Origin: Hemileia vastatrix
Lineage: Eukaryota > Basidiomycota > Pucciniomycetes > Pucciniales > Zaghouaniaceae
Direction of reading: 5' to 3'
Assembly: GCA_030280995.1 (NCBI GenBank)
Contig: JASXTE010000007.1
Location: forward strand, 12,835,501 to 12,899,500
DNA length: 64,000 nucleotides
Shown here: in pieces, positions 1 to 64,000 of the stretch
Layout of the letters: each line of letters opens with the position of its first letter
Numbering within the stretch: the first letter of the stretch is position 1
Notes under the pieces: model-generated
The model's database searches: none
Seen by the model: the letters and a program-made list of their open reading frames with translations, nothing else
Told to the model about the DNA's origin: nothing
Program-made: the position numbers and the translations under genes

Positions 1-467
1 GCAGAATTTTCATGTGCCAGCTCTTCCACTTCCACCAAGTATTCCACCACAGGACCAAACTGTAGCAGAAACTTCCTGTAACTGTGCAAGTTACCAACAC
101 CACCAAAAGACTGCCATTCACTGAAAACCTTGATCAGATCCACCATAGTGAACCTGACACCCCATCTATCCACCATCTCCCAACACAGTAACTTCCAGTC
201 CCTCTTCTTGTAGCCAGGCATGGCCACAACCTCCTCCTCCACTTCCCTATCACTAATGAAGAAAATAATCTGCTTCACCATGTCCAGGTAAGAAGCACCA
301 TCCACACCAGCAGCAGCTGCATACTTCTCCAGAAACCACTTCACATCTTTGCCATTAAACTTGGTACAATCCCAAGTTTTAATCCTTACACACTCCCTAA
401 CCTTCACAGCAGGAGGACCTTCCCCCCCACTGACAGTCACCACAGGAATAGAAGAACCAGAAGCCAT
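1..467 (-). CDS. gag, N-terminal part (element A), cut by window edge
   Basis: The minus strand reads open without a stop from an ATG at 465-467 to base 1 (155 codons). By eye it matches the N-terminal capsid-like part of the gag proteins of J (47,724-49,538) and H (63,039 onward): shared stretches include VDGAS, DMVKQ, FFISDRE-like and MVDRWGVRFTM. Gag is the structural protein that packages the element RNA. The start is supported by its place just inside a primer-binding site and LTR. The C-terminal half, with any zinc knuckle, lies outside the window. The family assignment is by resemblance to the neighbours only. Confidence 0.8.
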   Translation of the reverse strand, partial: MASGSSIPVVTVSGGEGPPAVKVRECVRIKTWDCTKFNGKDVKWFLEKYAAAAGVDGASYLDMVKQIIFFISDREVEEEVVAMPGYKKRDWKLLCWEMVDRWGVRFTMVDLIKVFSEWQSFGGVGNLHSYRKFLLQFGPVVEYLVEVEELAHENS

Positions 468-540
468 TCTTCCAGACCAAAATCACAAAAAAAAGGGCCA
501 ATCAAAGACAACAGAGATTCCAAGGAACTAGCAGATCTGT

Positions 541-558
541 ACCCCACGTTGGGTTCCA
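541..558 (-). promoter_or_regulatory. primer-binding site of element A (variant tRNA-Lys type)
   Basis: Minus-strand TGGAACCCAACGTGGGGT lies 4 nt inside the LTR edge at 563. It differs from the known tRNA-Lys1,2 primer site TGGCGCCCAACGTGGGGC (used, for example, by Mason-Pfizer monkey virus) at three bases, two near its 5' end. Reverse transcription of the element RNA would start here. Confidence 0.65.
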
Positions 559-562
559 GAAA

Positions 563-1300
563 TGTAGACAATCCTGTAGTACCAGCTATAGGCCTTGACC
601 AAGGGAGTTGGAGTAAAACTGGAGAGAAAAACCCCCGTACCTTTAGAAAAATAAAGTGAGATTTACCTGCTACAGTAAATTGGTTCCTGTTTACCAAAAG
701 CCCCTTTTCCAACACACTTGACTGCCTGCTCAGTCAAGAAAGTAGTCTACAGACAGACTACCAAGCCAAAGAACTGAAATGCAGACCAATTTCCACACCA
801 GAAAAAGCAATGATACTTGATGTAGGTTGCAAATCTACACCAGAGAGAGCAATAATACTTGATATAGCTTGCAAGACTATACCAGAGAAAACAGTTTCCA
901 AGTTAAGGTAAATGAAAAACTCACTTTGCAACAAACACAGCAAATTGTGGCCAGAAAACAGTTAAAACTGAGTGAGGAACAAAAATATCACCTCCGGATG
1001 GTTGTATGATAATTAAAGTTTCCTCAAACTGTCTTCTTAACTATATACACACAGGCCACTAACTAGCAGCCAATGCACACCAACAAATTTGGCGTTCTTA
1101 ACTGCCAAATTGCATAAAACCTCCCTAGAAACGCTTCCCAGCCCTCTATCACTGAGGCAGGCAGTCCACCCAACGTTGGGAGGCCCACCTGAGGCGGCCT
1201 GACCACCCTGAAGTCAGAAAACCACCAAAAATACCCAAATTACTTAGAAAAATCTACTACAACTACTAAAACCTTTAAAACACGTAATTAAGCTATAACA
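563..1300 (-). repeat. 5' LTR of element A (right edge uncertain)
   Basis: The left edge TGTAGACA is set by the adjacent primer-binding site. The partner LTR is outside the window, so the right end cannot be fixed; it falls between about 1,200 and 1,310, where homology to an unrelated leader begins. Inside is a 42-bp tandem repeat (795-836, 837-878, third copy partial from 879) and a CCCAACGTTGGG palindrome at 1,169-1,180. Confidence 0.55.
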
Positions 1301-1309
1301 ACATTGGGA

Positions 1310-1745
1310 CATGAAATGTAGAGAAAATTTAGCTCATTCTAATGGTACTAAGCACTTAACCCTAAGACTTAAGGTTAGATCGTAAAACATAAAAAACAAA
1401 ATCAAACAGCAATCTTTTTAAATAAAAAATGAGAAATCATCCCCTTAATACTTAGAATATGAAAAATGTCAAAAAGACATAAAATATAGAGAATAACTGG
1501 GGCTATCCAATGATAGTATTCAAATCTCGGTAGTCCTAATATTTTCTGAATAATTCTAGAAAAACACCTAATTATTTAAACAATGCCATTTAAGGCATAT
1601 CAAAACAACACCAAATAAACGAACCAAGGGATCCTCAAATGTTGGAAGACCACACCATCCCTACTGGTACCTCAATGTAGACGGTCCCTTGGTTGCCAGC
1701 TTCAAGATATCAATGCGCCGTCAACGATTCGGAAAGGCCCGCAAG
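1310..1745 (-). other. leader relic of element B (5' UTR and primer region)
   Basis: Bases 1,655-1,745 align by eye with the leaders of C (10,981-11,077) and, inverted, E (12,471-12,560), including the block ATTCGGAAAGGCCC next to the LTR. The rest of element B is missing to the left, where A begins, so A probably inserted into B. No coding sequence is visible here. Confidence 0.5.
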
Positions 1746-2215
1746 TGTCAAAGGGTCCTGATAGTCTTGAAGGTTTAACAGAGGTCCAACAGGGTGAATA
1801 GGTGAATTTTTGGGTTTTCAAAGTCAAAAGTACATATAATTTATCTTTTCTTTATTAACTCAATTTAAAGAGGTGAGATTTTTATAAATATTATTATAAT
1901 TATTGACTAGAATTACTTGATTGTAAATACTAAGGCAATAAATGATAGTAATAGATATCTATTTGTAAGAGTGGTATAATATAATTAAGTAAGTAATGAG
2001 TGATCCAAAAACAACCAGAAAAGGAGGGCTTTTATAGGCAAAAGGAGAGACAAAGCACAGATTTAACATCATATATGCGGGAGTATGAGAGAATAAAAAG
2101 AACATTCCAAGAAAATATTTTCAAATAATAAGATTGTTCTAGAAAGAATGTGGTTAAAATGTGTATTTACTGTATATGTCAGAAATAAATTGATTTATTT
2201 AAAAATTACAGTAAG
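1746..2215 (-). repeat. truncated 5' LTR of element B
   Basis: Starts TGTCAAAGGG directly beside the leader and aligns with the first ~470 bp of the LTR of F (17,932-18,774): shared blocks include TTTTATAGGCAAA-like TATA sequence, AGTATGAGAG and CAAATAATAAGATTGTTC. It stops abruptly at 2,215, where the LTR of C starts. The missing remainder does not resume in the same orientation after C. Confidence 0.7.
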
Positions 2216-3015
2216 TGTTGGTGGCTCTCTTGGTCTAGAAGATAGAACTGGAGGTCCTACAAGGGTTTGAAGGGTTTAATGGTCTCTCAAAAATATGGTA
2301 CGTATTTCTTTTAACTTTTAATGTTTTTACTCAAATTATAAGAGGTAGAATCAAGTTATTATTATTATTTATAGATTAGAATTATGTGGTTGTAACTACT
2401 AATATGATAAAGAATAGTAATAAAGGATGTAAATAATAATTTGTAAGATATGTAAGTAAGGAATAATTTGAAAAGTACAAAAAGAGAGGGACCTTTATAG
2501 GCAAAAATATGGGAAATAAAGACACATAGTTAACACCACCTAATACAAGGGTGTGAGAAGAAAACTAAATAAAAAAGAGAGTATATGAAATAATAAAAAA
2601 TATATTAAATGGTACGTCAATAAGGGTATCATTTTCATTTGAAATAAAACATGAGTTCCCTTGGACTGTCACAATTAATTAAACACATTTGATTTAAAAA
2701 TATTGATTCCACAGAAATTTAAATCTCTCAATAAAGGAATTTGATATTTTTAAGAATTTTATTATATTTTTAATATTATTTTTATTCCCACTCAGCTGTA
2801 TTATTGAGCACGGTGTTAGGGAGTAAAAATATATGGGACAATTACTTAATTTTTATTAATTATTTACATTACTTAATGTACTTAGCTAGTTAGTTGTAAG
2901 AAATACGTAAGTAAGTAATAAATAATTAATTATTAATAAGGATTTAAAAGGCGTGGTTTCATCTCAGTAAAATAATTAATTATATTACTGGGTAAGTCTA
3001 GTAGCCGGGATGACA
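2216..3015 (-). repeat. 3' LTR of element C
   Basis: Bounded by TGTTGG and GCCGGGATGACA on the plus strand, 800 bp, a few percent different by eye from 11,078-11,884. A polypurine tract (minus-strand reading of 3,016-3,027, CTCCCTCACTCT on plus) adjoins it, as expected for the plus-strand primer of reverse transcription. Confidence 0.88.
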
Positions 3016-3062
3016 CTCCCTCACTCTAAAAAAACAATAAAAAAATGCTATGATTTTTTCTT

Positions 3063-4400
3063 TTAATAATTTTTTAGTAGAGTAGGAAGATTAGATATCT
3101 CTTTCCCAGGTATCCCAGAATCATATTCAGATGATTTATTCTTGAATCTCAATAAGTATTCTGTACCTTTTTCAGAAGTGACTATTCTGTCATTCAGAAT
3201 TTTATCAATTTCTCCTGTCTCAGTGATTTCATTAGGGGTTTTCTTTGGTCTTCCCCTCCTTTTTTGAAATAAATCACTATTGGATGTGTAAGGTTTTAAA
3301 AGAGATATTGGAAAAACAGGATGTTTTCTGTCATATGGAGAATACAAAATAACTTCAACTGCATTATCTCCAATCATTCTTCTGACAACAAATGGACCAA
3401 CAAATGGGTATTTCAATTTGTTATTACCTTGTAAATTGAAGTTGACTGTATAAATAAATACTTCATCACCCTTCTTAAAAGTGTATTCCTTATGGGACTT
3501 TTCCCGTCTCTTCTTCTCATATTCAAAAGATTTTTCAATACATTTTTAAGCATGACTTCTGCAAAGTTGTTGCATTTGAAGAAAAGATTTTACACCAGGA
3601 TGTAAATGCAATTTAGGTATTTTATTATTGAGAATTTGGGCAGGATTATTTGGAAAATATCCAAGCCAGAGCTCAAAAGGCTTTCTCTGAGTAACAGAAT
3701 GAACAGTGCTATTATAAGCAAATTCCAACCCAGGAAGTAAGGTAACCAAATCATGAGTGAATCTTTTATTGTCTTTATACTCAAGGCCAAAGGCACAATA
3801 CCTTCTTATCATGTCCTCCAAGGTCTGAATCATACTTTCAGCTAATCCATCAGTCTGAGGGTGATGGGAAGTAGAAAATTATAGATCACAGCCACAAACA
3901 TCCATCAGAGACATCCAAAATTCAGAAGTAAATTTAGGGTATCTGTCAGAGATTATGGCTTTGGGAAAACCAGCAGTATTAAACATATGAGACCACCATA
4001 AGAAAGCTAATTCATTAGTGGAAACATCCTTGTGAGTAGGGATAAATTTACACATTTTTGTGAATCTGTCCACAATAACACAACAAGAGTTATAAATGTC
4101 TTTTCCAGCAATAAGTAATCCTGTTACAAAATCCATGTTTATAATCTGCCATGGTGCATAAGGAGGTTCAATATGTTGCATTAATCCAGCTCTTTTACCA
4201 GTTAATCTTTTTGATTTTTTGTAAGAATGACAAGTTTCAACATATAATTTGGTGTCTTCAGACATATTAACCCACCAAGCAGTGTTCTTAATTCTGATCA
4301 TTGTTTTTTCAAGATCAAAATTTCCAGCTAATATGTCATCATGACAAATTTTCAACATTATTTCTTTCATAGAAGGAGAAATAACAATAAAATTACTCAA
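3063..4400 (-). pseudogene. integrase with chromodomain-like tail (element C)
   Basis: The fragments lie in one reading frame separated by nonsense codons at 3,546-3,548 and 3,876-3,878. They hold a damaged HHCC zinc finger (CHDDILAGNF; the CDSC pair of relatives reads CHSY), a DDE core (NMDFVTG, ISDRYPKF, GLAES), a GPF/Y module (VGPFVVRRM...HPVFPISLLKPY) and a chromodomain-like end (IDKILNDR...EYLLRFKN). Integrase joins the cDNA to host DNA; the chromodomain of such elements usually targets chromatin. The nonsense codon at 3,546 is shared with F (19,301). Confidence 0.85.
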
Positions 4401-4511
4401 CTTTCATCTATAATATAGATATCTTTCATCTATTGAAAATTTACCTTTTTCCAAAGCCTTTTGGTACTTTGGTGGAAGGGCTTTAATTAATGCTTGTATT
4501 AAAGCATTCTT

Positions 4512-5877
4512 TCAATCATTTAATATGGTGCATAACCATTTTAAGTCAGTGTCCTTATCATATGAAACCAGAATAAGCTGTAATAGCTCTTCCTCCATAT
4601 CAACCACATATATCCCATAAATATGAATAATTTCATCCTCTGGATCATAAGCAGGATTATAGTCATCATTTGGTAAAGGTAACCTTGATGAAATATCCAC
4701 ATTTGAGTAAGCAATACCAGCCCTTTGAATAATTTTCATTCTTCCTCTGAATTATTGAACAGATACCTTCCATCTGAACATATTTCTGTTAGGTGTTTTC
4801 AAGTTTAAGAGGGATTTAACTGCACTGCAGTCAGTGACAATTTCAAATCTCTGGTCATCTAGGTAATAATGTAGCTTCTCTAGAGCCCACACTACTGCTA
4901 AACATTCAAGTTGAGTGGCACCATATTTTAATTCACTATTTCTCAAGGTTCTTGTAATATAACAAATTACTACTTCTGATACTTTATCATTCACCATTGT
5001 TTTTGATGGAGGGCGGCACCAAGACCAATAAAACTGGCATCAGTGTACAAAACAAATGGTTGATTAAAGTCAGCTTAAGCAAGAACTGATGCTGTCATCA
5101 AACAGTGTTTCATAGTGTCAAAAGCTCTCTGTCTTTCACTATTTCAGACAAAAGCAACATCCTTTCTAGTCAATTGGGTAAGGGGTAAAGCTATGACTTG
5201 GTAATTTTTAATTTAATGTCTATAGTATCGACACATTTCCAAAAAACTATGGAGCTCTCTAACTGTGGTAGAAGCCTTCACCTGTTGTATGGCTGCCACT
5301 ATGTTTTAGTCAACACATATCTGTAACCCTGAAACAACATGACCAAGAACCTTTAAAGAATGGAAACCAAATTTACATTTCTTCAAAGCAAGTTTCATAC
5401 TTATTTCATCCACTTTATGGAACACTTTACACAGATGTTTAAGATGGTCCTCAAATGTTTTTGAGAATATAATGATATCATCAATATAAGCGATCAGCCA
5501 TCCTTCAATTATCTCCTGATGGAATGTGTTATCCATAACTTTTTGGAAAACTGAAGGGGCATTTTTAGGGCTAAATGGCATCCTAACACACTTATAAATA
5601 CCCATATGATTAACAATCATCAGAAAATTCTGAGAATTCTTCTCAACACATACCTGGTGATATCCCTTGTTACCATCCAAACAGCTGATATATTTAGCAC
5701 CCTGTAAGGTAGCATGTATAGAGCTAATTCTAGGAAAGGATAGATATCATCAACAGTATAATTATTTAGTGCTCTATAATCACCAAATAACCTGGATTTA
5801 TCTTTCTCATAAGAAAATAGGACAGGTGAGATAACACAATATTTAGGTGTTTCAACTACCTTTTCAATAATATTCAT
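4512..5877 (-). pseudogene. reverse transcriptase and RNase H (element C)
   Basis: RT palm with the catalytic YIDD motif (GWLIAYIDDIIIFSK) lies in 5,306-5,680. The RT start is at 5,620-5,877 in another frame. An RNase H part (LECLAVVWALEKLHYYL, TDCSAVKSLLN) is at 4,752-4,997, with the RNase H-integrase linker to 4,512. Two frameshifts and several stops break it, including TAA at 4,752-4,754 (shared with F) and 5,075-5,077 (shared with E). These enzymes would copy the element RNA into DNA. Confidence 0.85.
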
Positions 5878-5901
5878 TTTTAAAAGGGTAGAGATATTGT
5901 T

Positions 5902-6725
5902 TTAAATATCTTTCCTCTTTGTGGGAGAAGCAGGATAAGGCTTCTTCTTCAAACTAGGTGGTATATCAGGTAATGGAAAAGACAATGAAACTTTCATTTC
6001 TTCTTTAACTAATCCCAGTTCATGTGACCCATGAGCAAACGCCATAGGAAAAGATGTTATCAATTTAATGATGGAATCTTTTTCCTCACCAGAGAGTTGT
6101 TCTCCAAAAGAAGAATTGTCAATTTCAGACATAAGGGCATGCATTTCTTTTGTTGATCTTCCTTTATATTGAACCACAGAATTACATGTGTTCAATTCTG
6201 GTTTTAATAATTTTTAGGGGAGGAAATCTTAATTTTTCTCTTCCCATTCATCCCCATTGTGAAACATTGGTTTTAGGGATCCAATTTTATGCCATACTTG
6301 GTTAAAATATCATTTCCTACAATAAACCAACTGCTTAAGTTATCATTTTTCATGACATCAAAATCAAAAATAGCTCTTACAAAACCATGGTTATATTTAA
6401 AAAACACTGTGGCTTTCTATTTACCAATGGGGGACAAAACAGAGCCATAACCTCTCCAATTTTCAGAAATGATAGGCATGAGTTTTGATTTATATTCTTG
6501 ATCCACTGATGCAAGTGCTCTTTCAGATACTACACTTCATCCAGCTCCAGAATCCAGAACAACTTCAATGCTGGTTCCATTAATCAAGACTAGTGCCTTG
6601 AGAGGGGCAATAACAATTGAGCTATCCTCAATGATCTTTATGATCTCAGCATCCTCAACTGTAGATAAATCATTATTATCAATATCAATAGTATTTAAAT
6701 AATGAATATCCTCTTCCAGCATCAA
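5902..6725 (-). pseudogene. aspartic protease and protease-RT linker (element C)
   Basis: LINGTSIEVVLDSGAG at 6,537-6,600 carries the DSG active-site triad of retroviral-type aspartic proteases, which cut the Gag-Pol polyprotein. A linker follows (5,902-6,195) with FPMAFAHGSHELGLV, the region just before RT in this group. The frame changes between 6,195 and 6,537, so the product is not continuous. Confidence 0.75.
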
Positions 6726-6734
6726 GATTTCTTG

Positions 6735-8598
6735 TTAAGATTCATATGAAATATTGCTAGCACAATCACTTGAAGTATCATCCAGTGCTATTGTGTAATC
6801 AGCATGCTCCTCAGTTTGTTCCACAAGATTTATCTTCTTGTCACAAAAATGGCCATTCTTCCAAGGCTTGTTGCACTTGAAGCAAGTGTTTGTTGCATAC
6901 TTTTTGGGTAAAACAGGGGAAGAAGGTTTACCAACCTTTTCCATAGTTTTCTGATGGTAAGTGGAGGGTTTCTTCTAAGTGGTTCTATGAATAAACCTTC
7001 TGGCATCATACTTGTTTTTTAGAAGGATCTCATTACAAGTTTTAATGAAAGAATAAGGTTCTCTGGTGAACTCAGTCCTAGCAACAATCAAGTCTCTCAA
7101 AGACATTGGTAATTTATAAAGGATCCTGTCCTTCCATAACTCAAACTCCATTTTTGGGTGCATTGCTTTCATGATTTTTACAAGTTTCATTAAGAGATCA
7201 ATAGGTTTATCAGTAGAAGAGCTATATTTAGTTTCCTCATACTGCCTTTGTTGAGCCATCCTAAATTTGGAGCCCCCAAATTGTGCTTTAATTAATTTTT
7301 TCCAATCTTCCCATGAGTAATCATTCCTATCCAGGAGAACAGATTCATACCACATTAAGGCTGCATTGGTAAAAAAAGAAATTAACTTAGACACAATTTC
7401 CTCATCTGGAAGTTTGTAAGAGTTTTTCAAGTTATCAATTCTGCTAATTAATTGCTGCCAATCAGAAGAAGAATCAACATCAAATTTTGGATACTGGTCA
7501 AGTTTTGTCCAATTCTTTTGATTTGAAGGAGTCTCCTTAGTACTAGCTTGTTTCTGAGTAAGAAGCAGCTGTAACTTCTCCAATTATGCAGTAATATCAT
7601 TTTTTAATCCTTCTGTTGAAGATAGTGGTGCATCATCAATTTTTGATAGAAACTCGTGGTATCAACAGGTATTTATGAAACTAATTTTACTTTAAATAAA
7701 CTAGCAACAGGTAACCTTGGAGCATCCTGCACCATATGTTCCTTTAAAGAAATGTCAGAATATTTTTGATCATTAAACAATGAGTTCGATTTCTCTTCAA
7801 TGGTTGTTAGTCAGGTTTTCACTCTTGGAAGACTAGATATACTCTCATTGATTGTTGCAAAAGATAACTGATTTTTATTTTGAAAAGATGAATAATGATC
7901 ATTCAATCTTTTCAGATTCATCTTATCTATATCTAGCTCCTGGCAACAGATAGACACAGTATCTTGTAATTTAGACAAGTAATTTTTAATATTTTGCCAT
8001 AAAGCAACCTTCTTTTCATGAGTTGCTTTATAATTAAACAAATCATCAGAAACTCTCTGTAATTCACTCATTAATGATTGATAACCCTGTTCAGTTAACA
8101 AACTATTAAACTTTTGAGTCAATTGCATATTGTTCATTATATGATTTTGCTTTGCAATAATATCTCTTAAATACTCATCATTAATTTTTGCTACATCTGG
8201 AGTGTTTCTCAAAAAGGAAACAGAGTAACTTTCCAGATTCTCATAAAACTCAGGATCAAGTGTTTCATCAATAACAGCCATATCAGGATTTATCATTGAA
8301 GTAGCAATTAAAACTAAAGGATTAGATACATGAGTGACTTGTCAACTACTCTTAGCCTCTACTGGTCTCACAGTTTCATCTCCTCTTCCAAAATTACCTG
8401 AAGGAACTGAATCAGCTACAATAAATGGTACTTGAGATTCAAAAGAGGGGCTTACCAAGGCTTGTTGGGCAAGATATGCATATTTTTTTTTCTTTTTCTG
8501 CCTCCTTGATAAGGGTGAGGAGGTGTGGGGTTGAATTGACTGGGTCTTGATGGACCTGTTTGAGGCAATTGAGTCTGCTGATGTTGAGACAGGTAATC
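6735..8598 (-). pseudogene. gag, central and C-terminal part (element C)
   Basis: Order on the minus strand: an IDP-rich segment with NPLVLIATSMINPD and a predicted coiled-coil stretch (7,811-8,296), a capsid-like segment (6,975-7,583: WQQLISRIDNLKNSY, LMWYESVLLDRNDYSWEDWKKLIKAQFG), then a zinc knuckle CFKCNKPWKNGHFC (6,735-6,944). The knuckle has C-x2-C-x7-H-x-C spacing, a variant common in Ty3/gypsy Gag. TAA at 7,584-7,586 is shared with E (14,928-14,930). Gag would coat the element RNA. The upstream boundary is solo LTR D. Confidence 0.8.
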
Positions 8599-9744
8599 TG
8601 TCAGCCAGGCTATTCCAGGAGTCCAGTAAATGATATATAAATTATAAAACTTTAAAGAGTGGGTAAGACTTGTATTTAATGAATATAACTTAATATTTTA
8701 TTGCATAATGAAATTATATAAGAATTTTATTATATACAAGTGTTACATTAAATTTATTGGTTATATATATTTTTATATATACAATTAAATTGAGCATAAT
8801 ATAATATATTCTACAAATAATGGCGCATTTTTATGTATTTAATAATTATAAATTTATATTTAATTAATTAAAAAACATATATTATAATTACAAGTGTAAA
8901 TTTGATTTATAATATATTTAAATTAATTACTTAAATTTATATATTAAATAATACCTCTCATATGATACTAAACAATAATTAAGGACGCTTCTTTTGACCC
9001 TTAATTGTGTTAGAAAAAAACAAATAAATTAATTTGGACTAAATTGAGATTAATTGCTTGTTTTGTTGCGTCAAATTATTTTTTGTTTCACTTAAAATAT
9101 CCTTTAATCAGAATGTACCATCTGTTGGGAATTATATTTCTCATAGTTCCTATGTTTCCAATCTTGTTTAGTTATTCACTATTGTCACTTACTGATTTGG
9201 GAATTAATGGCAGGGAAATTGGATTCTTAATTGGGCTTTTAATTATTTGTTTCATGTTTTTCTCTATATTGTTATGTTTCATTTACTCTTTTGATATGTT
9301 TGTTTTATTCCATTCTAATCATTGTATTTACAAATATAGTAGCGCTTCAGAGGACCCATTGCCTATAAAAGGGCCTTGGATAATCCCCTGTAGCCTTATC
9401 ACTTATTATACACTCAACAAATTAAATACAATTTTTATATTACGTTTATATTCTTTTTATTAGTAATAAAATTCTAATTAAAATTCTATATAACAATTTA
9501 AAGGTTGCTTTAAGTCTGATAGTGATCATAGTGTCTGCTGCGCATAGTCCTTACATCCTAATAATATTAGTAATTAATAATAACCTCACTTTTGTCACCT
9601 CTCAAGAAACCCGTCGTTGATTCCTCTCAATAAATTAAATAGTTTTATTAAATTTTATTTCTTTTATTACCCATACTCGTTTCCTCCTTCTCCTCCTCTC
9701 ATTTCTTTCCTCTTTTCTTATCTCTTCTAGACGACTGATCGACA
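8599..9744 (+). repeat. solo LTR D inside gag of element C
   Basis: Begins TGTCAGCCAGGCT and ends GATCGACA, with a 5-bp direct repeat TAATC at 8,594-8,598 and 9,745-9,749. Its ends resemble the LTRs of C, E and F, but in plus orientation and with an otherwise different interior. The coding halves of gag on either side become contiguous when it is removed. A solo LTR is the usual scar of recombination between the two LTRs of one element. A TATAAAA box is at 9,364-9,370. The open frame at 9,044-9,463 lies inside and is probably not a gene. Confidence 0.85.
9364..9370 (+). promoter_or_regulatory. TATA box in solo LTR D
   Basis: TATAAAA within GCCTATAAAAGGGCC. The same context (GCCTATAAAAGGnCC) recurs in the LTRs of B and C, which supports it as the U3 core promoter. 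Confidence 0.55.
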
Positions 9745-10224
9745 TAATCCCACTGGGTGTTTAGCCAATACCACTGCCACTTGGATACTTCCACCTTCTC
9801 TGGCTGCTGGGGAGCCAATTGTTGAAGATCCCTGGGGGGAGGAGGTCTCCTCTTCTCTTGAAAAAAAGCATCTATTCTTCTTACCTTTTCTTCTAGAGCA
9901 TCTACTCTTGAACTCAGTCTTAAGCTCTCTGTTCTCAATTCTTTTATGTGGGTGGAAAGGTTCTTTACTTGTTGAGTCAGAGGCATCTTTTTTATCTTGA
10001 GGCCTTTTGGAAATCCTTCTGGGGGGTTGATTGAAGGTTTCTGTTCCTGAGAATTTGTCTCCACCTGAATTTCTACTTCCTCCATTTCCACATCCTGATT
10101 GGTTCAATGATTGATTAATTTGAGATAATTTTTTAGTTAAAGGAGAACTTACAGAGGTAGCCTCATCATAATCAATCAGATCCAATTACTCTTCACGTGC
10201 AGCAGAAACACCTTGATCAGTCAT
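9745..10224 (-). pseudogene. gag, N-terminal part (element C)
   Basis: The ATG at 10,222-10,224 opens a frame like that of E (13,426), but a TAA follows after 12 codons. Two overlapping frames are used. Frame a (to about 10,060) matches the E start (YDEATSVSSPLTKKLSQINQ). Frame b (from 10,091) gives a coiled coil (LSTHIKELRTESLRLSSRVDALEEKV) and the VSKWQWYWLNTQWDY motif. b is +1 relative to a, as in E and G. Solo LTR D cuts the end. Role: N-terminal Gag domain, function unknown. Confidence 0.7.
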
Positions 10225-11077
10225 TTTTTAAATTTAAACTGAAATGAGGGAGGGAAACAATAAGATGAATTAGTTTTATTTTTTGCTTTTAATTAAAAGA
10301 AAAAATAAAAAAAAAGAATAAAAAATTCTTCAGGACAAAAGTCAACTGAAAATAATAATCAATTTATTTATTAATTCAAAATAATCTAATAACCAGGATT
10401 AGAAAATAATCAACTAAAGAAATAAATTTAAATTTTTAATTAACAGATTTATGATAATTATCATGATTTTAAATCAACTGAAAAATAATTAATTACCAGG
10501 ACTTAATTTCAACTGAAATAATTTAATATAATTTTATTTTGATTAATTATCAAAATTTTATTGTCAGGACAATTTGTCAACTGGAACAATAAAATTTAAT
10601 TTATAAGGACAAAAGTCAACTGAAAAAATATAATAATTAATTTTTAAAAAAATAATTTTATTATCTCTAGGACTAGGAACACAGTTGCTCTATCTTTGTC
10701 AACTAGGAAAAATAAGATAAATTTAAAAAAATAATTCCAATTTACTAGACACCTCCCTCTGTAAAATGAGCAAATTAATGCCACTTACAGAGTGCTGAGT
10801 AAAAGGAAATACATAGAGAATGAAAAGTGCAAAGTGACCCAAAAATAGTAATTAATATAATTACCACAAAAATATATGACTTTAGTCAATATATGAACCT
10901 AAGTTTTGGAGTGTAGTTTGATTCCCGCACGCAGCAAAAAAAATAAGTGGCGTGATATATGATGTTTGTCATTTTTGTCATCCACTTGTTCTTATAGGTA
11001 CCTCAATGGCAATGGTCCCCATGGTCTCTGGCCTCAAGATAAAGATGTACTGTCGACAATTCGGAAGGGTCCCCAAC
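10225..11077 (-). other. leader (5' UTR) of element C with hairpin array
   Basis: Long AT-rich untranslated leader between the 5' LTR and gag. On the RNA sense it holds about seven copies (10,333-10,705) of CAG-TT-GA(n)...(n)TC-CTG, with stems that differ between copies but still pair, for example GATTA/TAATC at 10,397-10,411. Next to the LTR is the putative primer site GTTGGGGACCCTTCCGAATT (11,058-11,077), which does not match a standard tRNA 3' end that I know. Confidence 0.7.
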
Positions 11078-11884
11078 TGTTGGTGGCTCTCTTGGTCTAG
11101 AAGATAGAACTGGAGGTCCTACAAGGGTTTGAAGGGTTTAATGGGCTCTCAAAATTTGGTACGTACTTATTTTAACTTTTAATGTTTTTACTCAAATAAT
11201 AAGAGGTGGAATCAAGTTATTATTATTATTTATAGATTAGAATTATGTGGTTGTAACTACTAATATGATAAAGAATAGTAGTAAAGGATGTAAATAATAT
11301 TTTGTAAGATATGTAAGTAAGTAAGGAATGATTTGAAAATTACAAAAAGAGAGGACCTTTTATAGGCAAAAATACAGGAAATAAAGACACGGAGTTAAAA
11401 CCACCTAATACAAGGGTGTGAGAAGAAAACTAAATAAAAAAGAGAGTATATGAAATAATAAAAAATATATATATTAAATGGTACGTCAATAAGGGTATCA
11501 TTTTCATTTGAAATAAAACATGAGCTCCCTTGGACTGTCACAATTAATTAAATACATTTGATTTAAAAATATTGATTCCACAGAAATTTAAATCTCTCAA
11601 TAAAGGAATTTGATATTTTTAAGAATTTTATTATATTTTTAATATTATTTTTATTCCCACTCAGCTGTATTATTGAGCACAGTGTTAGGGAGTAAAAATA
11701 TATGGGAAAATTACTTAATTTTTATTAATTATTTACATTACTTAATGTACTTAGCTAGTTAGTTGTAAGAAGCACATAAGTAAGTAATTAATAATTAATT
11801 TTTAATAAGTATTTAAAAGGCTTGGCTTCATCTCAGTAAAATAATTAATTATTTTACTGGGTAAGTCTAGCAGCCTGGCTGACA
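11078..11884 (-). repeat. 5' LTR of element C
   Basis: Bounded by TGTTGGTGG and CCTGGCTGACA, 807 bp, partner of 2,216-3,015. It adjoins the leader on its left and a truncated, oppositely oriented LTR on its right. Confidence 0.88.
11358..11364 (-). promoter_or_regulatory. TATA box in 5' LTR of element C
   Basis: Minus-strand CCTATAAAAGGTCC, the same context as in B and solo LTR D. It is the likely core promoter of the element transcript. Confidence 0.55.
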
Positions 11885-12470
11885 CTTATATTTTTTATTT
11901 CCTAAAACCATGCTCAATGAAAGGTTAAAGGAAATAAAAATTAATATTAAAATAAAATAAATATATACAAAAAAATTCAAATTACTTATTTAACAGTGAA
12001 ATTTACAAAATTTTTTAGATAAATCAATCAATTTTGACATATACAGTAAATGCATTATTTTAATACATTCTTTATTGAACAATCTTAATATTTGAAATCT
12101 TTTATTCTGGAAATTTCTTTTTTCTCTCATACTCCTGTATATAGGATTTTAACTCTGTTCTTTCTCTCTCTTTTGACTATGTAAGGCCTCCTCTTTTGGT
12201 TGTTTTGGATCATCTTTTACTTACACAAATATTTATTAATGACTACCCAATAATATATTTATTACTATTAACTATTTTTTTTAATATTTACAAAAACATA
12301 ATTTTAATCCATTATTTATAATAATACTTATAAAATTTTACCTTTAATATTGAGTAATTTAACAAAAAGATACTACTATACATACCTTGACCTTGAAATT
12401 CCCAAAAATCCACCTATCACTGCGGTTGAACCTTTATTGGAACCTTCTAGACCAAAAGAACCTCTTGACA
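11885..12470 (+). repeat. 5'-truncated 5' LTR of element E
   Basis: The inverse complement aligns along its length with the LTR of F (17,932-18,774): CATACTCCTGTATATAG, AACCATGCTCAATG and the end CCTCTTGACA. About the first 215 bp of the LTR are missing at the junction with C. The right edge is fixed by the primer region starting at 12,471. Confidence 0.8.
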
Positions 12471-13425
12471 CTTGAGGCCCTTTCCAAATTGTTGTCGATG
12501 CATTGATAACTTGAGGCTGGCCACTGTGGGACCATAGACTACGAGGAACAGTAAAGACGGGTGGACAAGATAAATGAGGAACATCATCAGGCACGTGACT
12601 TACTTTTTTTCTGCAACTGAGAATTTAACTGCACTCAAAATTTTAGGTTTATATATTGGAAATTGTCTTATATATTTGTGGTGACTATACTTTTTACTAT
12701 CTGTGGGTCTCAATTTGCATATTTCATAGTTTACGTATATCTTTTTTACTCAGCACTCTGTAGTGGCATTAATTTGCTCACATTACAGGGAGAGGTGCCT
12801 GGTAAATAATAAATTTTTTTTTCCTAGTTGATCAAGATAGAACTATTTTGTTTTTAGTCCTAGAAGTAATATAAATTTAATTAATTATATTATATATATA
12901 TATTTTTTTATTATTTCAGTTGACCATTTGTCCTGATAATTAAAATATTATATTATTGTTCAGTTGACAAATTTTCCTGGAAGTAAAATAATAGATATAT
13001 AAATTTAATTGAATTAAATATATTATATTATTTCAGTTGACATTAAGACCTGGTAATTAAATTATTTCAGTTGAAATTAAGTCCTGGTAATTAAAATTTT
13101 TCAGTTGACTCTTAGTCCTGATAATTATCAACATATATATTAGTAATTAATAAATTATCTTATTATTTCAGTTGATTTATTTTAAATCCTGGTAATAAAA
13201 TATGATTATCTTAATTTAATTAATAAAAATTGCAATTATTATTTTAGTTGATTTTTTGTCCTGATAAACATTATATTTTCATTATTCCAGTTGATTACCA
13301 AATCCTGATAATTGATTATATACTATAAATATTTTTTTCTTTCTCTTATTTTTCTTTAAACAAAGTAAAATAATAACTGATTAAATTTTAATATTTCTTT
13401 CTCTCAGTTCAGGTTATTTACAACA
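12471..13425 (+). other. leader (5' UTR) of element E with hairpin array
   Basis: Starts with the putative primer site CTTGAGGCCCTTTCCAAATT, homologous to that of C, B and G. From 12,823 to 13,307 it carries about nine copies of CAG-TT-GA...TC-CTG. Good examples: 12,917-12,935 (GAC/GTC), 13,102-13,120 (GACT/AGTC), 13,169-13,191 (GATTT/AAATC) and 13,288-13,307 (GATT/AATC). The varying but still pairing stems point to RNA structure. No coding sequence is seen in it. Confidence 0.7.
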
Positions 13426-13926
13426 ATGACTGAACAAAGTTCTTCTGCTGGCTGTGATGAGGAACTATATTTGATTAATTATGATGAGACTTCTGTAAGT
13501 TCTCCTTTGACTACAAAGCTTGCTCAAATTAATCAATTGTTTGACCAATCAGGATTTGGAAATGCAAGAAATAGAAATAAAAGTGGAAACAACTTCTCTG
13601 GATCAAAAGTCTTCAGTCAACCCCCCAGAAGCGCTTCCAAAAGGATTCAAGATAAAAAGTATGCCCTTGAAACAGCAAGTCAGCAACCTCTCCATTCACA
13701 TCAAGGAGTTGAGGGCAGAGAATCTCAAACTGAGGTCAAAAGCAGAGTTTGTAGAAGAAAAGGTAAGACACATAGAATCCTTTCTTCAAGACAAGAGGAA
13801 ACCTCCTCCTGCTCCAAGGCCCTTCTACAATTGGCCCCTCAACAACAGGAAAAGGTTGAAGTTTCAAAATGGCAATGGGACTGGCTAAACACCCAGTGGG
13901 ACTACCTTCAGGCCCAACAACAATAA
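13426..13926 (+). pseudogene. gag, N-terminal part (element E)
   Basis: The ATG at 13,426 begins MTEQSSSAG and the frame runs 166 codons. The coiled-coil segment homologous to that of C lies in the +1 frame (13,520-13,888: LSIHIKELRAENLKLRS). The KWQWDWLNTQWDY motif is back in the first frame, so one indel separates them here. Start chosen because C has the same start context. Domain function unknown; part of Gag. Confidence 0.65.
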
Positions 13927-14044
13927 CAACAGCAAGCACCTCAGTAAGGTCCTTTCAGCACCCATCAGTTCAACCCAACACCTCCTCACTCCTACCAAGA
14001 AGGAAGAAAGAGGAAGAACAATCACATTAAATTTTTGCCAAAAC

Positions 14045-15700
14045 CATGGTAAGCCCCTCTATTGAATCTCAAGTACCTTCTCTTGTTACTGATTCAGTTC
14101 CTTTAGGTGATTCTGGAAGAGGAGATGAGACTTTGAGACCAGTAGAGACTGACTGTGGTAGATAGATTGCTCAATATTCTAATGTACCTAATCCTTTGGT
14201 ATTGATTGCTACATCAATGATAAATCCTGATATAGCTATTATTGATGAGACACTTGATCCTGAATTTTATGAGAATCTTGAAAATTATTATATTTCCCTA
14301 TTAAGAAATACTCCAGATGTAGCGAACATTAATGATGAATATTTGAGGGATATTATTGCTAAACAAAATCATATAATGAACAACATGCGATTGACTCATA
14401 AATTTAATAGTTTGTTAACTGAACAAGGTTATCAATCATTGAGGAGTGAATTGCAGAGAGTTTCTGATGATTTGTTCAAGTACAAAGAAACTCATGAAAA
14501 GAAAATTGCTTTGTGGCCAAATATCAAGAATGATTTGTCTAAATTACAAGATACTGTGTCTATCTGTTGCCAGGAGCTAGAGGGACATAAGTTGAACTTA
14601 AAGAGATTAAGTGACCATTATTTATCTTTGCAAAATAAGAAACAGTTATCTTTTGCAACCATCAATGAGAGTTTATATAGTATTTCAAGAGTGAAGACTA
14701 AGCTGAAAGCCATTGAAGAGAAATTGAATTCATTGTTACATGACCAAAAGTTTTCTGATATTTCTTTGAAAGAACCTGTTGCACAGGATACTCCAATTGT
14801 ACCTGTCCCTAGTTCATCTAAAGTAAAATTATTTCCAGAAATTCATGTAGATATTACTGAGTTTCCATCAAAAATTGATGATGTACCTTGTTCATCTACA
14901 GAAGAGTTAAACAATAAGATTACTTCCTAATTGGAGAAGTTACAGCTTCTTCTCACTCAGAAAAAAGTTTTTAATAAGGAGACTACTTCAAATCAAAAGA
15001 ATTGGCCAAAACTTGACCAATATCCAACTTTTGATGGTGATTCTTCCTCTGATTGGCAGCAATTTATTTGCAGGATTGATAATCTGAAAAATTCTTACAA
15101 ACTCACAGATGAGGAAATTGTGTCAAAATTAATTTCTTTATTTACCAATGTAGCCCTAATGTGGTATGAATCTGTAGTCTTAGATAAAAATGACTACTCA
15201 TGGGAAGATTGGAAGAAATTAATTAAAGCAAAATTTGGCGCTTCCAAGTTTAGGTTAGCTAAACAAAGGCAGTATGAAGAAACCAGATATAAATCTTCTT
15301 CTGCTGAAAAACCTATTGAATTCTAGATGAAACTTGTGAAAATCTTGAGGGAAATGGAACCAGATATGGAGTTTGAATTATGGAAGGACAGGATCCTCTA
15401 TAAATTACCTATGTCTCTGAGAGACTTGATAGTTTCTAGGACTGAGTTCTCAAGGGAGCCATCTTCTTTTATAAATACTTGTGATAAGATCCTTTTAAAT
15501 AAAAAGCATGATTCTAGAAGATTCATTCCAAGAACTTCATTGGAGAAAACCTACAATTACCAACAGAAAACTCTGGAAAAAGTTGGTAAACCTTCTGCCC
15601 CTGTTGCACCTAAAAAGTATGCAAAAAAACTAGCTTAAAATGCAGCAAGCCTTGGCAGGAAGGCCAAGTTTGTGAAAAGAAAATAAAGCTTGTTGAACAG
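14045..15700 (+). pseudogene. gag, central and C-terminal part (element E)
   Basis: Holds the MINPDIAIIDETLDPEFYENL segment and helical region (14,196-14,930), the capsid-like segment (14,931-15,638: WQQFICRIDNLKNSYKL, MWYESVVLDKNDYSWEDW) and a damaged zinc knuckle (about 15,630-15,680, frameshifted, histidine codon changed). Stops at 14,928-14,930 (shared with C) and 15,324-15,326. A conserved splice-donor-like GTAAGC at 14,048, also in C and G, may mark an intron. Confidence 0.75.
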
Positions 15701-16372
15701 ACAGAGGAACATGCTGATGACACAGTTGCACTAGATGATACTTCAAGTGATTGCACCAGCAATATTTTATATGAAACTCACCAGGAAATTTTAATTCTGG
15801 AAGAGGATATTCATTATTTAAATAATATTGATATTAATAATAATGATTTATCTATGGTAGAAGATGCTTAGATCATAAGAAATCTTGAGGAAAGCTTGAT
15901 TATTATTGCCCCTCTCAAGGCACCAGTCTTGATTAATGGAAATAACATTGAGGTTGTCTTAGATTCTGGAGCTGGAGGAAGTGTAGTATCTGAAAAAGCA
16001 CTTGCTTCAGAGGACCAGGATTATAAATCAAAACTTATACCTATCATTTCTGAGAATTGGAGAGGTTATGGCTCTGTTTTGTCCCCCATTGGTAAATACA
16101 AAGCCACAGTATTTTTCAAATATAACCATGGTTTTTAGAGAGCTATGTGTGATTTTGTTGTCATGAAAAATGATAACTTAAGCAGTTGGTTCATTGTGGG
16201 AAATGATATTTAGACAAAATGTGGCATAAAATTGGATCCTTCAAGCCAATGCTTCACAATGGGGATGAATGGGAAGAGAAAATTTAATATTTCCTCCCCC
16301 AAAAAATTATTAACACCAGGATTGAACACATGTCATTCTGTAGTTTAATATTAAGGAAGATCTGCAAATAAA
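15701..16372 (+). pseudogene. aspartic protease (element E)
   Basis: LINGNNIEVVLDSGAGGSVV (DSG active site) lies in 15,896-16,138, preceded by an acidic spacer (LEEDIHYLNNIDIN) as in C. Stops before and after the fragment prevent a full-length product. The protease would mature Gag-Pol. Confidence 0.75.
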
Positions 16373-17931
16373 ATGCCTGCACTTTTGTCTAAAATTGACA
16401 ATTCTTCTTTCGGAGAGCAACTTTCTGGTGAGGAAAAAGATTCCATCATTCAATTGATAAAATCTTTTCCTATTGCCTTTGCTCATGGGTCACATGAATT
16501 AGGATTGGTAAAAGAAGAAATGAAGCTTTCATTATCTTTCCCATTAGCTGAAATACCACCTAGCTTAAAGAAGAAGTCTTATCCTGCTTCTCCCACAAAG
16601 TGAAAATATATTGAAGATAATATCTCTACCCTTTTAAAAATGAATATTATTGAAAAGGTAGTTGAAACACCTAAATATTGTGTTATCTCACCTGTCCTAA
16701 TTTATTATGGGAAAGATAAGGCCAGGTCATGTGGTGATTGTAGGGCATTAAACACCTATACTGTTGATGATATCTATCCTTTACCCAGAATTAGCTCTAT
16801 ACATGCTACCTTACAAGGTGCTAAATATATCAGCTGTTTGGATGGTAACAAGAGATATCACCAGGTACCTGTTGAGAAGAATTCCCAAAATTTTCTGATG
16901 ATTGCTACTCATATGGGTATTTATGAGTATGTTAGGATGTCATTTGGCCCCAAAAATGCACCTTCAGTTTTTCAAAATGATATGGATAACACATTCCATC
17001 AAGAAATAATTGAGGGATGGCTGATGGTTAACATTGATTATATCATCATATTCTCTAAAAAATTTAATAACCATCTTAACCACCTGTTTAAAGTGTTCCA
17101 TAAGATGGATTAGATAAATATTACACTTTCCTTGAAAAAATATAAATTTGGTTTCCATTCTTTGAAAGTACTTTGTCATGTTGTCTCAGGTTTACAGATA
17201 TGTGTTGACCAGAACAAAGTGGCAGCCAAACAACAGGTGAAAGCTCCTACCACGGTTATAAATCTCCAGAGTTTTTTGGGAATGTGTAGATACTATAGAC
17301 AGTATATAAAAAATTACCAGGTCATAGAATTACTTCTCACCCAATTAACTAGGAAAGATGTTGCTTTTGTCTGGAACAGTGAAATACAAAGACCTTTTGA
17401 CACTATGAAACATTGTTTGATGTCAGCACCAGTTCTTGCTTAAGCTGACTTTAATCAACCATTTGTTTTATACACTGACGCCAGTTTTTTTGGTCTTGGT
17501 GCTGCTCTCCATCAAAAACAAGTGATGAATGATAAAGTATCAGAAGTAGGTATTTGTTATATTTACAGAACCTTGAGAAATAGTGAATTGAAATATGGTG
17601 CCACTCAACTTAAGTGTTTAGCAGTAGTGTAGGCTCTAGAGAAGCTACATTATTATCTGGATAACCAGAAATTTGAACTTGTCACTGACTGCAGTGCAGT
17701 TAAATCCCTATTAAACTTGAAAGCCCCTAACAGAAATATGTTCAAATGGAAGCTAGCTGTTCAAGAATACAGAGGGAGGATGACATTAATTCATAGGGAT
17801 GCTATTGTTCACTCAAATGTGGATATGTTATCAAGGGTACTTTTGCCAAATGATGACTCAAATCCTGCATATGTTCCTAAAGATGAGATAGATCACATTA
17901 ATGGAATATATGTGGTTGATTTGGAGGAGGA
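16373..17931 (+). pseudogene. reverse transcriptase and RNase H (element E)
   Basis: The pre-RT linker (16,373-16,603), RT (16,640-17,113 and 17,132-17,443) and RNase H (to 17,931) lie in one frame with nonsense codons, for example 17,441-17,443, shared with C at 5,075-5,077. The catalytic YIDD of relatives reads NIDY (GWLMVNIDYIIIFSK), so the second aspartate is lost and the enzyme is dead whatever the stops. The sequence ends at VVDLEED, where the LTR of F interrupts. Confidence 0.85.
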
Positions 17932-18774
17932 TTTCAAAGGTTGTCTTGGTCTAGAAGATTATTACTGAGGTTCAACGGCACGATTAGATAAATTTTTGGG
18001 CTTTTAAATTCAGGGTATGTATATTTTAATCTTTTATTTAATTTTACTCAATTTAAAAGAGATCAAGTACTTTAGAAATATTATTATTATTATTACTCAG
18101 TTAGATTTACATGATAGTAAAAACTAGAACAAGAAAGGATAGTAATAAATATTTGTTTATAATAGTGATGTAAATAAAAAAGTAAGTTGTGAATGAATGT
18201 TCCAAAAAAACAAAAAAGGGAGGCCTTTTATATGCAAATGAGAGACAAACACAGACTGAAATTTCTATATACAGGAGTATGAGAGAAGAAGAAAGAAAAT
18301 TCCAAGAAGAAATTTTCAAATAATAAGATTGTTCCAGAAAGAATGTGTTCAAAATATGTATTTACAGAATATGTCAGGAATAAATTGTTTTATTTAAAAT
18401 TACAGTAATTGTCAATTTTAAATAAGTAATTAGAATTTTTTGTAAATATTTATTTTTATTTAAAAATTAGATTTCATTTTAATATTAATATTTATTTTAA
18501 TATTAAGTATTTATTTCTCTTAACCTGTCATTGAGCATGGTGTTAGAAATAAAAATAATAAGATCAAAATTAAAATACAAATAAAAATATAAAGGACATT
18601 TATTATTAAATTTAATTATTTACTAACTTTATTTTTTTGTAACTAGTTAATTTATTACAAGTAAGTTTAAAGTAAATATATTATAATTAAAAATATATAA
18701 GAAATAAAAAGGCATGGCTTCATCCAGTAAAGAATTTATTATTTCACTGGGTAAGTCTAGCAGCCTGGCTGACA
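17932..18774 (-). repeat. 3' LTR of element F
   Basis: Runs from TTTCAAAGG (a mutated TGTCAAAGG) to CCTGGCTGACA, 843 bp. The adjoining tract CTCCCTAACTCT (18,775-18,786) is the polypurine tract on the minus strand. It aligns with B (1,746-2,215) and, inverted, with 11,885-12,470. TATAAAA (minus) at 18,226-18,232. Confidence 0.82.
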
Positions 18775-18784
18775 CTCCCTAACT

Positions 18785-20155
18785 CTAAAAAAACAATAAA
18801 AAAATGATATGATTTTTTATATATTTCCAAAGTAGAGTAGGAAGATTAGATATCTCCTTCCCAGGTATCCAAGAATCATATTCAGAAGATTTATTCTTGA
18901 ATCTCAATAAGTATTCAGTACCTTTTTCAGCAGGAACTATTCTGTCATTTAGAATCTTATCAATTTCTGCTGTCTCAGTGATTTCATTAGGGGTCTTTTT
19001 TGGTCTTCCCCTCCTTTTGGGAAATAAATCACTATTGGATTTGTAAGTTTTCAAAAGAGATATTGGAAAAACAGGATGTTTTCTGTCATATGGAGAATAC
19101 AAAATAACTTCAACTGCATTATCAACAACAATTCTTCTGACAACAAATGGACCTACAAATGGGTCTTTTAATTTGTTATTACCTTGTAAATTGAAGTTGA
19201 CTGTATAAATAAATACTTCATCACCCTTCTTAAAAGTGTATTCCTTATGGGATTTGTCCCATCTCTTCTTCTCATATTCAAAAGATTTTTCAATACATTT
19301 TTAAGCATGACTTCTGCAAAGTTGTTGCATTTGAAGAAAAGATTTTACACCAGGATGTAAATGCAATTTAGGTATTTTATTATTGAGAATTTGGGCAGGA
19401 TTATTTGGAAAATATCCATGCCAGAGCTCAAAAGGCTTTCTCTGAGTAACAGAATGAACAGTGCTATTATAAGCAAATTCCAACCCAAGAAGTAAGGTTA
19501 TCCAATCATGAGTGAATCTGTCATTGTCTTTATACTCAAGGCCAAAGGCACAAAACCTTCTTACTATGTCCTCTAAAGTCTGAATCATTCTTTCAGCTAA
19601 TCCACCAGTTTGGGGGTAATGGCCAGTAGAAAGTTTCAGATCACAACCAAAAACATTTATCAGAGACATCCAAAATTCAGAAGTAAATTTAGGGTCTCTG
19701 TTAGAGATTATGGATTTAGGAAAACCAGAAGTATTAAACATATGAGACCACCATAAGAAAGCTAATTCATTAGTGGAAAAATCCTTGTGAGTGGAGATAA
19801 ATTTACACATTTTTGTGAATCTGTTCACAATAACCCAACAAGAGTTATTACTGTTTTTCCCAGCAATGGGTAATCTTGCTACAAAGTCCATGTATATTAT
19901 ATGACATGGTGAATCAGGAGGTTCAATATGTTGCATAAATCCAGCTCTTTGACCAGTCAATCTTTTTGATTTTTGGCAAGAATCACAAGATTCAACATAT
20001 AATTTGGTGTCTTTAGACATATTAACCCACCATGCAGTATTTTTAATTCTGATCATTGATTTTTCAAGATCAAAATTTCCAGCCAATATGTCATCATGAA
20101 AAATTTCCAATATGATTTCTTTCATAGAAATAAGAATAACAATAACATTACTCAA
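18785..20155 (-). pseudogene. integrase with chromodomain-like tail (element F)
   Basis: One long frame 19,301-20,155 holds CDSC of the zinc finger (the first HH segment reads FHDDILAGNF), the D,D,E core (YMDFVARLP, ISNRDPKF, GLAERMIQTLED) and the strand after it. TAA at 19,301-19,303 splits off the GPF/Y and chromodomain-like tail (18,785-19,300), which ends EYDSWIPGKEISNLP. The tail keeps the tryptophan that C lost. Confidence 0.85.
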
Positions 20156-21097
20156 CTTTCTTCTATAATATAGATATCCCTCATCAATTGAAAGTTTACC
20201 TTATTTAAAAGGCTTCTGGTACTTTGGTGGAAGGTTTTAATTGATGTTTGTATTGAAGTATTCTTTGGATCATTTAATATGGTGCATAAACTTTTTAAGT
20301 CAGTGTCCTTATCATATGAATCCAGAATAAGCTGTAATAGCTCTTCCTCCATATCAACCACATATATCCCATGAATATGAATAATTTGATCCTCAGGATC
20401 ATATGCAGGATTTGAGTCATTATTTGATAAAGATAACCTTGATAGAATATCCACATTTGAGTGAACAATACCAGCCCTATGAATAATTGTCATTCTTCCT
20501 CTGAATTATTGAACAGATACCTGCCATCTGAACATATTTCTGTTAGGTGTTTTCAAGTTTAAGAGGGATTTAACTGCACTTCAGTCAGTGACAAGTTCAA
20601 ATCTCTGGTCATCTAGGTAATAATTTAGCTTCTCTAAAACCCACACTACTGCTAAACACTCAAGTTGAGTGGAACCATATTTCAATTCACTATTTCTCAA
20701 GGCTCTTGAAATATAACAAATTACTACTTTTGATAGTTTATCATTTAATACTTGTTTCTGTTGGAGGGCAGCACCAAGACCAATAAAACTGGCATCAGTG
20801 TATAAAACAAATGGTTGATTAAAGTCAGGTAAAGCAAGAATTGGTGCTGAGATCAAAAAATGTTTTATAGTGTCAAAAGCTCTTTGTCTTTCTCTATTCC
20901 ATACAAAACAAGATCTTTCCTAGTCAATTGGGTAAGGGGTAAGGCTATGACCTAGTAATTTTTAATATACTTTCTATAGTATCCACACATTCCCAAAAAA
21001 CTATGGAGCTCTCTAACTGTGGTAGGAGCCTTCACCTGTTGTATGGCTGCCACTTTGTTTTGGTTAACACATATCTGTAACCCTGAAACAACATGAC
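20152..21097 (-). pseudogene. RNase H and C-terminal RT (element F)
   Basis: RNase H sequence LALPDFNQPFVLYTDASFIGLG (20,581-20,856) and LECLAVVWVLEKLNYYLDD is followed by the linker to integrase (20,152-20,493). TAA at 20,516-20,518 matches that at 4,752-4,754 in C. The RT thumb (ICVNQNKVAA) ends at 21,097, where the LTR of G starts, so the palm with YIDD is missing. Confidence 0.8.
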
Positions 21098-22274
21098 TGT
21101 CAGTATGTCTAGTATATATGTATGATTTAATAGTATTTATTAATGACCCTACTACTTATTGATAAATGATTTAGTGATTAAACCTCAGGGGAAGACTAAT
21201 AAAATAGTTATACTCAAATAAAACTTACAATACTTGGATGTAAATGTGTGCTTAGTGGTGGAAAAGAGATAAATATAATATAGTTATAGCTTATATAATA
21301 ATAATATCAACTTATAAAGGCTTTATAATATATTTCTAAATGCTAATAATTATATTTAAGTGTTTGATTGGATTGTAGTAAGTAAATGATGATGAATAAC
21401 CTGTCAAATCCCTCCTTACTTATACCAAAATCCCCTGGAGTGCACAGACCTTCAATCCAGATGATGTCACTGCTATCACTGGCAATTACAGCACTGTGAG
21501 GGCCCATCACCTCCCCATGGCATCCACTTTAAGCAGATTCAACACCCAGACCTCCAGTAAGGACCCTCCATCACAATTAATGCTAACACAGACCCAAACC
21601 ATAATTAGAAAATCCAGATAAAAGCGGATACCATAAAGAAACTGGTAAAATAAGTAATCCAAAAGAGATAAAATGAAACCCAAAGCATATAAAGGAAACA
21701 AATGAAATTTCCAAGCCCCCAATAACATCCCCAAGCATCCATATTAACCCAGAAATGACCTCTTAACCTATAAATCCGTGAATATCCATCCAAGGAAGCA
21801 GATTAAGCTGTCCAAACTGAGTGTATGCGCCTGAAATAGGTGTATATGCTTCTGTACGCCTTGTAAATCCACTGATTACATCCATATGACCTAAAATCAG
21901 CAGAAAAACAAAGGTTATAGGCTATTAAGAGGCTAATACCCACTTATAGACCTAAATATACATAATATACTGCATATTTCACTGAATATGAGCTTTATGT
22001 ATACATTTAAGCTTATGTATGTCAATAATTACTTAATATCACTTAAGATAAGTATATTATGACTCCATTAACACCTTAATAAGTATTATTAGGATATGGA
22101 TAAGCTATTTAATCTACTATAAGTTATATAATAGTGTAATAGTTATATATATATGTATTATAATCATATATATAATTGTTTTAACCTTATTTTTAAGATA
22201 TAAGCTTAATGTACTTAAGGTTATCTTATTTTAAGCATAATAAATACTTAGTCCTATAGATATCTAGGCTGAAA
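21098..22274 (-). repeat. 3' LTR of element G
   Basis: Begins TGTCAGTATGTC and ends GCTGAAA (GACA in the partner). The polypurine tract CTCCCTCACCC (plus strand) follows at 22,275. It contains a 75-codon hydrophobic open frame (21,507-21,734) also open in the other LTR; coding status unproven. Confidence 0.88.
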
Positions 22275-22411
22275 CTCCCTCACCCAAAAAAAACAATAAA
22301 AAAAATGTTAAGACATTTTAATTAAAAGTAAGGAGTGAAATAGAAAAAGAATTTTTAAATATTCTATAATACATATACTGAATAAACAGTATTATTTTGA
22401 TTTAAATTTTT

Positions 22412-23920
22412 TCAAGAGTTTTTTAAGATCAGAGATTGCATTCTCTGGAATCCACTGTCATATTCACTTGATTTATTTTTAAATCTTAATGGATACTCAA
22501 CTTCCTTTTCTTTTGTAAGGTGTCTCTTTTTAAATATCTTTTCAATTTCTGCTTTTTCAACTATTTCTTCAGGTTGCTGTTTATGCCTTCCTGATCTTCT
22601 TGGAAATAGAGCAGTATCATTAGTATGGTATGGTTTTATAAGAGATATAGGAAATACTGGATGTTTTCTATCATATGGTGCATATAGAATAACCTCAACA
22701 GCATTGTTACCAACCATCTTTTTCACTACAAATGGTCCAATGAATGGATCTTTCAATTTAACATTACCATTCAAATTGAAATGTAGTGTAGAAATAAGGA
22801 CTTCATCTCCCTCTTTGAACATTTGTTCTTTATGGGCTTTATCCCATCTTTTCTTCTCATACTCAAATGCCTTATTTATACATTCTTGAGCATGTTTTCT
22901 GCATAATTCTTGCATCTGAAGAAAAGACTTAGTACCTGGATGGATATCCAATCTAGGTAATTTATTAAGAGTTTTAGCAGGTGTATTAGGTAAATAACCC
23001 CACCATAACTCAAATGGCTTTTTGCCAGTGACAGAATGTACTCTACTATTGTATGCAAATTCTAAACCTGGGATAAGGGTTACCCAATCATGCGTGAATT
23101 TGTCATTGTCTTTAAAGTTAATACCAAAAGCACAATATTTTTTTATCATATTTTCTAAAGTTTGTATAATTTTTTCTGCTAGCCCATCAGTTTGTGGATG
23201 GTGTGCTGTAGAAAGTTTTAATTGACACCCTGAAACATCCATAAGTGATGTCCAGAACTCAGAAGTAAATTTAGGATCTCTTTCAGATACTATTGCTTTG
23301 GGGAAACCTGCTATATTTAAAATTTGTGTCCACCATAAAAAAGCTAAGTCCTTTGAAGAAACCTCTTTATGAGTAGGAATAAATTTACACATTTTTGTAA
23401 ATCTATCAACAACTACCCAGAAGGAGTTATAACTCTTATGTCCTGCTATTGGAAAACCTGTTACAAAGTCCATGTTAATTATTTCCCATGGAGCTTTGGG
23501 TTGCTCAATTTGTTGTAATAAACCAGCTCTTTTGCCTGTTAATCTTTTAGATTTTTGACAAGAATCACACATCTCAACATATTTTTGAACATCATCAGAC
23601 ATGTTAATACACCAAGCTGTGTTTTTTACTCTAGTTAATGTTTTATGGCAGTCAAAATGACCTGCTAATATATCATCATGACATATACTTAACATTAACT
23701 CCTTCATTGAAGGGGGAATTACAATTACATTACTTAATTTTTTCCTGTAATATATAAAACCATCCTCAATGGAAAATTTTCCTTTTTCTAATGCTTCTTT
23801 ATATTTATTTGGTAATGTTTTTATTAAAACATTCATTGAAGCATTAGATGGATCATTTAATATTGTAGTGAGTTTACTCAAGTCAGGATCTGAATCATTA
23901 TTATCAATAATTGATTGCAT
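22412..23920 (-). CDS. integrase with chromodomain-like tail (element G)
   Basis: 502-codon open frame, the most complete chromovirus integrase in the window. The zinc finger is H81-H88-C118-C121. The catalytic triad is about D151 (NMDFVTG), D215 (SERDPKF) and E249 (GLAEKIIQ). The GPF/Y module follows (IGPFVVKKM...HPVFPISLIKPY), then a basic GRHKQQPEE linker and a chromodomain-like end (EIEKIFKKRHL...YPLRFKNKSSEYDSG). It is the tail of the Gag-Pol frame, so the first methionine is not a true start; a TAG at 23,969-23,971 separates it from RNase H. Confidence 0.9.
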   Translation of the reverse strand: MQSIIDNNDSDPDLSKLTTILNDPSNASMNVLIKTLPNKYKEALEKGKFSIEDGFIYYRKKLSNVIVIPPSMKELMLSICHDDILAGHFDCHKTLTRVKNTAWCINMSDDVQKYVEMCDSCQKSKRLTGKRAGLLQQIEQPKAPWEIINMDFVTGFPIAGHKSYNSFWVVVDRFTKMCKFIPTHKEVSSKDLAFLWWTQILNIAGFPKAIVSERDPKFTSEFWTSLMDVSGCQLKLSTAHHPQTDGLAEKIIQTLENMIKKYCAFGINFKDNDKFTHDWVTLIPGLEFAYNSRVHSVTGKKPFELWWGYLPNTPAKTLNKLPRLDIHPGTKSFLQMQELCRKHAQECINKAFEYEKKRWDKAHKEQMFKEGDEVLISTLHFNLNGNVKLKDPFIGPFVVKKMVGNNAVEVILYAPYDRKHPVFPISLIKPYHTNDTALFPRRSGRHKQQPEEIVEKAEIEKIFKKRHLTKEKEVEYPLRFKNKSSEYDSGFQRMQSLILKNS

Positions 23921-23968
23921 AAATTCATCCTCAAGATCTACAATATAAATGCCATAAATGTTAATAAT

Positions 23969-25411
23969 CTATGACTCAGGAACATAAGCAGAATTATCAT
24001 CATTATTAGGCAGAGGTACTCTAGATAACAAATCTACATTAGAGTGTAAAGTTCCTGCTCTATGTGTAATTGTCATCCGTCCTCTGTATTCTTGTACAGC
24101 TAATTGCCATCTAAACATGTGTCTATTAGGAGGTTTCATGTTTAAGAGTGACTTAACTGCACCACAGTCAGTTATTAACTCAAATTTTTGGTCTTCAAGG
24201 TAATAATGTAGCTTCTCAAGAGCCCATACTACTGCCAAACATTCAAGTTGATTAGCACCATATTTCAATTCACTACTTCTCAGAGTACATGAAATATAGC
24301 AGATTAATACTTCTGACATTTTTCCTTCAATAAGTTGTTTTTGATGCAAAGCAGCACCCAGACCAATAAAACTTGCATCTGTATATAATACAAAAGGTAA
24401 TTGGAAATCTGGTAATCCCAAGATAGGAGCTGTCATCAAACATTCTTTCAACTTATCAAAAGCCTGTTGTCTTTCATTATTCCAAATGAAAGCTTCTGAT
24501 TTCTTTATCAGTCTGGTCAATGGTGCAGCAATTACTTGGTAGTTTTTTATATATTGTCTATAATAACCACACATGCCAAGAAAAGATTGTACATCCTTTA
24601 CATTTTGAGGAATGCCAATAATCTTTATTTCAGCCACCTTATTTTGGTCTACACATATTTGTAAGCCAGATACAATATGACCAAGCACTTTTAAAGATTC
24701 AAACACAAATTTACATTTTTTCAATGCAAGGGTCATTTTTATTTTATCCATTTTCTGAAATACCTTCTTTAAATGTATTAAGTGTTCATCATATGTTTTA
24801 GAGAACACTATGATGTCATCAATGTATACCATTAACCATCCTTCAATCATTTAATTATGGAATGTTATGTCCATTAAATTCTGAAATACTGATGGAGAAT
24901 TTTTTGGTCCAAATGGCATCCTGACATATTTATAAATTCCCATGTGTGTTGTTATCAACAAAAAGTTCTGTAAATTCTTTCCAACAGGAATTCGATGGCA
25001 CCCTATATTTCCATCTAGTCAAATTATATACTTAGCAAATTTAAGGGTAGCATGTATAGAGGCAATCCTTGGGAAGAGATAAATATCATCTACTGTAAAT
25101 GTATTTAATGCTCTATAATCACTGCACAGTCTTGCTTTATCTTGTTCATAAGAAATTAGCACTGGTGATATTACAAAATATTTTGTTGTAGTTTCAACCT
25201 TCTCAATAATGTTCATTTTTAATAAAATCTTAATATTGTCCTCTATGTCTTTCCTCTTCATTGGTGAAGCAGGGTATTGTTTCTTTTTAAGACTAGCAGG
25301 AATATTATCCATATCACAGGTTAAACTAATTTTCATCTCATGATCTATTACAAGGCTAAGTTCATTTGTACCATGTGCAAAAGCCATTGGAAATGCTTTA
25401 ATTAAGTCCAA
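23969..25411 (-). pseudogene. reverse transcriptase and RNase H (element G)
   Basis: RT N-terminal part 25,019-25,411 (KYFVISPVLISYEQDKARL), palm to 24,851, then 23,969-24,850 with intact MVYIDDIIVFSK and RNase H (LPFVLYTDASFIGLG, LECLAVVWALEKLHYYL). All lie in one frame. Stops are TGA at 25,019-25,021 and TAA at 24,851-24,853. The active-site aspartates are kept, so only nonsense codons prevent a full enzyme. Confidence 0.88.
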
Positions 25412-25423
25412 AATATTATTTTT

Positions 25424-26563
25424 CTAAGCTTTACTTATCTGAGTGCCAAATGATGCCTTAGAAATTTCTGTTTCCAGAAGTTCCATCTCATTGGATTCTC
25501 TTCCTTTGCCCGGAGAATTCGTTACTGACTCAATGTGTAAGACTGTGTTAAAAGAATTTATTTTAAATTTCCTTTTACCATTCATGCCAATTGTAAAATT
25601 GTTATTAGCAGGGTCTAATTTCACACCAAACTTAGTCAGAATATCATTTCCAATCATAAAACAGTTACTACAGTTAGTATTGTCCATTACTACAAAGTCA
25701 CAAGTTACTCTTACATAACCATGTTTATGTTTAAAGAAAAAATCATCTTTGTATCTACCAATGGGGTGTAGCACTGATCCAAAACCTCTCCAATTTTTAC
25801 TTTGAAGGGATTCAAGCTTAGACTTATATTCACTATCAATTTTCTATAATGTATTAGTAGAAACAACAGAACCAGCAGCTCCTGTGTCCAATACTATATT
25901 AACATTTTCACCAGAAATGATAGCTGGAACCGTGATAGGTGTCATTTTAAAGTTATCAGCTTGTATATCTTTAATGATTTCAGCATCCTCAAAATTCATT
26001 AAAGATTCATTTGAGTCCATATTTAATATTGGTTTTTCAAAGATGGACAAATCATCTTCCAACATAAAGACTTCATTTTCATCACTATATGAGATATTGC
26101 TGTCATAATCACTTGATTCTTTACTTTTTTCAGTTTCAGTTTCAGATTCACGTTGATTTTCAACAATATTTATATTTTTCTCACATTTGTGACCTTTAAC
26201 CCAAGGTTTTTTACACTTATAACAAGTATTTGTTTCAAACTTTTTAGGTACTACAGGTGCAGTAGGTTTTTTCTGCTTCTCCTGAAGTTTTTTTGAATTC
26301 TGATTTTTCACAGGTTCAACATTTTGTTTATAAGTGGAATACCTTGATTCATACTTATGTTTTAATAATATTTCATTGCAAATATTAATAAAGTCAGAAT
26401 ATTCAGTAACATTTAATGTTCTAGCTACAACAATGCCTCTGACAGATATAGGTAATTTATATATTATCTTATCTTTCCATAAGTTGAAATCCATATTAGG
26501 TTCAATGGCTTTTAATATTTTATTTAAATTCATTAAAAATACCATAGGTTTGTCACCATTCAA
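25424..26563 (-). pseudogene. gag zinc knuckle, protease and linker (element G)
   Basis: 26,563 to 25,844 holds the end of capsid (NLWKDKIIYKLPISVRGIVV), a C-x2-C-x7-H-x-C knuckle (CYKCKKPWVKGHKC), an acidic spacer and the protease start IVLDTGAAGSVV (DTG active site). A TAG (25,844-25,846) precedes the rest of the protease (25,424-25,774: IGRYKDDFFFKHKHGYVRV). The same frame continues into RT after a TAG at 25,424. Confidence 0.85.
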
Positions 26564-27637
26564 CGGATTGTACCTAGTTTTCTCATAAAGTCTCTGCTGA
26601 GTTAGCCTGAATTTAGAACCTCCAAATTGTTTTTCAATAAGTTGTTTCCATTCAGCGTAAGTGTAATCTTTACTCTCACTTAAAACAGCTTCAAACCATA
26701 ATAAAGCAACATCCTTAAATAAAGAAATTAATTTTGATGTTATTTCTTCATCTGGTAACTTATATGAGAACTTTAAATTGTCAATTCATTGTATAAAATG
26801 TTACCAATCAGAGCTGGCTTCCACATCATAAGTTGGGTACTGATCTATCTTAGGCCAGTTCTTCTGATTGGATTTTATCTCACTAATCTTAGGTAAATTC
26901 AATAACTCATTTACTCTTGATAAATGGTCTTGTATTTCCTCCTGTACGGATTTGTGACTTACATTTTCAGATTTGACACTACCACCAGATGTTTTTAGTT
27001 GTGGTGGTATAGGGAAGGAATGAGATTTACTTTTTCCAATGAAAGGTTTATTATTATATTGAGTATACTTATGATTATCCTGGTTCATTAGTATATTGGC
27101 AGTTTCAATCTCAACTTTAGTTAATCTTTTTAGGAGCTCAGAGACACTTTGATTAGTCTGGGCAAAAGATAACTTAGTTCTTGATTCAGTTTTCAACAAG
27201 TGTGCTTCATACAATTTTTCCAACTCACAGAATTTTTTTGAAAGTTTAGTATATTTGTTACTCAATGAATCATATTTAAGAGTTAGAGAAAAATGTTCTT
27301 TCTCTAATTCTTTATTACGTTTTTCAGGTTGAGAAATATTTAATGTCAACAATGAAATTGTATCACTTGTGAGCTTAACTGTCTGTTCCTCACAATCAGT
27401 CATTCTATTCCACAATGATGAAACAATTCTATGGACAGTTGGATTATTGTTAAAATACTCCATGTCTTCCTCCTCAATTCTCTCACTATCTTGTGAACTT
27501 CTCATCTCACTAGTAAGTGGTGGCAACTGAGGATTTACTGTATTATTATTATGAATAGTACTGTTATTGACAAAAGACAAGTCAGGTGTATCTATATAAA
27601 AACCTAAATTTCTTAAGTCCTCCTCAATTTTCTGCAC
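26564..27637 (-). pseudogene. gag, central part (element G)
   Basis: The frame 26,801-27,637 carries a long helical stretch (EKEHFSLTLKYDSLSNKYTKLSKKF region) predicted as coiled coil, then YPTYDVEASSDW, the start of the capsid-like segment. TAA (26,801-26,803) and a TGA about 15 nt on replace glutamine and arginine codons of relatives. Capsid resumes to 26,564. There is low similarity to C and E in the coiled-coil part. Confidence 0.75.
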
Positions 27638-27708
27638 AGATTTGACATCAATAATATTACCTATATTGTAATTATCAGTATTGTGTTCAATCTGAGAGGA
27701 TAATCAAC

Positions 27709-28246
27709 TTACCAAGGGATAGGTGCCATTCCTGATTTTTGGCGCTTTTTCCCTTTGTATGGGTGAACTGAGGAAGTCTGATGAGGAGGAGGATCCCTGT
27801 TGCAGCTGTGACTGGACCATTGTTGATGGAACCAATCCCACTTCCATTTTTCAACCAGGAATTTCTCCTGGGAGTGATGGGATCCTCCTGGGGTAGGGGG
27901 TTGCTGACTTGGATGGCCTCCCTTTAGCTCTGCCAGTGTTTGATTCATTTGTTGAAGCCCTACCTTGCAATTGTTCTGTAATTGCTCTACCTCTTTGAGA
28001 ATGAGTGACTTGGATTCTTCCAACTTCAAAACCTGTTTGGCCAACTGGGATAGTTGATCCTGAAGAGGAGGAGACTTCTTTTTTATGGTTATCTTTTTTA
28101 AAAGGGTGTCTTTTTCCTCTATGCTCATCTTCTCTGCTTGGGGGTATGACTGACCCTCCATGGGTATGTCCTGGATAGTTTTTGTTAGCTTTAGACCTGG
28201 TATTATAAGCAGGCTTTTCACTTACACTGTCCTGAGGAGCACTCAT
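27709..28246 (-). CDS. gag, N-terminal part (element G), two overlapping frames
   Basis: The ATG at 28,244-28,246 opens MSAPQDSVSEKPAYNTRSK. The coiled coil (LSQLAKQVLKLEESKSLILK) and WKWDWFHQQW motif homologous to C and E lie in the +1 frame (27,709-28,221). That frame ends at TGG TAA, where the TAA overlaps a GTAAGT splice-donor match (27,713-27,718). An intron of about 57 nt could join it to the downstream gag frame. Whether frameshifting or splicing is used is unknown. Confidence 0.6.
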
Positions 28247-28756
28247 ATTGATAAGAATTACAATATATCACATCTACAGAAAGGAAAAACTCTATGGAAT
28301 TAGTATACAAAAAGTATTAGCAATTTTATTACTAATAAAAAAGCACTGGAGCTTACCCTGAATTTATATCTTTATTTATTTAAATAAAATATAAGAAAAA
28401 TTCAAAAAAATCTGTTAAAGATATAATAATAAGTTTAACTAGACCTTTATAAGGGTTAATGATTATCTTACCAAGATTTAACTAAATACCAATTTAATTG
28501 GGTTTTATATTGGTGTCCAAATACCAAGTGAAATTGGGTTTATATTGGGTACATTCACTACTGTAAATACCTAATTTTTATGATAAAAAATTAGTACAAT
28601 TATTATAAGGGTTTTTTTCCACAATCACTGAGTTATTATGACCCACTAATATGCAGAAGAGCCAAATATTTGGTTTTTTTTGAGCTATACTAAGTAAAAA
28701 TCACATCCTAAGGCTTATACTAAAAAATCAATAATAATCAAGGAAAGACCCCCAAT
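28247..28756 (-). other. leader (5' UTR) of element G
   Basis: AT-rich, no coding sequence seen. It contains short hairpins at 28,478-28,560 of the form ACCAA-n-TTGGGT (two copies) and TTGG-TGT-CCAA. It abuts the LTR with ATTGGGGGTCTTTCC (minus), homologous in position to the primer regions of B, C and E. Confidence 0.55.
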
Positions 28757-29934
28757 TGTCAGTATGTCTAGTATATAAGTATGATTTAATAGTATTTATT
28801 AGTGGTCCTACTACTTATTAATAAAAGATTTAGTGATTAAACCTCAGGGTAAGACTAATAAAATAGTTATACTCAATCAAAACTCACAATACTTGGATTT
28901 AAATGCGTGCTTAGAGGTGGAAAATAGCTAAATAGAATATAGTTATAGCTTATATAATGATAATATCAAGTTATAAAAGGCTTTATAATATATTTCTAAA
29001 TGTTAATAATTGTATTGAAGTGTTTTATTGAATTGTAGTAAGTAATTGATGATGAATAACCGTCAAAATCCCTCTTTACTTATACCCAAATCCCCTGGAG
29101 TGCACAGACCTTCAATCCAGATGATGTCACTGCTATCCCCGGAAATTACAGCACTTTGAGGGCCCATCACCTCCCCATGTCATCCACTTCAAGCAGATTC
29201 AACACCCAGACCTCCAGTAAGGACCCACCATCACAATTAATGATAACACAGACCCAAGACATAATTAGAAAATCCAGATAAAAGCGGATACCATAAAGAA
29301 ACTTGTAAAATAAGTAATCCAAAAGAGATAAAAGAAAACCCAAAGTGTATAAAGGAAACAAATGAAATTTAAAAGCCCCCAATAACATCCCCAAGCATCC
29401 AAATTAACCCAGAAATGACCTCCCAGCCCATAAATCCGTGAATATCCATCCAAGGAAGCAGATTAAGTTGTCCAAACTGAGTGTATGCGCCTGATATAGA
29501 TGTCAATGCTTCTGTAGGCATTGTTAATCCACTGATTACGTCCATATGACCTAAAATCAGCAGAAAAACAAAGGTTATAGGCTATTAAGAGGCTAATACC
29601 CACTTATAGACCTAAATATACATAATATACTGCATATTTCACTGAATATGAGCTTTATGTATACATTTAAGCTTATGTATGTCAATAATTACTTAATATC
29701 ACTTAAGATAAGTATATTATTACTCCATTAAAACCTTAATAAGTATTATTAGTCTATGGATAAGCTATTCAAACTACTATAAGTTATATAATAGTGTAAT
29801 AATTATATATATATGTATTATAATCATATATACAATTGTTTCAACCTTATTTTTAAGATATAAGCTCAATGTACTTAAGGTTATCTTATTTTAAGCATAA
29901 GAAACACTCAGTACTAGGGATATCTAGGCTGACA
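28757..29934 (-). repeat. 5' LTR of element G
   Basis: TGTCAGTATGTC to TAGGCTGACA, 1,178 bp, partner of 21,098-22,274. The right neighbour is a truncated LTR of element H. Confidence 0.88.
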
Positions 29935-30665
29935 CTATATTTTAATGTTTAAGAGTTGTTGAGTAAAATATTTAAAGTGTTATGTAAAATTGTTATTTTA
30001 TAAGGGTATTACAAATAATTAATTATTTTATTGACAAAAGAAAAATATGAATAATGGTTGTTATAATCATGTATCTTTCTATGTATGAGATCTCTGAGAT
30101 CTCTCTCTGATTGCCAATTTCAAGTCTGATGTGTCCTTAAGTATACTTAGTCATGTGCCTAATTTTTCCTTCCAGAGCTTGTCCAGAGCTTGTCCGGACC
30201 TCCAGACTCAATCTAGAACCTTAAATCTATAATAATAAATCTAGAAAAATTAAAAATGATAGAGCTACTTCTCTTTAACATTCCTAACTATTTTTAATAG
30301 TCTGCGCAGCGCTATTCACCCGGTGAAAAATCATCAAAGTTAAGTAATTTTTGAAAAACGTAAATATTTTAATAAATCTTTAAAAATCAATTAAAAATGT
30401 AAGAAAAATAGTAAAAATTCAGGGAAAATTCCCAAAGGTTCTTGAGCTTCTTGACTCTCATTAATATTAATTTTGCCGCTGAAAAAATCATATGACAAGT
30501 GAAATTATTAAATCTGACCAAACATTCATATCTTGACTTTTTCAACTTCATTTTTCGTTAATAATAAAATATTTTAAACTAATCCGGCTTCTCCAATCAC
30601 CATCTTATTCCTAATTAATATTCTAAATTGACTTTTAGAGCTGTACTAAGATTTGCAATGCCAAA
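29935..30665 (-). repeat. left-truncated 3' LTR of element H
   Basis: Aligns with the right two-thirds of the J LTR (about 38,370-39,113): ATAAGGGTATTACAA, GAAAAATCATCAAAGTTAAG, GCTGTACTAA. It ends CCAAA (mutated CCACA), next to the same polypurine tract TCCTCCCTCCAAT as J. The first ~370 bp are missing at the junction with G. Confidence 0.8.
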
Positions 30666-30717
30666 TCCTCCCTCCAATGAAAAATTTCCTCATTCTTTGA
30701 ATTTTGCATGTTTGATC

Positions 30718-30729
30718 GATATATAATCC
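30718..30729 (+). promoter_or_regulatory. possible TATA box of accessory gene H
   Basis: GATATATAATCC about 80 nt upstream of the ATG at 30,810, just beyond the polypurine tract of the LTR. Weak in AT-rich DNA; the relatives in I have clearer TATAAATA boxes. Confidence 0.3.
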
Positions 30730-30809
30730 TACTTTTATCTTCTCCATATTCATCTCTTCATCATTTCTTCAACATCCCTCTCCAACTACATTAGCATATT
30801 TCTACTTTT

Positions 30810-31487
30810 ATGAGTACCATCATCAGTATGAAAGATCTTGCCGTACCATGCGAACTCTGCAAGAAATATAAATTCCCTTGCTTGATGTCCTTTCTGAATC
30901 CTCCTGGAAGAACCGCTTGTGATCTCTGTCACTCCAAAAAGGTTAAATGCGTCCAGCCAACTTCCAAACCATCTTTCAATTCTATTGCTGGCCCATCTAC
31001 TGCTCCATCTTCTAACTTATCTAAGAAAATATTAGCAAAGATACCCGTATTCTGGAAAAGGATCAAGGATAAAACTAAACCACCATCTCCAACTTCATCT
31101 CTAATCCCTCCTTCTCAAGATCCCTCACCCGTACTTCCAGTTTCTCCTTTTTCTTTTACCCAGACTTTATTTCCTGGGTCCCAAAGTAAGCCTTTTAATA
31201 ATTATTTATCTATTCCACGCTAATCCCAACAATGCCTTTTCCATCTTTTAGCTATTAACATCACCAACTCTGATGATGTAGGTTGAGTCCAAATGGACTA
31301 TATAAATCATTATCCTAAATTTAATAGATATCTTTATCTTGACTTTACTGACGATATAAAGAGAAATATTTCATCCTACTTCCAAGAAACTCCTGCCAAT
31401 AATTATGAAGATTTAATGAAGAGAAGATTGTTGATGCAGAGTTTTGATGATGATGTAGAAAAATTTCAGCAAAATTATTTGTTTTAA
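30810..31487 (+). pseudogene. accessory Cys6-cluster gene of element H
   Basis: Exon 1 (30,810-31,185) encodes C14, C17, C24, C37, C40 and C47, spacing C-x2-C-x6-C-x12-C-x2-C-x6-C, with basic residues in the last loop (HSKKVK), like fungal Zn2Cys6 DNA-binding domains. A Ser/Pro-rich linker follows. A 66-nt intron is likely (GTAAGCC at 31,186, branch GCTAAT, acceptor TTTTAG at 31,251). Exon 2 encodes a helical tail (from MDYINHYPKF) and has one in-frame TGA (31,284-31,286). It is convergent with pol. Function unknown; DNA binding is inference. Confidence 0.7.
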
Positions 31488-31706
31488 TCTTATAGTTTAG
31501 CGCTTTAGTAGACATGAATCCTGATCTTTTCTTCATAATAAATTGTTTTAAATCAATTTCTTCATATATTTTTATTTTGAAATAAAATCTATTTGCCTCG
31601 TGATGCTTCCAACTACTGAGAGCAAGGTTTGAATCCCTTCAGACTCCCCTATACCAGTCTCTACTCATATGCATTAAGAGAGTAGGCTCTACAACTACTG
31701 AGCTGA

Positions 31707-31866
31707 ATACTTGATTCCATTCTCATCAAATGAGCCAAATACTCCTGATTCCATTCTCATCAAATGAGCCAAATACTCCTGATTCCATTCTCATCAAATG
31801 AGCCAAATACTCCTGATTCCATTCTCATCAAATGAGCCAAATACTCCTGATTCCATTCTATTTGAT
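31707..31866. repeat. 34-bp tandem repeat in element H
   Basis: Four near-identical full units starting at 31,741, 31,775, 31,809 and 31,843, with a partial unit before; each contains CTGATTCCATTCTCATCAAA. J has one or two diverged units at about 39,400-39,475. Confidence 0.9.
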
Positions 31867-32232
31867 TGAATCAAATACTTGATCTAATTCTTGCCATAAG
31901 GTCCTCCAAGCTTCATACCATTTAGCCTATTCAAGGCACACTACTTTTCCAACTACCATATCCTCCTTCAAAAAGTTCATCATCACAACATTCAAATAGA
32001 CCACCTTTTTAGTAACTCTTCTTTTAAATAATAATAATCACCATATTTTCACCATGTTTAGCACCATAATTATCATTCTTCAATCATAATTTCATCATCC
32101 ATCACCTCCACAATATTAACCACTACATTTTCCAAATCAATCATACACCCCTTTCAAAATTTGAGTACCAGTGATGAATTAAATAATTTGTTGATTTTTA
32201 ATTAAATAGCCTTCATAGAAAAACTTGTATTA

Positions 32233-32955
32233 CCAGATTAGATGTCTTGGTGGACAGTGATAAATTAAAATGAGTGCATAGAGTTGCATATAATATTCCA
32301 GTTTAAGGTCATGGGGGACCCATCTTGTAAATCTTTTTTAAATTGACCAAATAACTCTTGAATTTCCAGTTTAATATCATAAACGACAAAGAATGAGTGA
32401 TTTTACAGTTTAGGGTCATAGTGGACCAACCATTTTAAACATAATCATCCATAAATCTTGAAAATTTCTTCTTGAATTCAGTTTTAAGTCTTGATGGACT
32501 AATATATCCCTTCTTTAATATTCAGTTTAAAGTCTTGATGAACTAACAGCTCCTTAATAACCTCTTGAATGAAAGTCTTGAAAAATTAGCCAGTTTAAAC
32601 TCTTGGAGGACTAACAGATCCCGTAAAGTAAAAAAAATCTTGAAAAATTGGCCAGTTTTAAGTCTTGGAGGACTAACAGAATATCAATATAGAATCTTTA
32701 ATGACAGTCTTGAACATTGGACAGTTTAACATTTTGGAGGACTAACAGCTCCAATATAAAATCTTAAATGAAAGTCTTGAAAAATTAGCCAGTTTAAAGT
32801 CTTGGAGGACTAACAGCTCCAAAATAACATCTTGAAGGAACGTCTTGAAAATTTAGCCAGTTTAAAGTCTTGGAGGAGTAACAGCTCCAATATAAAATCT
32901 TAAATGAAAGTCTTGAAAAATTAGCCAGTTTAAAGTCTTGGAGGACTAACAGTTA
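32233..32955. repeat. array of AGTTTA mini-hairpins in element H
   Basis: About twelve copies of CCAGTTTAA followed by a 4-bp stem and 6-nt loop, for example GGTC-ATAGTG-GACC (about 32,412-32,425) and AGTC-TTGGAG-GACT (several, from 32,650 on). From 32,590 the copies sit in 65-75-bp tandem units that also carry TGAAAGTCTTGAAAAATTAG. A few copies have one broken pair. Confidence 0.85.
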
Positions 32956-33279
32956 TTGTGAAATAGGATTTGGTAGGTATCAAAATCTGCTAGACCCTGT
33001 TTCCTACCTAAAATAAATGAATAACTAAAAAGAATGAAAACTGTAAAATCAAACTAATATTTATAATAATTATTTATTTAAGTAATTTATTTTATTATTT
33101 TATTATTTTTAATTTTATTTTTAATTTTCTTTTCTTTTCTTTTCTTATTTATTTATTTTATTTATTTTTTATTTTTTTAATGATTAAAATAATAAAAGGT
33201 TATAAAAGATTGTTATGAAATAAAATTTAAAATTTAATTTTAAAAAAAATGATAAACAAATTTGAAATATAAAATTTAA

Positions 33280-33790
33280 AAGATGCCCCCCGGCCAATTG
33301 ATGAGCTGTACCCTTGACATAATACCCACATCCAAGTGCAACTTGATGTGGTTACACCATTTTGAGAAATTGAAAATACAAAATTAATAAATGAAAGTTT
33401 AGAAAAACAAAATTTTATGATAATGATCACTGGGTGGGCTCCCTCCAATTTGAAAAAATGATTAGAGACCACCAGTGAGCATCACCCTTAACAATATTTT
33501 AAATATTATAAAAATTAAAATGAAAGAAAAACATAAAAAAAATAACAAAAACAATAATAAAAAAGATTCTTGAATCTGGAAGTGGGAGCATTGTCTCTTT
33601 GTTCATTCCAGTTTATAGTCTTAGCGGACTTCCTATAAATCAAAAACAAAGCCAGGATTCAACTAGAAACAGGGAAAAATAGGTAACGAACATTGTGGGG
33701 TAACTGTGTATAGAGCAGCCAGCCCATCAATCACCCCCAAACTTGCCAATATTTAATTCAGAAGGTTCCCCTGTGAACACTTCTACCAAT
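33280..33790. other. conserved structured block in element H tail
   Basis: Three hairpins match those of J nearly base for base while the DNA between is diverged. 33,326-33,351: CCACAT/ATGTGG plus CAAGT/ACTTG, triloop GCA. 33,427-33,478: TCACTGG/CCAGTGA plus TGG/CCA. 33,761-33,783: GAAG/CTTC plus TTC/GAA. It lies between the 3' end of pol and the accessory gene, so it could belong to the 3' UTR of the element RNA. Confidence 0.7.
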
Positions 33791-34038
33791 AAAAAAATTT
33801 ATCATTCCAAAATATATCTTCTCCATAATTTTTTGTCACTTTTAAGAGTTTTAAGAATTTTCAAACAAATGTCTTCATAATTGTTGTAAAATTTCATTAA
33901 CGGTTTTGTCTCCCATAGCATAGTAAAACAACAGTAATATTATTAATAAGAAAGTAGTTTATCCTCATTCCGGAGTTAAAATTTGACAAAATTTTATTTA
34001 ATCAATTATGTAGTTTATCCTTGTTTTGGAGTTTCCTT

Positions 34039-34578
34039 TTAAAATGATTGTAGAAATAGTTTACCCTCATTTCGGAGTTTCCTTTTGGAAATCCTGGTGC
34101 CCCTAGGATAGAACCATTTGACTTGATCAGCCGCTACCCTCTTCTTTATAACTACTCCATCCAATTCTTCCAAAACATATGAACCACCAGACACCTGTTC
34201 TCTGTATTTATAAGGTCCATTCCACCTATCTGTAAAAATCTTCCCCCACTGGCTTTCCAAACTCCTATTATACACCAAAACCATATCTCCAGTCTTTAAA
34301 GTTTTCCTGAGCCTGTGTGCTAATCTTTCATCCCAATACCTTACTGACTGATTTCTGATTTTAATCATTCTAGAATATGCCTTTTCTAAGTATTCTTCTT
34401 TCTTCTCCAGCTTCATCATTCTTGCACATAACAATTCTTCAGTAGTGTTGACAGTATCCCAATCTACTCCAAGATATGATTCAGCCTCTAAATCAACTGG
34501 TAAAACTTCTTTTTGTCCAAAAACTAGTTTGTAGGGTGAATATCCAGTTTTCCTTTTGGTAGTGATTCTGTCAGCAAA
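34039..34578 (-). pseudogene. integrase C-terminal part (element H)
   Basis: Frame 34,039-34,434 (LEKAYSRMIKIRNQSVRYWDERLAHRL, MVLVYNRSLESQWGK) matches the J integrase end. Upstream to 34,578 the frame continues (FGQKEVLPVDLEAES), with TAA at 34,579-34,581 replacing a leucine codon. AGTTTA hairpins overlap its 3' end (34,065-34,080). Confidence 0.8.
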
Positions 34579-34581
34579 TTA

Positions 34582-35358
34582 TACTAAGTGTAAATAGTGC
34601 CTCCATTTTTTAGCACTTATTCCACACATGTTAACTAATGCATCCTTTATAACTTGATGCCCTCTTTCAACCATTCCTTCAGCTTCAGGATAATAAGGAG
34701 TTGCTACCCTAACAGCAGCTATCTGACTTGAGTCAACTTCTAAATAAATTCTACCTGCATCTTTTCCATAATCCAACTTATGCAGGACAATATCTTTTCT
34801 CACAACTTTTTCCAGCTTCAAAAATGCCTTCTCACACTCTTCATCCCACTGCCAGTCTGCATACTTTCTTGTTAACCTTCTCAATGGAGCTGCCAATGAA
34901 GAAAAGTCCTTGATAAACATTAGAAAATAAACACATACGCCTAAAAACCCCCTAACTTTGGTTGTATTCTTGGGTCTTGGCCAGGACTGAATTTTATTCA
35001 CTTTCTTCTTGGACATAATCCTACCCTCTCTACATACCACATGACCTAAAATCTCTAAAGCTTGCACACAACATGAAAATTTTGAACCCAAAATAGTTAA
35101 ACCAGCTTCTTCAATTCTAAACAAAATCCTGTCTAAAGTGATTGCATACTCCCAGATGAATTTTTGTATCCCTGGGTTCTCCTCCAACACTTCATCATTG
35201 TAATATGTTGAAGGTCCTTTAATTCTTCCATTGTCAATAAAGATTCCAGCATATTGAGGAATTTCATCTTGAAGAATCCAAGCCATCTGAGCTTGATAAA
35301 CAGCAACTGAATTTGTTTCTGCTTGAGGTAATGATGTCGATTGTAATTGTCCTAGCGG
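34582..35358 (-). pseudogene. RT fused by deletion to integrase (element H)
   Basis: Reads RT (NSVAVYQAQMAWILQDEIPQ, then FIDN where J has FIDD), connection and thumb, up to EVDSSQIAA. It then jumps directly and in frame to VRVATPYYPEAEGMVERGHQ of integrase at about 34,715. About 1.5 kb present in J (RNase H, linker, zinc finger, most of the catalytic core) is missing. The first dozen codons of the open frame (above 35,358) come from the LTR of I. RT is dead by D-to-N change and deletion. Confidence 0.88.
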
Positions 35359-36698
35359 TGTAGACTGTTCTAAAGTACTAAGAAGTAGACACAATGCGAG
35401 ATGGGTTGGTTCTCCTTTTTAATTTATAAAAAGAAGTGCCTGCCACTCTTATTTTTAAAGACAGTGTAATAATGTGTAACACTAATATTTGACTAGAAAG
35501 TTTATAAGTTGAGATGAGTTAAAGATAAGGAAAAACAAGTATTACTATCTGGATATTTCTATTCTTAACAAGCGCTATTATCCACAGCTACTCCCTCTTG
35601 AAGCGCTCTCTTTGAATATGCCTTATTATAGTAATAAAATATCTCTAATAATAGTTAATCCCACTGAATCTATATATTCTCTCTATGTTGCACTCTTTTA
35701 CTATACTATATGAAAGACACACACAGACGCACAAACTCTAAAAAACTCAGAAAATACCTTTTAATACTCTCTCAAAAAATTAATCACAAAAAGATCTAAT
35801 ATCTTATACTGGGTATTATGACTATAGCTACATGTATATCTCTATATTGATTTTTCTATGATCTGCTTTTTAAAATGACAACTAATGCGATTTTTCTTAT
35901 TTTATTAACTAAATAGATAGATCAACCAGTCCTCTCTTTTTTTTTCTCTACCTAATAGTCCTCCTTTTATATTCTTCCAGCGCTCAAGACACAGTTCCCT
36001 AATGGATCTACAGCGCTGACTCTAGCGCCACATTAGTAAAACAATAACTAATTTATTAGTATGCTAATTACACTGCTTGAAACAACTACAGAGCCTAAAT
36101 CAGACCCTATAATTACTAACACTAGTATTAACTTGTTTCACTGATTCTCCACATATGCGCTTTTAACTATACCTTGTTTTGTTTCAGCGCTAGTTCCAGG
36201 TTTGACTTATCCTAATGCTGCGTCTAGTTGCCTTAACTCTTGGGTAGTTTTACGATTGAGTCCCCACTCTCTTTGCTTTAATACTAGGTTCGTAGTTCTG
36301 ACAGCTCGCTTAACTAGTTAGCCTTCTTCATTACTTGTCTCAGTAAGTTTCCTAACTGGCTGCGGTACAGCATACCATGCACTTGAGTTGTCCTTAATCC
36401 ATGACTTTCTTCTTAATGCGTAACACATACTTTTTGGAAAGCCCAAATCCATATTGTTTAGCGCTTAATAGTCCTAAGTTAATAATACACAATTCCCTAT
36501 TATGTGGCACATCTTGCTGCAAAATCCGAGCGCACAGACCCTTAATCTTTTTCTGTGCTTCCATTTCCTTTGTTCCTTGAAACACACAAATACATATTAT
36601 ATTTTAACATTTCCTGCTGCACTAACTCCCCTTTGTTCTTCCTGGACTACGCGCGCTGATTGGTCTAAAATCACGCTTCCTGCGAGGTGCGTACCACA
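35359..36698 (-). repeat. 3' LTR of element I
   Basis: TGTAGACTGTTC to GCGTACCACA, 1,340 bp, followed by the polypurine tract TCCTCCCTCTAC (plus) at 36,699-36,710. The palindrome AGCGCT occurs six times (35,571; 35,602; 35,979; 36,012; 36,186; 36,460), a marked excess in AT-rich DNA. Minus-strand TATAAAA at about 35,964-35,970. Confidence 0.92.
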
Positions 36699-36730
36699 TC
36701 CTCCCTCTACTCGCGACTGTCCCCAGGAGC

Positions 36731-36741
36731 CCATAAATACC
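36731..36741 (+). promoter_or_regulatory. possible TATA box of accessory gene I-A
   Basis: CCATAAATACC lies 100 nt upstream of the ATG at 36,841 and just outside the LTR, so the gene may have its own promoter or use an antisense promoter in the 3' LTR. Confidence 0.4.
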
Positions 36742-36840
36742 CTGTGTCTTGCAGCGTTTTCTTCCTCCATCTTCTATCCTTTTCCTTCGTCATCTTATTC
36801 TTCTCTTTTCTTATTATCTTTATTATTTTTATCTTTCACA

Positions 36841-37881
36841 ATGAATACCAGAAGAACCCCTCCTAAAGCTGAAAATACCACCAACATCGTGCACTCTATT
36901 CGACAGTTCGTGCGCACTCAGCCCCCTACTGCTTCCCCAACAACGCCCATAACCACACTGATGGGTGGGATGAGATGCACTCGTTGCATTGAAAATGGCA
37001 TAACTCCATGTCATTTTTCAAAAGCCCGCCGTGGCAATACTTTCTTCACTGTAAGTTCTCTTCATTCTTCCCATTTGTTACTAACCTTTTCATTTTTCTT
37101 TTATTCCTAGTCATGTGATTACTGCAAGAAACACAAGAAGAAATGCAGTTACGATGGGCCGCCCACTGTTGCGCACCTGGACCCAAATGCTTCTACAACA
37201 AATATGATGAGTCAAATGACCATCAAGCGCCCGGCGCCTGCTCCTGCTACCCCTCCTAACAACAAATGAGCCAAGGTTGGTTATCCCGAGCCTACTCCCA
37301 GTAGCTTTGCTTCTGTCCCTAAAGCTCTTTTATCGGAGGAAAGTACAGTAAGTTTATTTTTCTTACTTCTTCCCTTTCTAACACTAACATTCTCTCTTTC
37401 CTTTTTTTTTTTTATGTAGAATGCGCCAGGTACTCCTTACGCTGAAACGCCTCCGCCTCCTATCACTCCACTATTCCTTCCTTCCTTGGAAGAAGATTTC
37501 TTCTGGGATACGATGCCTACTCCCGATCCTACTCCTCGTTCGCCCACTCCTGACTGGACTGATATGCAGCCGGTCTTCAATACCGTCACTCCGGTTGAAT
37601 GGCCAACCAAGAACTTTCCGGTAGTAGATGACGATGAGCCCGCCATGGCTTAAAACTGGGAATTTTCAGAACAAATCGCCTGCGCTCCTTACAATGAGAC
37701 CATGCGTCGTATGAATAACATGATTGGGGCAGTCGAAACATTCCTCGAGGAGGTTCCGGTTTATACTCGCGCCGAGTATAATAAACGAAAACAACTAATA
37801 GCTGCCTTGCAACAAAACATGCAAGAAGCTGTTAACGATTGGGCTTTCTGCGTCCCAATCTTTGATGAAGCAGAATACTAA
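36841..37881 (+). pseudogene. accessory Cys6-cluster gene I-A (spliced)
   Basis: Exon 1 (36,841-37,050) encodes C46, C49 and C57. A 60-nt intron (GTAAGT, branch TTACTAAC, TTCCTAG; 37,051-37,110) splits the cluster. Exon 2 begins with C72, C75 and C82 in a basic loop (KKHKKK). A second intron of 72 nt (37,348-37,419, branch CACTAAC) leads to exon 3, with a helical C-terminal end. Two in-frame stops, TGA 37,267-37,269 and TAA 37,651-37,653, both explicable as C-to-T changes, make it a probable pseudogene. Cluster C-x2-C-x7-C-x14-C-x2-C-x6-C resembles Zn2Cys6. Role unknown. Confidence 0.75.
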
Positions 37882-38003
37882 AAAAATATTTTCTTTTGTA
37901 TTTATTCCTTGTAATGTATATAGCCTTGTAAAAAATGTAATATATATTTATTTATTTTTATTATTATTTTCACTTAAATTTCCTGTGAGAACTCTACAAC
38001 CGT
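37882..38003. other. short noncoding stretch of I up to the J insertion
   Basis: AT-rich 3' region after accessory gene I-A. The last four bases, CCGT (38,000-38,003), are the target duplication of J, repeated at 50,850-50,853. Confidence 0.8.
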
Positions 38004-39113
38004 TATGGTAAGGTAAACTCTTACAGTCGCCTTGCTGTAAGCAGAATCAGGAGGAGATATATGGATTTAGCTGAAAACCCCTTCCTTCCAATAAAAATAA
38101 CAAAGTAGGTGTTCTAAATCACTAAGCTAACCAATCTACTTAGATCTGATTGATAAAAATAATGAAACTCTAAAATAATTAACGCTTATTGAGATTTAAT
38201 GAAAGTGGCTGTTGATAAAGAAATACTGATAACAACAATTAAGGTGTACCAGTGAAAGATCTGAAAAGATTGACTTTTATGTTTTTATAATAATTTTAAT
38301 TTTTATGAGACAGCAATAATCAAGTCCCAGCGATGAAGACCTTTCTAAAGATACCCTGTATGAAGTGTTATTTAAACTGTTGAATTGTATTTCTAAGATG
38401 TTATGTAAAAAATAATAATGTTATAAGGGTATTACAAGTTATTTTAATTTGTTGAGTAATAAAAAATGAGACTGTAGTGGTTAAAGATTAAGCTGTATTA
38501 TCTGTTTCCCCCCTCAATTTCGAGTTTGAGAAGCGCTTAAGTATTCCTAGTCACGTGCCTAAGTTTTCCCCTCCAGAGCTCTTCCAGAGTCAATCCGGAG
38601 CCCGTATGGAGTCCGTACGGAGTCAAAACGGAGTCCGTCTAGACTTCCGGACTCAATTTAGAACCTCAAAACCATAATAAAAAATCTAGAAAAATTACAC
38701 ATAATAGAGCTACTTCCCCTTTACCTACCAAACTAATTTTCGTAGTCTGCGCAGCTCTAATTACCCCGTGAAAATTCATCAAAGTTAAGTAATTTTTGAA
38801 AACGTAAATATTTCTATAAAACTTTATTCATTTAAAAATATAAGAAAAATAGTAAAAATTCTGGGAAAATTTCCCAAGGTTCTTGAGTGACTTGACTTGA
38901 TACTTATAAATTTTTTAGACCATAAAAATAAGTTTTCTCCGCAAAATAAATTGTATTTGTGTAGGCATTTGCTCGTGAACAATTTCTTCATATTTTAAAC
39001 TCCAATAAATTAAATAAAACCCTTTTATATAAAAAAATAATAACGCCAATCTTGCACGCTGTAATAACTCCATTTACATATTTAGGTGCTGTACTAAACT
39101 TTAGGCTACCACA
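38004..39113 (-). repeat. 3' LTR of element J
   Basis: TATGGTAAGG to GGCTACCACA, 1,110 bp, with imperfect inverted ends TATGGTA/TACCACA. The polypurine tract TCCTCCCTCCAA (plus) follows at 39,114-39,125. At 38,596-38,637 it carries CGG-N3-CCG motifs (two full, others with one mutated half). Confidence 0.93.
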
Positions 39114-39125
39114 TCCTCCCTCCAA

Positions 39126-40347
39126 TCGAGAATGTCCCCATTCTTAAAACTTTGCATAAGTGGTTGAGAAATTCCAAAAGAATTATCTTTTCTAATAAAA
39201 TAATTTGATAAATTTGTTTTAGCTGGTCTTCTTTTAAATCTTTATAATAAAAACGTTGTTTCTTCTTCTCTGGCTTGATATAACATAAAATAAAATAAAA
39301 TAAATCTTGTGATGATTCCACTACAAGAGCAAGGTTTGAATCCCTTCAGACTCCCATATACCAGTCTTCCTTCTTGTCACAGCATTGAGAGAGTGGATCT
39401 TCCTATGAGCCGAATACTCCTGATTCCAATCTCATAGGGCCCCCCACTGAGCCGAATTCTATGATTCCAATCTCGCCATAAGGTCCTCCAAGCTTCACAC
39501 CAAAAAAAAAATGGCCTAACTATGAGGCACTAAAAAAAAATCATTCCCTAAAATCCAACTACCATCCTAACTTCTGATTCCTTCATCACAATTTTCAAAC
39601 TTTGCTATACAGCAAACCCATAAAATACTTTTGCCAGGCTTCCAATAATAATTTTAACTTTAGACCATGTTAAAGCGCCACAAATTTTACCTAATTAACC
39701 ATTATGCTTTCATTAGCATCATCACCACCTAAAATTTTAACCTCCTAAAGCTTATCAGCACCCAATTCCAGAAATAATTGAATAACCAGTTTAGAGTCTT
39801 AGTGGACAGTGATAAATTAAAAGATTGAATTGAGTTATCCAAACAAGATTGACATTCCAGTTTAAAGTCTTGGTGGACCAAACATATAATCGATTGCCAG
39901 TTTATGGTCTTGGTGGACCAAAGATCGTTTAGGTGCATAAATAACTTGATAAATTCCTAAGTAAAGCCTAGGCTTGACCAAAGATTGAATAAATTTGATA
40001 ATCCAGTTTAATGTCATAGTGGACCAAACATTTGATCGACAAGTAATCCAGTATAAGGTCATAGTGGACCAATGAATGTTGAATTATCCTGCAGATATTA
40101 ATTTTCCAGTTTAAAGTCATAGTGGACTAAACAATGAATGAACTACCAGTTTAAAGTCATGGTGGACCAAACATTTAATCGATAAGAAATCCAGTTTAAG
40201 GTCATGGTGGACCCAACACTTGATAATAGTCCAGTTTAAGGTCTTAGTGGACCTAACAACTTCTCTATCCTTGAACCCAGATCCTGCCACCAGCTTTCTT
40301 CATCCTAGTTTCAAGTTTTCTTCTTCAAAAAAATATCTCCTAACAAG
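39126..40347. other. noncoding stretch of J between LTR and accessory gene
   Basis: No gene seen. Holds the GCAAGGTTTGAATCCCTTCA block and diverged 34-bp repeat units shared with H (39,325-39,500), then nine AGTTTA mini-hairpins (39,785-40,254) with stems AGTC/GACT, GGTC/GACC and a few one-mismatch versions. Confidence 0.8.
39785..40254. repeat. array of AGTTTA mini-hairpins in element J
   Basis: Nine copies of CCAGTTTA plus stem-loop. Clear examples: AGTC-ATAGTG-GACT at 40,115-40,128 and GGTC-TTAGTG-GACC at 40,240-40,253. Loops follow the pattern (A/T)T-n-n-n-G. Confidence 0.9.
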
Positions 40348-41361
40348 ATGAAACCTTCTGACTTCATTGCTTCAGCTGATCAATCTTGCAAATACTGTGC
40401 CTTCACCCATAGGGAATGTATCTTCTCTTTTAACTGGCAAAAGAACACTTATAACAGGGCCTGTTTAGCCTGCTATGAGAAGAAAAGAAAATGTTCTGGC
40501 TTGAACTGTGGTTCTTTCCCCATCACTGCTACTAGCTTCGCCGCCTTCTGCAAACCTCTTCCTTCTTCTTCACCTTCTACTCCACCCCCTATTCCATCAA
40601 CCTCTAAAGATCCCATACCTTTTTCTCCATCAGCCTATTTAAACCTTTCTCCATCACCTAATCCTCTGGGTCCTTCTCTCCAATCTAGACTTGCTGCTAC
40701 TCCCCCAAGAACTCTTGCTGCTCCCAGGGTGATGCTTCAACCTTCTAACAATTCTTCTCCTTCTTCCAACATCTTGAAGCACAAAAGGTCCTATAATAGC
40801 CAGCAGTCTTCATCTTCTCTTGTATCATCCAAAAGGCCCAGAACATCTACTTCAAACACCAAATCCAACACCAGTCCTCCTCATCTATCAAAAATAAAAA
40901 ATCCTTTCCTAAACATAAAAAATCCCACTCCATTACCAAGTAAGCCATTTATCTATGATCATGATAGTGTTGACACAGGTTAGTTGTCTCTTTTTATTTT
41001 CTTAATCTTCAGGTTTTAATTTGCTGATATTTTAATTTGATAAGCGTCCACCGGTTCTCCAATTTCATATTCTGCTTATGAACTACCAGAACCTAATCCA
41101 AGCTTCCCTAGAGTTCCAATTCACCTAGTGTCTGAAAAGCTTTTTGCTAATTTTAATAACCTTATCGCTTATTTCCAACGATACCCGCCCTCTGATAGAT
41201 CAGAATCTTGGATGAGAGAGCAACTGTTAAGAGACCTTTTCAAAATAGCCAACTGGCTTCAACACTATCGTGACCGTGAAATAAGATTCGAATCCCAGGA
41301 AATCGATCAAGGTCCTTCTAAATTTTCTAATTTCGATTCTTCAAAAGATAACAACCCTTGA
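40348..41361 (+). CDS. accessory Cys6-cluster gene of element J (spliced)
   Basis: Exon 1 (40,348-40,978) encodes C14, C17, C24, C39, C42 and C49 (C-x2-C-x6-C-x14-C-x2-C-x6-C) with a basic last loop (YEKKRK), then a long Ser/Pro-rich linker with basic patches (SSKRPRTSTS). A 66-nt intron is likely (GTTAGT at 40,979, branch GCTGAT, acceptor AAG at 41,044; an alternative donor GTAAGC at 40,940 keeps frame). Exon 2 to the TGA at 41,359-41,361 gives a helical tail. About 315 residues, no stop. It is convergent with integrase. Zn2Cys6-like DNA binding is inference; it could instead bind RNA. Confidence 0.72.
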
Positions 41362-41616
41362 TGGTGTTCTTCCTGGTATGTAGCTTTCTTGAATAATGTT
41401 TGAAAAATAAAATATAAAAATCTAAACTACCTAAAACTAAAATACCTTTTATTATTATTATTTTTTATTTTTATTTTTTTTTTTTATATTATTTTTTTTT
41501 TTTTTTTTTTTTTTTTAGTTTTTTTTTTTAGTTTATTTTATTTTATTTTATTTTTTTTTATTTATTTTATTTTTTTAATTTTTATTTTATTTTTTTATTT
41601 TTATTTTAATTTTTTA

Positions 41617-41647
<31 letters not shown>

Positions 41648-42601
41648 TGATTTTTAAATTTAAAATAAAAGATTTTAGAAAAGATAGTTTTGAAATAAAA
41701 GTTAAAATTTAATTTTTAAAGAAAGATAAATGAGTGTGAAAAGAAAGATAAAAAAAAGGTAATAAAAAAAATTTTAAAATAAAATTTTAAAAGATGCCCC
41801 CCGGCCATTTGATGAGCCGTACCCTCGACATCATACCCACATCCAAGTGCAACTTGATGTGGTTACACAATTTTAAGAAATTGAAAAGAAAAGAAAAGAA
41901 AAGAAAGTTTTTAGAAGATAATTTTTATAATGATGATCACTGGGTGGGCTCCCTCCAATTTATAAAAATGATTAGAGACCACCAGTGAGCATCACCTTTA
42001 CAATAATTCATAATATAAATTAAAGAAAAGAAATCACAATCTACATAAAAAAATCAAAAACAAAATAAAATAAAAAGAATCTTGAATCCGGCGTTGAGAG
42101 CGGTGTCTCTTGATTCGTTCCAGTTTATAGTCTTAGTGGACTTCCTAAAATTGAAAGACAAAGCCAGGATTCAACTAGAAACAGGGAAAATTTTGGAAAC
42201 GAACATTATGGGGTAATTGTGTATAGAGCAGCCAGCCCATCAATTACCCCCACACTTGCCAATATTAAATTAAGAAGGTTCCCCTGTGAACACTTCTTCC
42301 AATAAATTTTAAAAATTTTCCAACACTATCTTCACCCATATTTTAAGAATTTTAAGTTTTTGAAAATTTCAAAGAAGGTCTTCTTGCATTTCGTTAAGTT
42401 TCATCACAGTTTCGTTGACCATATACAGTGTAACGATAGTAAAGTATTTTGATAAAAAAAAGATAGTTTATCCTCGTTGCGGAGGTATCCATAAAATTTC
42501 GTAGATATCATAGTTTATCCTCATTGCGGAGGAATCCATAAAGTTTCATTAATATCATAGTTTATCCTCATTGCGGAGGAATCCATAAAGTTTCATTAAT
42601 A
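41362..42601. other. noncoding stretch of J with structured block
   Basis: Contains a ~200-nt T-rich low-complexity tract (41,447-41,649), a structured block (41,790-42,303) and four CCTC/GAGG hairpins (from 42,463; the last runs into the integrase end). Hairpins in the block: 41,837-41,862 (CCACAT/ATGTGG, CAAGT/ACTTG), 41,932-41,993 (GATG/CATC, TCACTGG/CCAGTGA, TGG/CCA) and 42,274-42,296. The block is conserved in H (33,280-33,790). Confidence 0.75.
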
Positions 42602-43873
42602 TCATAGTTTATCCTCATTGCGGAGGAATACTTCGGCACTCCTGGTGCCTCTAGGATAGAACCGTTTCACTTGATCGGCCGCTACCCTCTTCTTTAATAC
42701 TACTCCATCCAACTCTTCTAGCACATATGAACCGCCGGAAACTTGCTCCTTGATTTTATACGGTCCATTCCACCTATCTGTGAACATCTTTCCCCACTGA
42801 CTTTCCAAACTCCTATTATACACCAGGACCATATCTCCTGGGTTCAAAGGTTTCCTTAATCGATGTGCCAATCGCTCATCCCAATATCTGACTGATTGAT
42901 TTCGGATCTTCATCATCCGCGAATATGCCTTTTCTAAATATTCTTCTTTCTTTTCTAGCTGCATCATTCTTGCACACAATAATTCTTCAGTAGTTTTGAC
43001 CGTGTCCCAGTCAACTCCAAGATATGATTCAGCTTCTAAATCAACTGGTAAAACTGCTTTCTGTCCAAAAACAAGTTCATAAGGTGAAAATCCGGTCGTC
43101 CTTTTGGCAGTGATTCGATCAGCAAATAAAACTAAAGGTAAATAGTGCCTCCACTTTTCGGCACTTGTCCCACACATTTTAACTAAAGCATCCTTGATAA
43201 CTTGATGCCCTCTTTCAACCATGCTTTCAGCTTCAGGATAATATGGGGTTGCTACCCTAACCTTTGATCCAACTTTCAATACGGCCTCTTTAAACTCTGT
43301 CCCAAATTCAGGACCTCCATCTACCGTTACCAACTTCATCACCCCATACCTATATACCCAATTATTCAAAAAAAATTCTGCCACATTTTTGGCAGTTAAA
43401 TTAATAAGAGGCGCTGCCTCTACCCAACCAGATAAATCATCTCTGGCCACAATTAAATATTTATACCTTCCCTCTTTTATATGAACGGCATCTAAACTTA
43501 CTCTTCCAAAGAGCGTATATTCACCGGTCGCGCGTCCAGGTTCTTTTGGCCTTAAATAACTTCGTCTTTGACATTCTTCGCATGACTGAACCCACTGTTT
43601 AACAGCCATCTTCATGCCAGGCCACCAAAATCGATCAGAAATTCTTCTAAATGTTTCTCCAACGCCTCTATGCCCGAGATCTTCATGCAGTGATTTCAAA
43701 ACTAATTCTTGCCCCTTCTGTTGAGTTATAACTACTTGAGGATTTGGATACCTCCTCCTCATTAAACGTCGACCAGATAGGTAAAACGTAGATGACTTCC
43801 TCTTGATAGCCACCCATTCATCGTCTTCACAATCTTCTGGCCTCTCTAAAGTCAACAAATATTTGACTAACAA
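42602..43873 (-). CDS. integrase (element J)
   Basis: 423-codon open frame. Zinc finger H63, H68, C98, C101 (HEDLGH...CEECQ). Catalytic D128 (VSLDAVHI), D185 (VTVDGGPEF) and probably E220 (MVERGHQ). C-terminal basic region with VRYWDERLAHRLRKP and a GPY-like DRWNGPYKIKEQ. It lacks the chromodomain seen in C, F and G, so it is a different Ty3/gypsy branch. It follows RNase H with a frameshift at a run of ten T (minus strand, 43,871-43,880), where the two frames overlap. The residues needed for strand transfer are all present. Confidence 0.9.
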   Translation of the reverse strand: MLVKYLLTLERPEDCEDDEWVAIKRKSSTFYLSGRRLMRRRYPNPQVVITQQKGQELVLKSLHEDLGHRGVGETFRRISDRFWWPGMKMAVKQWVQSCEECQRRSYLRPKEPGRATGEYTLFGRVSLDAVHIKEGRYKYLIVARDDLSGWVEAAPLINLTAKNVAEFFLNNWVYRYGVMKLVTVDGGPEFGTEFKEAVLKVGSKVRVATPYYPEAESMVERGHQVIKDALVKMCGTSAEKWRHYLPLVLFADRITAKRTTGFSPYELVFGQKAVLPVDLEAESYLGVDWDTVKTTEELLCARMMQLEKKEEYLEKAYSRMMKIRNQSVRYWDERLAHRLRKPLNPGDMVLVYNRSLESQWGKMFTDRWNGPYKIKEQVSGGSYVLEELDGVVLKKRVAADQVKRFYPRGTRSAEVFLRNEDKL

Positions 43874-44658
43874 AAAAAAAAACCAGTCTGACCCCAGACT
43901 TCATCTTGAAAATCGATTAATATAACATCAATAGGGACTTCTCTATCACCAATATCACCTGCACATGAATGAGCCAATAATCGTTGACCCCTAAATAAAT
44001 CTTTAATCGAGCTATGTCGACGTTTTTCTTCTGAACCTTTGGATCCTTTGAAAACCGTATTTGAAAATACCTCTTTCTCTTTATCCACCCTTTTATTTAA
44101 ATTCTCTAATTCTCCAACATATACACCATTCCTTAATTTACTACTATCCCACACTACCAATCCATTTTCCTCTACATACACCACATCTTCTTCTCCCTCC
44201 TCTCTGCCGAATTTATCTACACCTTTTCCAACACCTTTATTAACATAAAAACTATTTTCCAGTTTATCCTCTTGGTGGAGGTCATCATCATCATTATCTA
44301 AACACAATAGTCCTGCCAGTTTAACCTCATGGGGGAGGTATGGAAAGTCTTCAGCTCCTTTAGTGCTGGCTTTGATAATAGGTATATCTTCATCGAACTC
44401 TTCTGAGTCTGAATCTTCTTCAGTGGGTGGTCTCCTTGATAAACCATCTGGAATAGTAAAAGTCTTGCCAGGCTTATGAACTAAATCAAATGAAAAATGT
44501 TGAATAAAAGCTAGCCATCTAGTCATGGGTGCGTTTGGTAAACTTGGGGAATTAATCATCTGGATTAACGATTTCGCATCCACTTGCAACTCAAAATGTT
44601 GCCCCCACAAAATATGCTGAAGTTTCTTCAGTATTTTCGCCACACCACATAATTCCAA
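43867..44658 (-). CDS. RNase H C-terminal part and linker (element J)
   Basis: Continues RT in the same frame after one TAA (44,677-44,679, serine codon in I). It contains LELCGVAKILKKLQ, FELQVDAKSLIQM and KPGKTFTIPDGLSRRP of RNase H, then an acidic linker (EEDSDSEEFDED). Two AGTTTA hairpins fall inside the linker and are translated as PHEVKL and HQEDKL (44,258-44,345). The linker continues toward integrase and ends GFFFC at the T-run. Confidence 0.82.
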   Translation of the reverse strand: MELCGVAKILKKLQHILWGQHFELQVDAKSLIQMINSPSLPNAPMTRWLAFIQHFSFDLVHKPGKTFTIPDGLSRRPPTEEDSDSEEFDEDIPIIKASTKGAEDFPYLPHEVKLAGLLCLDNDDDDLHQEDKLENSFYVNKGVGKGVDKFGREEGEEDVVYVEENGLVVWDSSKLRNGVYVGELENLNKRVDKEKEVFSNTVFKGSKGSEEKRRHSSIKDLFRGQRLLAHSCAGDIGDREVPIDVILIDFQDEVWGQTGFFFC

Positions 44659-44676
44659 TTTTGGTTGAGAATATCT

Positions 44677-46950
44677 TTATTCGACCTCAGTAAATACTAC
44701 AGATTCATACCTAACTGGCCTGATGTAACCAGCTTTATCCATCTGAGACAAAACCGCCCCAGCTGCAACCTGACTTGAATCAACTGCTAAATAAATTCTG
44801 CCAGCTTCTTTTCCATAATCCAACTTGTGCAGGACTAAATCCTTCCCCACAACCTCCTTCAACTTCACAAACGCCTTCTCACACTCTTCATCCCACTCCC
44901 AGTCTGCATCCTTTCTCGTTAACCGTCTCAATGGAGCTGCCAATGAAGAAAAGTCCTTGATAAACATTCTAACATATACGCAAACGCCTAAAAACCCTCT
45001 AACTTCGGTCGTATTCTTGGGTCTTGGCCAGGACTGAATTTTGTTAACTTTCTTCTTGGACATAATCCTACCCTCTCTACATACCACATGGCCTAATATT
45101 TCTAAGGCTGGCACACAACATGAAAATTTTGAACCTGAAATAGTTAAACCAGCCTCTTCAATTCGAAACAAGATTCTTTCTAAAGTAATTGCAAACTCCC
45201 AAATGAATTTGCGTATCCCGGGATTCTCTTCCAACACCTGGTTATCATAGTCGGTTGTTGGTCCCTTAATTCCTCCATCATCTATAAAGATTCCAGCATA
45301 TTGTGGAATTTCATCTTGAAGGATCCAAGCCATCTGAGCTTGATAAACTGCAACCGAATTTGTTGCTCCTTGAGGTAATCTTGTTAACTGTAAACGTCCA
45401 AGTGGCATATCAAATGTAGTGAGAGGCCTTGAGTCCGGATGTAACTCTCTCTCATCATATCCACCCATAATATCTCCCAAACCATAGCACACTCTCCCTG
45501 CAAACGCTTCAACAAACTCCTCAGCACTAGGCGGTATCCCAGCATCCTTTATTGTAACCCTATTTAATTCCCTAAGATCATGAACAACTCTAAGCTTGCC
45601 ATTTGGTTTCTTGATACAAAATACCGGACTAGAATAACTTGATGTTGATTGCTCATACAGTCCAGTGTGTATCCGTTCTCTGACAACTTCAATATAGGCT
45701 TCTTTTAATGCAGCCGGAATAGGAATCGGTTTCTGCTGCCACGGTTCATGACATACCACAGGAATCTTGTAAGGCTCCCCATAGGAATGCTTCAACACAC
45801 CCCTCTCCTCTTCTACAAAAGCAATGGCCTTCTCTCGCTTGACCATCACATCCAACAACAACTTCTTCTCTTCTCCAGACAACCAACCATCAGGTCCAAA
45901 ATTAACAACACCCAGTCTCTCAAAAGTGATTCTTGACGTCTCAGAAAATTCAGGTGGATTCTTTACCAAGGGACCTTCATAAGGATCTCTTGATAACCTT
46001 GGTCTTCTCAAGGGTGGATTTAATTCAGCAGGTAGCGGTTCATTAATAGGTCGAACTTTATTTGCTACTTTCTTATATTTGGCTGCGTCCACATCTAAAT
46101 AAACTTGAGGTAAAACATCGCCATTAAAACTTTCATCAAATGAATCTTCTTCATCGTCAGAATCGGAATAAGAAAAATTAGAAAAATATTTTATTTCATT
46201 TTTAAATTTTACCCTTTTGTCCTTTCCCTCGTCTAATTTATAAACAGATTTTCCAACACCTTTGCTTCCCTTATCCAACAGTAAATCACCCGTAAAGAAA
46301 GTCGGCAGTTTAACCTCTTGCTGGAGGACCGGAATTGAATTTTCACAAAAATTATTTTTTTGTGTTTTAATTATACCGAGATTTTTTATTTGATTTTGAT
46401 GAGATAATTGCAGTTTACCCTCTTGCTGGAGGTCCGAAATAGAAGGAGATAATTGCAGTTTAACCTCTTGCTGGAGGCCCGGAATAACATTTTCACAAAA
46501 ATTATTTTTTTGTGTTTTAATTATACTAAGATTTTTAATCGGGTTTTGATAAGATTTTCGCAGTTTACCCTCTTGCTGGAGGTCCAAAATAGAAGGAGAT
46601 AATTGCAGTTTAACCTCTTGCTGGAGGTCCAAAATAGAAGGAGATAATTGCAGTTTAACCTCTTGCTGGAGGTCATAAAACATACCCTTCCAATTTTTAT
46701 CCAACCTAATTTGGCCCATTTTGCCTTTTTCACCGTTTTTAAAATTAATAGAAAAACCGGGTAAATCCAATAAACATATAGAAAAGTCCAAAACGTATTT
46801 GCACTCCAAAGTAATATTAACAGAAAATAATTGAGAATCCACTTGAATTATCTCCAAGTGAGCTGACCTATTGCAATCCGGGATCTCATCCTGAGGAGAG
46901 ATTACAACATTAGAGCGATCAGCCCCTGCTACCCCAAAAAATGAGGGCAT
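44677..46950 (-). CDS. pro-RT linker, reverse transcriptase and RNase H start (element J)
   Basis: 757-codon frame in -1 relative to protease, overlapping it by 22 nt at a slippery site. Residues ~1-330 are a linker with six translated AGTTTA hairpins (LQQEVKLQLSPS repeats, 46,300-46,680). Then FAEELNPPLRRPRLSRDPYE-like pre-RT sequence, RT fingers (LYEQSTSSYSSPVFCIKKPNGKLRVVHD is split here only for reference to its start LYEQ), and the palm with catalytic FIDD at about residues 554-557 (45,277-45,288). The end is RNase H start (LAVDSSQVAAGAVL). RT copies RNA to DNA. Catalytic aspartates intact. Confidence 0.88.
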   Translation of the reverse strand: MPSFFGVAGADRSNVVISPQDEIPDCNRSAHLEIIQVDSQLFSVNITLECKYVLDFSICLLDLPGFSINFKNGEKGKMGQIRLDKNWKGMFYDLQQEVKLQLSPSILDLQQEVKLQLSPSILDLQQEGKLRKSYQNPIKNLSIIKTQKNNFCENVIPGLQQEVKLQLSPSISDLQQEGKLQLSHQNQIKNLGIIKTQKNNFCENSIPVLQQEVKLPTFFTGDLLLDKGSKGVGKSVYKLDEGKDKRVKFKNEIKYFSNFSYSDSDDEEDSFDESFNGDVLPQVYLDVDAAKYKKVANKVRPINEPLPAELNPPLRRPRLSRDPYEGPLVKNPPEFSETSRITFERLGVVNFGPDGWLSGEEKKLLLDVMVKREKAIAFVEEERGVLKHSYGEPYKIPVVCHEPWQQKPIPIPAALKEAYIEVVRERIHTGLYEQSTSSYSSPVFCIKKPNGKLRVVHDLRELNRVTIKDAGIPPSAEEFVEAFAGRVCYGLGDIMGGYDERELHPDSRPLTTFDMPLGRLQLTRLPQGATNSVAVYQAQMAWILQDEIPQYAGIFIDDGGIKGPTTDYDNQVLEENPGIRKFIWEFAITLERILFRIEEAGLTISGSKFSCCVPALEILGHVVCREGRIMSKKKVNKIQSWPRPKNTTEVRGFLGVCVYVRMFIKDFSSLAAPLRRLTRKDADWEWDEECEKAFVKLKEVVGKDLVLHKLDYGKEAGRIYLAVDSSQVAAGAVLSQMDKAGYIRPVRYESVVFTEVE
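46300..46680 (-). repeat. in-frame mini-hairpin repeats in J pol linker
   Basis: Six copies (plus strand AGTTTAACCTCTTGCTGGAGG, written here in parts: AGTTTA, then CCTC-TTGCTG-GAGG) at about 46,303, 46,411, 46,455, 46,561, 46,605 and 46,653. Spaced by 44 or 48 nt where tandem. All are in the same reading frame, giving QQEVKL or QQEGKL. Confidence 0.9.
46883..46941 (-). promoter_or_regulatory. putative -1 frameshift site, pro to pol (element J)
   Basis: The minus strand reads T TTT TTG (46,935-46,941) in the protease frame, then GGG TAG. Slipping back one base enters the RT frame. A hairpin (ATCTC-TCC / GGA-GAGAT, one bulge, 3-nt loop) lies 33 nt downstream at 46,883-46,902. H has the same site, stop, hairpin and spacing (61,660-61,718). 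U-UUU-UUN is a known eukaryotic -1 slippery class; activity here is inferred. Confidence 0.7.
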
Positions 46951-47723
46951 TCATCCCTTTCCAACAAACATAATTCACCAGAAGCCGTCTGTTTAATATG
47001 CCGCTTCTTGGTGCAAACACAACACTGGCACAGAGTAGTAATCCCTGGCCGTGTTTCCCAACCTTCATCTCCAGGAGGCGCTAACCGCATATGTAACCTC
47101 CGCATATCTTCACCAGTGATCTCCAAACTAATCCCCATGCCAGCTTGATACCCTATCCTGGCCTCAAAATCCATCAAAAAAGGACCACCAAGAACAGTTT
47201 TGACTGCTCCTCTGGCCACATAAAAGTGAACCTTACCAACAGATCCACCAATGCCTAACCTGACATGCTCAGCTGTACCCATCAGCTCTGTTGCATGCCC
47301 TCCAATACCTCTGAGGTTTCCCCCAGTTCCACTTTTAATTGGCAAGCCTATACTCGTTGCTTGCTCCAATGAAATTAAATTAATTTGAGACCCTGAATCG
47401 ACCAAGGCCTTAACTTCTTTACCATTAAGAGTTACCACCAGGTAACCCAGGGGAGCGGAAAAATGTGTATCTACATCTTCCCCAAACTTTTCAGCATTTT
47501 CACAAATATATTCCACCTCTCCAGTGGAAACCCGACGCCTCGTCAAATGCTTCTTTTGCTTTTCAGCAAGCGCCGGACTAATCGTAAATAACTCCCCTAA
47601 AGATAAGGGAATCTGAAGTTGATTCACCCTATTCAAAACTGGGTCCATCGCATTAGCTTGACCGGAAACTACTGGCCGCTCATACTGGACCTTAGATTTA
47701 ACAACCTTGGCCCTGGGTACCTC
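46929..47723 (-). CDS. aspartic protease with Cys-rich tail (element J)
   Basis: In frame with gag but separated from it by TAA at 47,724-47,726. The open frame from its first ATG (47,648) has 239 codons. DSG active site at about residues 84-86 (VKALVDSGSQINLIS), flap-like region GIGGHATEL, then a Cys-rich tail LCQCCVCTKK...GELC just before the frameshift stop (46,929-46,931). The protease would process Gag and Pol. H has the same layout with CAA in place of the stop. Confidence 0.87.
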   Translation of the reverse strand, partial: EVPRAKVVKSKVQYERPVVSGQANAMDPVLNRVNQLQIPLSLGELFTISPALAEKQKKHLTRRRVSTGEVEYICENAEKFGEDVDTHFSAPLGYLVVTLNGKEVKALVDSGSQINLISLEQATSIGLPIKSGTGGNLRGIGGHATELMGTAEHVRLGIGGSVGKVHFYVARGAVKTVLGGPFLMDFEARIGYQAGMGISLEITGEDMRRLHMRLAPPGDEGWETRPGITTLCQCCVCTKKRHIKQTASGELCLLERDECPHFLG

Positions 47724-49538
47724 TTAAGGTCCAACCGAGCCATCTTCACCCCCCATTATAACATCTTCACTTTCTATAACCCTAACTCCGTCACCAACTT
47801 CTTGCACTAATCCTGATCCATCGCTAGTCCTTCTTACACCCTCCATTGGGATGGGACCGCTAAAACTTGGTCTGGGTAGAGACGCCAACGGTACGTCCTC
47901 CTCAGAATCCAAATCATCCTCTGGCATAGGCTCACCATTTAAATCAAACTTGCCATAACTAGGGGGCCCCATATCAGCAATCCCCTTCTGCATTTTATAT
48001 AATTCGTCCTTAGAGTAAGGGTTCAATTTGTTGGCGGCAGTTTGAGCACTAGAAATCTTGTCCTTAGAGTAAGGGTTCACTTTGTTATTGGCCTTGCCAG
48101 GATTAGCCCTCAATTGGCTCTGAATGCTACTTTTCGCCTTAGTAGCGGCTGCTCTTCTAGCAGCATTAACATCGTATTCGCCAGCCATACAGCTACCCTC
48201 CACCTGGGCAACCGTCGCCAGCTCTAAACCACCAAAAGAAGTAGAAAATGTGGCTTTACTGACCTCTTTCTCCTTGCCCTTGTCAGCTTTACCACCATTA
48301 CCATTACCATTTTTGCCACTCTTGGAATTAACATCTTCATCCGTCACCTCTTCAAATCTGGCTCTCCTTTCAGCCGTTAAACTTCTTCTGACCAAATCAG
48401 AAGGAGACTGTCCATCACTGGGCTTGATGAACGAACCATCAGGAAATTTATAAACTTTACCATCAAATAAAACTCGCCCAGCATCCATATCCTTATCAAG
48501 AGCAAAACAAACTGTTGCTCTGTGACCCCTCCTATTACAATAGGAGCACACCTTTGGCTCATCATAGCCACCTCTATAATTACTACCACCATTCCCACCA
48601 TTTCTCCCATTGCCTGGGAAGCGGTTACCGTTGTTATTGCCATTATAATTTCGACGTTCATAACCTCTAGACTGATAAGAAGTCGACGTCGACGAAGAAG
48701 CAATTGGGGCCTTATTGGCCTTCTGGGTTTCTTGAACAAATATTTTTAATTGTTTAGTTAAATCGGCCAGGTGATCGACCATCTTATTATCCACATTACC
48801 CTCAACTTTAGCAGCAGGTAATCCCATTTGAGCCTTCTTGGCCTCCTGGGCTTTGACCATAATATCGTTATTTTCGGCCAAAACTTCGCTAACCTTGCTA
48901 ACATATTGAGTGCATGACTCTTGATATTTGTCCAACGCCAATAACTTTAGATGGGCTTGAATGTTGTCCTTGATAACCTCCAGAGCCGGCAGTTTCTGCT
49001 CACCATTAGGCAGTTCCTTCATCAAATCTTTTCTTGAAAGATCCTTCAAGACGTCCATACGAATATCCCTGCTGCATGCTGACCAAAACAAATCTTTTGC
49101 TTGGTTCTCATGCACTAACTTGTCCACCAGTATGAGATATTCCACCACTTCATCAAACTGAACACAGAGCTTTTTGAAGTCAGCCATAGAAGAAACACCA
49201 CCTTTTGCTTGCCAGTCTCCAACAATTTTATTGAGGTCCATCATAGTAAACCTAACACCCCATCTATCAACCATAGCTTTAGAAAGCTTAACCCAATCCT
49301 TGTCCTTGAATGCCTGCATAGCAATAACCTCTTTTTCCACCTCCCTATCGGCAATAAAAAATCTAACTTGCTTCACCATATCCACATGGGAAGCACCATC
49401 AACAGCAGCAGCAGCTTCATACCTGCTAATGAACCATTTAACCTCCTCCCCATCAAACTTTGGGCCATCCCAAGAAACAATTCTAACTGAGGGAGTAAGA
49501 GGGTTAGAAGATCCAGAAGCAACAGCAGAAGAAGACAT
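47724..49538 (-). CDS. gag (element J)
   Basis: 604-codon open frame from the ATG at 49,536-49,538, directly behind the primer site. N-terminal capsid-like domain (VKWFISRYEAAAAVDGASH, MVDRWGVRFTMMDLNK), a helical middle, a Gly/Asn/Arg-rich basic stretch (RRNYNGNNNGNRFPGNG) and a canonical C-x2-C-x4-H-x4-C zinc knuckle at about residues 331-344 (CSYCNRRGHRATVC). The C-terminal acidic and Ser-rich end closes at TAA 47,724, where H has glutamine. It would form the particle and bind element RNA. Confidence 0.92.
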   Translation of the reverse strand: MSSSAVASGSSNPLTPSVRIVSWDGPKFDGEEVKWFISRYEAAAAVDGASHVDMVKQVRFFIADREVEKEVIAMQAFKDKDWVKLSKAMVDRWGVRFTMMDLNKIVGDWQAKGGVSSMADFKKLCVQFDEVVEYLILVDKLVHENQAKDLFWSACSRDIRMDVLKDLSRKDLMKELPNGEQKLPALEVIKDNIQAHLKLLALDKYQESCTQYVSKVSEVLAENNDIMVKAQEAKKAQMGLPAAKVEGNVDNKMVDHLADLTKQLKIFVQETQKANKAPIASSSTSTSYQSRGYERRNYNGNNNGNRFPGNGRNGGNGGSNYRGGYDEPKVCSYCNRRGHRATVCFALDKDMDAGRVLFDGKVYKFPDGSFIKPSDGQSPSDLVRRSLTAERRARFEEVTDEDVNSKSGKNGNGNGGKADKGKEKEVSKATFSTSFGGLELATVAQVEGSCMAGEYDVNAARRAAATKAKSSIQSQLRANPGKANNKVNPYSKDKISSAQTAANKLNPYSKDELYKMQKGIADMGPPSYGKFDLNGEPMPEDDLDSEEDVPLASLPRPSFSGPIPMEGVRRTSDGSGLVQEVGDGVRVIESEDVIMGGEDGSVGP

Positions 49539-49694
49539 CCCAATAAGTAATGAAAAGCGTTAACAATCGATAAAATAACAAGCCTCTTGCAGGCCAATAA
49601 CAAAAATCCAATTAGAGTTCCAGAAAATAAGCCTCTTGCAGGCTAAGAACGTTCTTGATCCAAGTAAGTCTTTAAAGAAAGCTAGAGAAATCGA

Positions 49695-49712
49695 ACCCCA
49701 CGTTGGGCGCCA
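49695..49712 (-). promoter_or_regulatory. primer-binding site of element J (tRNA-Lys type)
   Basis: Minus-strand TGGCGCCCAACGTGGGGT, two bases from the LTR edge. It matches the tRNA-Lys1,2 primer site TGGCGCCCAACGTGGGGC in 17 of 18 bases. The following TCGA fits the T-loop of a tRNA. Confidence 0.85.
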
Positions 49713-49714
49713 AC

Positions 49715-50849
49715 TATGGTAAGGTAAACTCTTACAGTCGCCTTGCTGTAAGCAGAATCCGGAGGAGATATATGGATTTAGCTGAAAACCCTGTCCTTCC
49801 AATAAAAATAACAAAGTAGGTGTTCTAAATCACTAAGCTAACCAATCTACTTAGATCTGATTGATAAAAATAATGAAACTCTAAAATAATTAACGCTTAT
49901 TGAGATTTAATGAAAGTGGCTGTTGATAAAGAAATACTGATAACAACAATTAAGGTGTACCAGTGAAAGATCTGAAAAGATTGACTTTCATGTTTTTATA
50001 ATAATTTTAATTTTTATGAGACAGCAATAATCAAGTCCCAGCGATGAAGACCTTTCTAAAGATACCCTGTATGAAGTGTTATTTAAACTGTTGAATTGTA
50101 TTTCTAAGATGTTATGTAAAAAATAATAATGTTATAAGGGTATTACAAGTTATTTTAATTTGTTGAGTAATAAAAAATGAGACTGTAGTGGTTAAAGATT
50201 AAGCTGTATTATCTGTTTCCCCCCTCAATTTCGAGTTTGAGAAGCGCTTAAGTATTCCTAGTCACGTGTCTAAGTTTTCCCCTCCAGAGCTCTTCCAGAG
50301 TCAATCCGGAGCCCGTACGGAGTCCGTACGGAGTCAAAGCGGAGTCCGTACGGAGTCGAAACGGAGTCCGTCCAGACTTCCGGACTCAATTTAGAACCTT
50401 AAAACCATAATAAAAAATCTAGAAAAATTACACATAATAGAGCTACTTCCCCTTTACCTACCAAACTAATTTTCGTAGTCTGCGCAGCTCTAATTACCCC
50501 GTGAAAATTCATCAAAGTTAAGTAATTTTTGAAAACGTAAATATTTCTATAAAAATTTAAAATTCATTTAAAAATATAAGAAAAATAGTAAAAATTCTGG
50601 GAAAATTTCCCAAGGTTCTTGAGTGACTTGACTTGATACTTATAAATTTTTTAGACCATAAAAATAAGTTTTCTCCGCAAAATAAATTGTATTTGTGTAG
50701 GCATTTGCTCGTGACCAATTTCTTCATATTTTAAACTCCAATAAATTAAATAAAACCCTTTTATATAAAAAAATAATAACGCCAATCTTGCACGCCGTAA
50801 TAACTCCATTTACATATTTAGGTGCTGTACTAAACTTTAGGCTACCACA
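49715..50849 (-). repeat. 5' LTR of element J
   Basis: 1,135 bp, partner of 38,004-39,113. Longer mainly because the CGG-N3-CCG region (50,307-50,370) has four full copies instead of two. Flanked outside by CCGT (50,850-50,853). It should drive the gag-pol transcript. Confidence 0.93.
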
Positions 50850-50853
50850 CCGT

Positions 50854-51225
50854 GAGATGAGTTGCCCCAAAAAATATCATCCTTTCTCTAAGCAGCGCAC
50901 CCTTCTACTAAGTGCCTATGAAAGATGAAACCACAAATAATAAAAAATAACAACTTGAGATTGTTGCTACAGCAATTACTTCTCCTGCATCATTTATGTA
51001 TGCGCTTTCTTTCAATATTTAAACCTTCACAATACATGCCTTTCCCTTGATTGTAAAAATTCATCTTTCCTTGGGTTCTTCATTATGAGAAACGCTTCTT
51101 ACTAGCTTCTTAGAAACCATCCAGCGCTCAAGTCAGACGTGGCCCAGCTGATGACTTCTTTATAATGCTATTGTTAACCTATAAATAGCCCTTCTAATAA
51201 CCTGCATTTCCTCTATCCTAACATC
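50854..51225. other. upstream region of accessory gene I-B with TATA box
   Basis: Noncoding. CCTATAAATAGCC at 51,178-51,190 lies 36 nt before the ATG at 51,226, a good distance for a fungal core promoter. CCAGCGCTCAAG at about 51,121 repeats a sequence of the I LTR (35,978). Confidence 0.6.
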
Positions 51226-52163
51226 ATGACTCAATATCGCACAGTTCCCAGAGATCAAGCTTGCTCATTTCGCAAATGCCGTAACTTTAACTGTAAATTT
51301 TCTAGACCTCGGGGGTATGCCTCTTTTAGACCTGCCTGTGATAATTGCTTTAGATACCAAAAAACTTGCAATACCTCCCTTAACCAGAATACTCTTCAGC
51401 CTACTGGTTATATTCGCTTTCCACCTAGCTCTACTAGTAGCGCTCCCATAATTACCACCACTAGTCCCACTATTTCCACTAATAATAATAATGTTCCTTA
51501 TGAGTCGCCATCACTTCCTAGTTTTCCCAGGCGCGAAATATCCATACAGCCTAGCACTACACTTTCTCCCCCTCCAAGTTCCAGTGCTTCCATGCGCTCA
51601 GGCTCCCCTACAGCTTCTCCTGACGCAGTTACCGTTACTTCACTGTCAGTGCGCCCACAAAACTTATTAGCAAGTAAATATCCTTTACAATACTTATGCT
51701 CTTCTTGCTTACTAACTTCCTGTCAGGCTTCAATGAATCCATCTCTTTGGGATGGGTTCCCATTCCTTTACCCTTTTTCCATTCCATGCGAATGTTTTCC
51801 AGACTTCGTCTTATATATGACGCTATGTCCCTATCCTACAATAACGCACCAGATTTTTCTGACGCTGAACTTGAAGCTCGCTATACTCATATAGAAATGA
51901 TAGGTCAACTAATGAACGAAATCAGCTCAACGACTATTCTTGGATTCCCCGCCAATCCCCATCACTTCATCATGCCTGAAGACTGGAAAGGATATCCTAT
52001 TAGCTTTCATCCTGATACTGAATATACCACTAGCGCTTCTCCTTATGAGCCTCCTCTGTCCATTCTCCCTGTACATAGTCTTCATATATTTTCCATGCTA
52101 TGCCTTCAAATAATCTTTTTAGACATGGCTCTATTTTATTACACCTGTCTTCCATATTTTTAG
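51226..52163 (+). CDS. accessory Cys6-cluster gene I-B (spliced, intact)
   Basis: Exon 1 (51,226-51,673) encodes C13, C18, C23, C38, C41 and C48; the second half keeps C-x2-C-x6-C, while the first half is C-x4-C-x4-C. A Ser/Thr/Pro-rich linker follows. A 53-nt intron (51,674-51,726: GTAAAT, branch TTACTAAC, CTGTCAG) joins in frame to exon 2 (51,727-52,163), which has a helical segment (FSDAELEARYTHIEMIGQLMNE) and a hydrophobic end. About 294 residues with no stop. Same orientation as I-A; convergent with pol. A metal-binding, possibly DNA-binding protein by resemblance only. Confidence 0.72.
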
Positions 52164-52660
52164 AGCGCCTAACTTTGCTGCCTCTACTTTCTTTAAAAAA
52201 CTGTAAACCCTAAAAAATTCATAAATAAACCTCTATATCATAAAACTTTACCGCCTTTCCTGCGATACAGCAATATACCATGTAAAATAAGAATTGAACT
52301 GTAGAGCGCCCCATCTATAAATCGCTATTCCACTCCTGGTTAGTTAACCCATTGGCTAAATTCCCAGCGTCTTTTGCGTTTAGATGGTACACATCTCCTT
52401 TAATCCAATTACCTATTTGGTCATGTCCCCTCTAACGATAAAAATATATAAGATTTCAATTTCCTCTACGCCCTCATCTAAGCGCTTATGCCAGTTTCCT
52501 GTTCAGCTATAGTCCACCTAACTTCCAGTTAGCGCCCTCTATCCGTCACAACTGTGTCAAAGCCTCCTGTGAGTCCTCTTAGAAAAACAAAACTTAACAT
52601 AACTTGTTAGTTTAACCTCTTCCCGGAGGTATTATTCTGGTAGTTTTTCCTCATTCTGGA
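52164..52660. other. noncoding stretch of I between I-B and pol
   Basis: No gene seen. Two AGTTTA-type hairpins at its right end: CCTC-TTCCCG-GAGG (about 52,616-52,629) and CCTC-ATTCTG-GAGG (about 52,650-52,663), the second touching the decayed integrase end. Confidence 0.7.
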
Positions 52661-53857
52661 GGTTATCTTGTATCACTGGAACACCCCGTGGGTAGAATCT
52701 TTTGATCTGGTCTGCGGCCACACGCCGCTTCAACTCAGTACCATCTAATTCCTCCAGTTATCTGCTTTCTTATCCTATAAGGACCATTCCATCTGTCAGA
52801 AAACATCTTCCCCCATTGGCTTTCTAAACTTCTATTATAAACCGAAACCAAATCTCCTGGGTTAAATGGCTTTTTTAACCTATGCGCTAAGCGCTCATCC
52901 CAATATTTAACTGACTTGTCCCGGATCTGCATCATTCTTTCATACGCTTTCTCCACAAACTCGTCTTTTCTTTCAATTTGCGCTACCCTTGCTAGAATTA
53001 AATCTTCCGTTGAGTGCACTTGATCCCAATCACATCCTAGGAAAGATCCAGCCTCCAGATCAATAGGTAATATCGCCCTTTGACCAAACATAAGTTCGAA
53101 TGGCAAAAACCCTGTTGTCCTTTTAACTTAAATCCTGTCCGCAAACAAAACTAATGGCAAGTAGTTCTTCCACTTCTCCCCATTATTTCCACATAATTTA
53201 ACTAGTGCATCTTTTATAACTTGATGCCCTATTTCTACCATTCCCTCTGCTTCAGGATAATATGGTGTTGCAACTCGTAACTTTGCACCAATACCTTTTA
53301 CTACTTCTTGGAATTCTCCCAAAAATTCAGCGCCACCATCTACAGTTACCATCTTCATTACCCCATACCTATAAATCCATTCTTTCTTCAAAAACTCAGC
53401 CACATTACTTGCCTTGAGGTTTATCAACAGCGCTGCTTCAACCCATCCTGATAGATCATCCCTGGCTACTACCAAGTATTTAAAGCTTTCTTCTTTTATA
53501 TGGACTGCATCTAAACTGACCCTACCAAAAACAGTATCCTCGCCTGTCGCTCTCCCTTTTTCTTTTGGCTTTCTGTATCTTCTGCGCTGGCATTCAGGAC
53601 AAGATTTAACCCAATTTCTTACTTCATTTTTCATGTTGGGCCACCAGAATCTTTCCCTAACTCTGCAATGAGTCTCATCTTGACCCCTATGTCCTAAATT
53701 CTCGTGTAACTCCCTGAGTATCTTCTCCTTCCCTTCCCTAGTTTGAATAACTAACTGAGGAGAGGAAGCTTGATTCTTCCATAACTTCCCATCTTTAATA
53801 AAATAGCCTTTAGCGCGCTTTTTAATATTGCACCAAACCTTTTTATCGCAGAAATCC
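52661..53857 (-). pseudogene. integrase (element I)
   Basis: Same branch as the J integrase: HENLGH...CPECQRR zinc finger, VSLDAVHI, VTVDGGAEF and MVEIGHQ. Stops at 53,125-53,127 and 53,860-53,862 (TGA, between RNase H and integrase). The C-terminal part 52,735-53,106 ends in a deletion frameshift (QITGGIRWY). Triad residues are kept. Confidence 0.85.
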
Positions 53858-53859
53858 GG

Positions 53860-54858
53860 TCAACTATTACCTTCCAAATATAACTTTAACAACTCTACTC
53901 CCTCATCTGTAGATGCGTTGTCTTCTAAATACTCCCCCTCTTCGAGTTGAGTACTACTATCCTGACTTCCCTTTGAAGTATCTTCATCATCTGACTCTTC
54001 CACTTCCTCCCCTTGCACACTCCTTGTCACTACATTAGCTTCAGTGTTCCCTAAATCCAGTTGCAGTTCAACGTTGCTACAAACATCCTTTACATTGTCA
54101 GCATTTAATTTTATGTCTTTTCGGACATTCCACTTTACTAGTTTATTGTCATCATGGACAATACTACCTACTAGTTTATGGTCTTGGCAGACATTCTTGC
54201 CTGATAGTTTATCGTCATTGCGGACGTTCTTGCCAAATTTTGTATAACAATAATCTATCCTGTTTACCCATCTCTTATCTTCTTCAAATTCTTCCACTTC
54301 TGAGTCTTCTTCACACAATGGTCTTCTCAACAGCGCATCTGGCATAGTGAAATATTTCCCTGGCTTATGGACTAAATAAAAAGAAAACAAATTAATCTGC
54401 GCTACCCACCTTGTCATGGGCGCATCTGGTAAACTCAGGCTACTAATCATTTGCACCAACAATAGCGCATCAACCTGCTGCTCGAAATGCTTCCCCCAAA
54501 GCATCCATTGTAGCTTTTTAAGAATCTTCGCTACTCCACATAACTCCAGCTTAGACTGGGAGTACCTAGACTCCACTTTGGTAAAAGTCTTGGACTCGTA
54601 AAGGACAGGTCTATCATTACCTTCTTTGTCCTCCTGCATCAAAACTACGCCCACCACGGACACACTAGAATCCACCGCTAGAGTAATTTTTCCAGCGCCT
54701 GGTCCATACTCCAATTTCTTCAAAAGAATATCTTTTCCTACAATCCTCTTTAATAACTCAAATGACTCTTCACATTCCTCCGTCCAATCCCATACAACAT
54801 CCTTTCTTGTTAAGTGCCGTAAAGGCAAAGACAACAAAGCAAAATCTCGAATAAACAT
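53860..54858 (-). pseudogene. RNase H and linker (element I)
   Basis: The 332-codon frame starts with the RT thumb (MFIRDFALLSLPLRHLTRKD), then RNase H (LAVDSSVSVVGVVLMQED, LELCGVAKILKKLQ, LLRRPLCEEDSEVEE), then an acidic linker with four translated mini-hairpins (54,105-54,230: KDIKL, DDNKL, QDHKL, DDKL), and an acidic end. One TGA separates it from integrase. Confidence 0.82.
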
Positions 54859-54939
54859 TCTTACATATGTACAAATGCCTAAAAACCCTCTAAATTCCTT
54901 AGTATTTCTTGGTCTTGGCCATGTAAGTACCTTATTCCT

Positions 54940-55935
54940 CTATTTTTCAGCAACAATTCTCCCTTCCTTGCATACCACATGTCCCACTATATCTAGTGCT
55001 GGAACACAACAGGCAAATTTAGACCCAGAAATCGTTAATCCTGCCTCCTCTATCCTAAATAGCACTCTTTCCAGGGTAATCACATATTTCCAAATAAACT
55101 TTCTAATATACAGATTTTCTTTTAACACTTCCCCTTCATAATCACTGGCTGGTCCTTTTATACCGCCATCATCAATGAAAATTCCCACATGTTCTGGAAT
55201 TTCATCCTGCAATATCCACATCATCTGTGCTTGATATACCGCCACAGAATTTGTTGCGCCTTGCGGTAACCTTGTCAACCTAAAGCGCCCCAGTGGTGTT
55301 TCAAACGTTGTCATGGGTCTGGACGATTCGTCCAACTCGCGCTCATCGTATCCTCCCATAATATCACCTAATCCGTAACATGCACGCCCTGCAAAAGATT
55401 CCACAAATTCTTCTGGCATTGGTGGCATCCCTGCATCCTTTACTGTAACCTTGCTCATCTCCCTAAGATCATGAACAACCCTTAATTTACCATTATGTTT
55501 GACCACACAAAACACTGGACTTGAATAACTAGACATAGACTGTTCATACAAGCCGGACTTTAACCTTCACCTAATTAATTCCGTATACTCTTCTCTTATA
55601 GCCGCCGGTATTGGAAAAGCCTTCTTTTTCCACGGCGCATGAGGTATAACTGGAACCATATAAGGTTTACCTTAAGAGTGTTTTAACAAACCTCTTTCCT
55701 CTTCTGAAAACACAATAGCCTTTTCCCTAAGAGCCATAACATGTAATAATAACTTCTTTTCTTCCTGCAATAACCAGCCCTCTGGTCCAAAATCTACCAT
55801 CTGAATCCTTTCCATCATAATCTTACTGGTGAATGCAAAATCAGGTGGAAACTTCATTAAAGGTGTATCATAAGGATTTCTAGATAGCTCCGGCCTCTGC
55901 AAAGGAGGATTCAAATCATGCATTGCTACATTCAC
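54940..55935 (-). pseudogene. reverse transcriptase (element I)
   Basis: Frame 54,940-55,551 has RT fingers and palm with intact FIDDGGIKGP. Frame 55,672-55,935 has the pre-RT sequence (LNPPLQRPELSRNPYDTPL). Same frame throughout, with stops at 55,672-55,674 (TAA), about 55,568 (TGA) and 54,940-54,942 (TAG). Catalytic residues are present but the product would be truncated. Confidence 0.85.
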
Positions 55936-56252
55936 TGGTTTAACCTTAACAGCTACTGGTTTATACTTAGATGCAAAACAGTCCTTACTGCTTCCTTCAT
56001 TAATTAAAATAAAACCCTTTCTAATATAACTACGGGTTACACCTAAATTCTGTTTTTGTCTTTTCTTTTTAATATAAGTATAACAATATCCAAAATTAAA
56101 GAAATTAAAAAGCTTAGGTATAATACATTCTACAGTAGTATTCCCAAGACACCTATGAAGTACCGCTTTACGTATCCCTCCTTGTTAGACTGACTGGTCA
56201 CTATCCGGGTTCCTCTCATCCTGGGAGATAGTAAAACCTAAAATGCCAGTCC
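55936..56252 (-). other. protease-RT linker of element I
   Basis: Poorly conserved linker in the -1 frame relative to protease, as in J and H. The slippery TTTTTTG of J is not kept here (CATTTTCATTAG instead). Part of the downstream hairpin (TCTC/GAGA, about 56,213-56,227) remains. Confidence 0.5.
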
Positions 56253-56993
56253 CTAATGAAAATGTTGGCGCCTTCCCGGCGGTCGCCCTATCTCCTCATC
56301 TGTGACTTCCTCATAAAACTCTCTTTCTTTCTCTAACCGCGCAGCTCCAGAGTACTTAGCTTCCCAGCCACCATCCTTGGGCGCTACTAAGACTGCTGTT
56401 ACTGGAACACCGTCATCACCCATTATCCTTATTCCTATAGTCTTATTTAAACAATAATCTATAGTCGCTGAATAATCCATTAAAAATGGTGTGCCTAAAA
56501 CTGGTTTAACTACACCCATTGGAACATAAAAATGTATATCTCTTGTTGCTCCCGCAACTCTAGTGCGTACATACTCTGCTACACCTATAACAGGTAACCT
56601 ACCTCCCCCAATTCCTGCGACAGTGCCTTTGTCTTCTTTTACAGGAAGACCTAATTCCACTACGTCATCCACTGATACCACGTTGATTTGTGAACCTGTA
56701 TCCACTAACGCTTTAATTTTCTTACCATTTACCGTAATAGTTAAATACCCTAAGGGTCCTGCGTAATGTGGCGCCCTAGGTAATCCAACAACTGGCTGAA
56801 ATGAGTGTTCCGCCATATCGAACTCAGCGCAATTAGCAATCCTTTGCTTTCTGCACTTTTCCACAATTCCATTTGCTACATCTGGCGCTACTGCAGTCAG
56901 CATCCCCAATGGAACAGAAACTGTAGTCTTCAAACATTCCGCAACTAAATCCTCGGAAGCTTTAGGAAAATCAGAATGAAACGGGCGCTGCAT
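56253..56993 (-). CDS. aspartic protease (element I)
   Basis: 246-codon frame with DTG active site at about residues 98-100 (IKALVDTGSQINVVS) and flap-like AGIGGGRLPVIG. It is in frame with gag, separated from it by a single TGA (56,997-56,999). It lacks the Cys-rich tail of J and H and ends IGRPPGRRQHFH. Confidence 0.85.
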   Translation of the reverse strand: MQRPFHSDFPKASEDLVAECLKTTVSVPLGMLTAVAPDVANGIVEKCRKQRIANCAEFDMAEHSFQPVVGLPRAPHYAGPLGYLTITVNGKKIKALVDTGSQINVVSVDDVVELGLPVKEDKGTVAGIGGGRLPVIGVAEYVRTRVAGATRDIHFYVPMGVVKPVLGTPFLMDYSATIDYCLNKTIGIRIMGDDGVPVTAVLVAPKDGGWEAKYSGAARLEKEREFYEEVTDEEIGRPPGRRQHFH

Positions 56994-56996
56994 TCT

Positions 56997-58825
56997 TCAT
57001 TTAGGCTGAGTTGCCTTGGCACCAGCTTTTGCTCTTCCAGGTGGGTTCTTTGGAGTATTATGCTTTGCTCCTGGCATTCCTTCAGCAGGTACCGCTCTTT
57101 GCTGTACTACCTCTGGATCCTCCAACATTGCCGTCTGTTCTACTTCCTGGTGATCCACCCCATAACCTCCAGAGTCCATACCATCCATTTCAACATCCTC
57201 GATAGGCGCAGGTGTATTTTCTCTAGTAGTATACCCTACTTCCTCCATATTCTCTGGATTCGCATACCTAGCGCCAGCCCTTCTTGGCCTATTAATTGTA
57301 GGTGGGGCCATTTTCTTATGCTTTGCCGCAAACATCTCCAATCGTGCTGCGGTAAGTGGCGCTGCAACCTCTCCTTCTTTTACTTTAAAATCTAACACTG
57401 CGCAAGTAACTGAAAAATTAACCGACTTTGCATCCTTGCTTTTCTCCTTATTTTCCAGCTCTTTGCCCTTGCTTGACCTGCTTTCCATAGACTTTTTATT
57501 AATATGATCAATGACCATGGCTCGCATACCTTGATCTTTGTCTTTAATCAACTTGGTACCATCTTCCAACATAAGCGTAGTCCCATCCTCGTAAACTACC
57601 TTTTCCTCTTTATCCTTTTGAAGCGCATTACACCTCATCCTTGTATGCCCCTCTTTATTACAGTAATAGCACACCATAGCCGAAAAACGCAAAGTTTGAG
57701 GAGAACTCTTGGGCCTAAACAATTCTTTCTCTTTTGCCGCTTCAACTATCCTCTTCTCCAACTCATCGATTCTTGCCATGACTGAATCTGGATCCTTAGA
57801 GAGAATTTTAACTTTAGGAGAGGAAATCTGAGAAGGCGATTGTACGCCTGGTGCATCTTCCTCTATATCCTCATTATCCAGAGCCACCCTTGCTGCATGT
57901 CGCTCAACTTGACGCAACTTCATTTCAGCTTCCACTTCCATTTCCACTTCTTCTAATCCGGGATACTTGTAATTTCCGTCCCTCTTTTTAACCAGCTTTC
58001 ATTCGTCATCCAAGCGCCTTTTTGCCCAGTCTTCAACTTCTGGAGCTAACGCTTCACAAACCAGGGTAACGACGCATTAACATCACTAAAATCTTTGTTA
58101 CTAACTAAATATTCTACACTACGCAATATAGGGGGTGGACTTGCTAGCAAGTCCTCAACCTGAACTCAGATGGAACTCATATGGAACTCAGACTGAACTC
58201 ATACTGAACCCATACTGAACTCTACTTGAACACCCACCTAAAACTGTTCTGCTGAGTGGTGTTCATCCCTGATTGTATGGTTCCTTTATCAATAGCTCAA
58301 TGTGTGTTCAATCTATGGTGAGTTTGGGTCCAAGGTTGCGGACTTGCTAGCAAGTCCGCCCCCCATATTGTGTGGTGCTACTATCCGATCAAAGTCTTCC
58401 CTAAAACTTTTAAATTCCTTGGGGTCCCGAACACCTCCTCTAGCCTTGACCCTATTTACCAAAATATCTAGGTCCTTCATCGTATACCTAGTTTCCTCGG
58501 TAACTTTTGGCCATCTCTTGAGCATTTGTTCTTTTAGAGCTGACCAATTTCGCTCCTCATGCCCTTTTAGATCCTCTAAATTGTCTTTGCATTCATCAGA
58601 TACAAAGAATAGTACTTGTCGTACCATATCATATTTGGTTGCTCCATGAACTTCCGCTGCTTGTTCAAACCTGTGTAAAAACTTTTTGGTATTAATTCCC
58701 AAAAAAAGCAAGCTTTCATCTTTACACCTAATAATCATGGTTACCATTTTTGGAAACGATGTCAAAGAATTGGGCGATTTAACCCTCTCCTGACATCCCC
58801 TAGATGTAGTCGCAGTAGGATCCAT
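56997..58825 (-). pseudogene. gag (element I), interrupted by insert K
   Basis: The N-terminal frame 58,365-58,825 (ATG at 58,823) has capsid-like sequence (VHGATKYDMVRQVLFFVSDE). K (58,130-58,364) interrupts it. After K the capsid resumes (SVEYLVSNKDF), with a frameshift and stop near 58,000-58,075. Then 56,997-57,947 holds an acidic coiled-coil region, a zinc knuckle CYYCNKEGHTRMRC (C93-C106 of that frame) and a basic end. Confidence 0.82.
58130..58364. mobile_element. insert K: 235-bp MITE-like element
   Basis: Ends are inverted repeats of about 25 bp: GGGGG(T/C) followed by the perfect 18-bp palindrome GGACTTGCTAGCAAGTCC (58,137-58,154 and 58,340-58,357). Flanks read CAATAT and ATATTG. 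Inside are short direct repeats (TGAACTCATACTGAAC-like, 58,160-58,235). No coding capacity. Gag homology resumes on both sides. The family is not recognised. Confidence 0.75.
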
Positions 58826-59071
58826 TCCTGAAATACTAAATCAAAGCAAAGATCACAAAGAAAAAACACACGCTTGGTAATTAAACCTGACTGTTTTCAC
58901 GATACAGCCCTACGCTATCCTCTGATAATGGCTATTGATCCACTTGTTGTAGACCCTAGAACTCTTCCGCTGAAGCGCCGGCTTGATTACGTCCTCTTGA
59001 CGAAACCCTAAAAAACAAAACAATCTAATCAAAAACACTAGTTACAAGTATGCCACTGTTGGGACACCAAT
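58826..59071 (-). other. leader and primer-binding site of element I
   Basis: Short leader with no gene. The putative primer site TGGTGTCCCAACAGTGG (minus, 59,053-59,069) is two bases from the LTR. It resembles the tRNA-Lys type of J around CCCAAC but with changes at its 5' end, so the tRNA is not assigned. Confidence 0.6.
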
Positions 59072-60407
59072 TGTAGACTGTTCTAAAGTACTAAGCAGTA
59101 GACACAATGCGAGATGTGTTGGTTCTCCTTTTTAATTTATAAAAAGAAGTGCCTGCCACTCTTATTTTTAAAGACAGTGTAATAATGTGTAACACTAATA
59201 TTTGACTAGAAAGTTTATAAGTTGAGATGAGTTAAAGATAAGTAAAAACAAGTATTACTATCTGGATATTTCTATTCTTAACAAGTGCTATTATCCACAG
59301 CTACTCCCTCTTGAAGCGCTCTCTTTGAATATGCCTTATTATAGTAATAAAATATCTCTCATAATAGTTAATCCCACTGAATCTATATATTCTCTCTATG
59401 TTGCGCTCTTTTACTATACTATATGAAATACACACACAGACGCACAAACTCTAAAAAACTCAGAAAATACCTTTTAATACTCTCTCAAACAATTAATCAC
59501 AAAAAGATCTAATATCTTATACTGGGTATTATGACTATAGCTACACGTATATCTCTATATTGATTTTTCTATGATCTGCTTTTTAAAATGACAACTAATG
59601 CGATTTTTCTTATTTTATTAAATAGATAGATCGACCAGTCCTCTCTTTTTTTGTCCCTACCTAATATTCCTCCTTTTATATTCTTCCAGCGCTCAAGACA
59701 CAGTTCCCTAATGGATCTCCAGCGCTGACTCTAGCGCCACATTAGTAAAACAATAACTAATTTATTAGTATGCTACTTACACTGCTTGAAACAACTACAG
59801 CGCCTAAATCAGACCCTATAATTACTAACACTAGTATTAACTTGTTTCACTGATTCTCCACATATGCGCTTTTAACTATACCTTGTTTTGTTTCAGCGCT
59901 AGTTCCAGGTTTGACTTATCCTAACGCTGCGTCTAGTTGCCTTAACTCTTGGGTAGTTTTACGATTGAGTCCCCACTCTCTTTGCTTTAATACTAGGTTC
60001 GTAGTTCTGACAGCTCGCTTAACTAGTTAGCCTTCTTCATTACTTGTCTCAGTAAGTTTCCTAACTGGCTGCGGTACAGCATACCATGCACTTGAGTTGT
60101 CCTTAATCCATGACTTTCTTCTTAATGCGTAACACATACTTTTTGGAAAGCCCAAATCCATATTGTTTAGCGCTTAATAGTCCTAAGTTAATAATACACA
60201 ATTCCCTATTATGTGGCACATCTTGCTGCAAAATCCGAGCGCACAGACCCTTAATCTTTTTCTGTGCTTCCATTTCCTTTGTTCCTTGAAACACACAAAT
60301 AAATATTATATTTTAACATTTCCTGCTGCACTAACTCCCCTTTGTTCTTCCTGGACTACGCGCGCTGATTGGTCTAAAATCACGCTTCCTGCGAGGCGCG
60401 TACCACA
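59072..60407 (-). repeat. 5' LTR of element I
   Basis: TGTAGACTG to GTACCACA, 1,336 bp, partner of 35,359-36,698. Flanked by GCGG (60,408-60,411). TATAAAA on the minus strand at 59,674-59,680 in AATATAAAAGGAGG. The AGCGCT palindromes are kept except the first. Confidence 0.93.
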
Positions 60408-61017
60408 GCGGTGTATCAAAAGTAGTAAGAGCCCTAAAGTCTGGATGCAACTCTCTCTCATCATATCCCCCCATAATATCTCCTAAACCATAACACACTC
60501 TCCCAGAAAAAGCTTCCACAAACTCCTCATCACTAGGTGGTATACCAGCATCCTTTATTGTAACCCTATTAAGTTCCCTGAGATCATGAACTACTCTAAG
60601 TTTTCCATTCGGTTTCTTGATACAGAATACCAGACTAGAATAACTTGATGATGATTGCTCATACAGTCCAGTGCAAATCCATTCTCTGACAACTTTGATA
60701 TAAGCTTCTTTTAATGCAGCCTGAATTGGGATTGGTTTTTTCTGCCAAAGTTCATGACATACCACAGGAATCTTGTAAGGCTCCCCATAGGAATGCTTCA
60801 ACACACCCCTCTCCTCTTCTACCAAAGCAATGGCCTTCTCTCCCTTGACCATCACATCTAACAACAACTTCTTCTCTTCTCCAGACAACCAACCATCAGG
60901 TCCAAAATTAAGAACACCTAATCTATCAAAAGTGATTCTTGATGTTTCAGAAAATTCAGGCGGATTCTTCATCAAGGGACATTCATAAGGATCTCTTGAT
61001 AGCCTTGGTATTCTCAA
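60408..61017 (-). pseudogene. RT N-terminal part (element H)
   Basis: Pre-RT and fingers (RIPRLSRDPYECPLMKNPP, YEQSSSSYSSLVFCIKKPNG) up to LTTFDTPL, where the LTR of I cuts in. The open frame then runs into LTR sequence to 60,331, which is an artefact. Upstream is a stop before MRIPRL. The continuation is at about 35,350. Confidence 0.87.
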
Positions 61018-61705
61018 AGGTGGATTTAATTCAGCGGGTAGTGGCTCATTAATTGGTCGGATTTTATTTGCTACCTTCTTCTATTTTTCTGCTTCTGATC
61101 TACATAAGCTTGAGGTAAAATATTAATTTTTGTATTGCCATTAAAAATTTCATCAAAGAAATTCCCTTCTTCGACAGAATCAGAATAAGAATAATCAGAA
61201 AAATATTTTATTTAATTTTTAAATTTAACCTTCTTCACTTTTCCCTTGTCTAATTTTTCAACAAATTTTTCAACACCTTTAATTCCCTTATCCATCATAA
61301 AATCACCTGTAAAATAAGTTGGCAGTTTATCCTCTTGCTGGAGGACCGGAATCAAATTATCACAAAAATTATTTTTTTGTGTTTTAATTATACTAAGATT
61401 TTTTATAGAATTTTGATGAAATAATTGCAGTTTACCCTCTTTCTGGAGGTCAGAAAATAAACCATTCCAATTTTTATTCAACATAATATTTCCCATCTTC
61501 CCTCTTGTTTCATTCTTGAACGTGATCAAAAATCTTGACAGAGAAGTGAGACAAACCAAAAATTTGAAAACATAATAACAATTCAATGTATTATTAAAAG
61601 AAAATAATTGAGAATCCACTTGAATTATCTCCAAGTGAGCTGACCTATTTCAATTCGGGATCTCTTCCTGGGGAGAGATTGCAAAATTAGGGTGATCAGC
61701 CCCAT
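61018..61705 (-). pseudogene. protease-RT linker (element H)
   Basis: The frame 61,212-61,634 parallels the J linker (EIIQVDSQLFSFNNTL, DLQKEGKLQ, LQQEDKL). It carries two AGTTTA hairpins (about 61,324 and 61,431) against six in J. A TGA at about 61,650 and a stop at 61,212 break it. Confidence 0.75.
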
Positions 61706-61718
61706 CTACCCCAAAAAA
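61660..61718 (-). promoter_or_regulatory. putative -1 frameshift site, pro to pol (element H)
   Basis: T TTT TTG at 61,712-61,718 in the protease frame, followed by GGG TAG (stop 61,706-61,708). Hairpin ATCTC-TCC / GGA-GAGAT at 61,660-61,679, 33 nt downstream as in J, with the loop changed (TGA to TGG on plus) but the stem kept. Confidence 0.68.
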
Positions 61719-62740
61719 TGAGGGTTCCCATAATCTATCTCCAAACATAATTCACCAGAAGCCGTCCATTTTATACACCCCTTCTTGGTGCATACACAAC
61801 ATTGACACATAGTGGTCACTCCAGGCATTGTTTCCCAACCTTCATCTCCTGGGGGTGCTAGACGCATATGAAGCCTTCTCATATTGTCCCCTGTAATCTC
61901 CAAACTAATTCCCATACCAGCTTGATAGCCAATCTTAGCTTCAAAATCCATCAAAAAAGGACCACCAAGAACCGTTTTAACAGCTCCTCTGGCCACATAG
62001 AAATGAACCTTTCCAACCAATCCACCAACACATAACTTAACATGCTCTGCTGTATCCATCGGCTCAGTAGCATGCCCTCCAATACCTCTAAGATTACCAC
62101 CAGTGCCAGATTTAGTTGGCAAGCCTATAATTGTTGCTTTCTCTAAAGAAATCAAATTAATTTGAGACCCAGAATCTACCAGGGCCTTAAACTCCCTACC
62201 ATTGAGAGTAACCATCAAATAACCTAAAGGTGCAGAAAAATGAGTTTCCACCTCCTCACCAAACTTCTCCACATTTTCACATATATATTCCACCTCTCCA
62301 GTGGACACTCTTCTCTTTGTCAGATGCTTCTTCTGCTTTTCTGAAAGGGCTGGACTAATTTTAAATAAATTGTCTAAGGATAAAGGAATTTGAAGTTGAT
62401 TCAATCTTCCTAAAACCGTTTCCATTGCATTCTCTTGTCCAGAAACAATGGGCCTCTCATATTTAACACTATATTTTTTTACCTTGGCCCTGGGCACCTC
62501 TTGGGGACCCACATTTCCATCTTCACTACTAATAACCCTAGCTCTATCACCAGCTACTTTCACTAATCCAGATCCATCACTGGTCCTCCTTACCCCATCC
62601 ATAGGAGTAGGACCACTAAAACTTTGTCTGGGGAGAGATGCCAAAGGTACATCCTCCTCAGAATCCGAATCTTTGTCCACAGGCATAGGCTCATCATTTA
62701 AATCCAACTTTCCAAAACTAGGAGGCCCCATATCAGCCAT
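61706..62740 (-). CDS. gag C-terminus joined to protease (element H)
   Basis: A single 344-codon frame covers the gag end (MADMGPPSFGKLDLND, DSEEDVPLASLPRQS) and protease (FKALVDSGSQINLIS, DSG active site) with the Cys-rich tail MCQCCVCTKK. It shows that gag and pro are continuous in this family: GPQEVPRAK here has CAA where J has TAA. A stop upstream of 62,740 separates it from the rest of gag. Confidence 0.85.
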   Translation of the reverse strand: MADMGPPSFGKLDLNDEPMPVDKDSDSEEDVPLASLPRQSFSGPTPMDGVRRTSDGSGLVKVAGDRARVISSEDGNVGPQEVPRAKVKKYSVKYERPIVSGQENAMETVLGRLNQLQIPLSLDNLFKISPALSEKQKKHLTKRRVSTGEVEYICENVEKFGEEVETHFSAPLGYLMVTLNGREFKALVDSGSQINLISLEKATIIGLPTKSGTGGNLRGIGGHATEPMDTAEHVKLCVGGLVGKVHFYVARGAVKTVLGGPFLMDFEAKIGYQAGMGISLEITGDNMRRLHMRLAPPGDEGWETMPGVTTMCQCCVCTKKGCIKWTASGELCLEIDYGNPHFLG

Positions 62741-64000
62741 CCCCTTCTACATATTACAAATTTTGTCTTTAGAGTAAGGTTTCTTTTCCAACTTTTTAAT
62801 TTCTGCATTTCCCAGTTTAGCCCTTAATTGGCTCTGAATGCTACTATTAGCTTTAGTAGCAGCTGCTCTTCTAGCTGCATCAACATTGTATTCACCTGCC
62901 ATACAACTTTCCTCTGCCCTAAATACAGATTATAACTCCAAACCACCAAATGAAGTTGAGTAAGTGACCTTATTGACCTCTTTACCTTTTCCTTTATCTA
63001 AATTTTCCACATCTTTACCATCATCAACTTTACCACCTTTAAACTTTCATCATCATCACCAGGTAACTCTTCAAACCTGGTCCTTTTCCCCAAATACATA
63101 TTCCTCCTAACCAAATCCAAGAAAGCTTGACTTCACTGGGCTTGATGAAAGATCCATCAGGGAATTTATAAACCTTTCCATCAAATTTTACTCTACCAGC
63201 ATCCAAGTTGCTATCCAAAAAATAACATTGTCCAGCCTTGTGTCCCCTCCTATTACAATAAGAGCACACCCTGGGCTCGCCATATCCACCTCTAAAACCA
63301 TTCCCACCATTACCATTTTCAGAGAGCCGGTTACCATTGCCTTTAAATCCATAATTCCTCCTCTCATAACCTCTAGATTGGTAAGAAGAAGAAGTTGAAG
63401 TTGAATCCACAGGTGCTCTATTGGCTTTTTGAGTCTCTTGAGCAATTATCTTTAATTGTTTAGTTAAATTTGCCAAATGATTGACCATCTTGTTGTCTAC
63501 ACTTCCCTCAACTTTAGCAAAAGGCTGTCCCATCTGAGCCTTCTTGGCTTTTTGAGCTTGAATCATGATATTGTTATTTTCAGCCAATACTTCACTAACC
63601 TTACTAAAATATTGAGTACAAGTTTCATGATATTTTTCCAGTGCCATGAGTTTTAAGTAGCCTTGAATATTCTCCTTGATGATATCCAAAGACGGCAGTT
63701 TCTGTTCACCATTAGGCAGATCCTTCATCAAATTTTTCCTAGACAGTTCTTTTAAAACATCCATCCTAATATCCCTACTAAAAGAAGACCAGAATAGATC
63801 CTTGGCCTGATTTTCATGGCCCAATTCTTCCACCAAAATCAGATATTCCACCACTTCATCAAACCATCCACATAACTTTTGAAGTCCACCATATTAGAAA
63901 CACCACCTTTAGCTTGCCAATCACTGACAATCTTATTGAGATCCACCATAGTATACCTGACACCCCATCTATCAACCATCTCTTTTGACAGCCTTATCCA
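62741..64000 (-). pseudogene. gag, N-terminal and central part (element H), cut by window edge
   Basis: Frame 63,039-63,854 has a helical middle, a Gly/Arg-rich stretch (YERRNYGFKGNGNRLSENG) and a C-x2-C-x4-H-x4-C knuckle (CSYCNRRGHKAGQC). It then loses frame near 63,130. From 63,855 to the edge the capsid-like part continues with a changed frame (YTMVDLNKIVSDWQAKGGV). Same protein as J gag. Confidence 0.8.

Follow-up and report, generated by a model that had tools for sequence, protein, structure and literature searches.

The 64-kb stretch of DNA analysed here (the window) carries a dispersed family of small hairpins, each beside a nearly constant AGTTTA hexamer, and the question is whether the family is kept for a folded form, on which molecule it folds, and how it came to be so widely repeated. 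An earlier note on this DNA had counted more than 40 copies and had suggested either a packaging or Gag-binding site or a self-spreading hairpin.

The hairpin unit and its copies in the window

Forty-five copies of a 21-nt unit, AGTTTA-n-[NSTC]-[WTNNNG]-[GASN] as read on the + strand, were identified in the window, so that the family is larger than had been reported, and the six stems quoted in the earlier note were all located (40,115-40,128; 40,240-40,253; 42,519-42,532; 54,114-54,127; 54,147-54,160; 54,213-54,226). The spacer, given there as 1-3 nt, was 1 nt in 45 of 45 copies; at a degenerate site near 32237 it may be 2 nt. AGTTTA, taken to be common to all, is replaced by AATTTT in the copy at 54107.

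Exact AGTTTA was present at 59 sites on the + strand, and at 28 of them a 4-bp Watson-Crick stem closing a 6-nt loop came after a spacer of 1 nt, against 1 of 32 on the - strand. Other settings on the + strand (gaps 0-6, loops 3-12) gave at most three sites each, except gap 0 with loop 8 (11 sites), which is the identical hairpin with a fifth pair counted; a fifth stem pair was rejected, as it pairs in only 12 of 40 distinct copies. When all hexamers were scanned and settings were kept if they had at least four sites and at least three different stems, the AGTTTA combination ranked first (27), followed by shifted readings of the same hairpin site, and settings with unrelated hexamers reached at most five.

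Copies were scored with a 13-point anchor score that leaves stem positions 1 and 2 free. A score of 12 or 13 was reached at 43 sites on the + strand of 31-64 kb, and at none on the - strand of that region or in 1-31 kb. There were three 11-of-13 sites on the + strand of 31-64 kb, of which 34012 and 54107, both within hairpin clusters, were kept; 45042 (second pair broken, outside any cluster) was dropped. A weak model match on the opposite strand at 37635 (E 0.071) was excluded from the counts. In 20 first-order Markov resamplings about 0.1 sites were expected at the anchor score, against the 45 window copies.

All four pairs were Watson-Crick in 31 of the 43 copies scoring at least 12, and in 35 of 43 when sense G-U was allowed. 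Between-cluster identity was 0.84-1.00 at AGTTTA, at TC and GA, and at the loop T and G; the flanks gave 0.22-0.52, and stem positions 1-2, each considered alone, 0.22-0.43. The 21-nt unit has sharp edges, identity dropping to background immediately beyond it. No Rfam 15 covariance model matched the 64 kb at E<=1, and a family of repeated hairpins of this kind was not found in literature searches, in agreement with the earlier note, which knew of no such described family.

Carrier elements and genomic distribution

All 45 copies, as written on the + strand, are antisense to three nested Ty3/Gypsy elements lying on the minus strand: 22 are in I, 17 in HK and 6 in J. The earlier assignment to elements H, I and J was thus right for I and J; the 'H' part and the part at 60-64 kb look like two halves of a single element (HK) split by J, which is itself interrupted by I. 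LTRs, RT, RNaseH and integrase were found by tools, and the PBS, the purine tract (PPT) and gag were assigned by reading. The pol of HK appears the most decayed (by reading). The hairpin groups and the main parts of the elements are as follows.

32300..32947, minus strand: 3' UTR cluster of HK, 11 hairpins, several on a 68-nt tandem step
33610..33630, minus strand: single hairpin, 3' region of HK, homologous to 42122
33956..34078, minus strand: 3 hairpins at the pol 3' end of HK, none with an intact outer pair
35359..36698, minus strand: 3' LTR of J, without hairpins, 98.3% identical to 59072-60407
38004..39113, minus strand: 3' LTR of I, without hairpins (ends approximate, BLAST)
39788..40253, minus strand: 3' UTR cluster of I, 9 hairpins, spacing mostly 40-45 nt
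42122..42142, minus strand: single hairpin, 3' region of I
42465..42626, minus strand: 4 hairpins, 47-nt spacing, pol 3' end of I
42602..43873, minus strand: integrase ORF of I
44261..44338, minus strand: 2 hairpins, RNaseH-integrase linker of I (peptides LHQEDKL, LPHEVKL)
44677..46950, minus strand: RT/RNaseH ORF of I
46307..46672, minus strand: 6 hairpins, protease-RT linker of I, spacing 45 and 105 nt, in frame (LQQE[VG]KL)
47724..49559, minus strand: gag-like ORF of I, without hairpins
49715..50849, minus strand: 5' LTR of I, without hairpins
52609..52662, minus strand: 2 hairpins, pol 3' end of J, spacing 33 nt
54107..54226, minus strand: 4 hairpins, RNaseH-integrase linker of J, 33-nt step
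59072..60407, minus strand: 5' LTR of J, without hairpins
61324..61449, minus strand: 2 hairpins, protease-RT linker of HK, spacing 105 nt

Copies are found repeatedly in the linkers of pol, at its 3' end and in the 3' UTR, and occupy homologous places in diverged elements; gag and the LTRs of the carrier elements in the window have no hairpins, and J lacks them both in the protease-RT linker and in the 3' UTR. Tandem arrays account for most of the window copies, with steps of 33, 45, 47, 68, 105 and 150 nt. The four Watson-Crick pairs are intact in 18 of 22 copies of I, 5 of 6 of J and 9 of 17 of HK. The stems of the J linker (54107..54226) are TGTC/GACA (two), GGTC/GACA (outer pair broken) and CGTC/GACG. 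The 5' LTR of I is followed on the minus strand by PBS-like TTGGCGCCCAACGTGGGG, and the gag-like ORF of I has a CCHC-like knuckle, CSYCNRRGHRATVC, read by eye, its Pfam match being only zf-C2H2_10 (E 0.05).

In the 747.6-Mb assembly, a 20-position pattern that is blind to stem position 1 had 124,666 exact matches, against 12 for the reversed pattern. The G..C class at stem position 2 accounted for 73,159 of them (2 for its control), and the other 51,507 are C..G plus G..G and C..C together. Among 20 evenly spaced 10-kb stretches, copies were present in 6 of the 6 with integrase of the I/J clade and in 0 of the 14 others, and the 52 copies in those six had a single orientation relative to pol. 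Within this sample, the copies are restricted to one Ty3/Gypsy clade. Scans of viral contigs with the integrase and with an RT alignment, and of genome contigs with that RT alignment, gave no relatives, and the DNA-level comparison therefore stays within one species; protein homologues (76 in one search, 2 in another) show rust-fungus relatives and suggest that the DNA itself is from a rust fungus.

Covariation and the folded strand

Covariation was evaluated against a phylogenetic null with our own implementation, not with R-scape, which the earlier note had named for this check. The larger set comprised 146 copies scoring at least 12 (without the two kept 11-of-13 copies), reduced to 142 distinct 41-mers by removal of four that were identical or had short context. 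The 30 C2 loci overlap, were merged by coordinate, and represent the matches that came first on a single contig rather than a random sample. Pairs 3 and 4, nearly invariant, served as anchors.

In the shuffle test 149 of 160 cells were paired and 35 were double-changed, values that none of 500 shuffles reached. Because only two pairs vary, the shuffles were not exceeded on two of the five measures (double-changed pairs and additional pair types), and the remaining measures can be inflated by relatedness. Against the phylogenetic null, the G statistic for the 45 copies gave p=0.001 for pair 1 and p=0.015-0.021 for pair 2, and the 142 distinct 41-mers gave p=0.001 for each; the paired fraction of pair 2 was not above the null with the all-column tree (p=0.139). 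The two outer stem pairs covary beyond the phylogenetic null. The earlier statement that stems change yet stay paired accordingly stands as covariation, with some stems broken, and selection for a folded form, which that note had proposed, is supported, the motif also being absent from the shuffled and non-clade DNA examined.

As to whether RNA or single-stranded DNA folds, which the earlier note had left between the two, G-U exceeded A-C mismatches on the element-sense strand (15 versus 4 cells, p=0.019, 142 distinct 41-mers), which points to the genomic RNA as the likely folded molecule; counted as independent origins the excess was 12 versus 4 (p=0.077). In the genome, AGTC/GACC had 5,485 matches and GGTC/GACT 282, copies that are not independent: among 100 AGTC/GACC copies listed, nearly every one has a loop from a small recurrent set, and they thus derive from few amplified lineages. 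Context folding with 40-nt flanks did not separate the strands, mean predicted pairing being 0.39 for sense (17 of 45 above 0.5) and 0.34 for the other strand (15 of 45 above 0.5). The stems are short. RNA of the element coding strand is favoured over its complement as the folded molecule, though not proved.

It is unlikely that the complement folds instead, as first-strand cDNA (single-stranded during reverse transcription) or as an antisense transcript, possibly tied to the antisense Cys-rich genes of the 3' regions. The loops are G-richer on the complement (by reading), there is an antisense ORF beyond the 3' cluster of I, and the stems pair about equally on either strand; however, the wobble asymmetry favours the sense strand, weakly when origins are counted, and the 3' cluster of HK, unlike that of I, has no antisense ORF following it (by reading).

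A putative signal on the genomic RNA

The explanation that we put somewhat above an even chance is a cis-acting hairpin on the element genomic RNA, present in many copies on each and recognised by a protein, the binding being predicted. The folded form would be 5'-NSUC-CNNNAW-GASN-n-UAAACU-3'; the protein would read the constant letters (the UC/GA pairs, the loop C and A, and the 3' tail UAAACU), the remaining stem letters would need only to pair, and many weak sites together would provide avidity, with copy number shifting via tandem duplication.

Passive copying by tandem duplication and element amplification, the fold having no function, would suit the prevalence of tandem arrays and copy numbers that track element amplification, but it is improbable in view of covariation above a null that keeps relatedness and of identity at background level just beyond 21 nt.

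The double-hairpin elements of fungal mitochondria are small, many-copy hairpins regarded as mobile, and REP sequences are prokaryotic and mobilised by transposase. A self-spreading hairpin of either type merely residing in retrotransposons, as the earlier note had suggested for the former, would account for the very high copy number, the sharp edges of the 21 nt, copies in frame within pol and a constant hexamer adjoining the hairpin, as in REPs. It is nevertheless disfavoured, and we consider it quite improbable: relative to pol, 45 of 45 window and 52 of 52 sampled copies face the same way, no copy lies in 1-31 kb or in the 14 sampled stretches that lack the clade, the same places recur in a single element clade, and local gains are explained by tandem duplication (seen by eye). 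The rust hairpin resembles the mitochondrial elements in being small, many-copy and fungal, but is nuclear, single, of one orientation and confined to one element clade. It shares with the GTAG/CGTC-tagged palindromes known as REP sequences, as the available excerpt describes them (PMC3733652), a constant short tag beside a small hairpin and a high copy number; unlike them it sits in a eukaryote's retrotransposons.

We give similarly little credence to recognition of the double-stranded DNA by a dimeric protein, such as a Zn2Cys6 factor resembling the products of the antisense ORFs. Dyad symmetry would be consistent with it, as would a weak Zn_clus match in the J antisense ORF (E 0.0062, below the Pfam cut-off), but a dimer is expected to fix letters rather than vary them in matched pairs, no wobble asymmetry is predicted, and the constant AGTTTA is found to just one side of the dyad.

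That the conserved feature is a peptide of the pol linkers, [VL]xx[ED]xKL, is hardly credible: 19 of 22 copies in open frames of at least 120 codons use one common frame, V going with D and L with E, but the stem already dictates this rule, no such frame covers 28 of 43 window copies, three copies of L033 are read in a different frame, and frame 0 contains a stop, the TAA of TAAACT. The hairpin at 42606, at the pol 3' end of I, encodes a C-terminal LRNEDKL. The peptide was found in three protein homologues versus 0.86 expected by shuffling, no convincing enrichment; P0053 and P0061, two of these homologues, have LRNExKL in common in the PR-RT linker and may be genuine. Rickettsia palindromic elements are likewise in-frame hairpins inside proteins, longer and scattered over host genes; the coding copies examined here lie in the pol linkers of the element.

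For the RNA hairpin itself, the most likely candidate partner, tentatively proposed, is the element's own Gag/nucleocapsid in packaging or particle assembly, judged solely by analogy with the dispersed packaging signals found in RNA viruses; second to it would come a host RNA-binding protein acting in export or localisation. The packaging or Gag-binding site suggested in the earlier note would thus fit. The available part of one account describes those signals as many stem-loops per RNA with a small common recognition motif, the rest being variable (PMC6281560). The element RNA likewise has multiple stem-loops with a common motif along it, but the viral signals are in virus genomes with studied coat-protein contacts, whereas here the carrier is an LTR retrotransposon and the ligand is putative; strict 4-bp/6-nt geometry, a 3' hexamer and tandem arrays also set the rust hairpin apart. 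Yeast Ty3, of the same Ty3/Gypsy superfamily, likewise has cis-acting hairpins in its genomic RNA, one bearing the dimerisation site; these are single sites in the excerpt available, which mentions no repeated hairpin family (PMC11381356).

That this Ty3/Gypsy clade has evolved a code of repeated hairpins along its genomic RNA, a putative multivalent packaging/assembly signal with up to about 20 sites per element in linkers and 3' UTR, is possible and somewhat doubtful. If true, it would be a dispersed-packaging-signal system in an LTR retrotransposon, and its copies, over 120,000 of them within a single genome, would amount to a natural mutational scan of the interface between an RNA and a protein. 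Packaging signals of the dispersed kind are as a rule difficult to spot, the motif being faint and the genomes few; here, owing to the strict motif, the fixed orientation and the more than 120,000 matches, the kept letters, the variable letters and the pairing rule are directly readable. In a large rust-like genome, the hairpin is also a ready marker of a single element clade. A protein partner, if identified, would reveal how an LTR retrotransposon tags its own RNA and would account for selection in otherwise free pol linkers.

Form and pairing of the unit

As written on the + strand, antisense to the elements that carry it, the unit reads AGTTTA, one free base, NSTC, WTNNNG and GASN. In a motif-agnostic scan for a hexamer, a gap, a 4-bp stem and a loop, the AGTTTA unit ranked first (27 sites), and no unrelated combination that passed the filter had more than 5 sites in either window half or strand. 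With strong sites defined as 12 or 13 matches of 13 (the anchors disregard stem positions 1 and 2), 43 were found, all on one strand of one window half and none elsewhere in the window, against a chance expectation of about 0.1 (20 Markov resamplings); the enrichment over randomised controls that the earlier note had proposed to check was thus observed. Two of the three 11-of-13 sites in that half were added to give a set of 45 copies, which bears out the estimate of more than 40. A covariance model built from these 45 recovered all of them, plus one weak opposite-strand match.

Identity between clusters was 0.84-1.00 at AGTTTA, the stem TC and GA, and the loop T and G, but 0.22-0.52 in the flanks, and the unit therefore has sharp edges and a length of 21 nt. 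For the free base the value was 0.35, for loop positions 3-5 it was 0.31-0.37, and for the first two stem positions 0.22-0.43. The spacer, put at 1-3 nt by the earlier note, is a single base in the unit; 2 nt is possible at 32237-32260, a degenerate copy (AGATTAGATGTC..GACA) aligned by eye to 39788 and kept outside the counts.

The stems of 40 distinct copies comprise 160 cells; 149 were paired and 35 were changed on both sides, and neither figure was matched in any of 500 shuffles. The number of pairs with double change (2) and of further pair types (7) did not exceed the shuffles, because only two pairs vary. When the partner was slid along, pairing dropped from 93% to at most 49%. Every Watson-Crick type occurs at pair 1 (outermost), as had been claimed for the outer stem position, and pair 2 shows G-C and C-G. 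Covariation was evaluated by an R-scape-like simulation with our own script, in which Fitch changes on a FastTree tree were reassigned to random columns in 1000 runs. For the 45 copies, the G statistic gave p=0.001 (pair 1) and p=0.021 (pair 2) with the tested columns excluded from the tree, and p=0.001 and p=0.015 with the all-column tree, under which the paired fraction of pair 2 was not significant (p=0.139). For 142 distinct 41-mers (from the window, from 30 genome loci that were the first matches listed on one contig, and from the sampled stretches described below), p=0.001 was obtained for both pairs on both statistics, so that the covariation proposed in the note was recovered. The two inner pairs give no evidence, since they are nearly invariant and were used as anchors. 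Judged from its sequence, the AGTTTA unit is a fold.

Carrier elements and positions of the copies

Minus-strand Ty3/Gypsy elements lie in the second half of the window (RT, RNaseH and integrase by Pfam matches), and their closest named pol relatives in a protein search are from rust fungi (Puccinia striiformis, Austropuccinia psidii and P. coronata). Self-comparison of 30000-64000 suggests three nested elements, HK containing J and J containing I.

Carrier elements and antisense ORFs (exon limits by reading)
~30-35.36 kb and 60.4-64 kb or beyond, -: element HK, split by J (self-comparison)
35359-36698 and 59072-60407, -: LTRs of J, 98.3% identical; J split by I
38004-39113 and 49715-50849, -: LTRs of I, 96.8% identical over 1135 columns
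36841-37050 and 37111-37269, +: Cys-rich ORF antisense in the 3' region of J
40348-40983, +: Cys-rich ORF antisense in the 3' region of I
51226-51894, +: Cys-rich ORF antisense in the 3' region of J

In I, by reading, a PBS-like sequence adjoins the 5' LTR, a purine-rich tract precedes the 3' LTR, and ACGG may be a 4-nt duplication. The pol of I is spread over several ORFs, and stops are present in the pol of HK. A T-rich low-complexity tract in the 3' region is common to I and HK (41456-41724 and 33072-33249). A weak match to Zn2Cys6 (E 0.0062, below the cut-off) was obtained for the second exon of the 36841-37050/37111-37269 ORF, and the antisense-gene region of J contains a weak hairpin-like site of opposite orientation at 37635-37659 (covariance model, E 0.071). 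The first 31 kb of the window contain Gypsy elements of a different clade (A), with inverted and direct copies in 1-30000, and the window motif scan found none of these hairpins there.

Positions of hairpins within the elements
Protease-RT linker: I and HK; none in J
RNaseH-integrase linker: I and J
pol 3' end: I, HK and J
3' UTR: I and HK; none in J

By coordinates, no copy falls in gag, the LTRs or the enzyme domains of the window elements; the placement in 3' tails and inside pol held for the 3' UTR, the pol 3' end and the pol linkers, and not for the enzyme domains. In open frames of at least 120 codons, 19 of 22 copies encode [VL]xx[ED]xKL, and three copies of one sampled stretch (L033) are read in another frame. 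The protease-RT linker of two protein homologues (P0053 and P0061, the latter from Puccinia coronata) contains LRNE[SR]KL, which this hairpin could encode; both were seen as protein only. Element I retains four Watson-Crick pairs in 18 of its 22 copies, J in 5 of 6 and HK in 9 of 17; this would fit maintenance while an element is active and drift later on, three elements being few. In the full 146-copy set, four Watson-Crick pairs are present in 103 copies, a number that rises to 118 when sense G-U is counted as paired.

Abundance, and restriction to one clade in the sample

In the 747,610,610-base assembly that contains the window (791 contigs), the pattern AGTTTANNSTCWTNNNGGAS had 62,423 + 62,243 exact matches, against 5 + 7 for the reversed pattern; the G..C class had 36,683 + 36,476 (control, 0 + 2). 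Twenty 10-kb stretches were sampled from one contig (C42) in 0.6-Mb steps, and 52 copies were found in six of them, on a single strand within each stretch and, by reading, in constant orientation relative to pol. These six stretches, and no others, encode I/J-clade integrase (best match 67-86% identity); the chance of such exact agreement is, by arithmetic, 1 in 38,760. Of the 14 stretches without hairpins, some contained A-clade elements and others gave no match at E 1e-8; in L031 an I-type gag adjoined A-clade pol.

Probable folded strand and possible role

If the sense strand folds, plus-strand A-C cells are read as G-U pairs. Sense G-U outnumbered sense A-C by 15 cells to 4 (p=0.019), or by 12 to 4 as independent origins on the tree (p=0.077), and genome-wide AGTC/GACC (sense G-U) occurred 5,485 times against 282 for GGTC/GACT (sense A-C). 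Most of the 100 AGTC/GACC copies listed have ATGGTG or TTGGTG loops and hence represent few amplified lineages; the wobble form was nevertheless borne by lineages that multiplied, and the mismatch copies listed are scattered. This excess of wobble over mismatch points to the genomic RNA as the likely folded strand.

A search of the window against Rfam gave no match. Cis-acting RNA hairpins are already known, and single ones are described in a Ty3 RNA study (PMC11381356); the nearest published idea is dispersed packaging signals (PMC6281560). The main text of a rust-genome TE study (PMC12210899) does not contain 'hairpin', 'motif', 'stem-loop' or 'antisense'. Judged by titles and abstract openings of non-subscription papers, no family of repeated hairpins in LTR elements, and no dispersed covarying family this large in an LTR retrotransposon, was found, in agreement with the earlier note, which knew of no described family.

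The predicted mean pairing of the hairpins is 0.39 in a 40-nt context. The hairpins are many, short and weak, and their 3' tail is constant, traits that suggest a protein recognises them, with avidity gained through repetition. Tandem duplication alters the copy number; the protease-RT linker holds two copies in HK and six in I, in steps of 45, 105 and 150 nt. As the partner, a host RNA-binding protein would be the second choice; the first, put forward tentatively, may be Gag/nucleocapsid during packaging.
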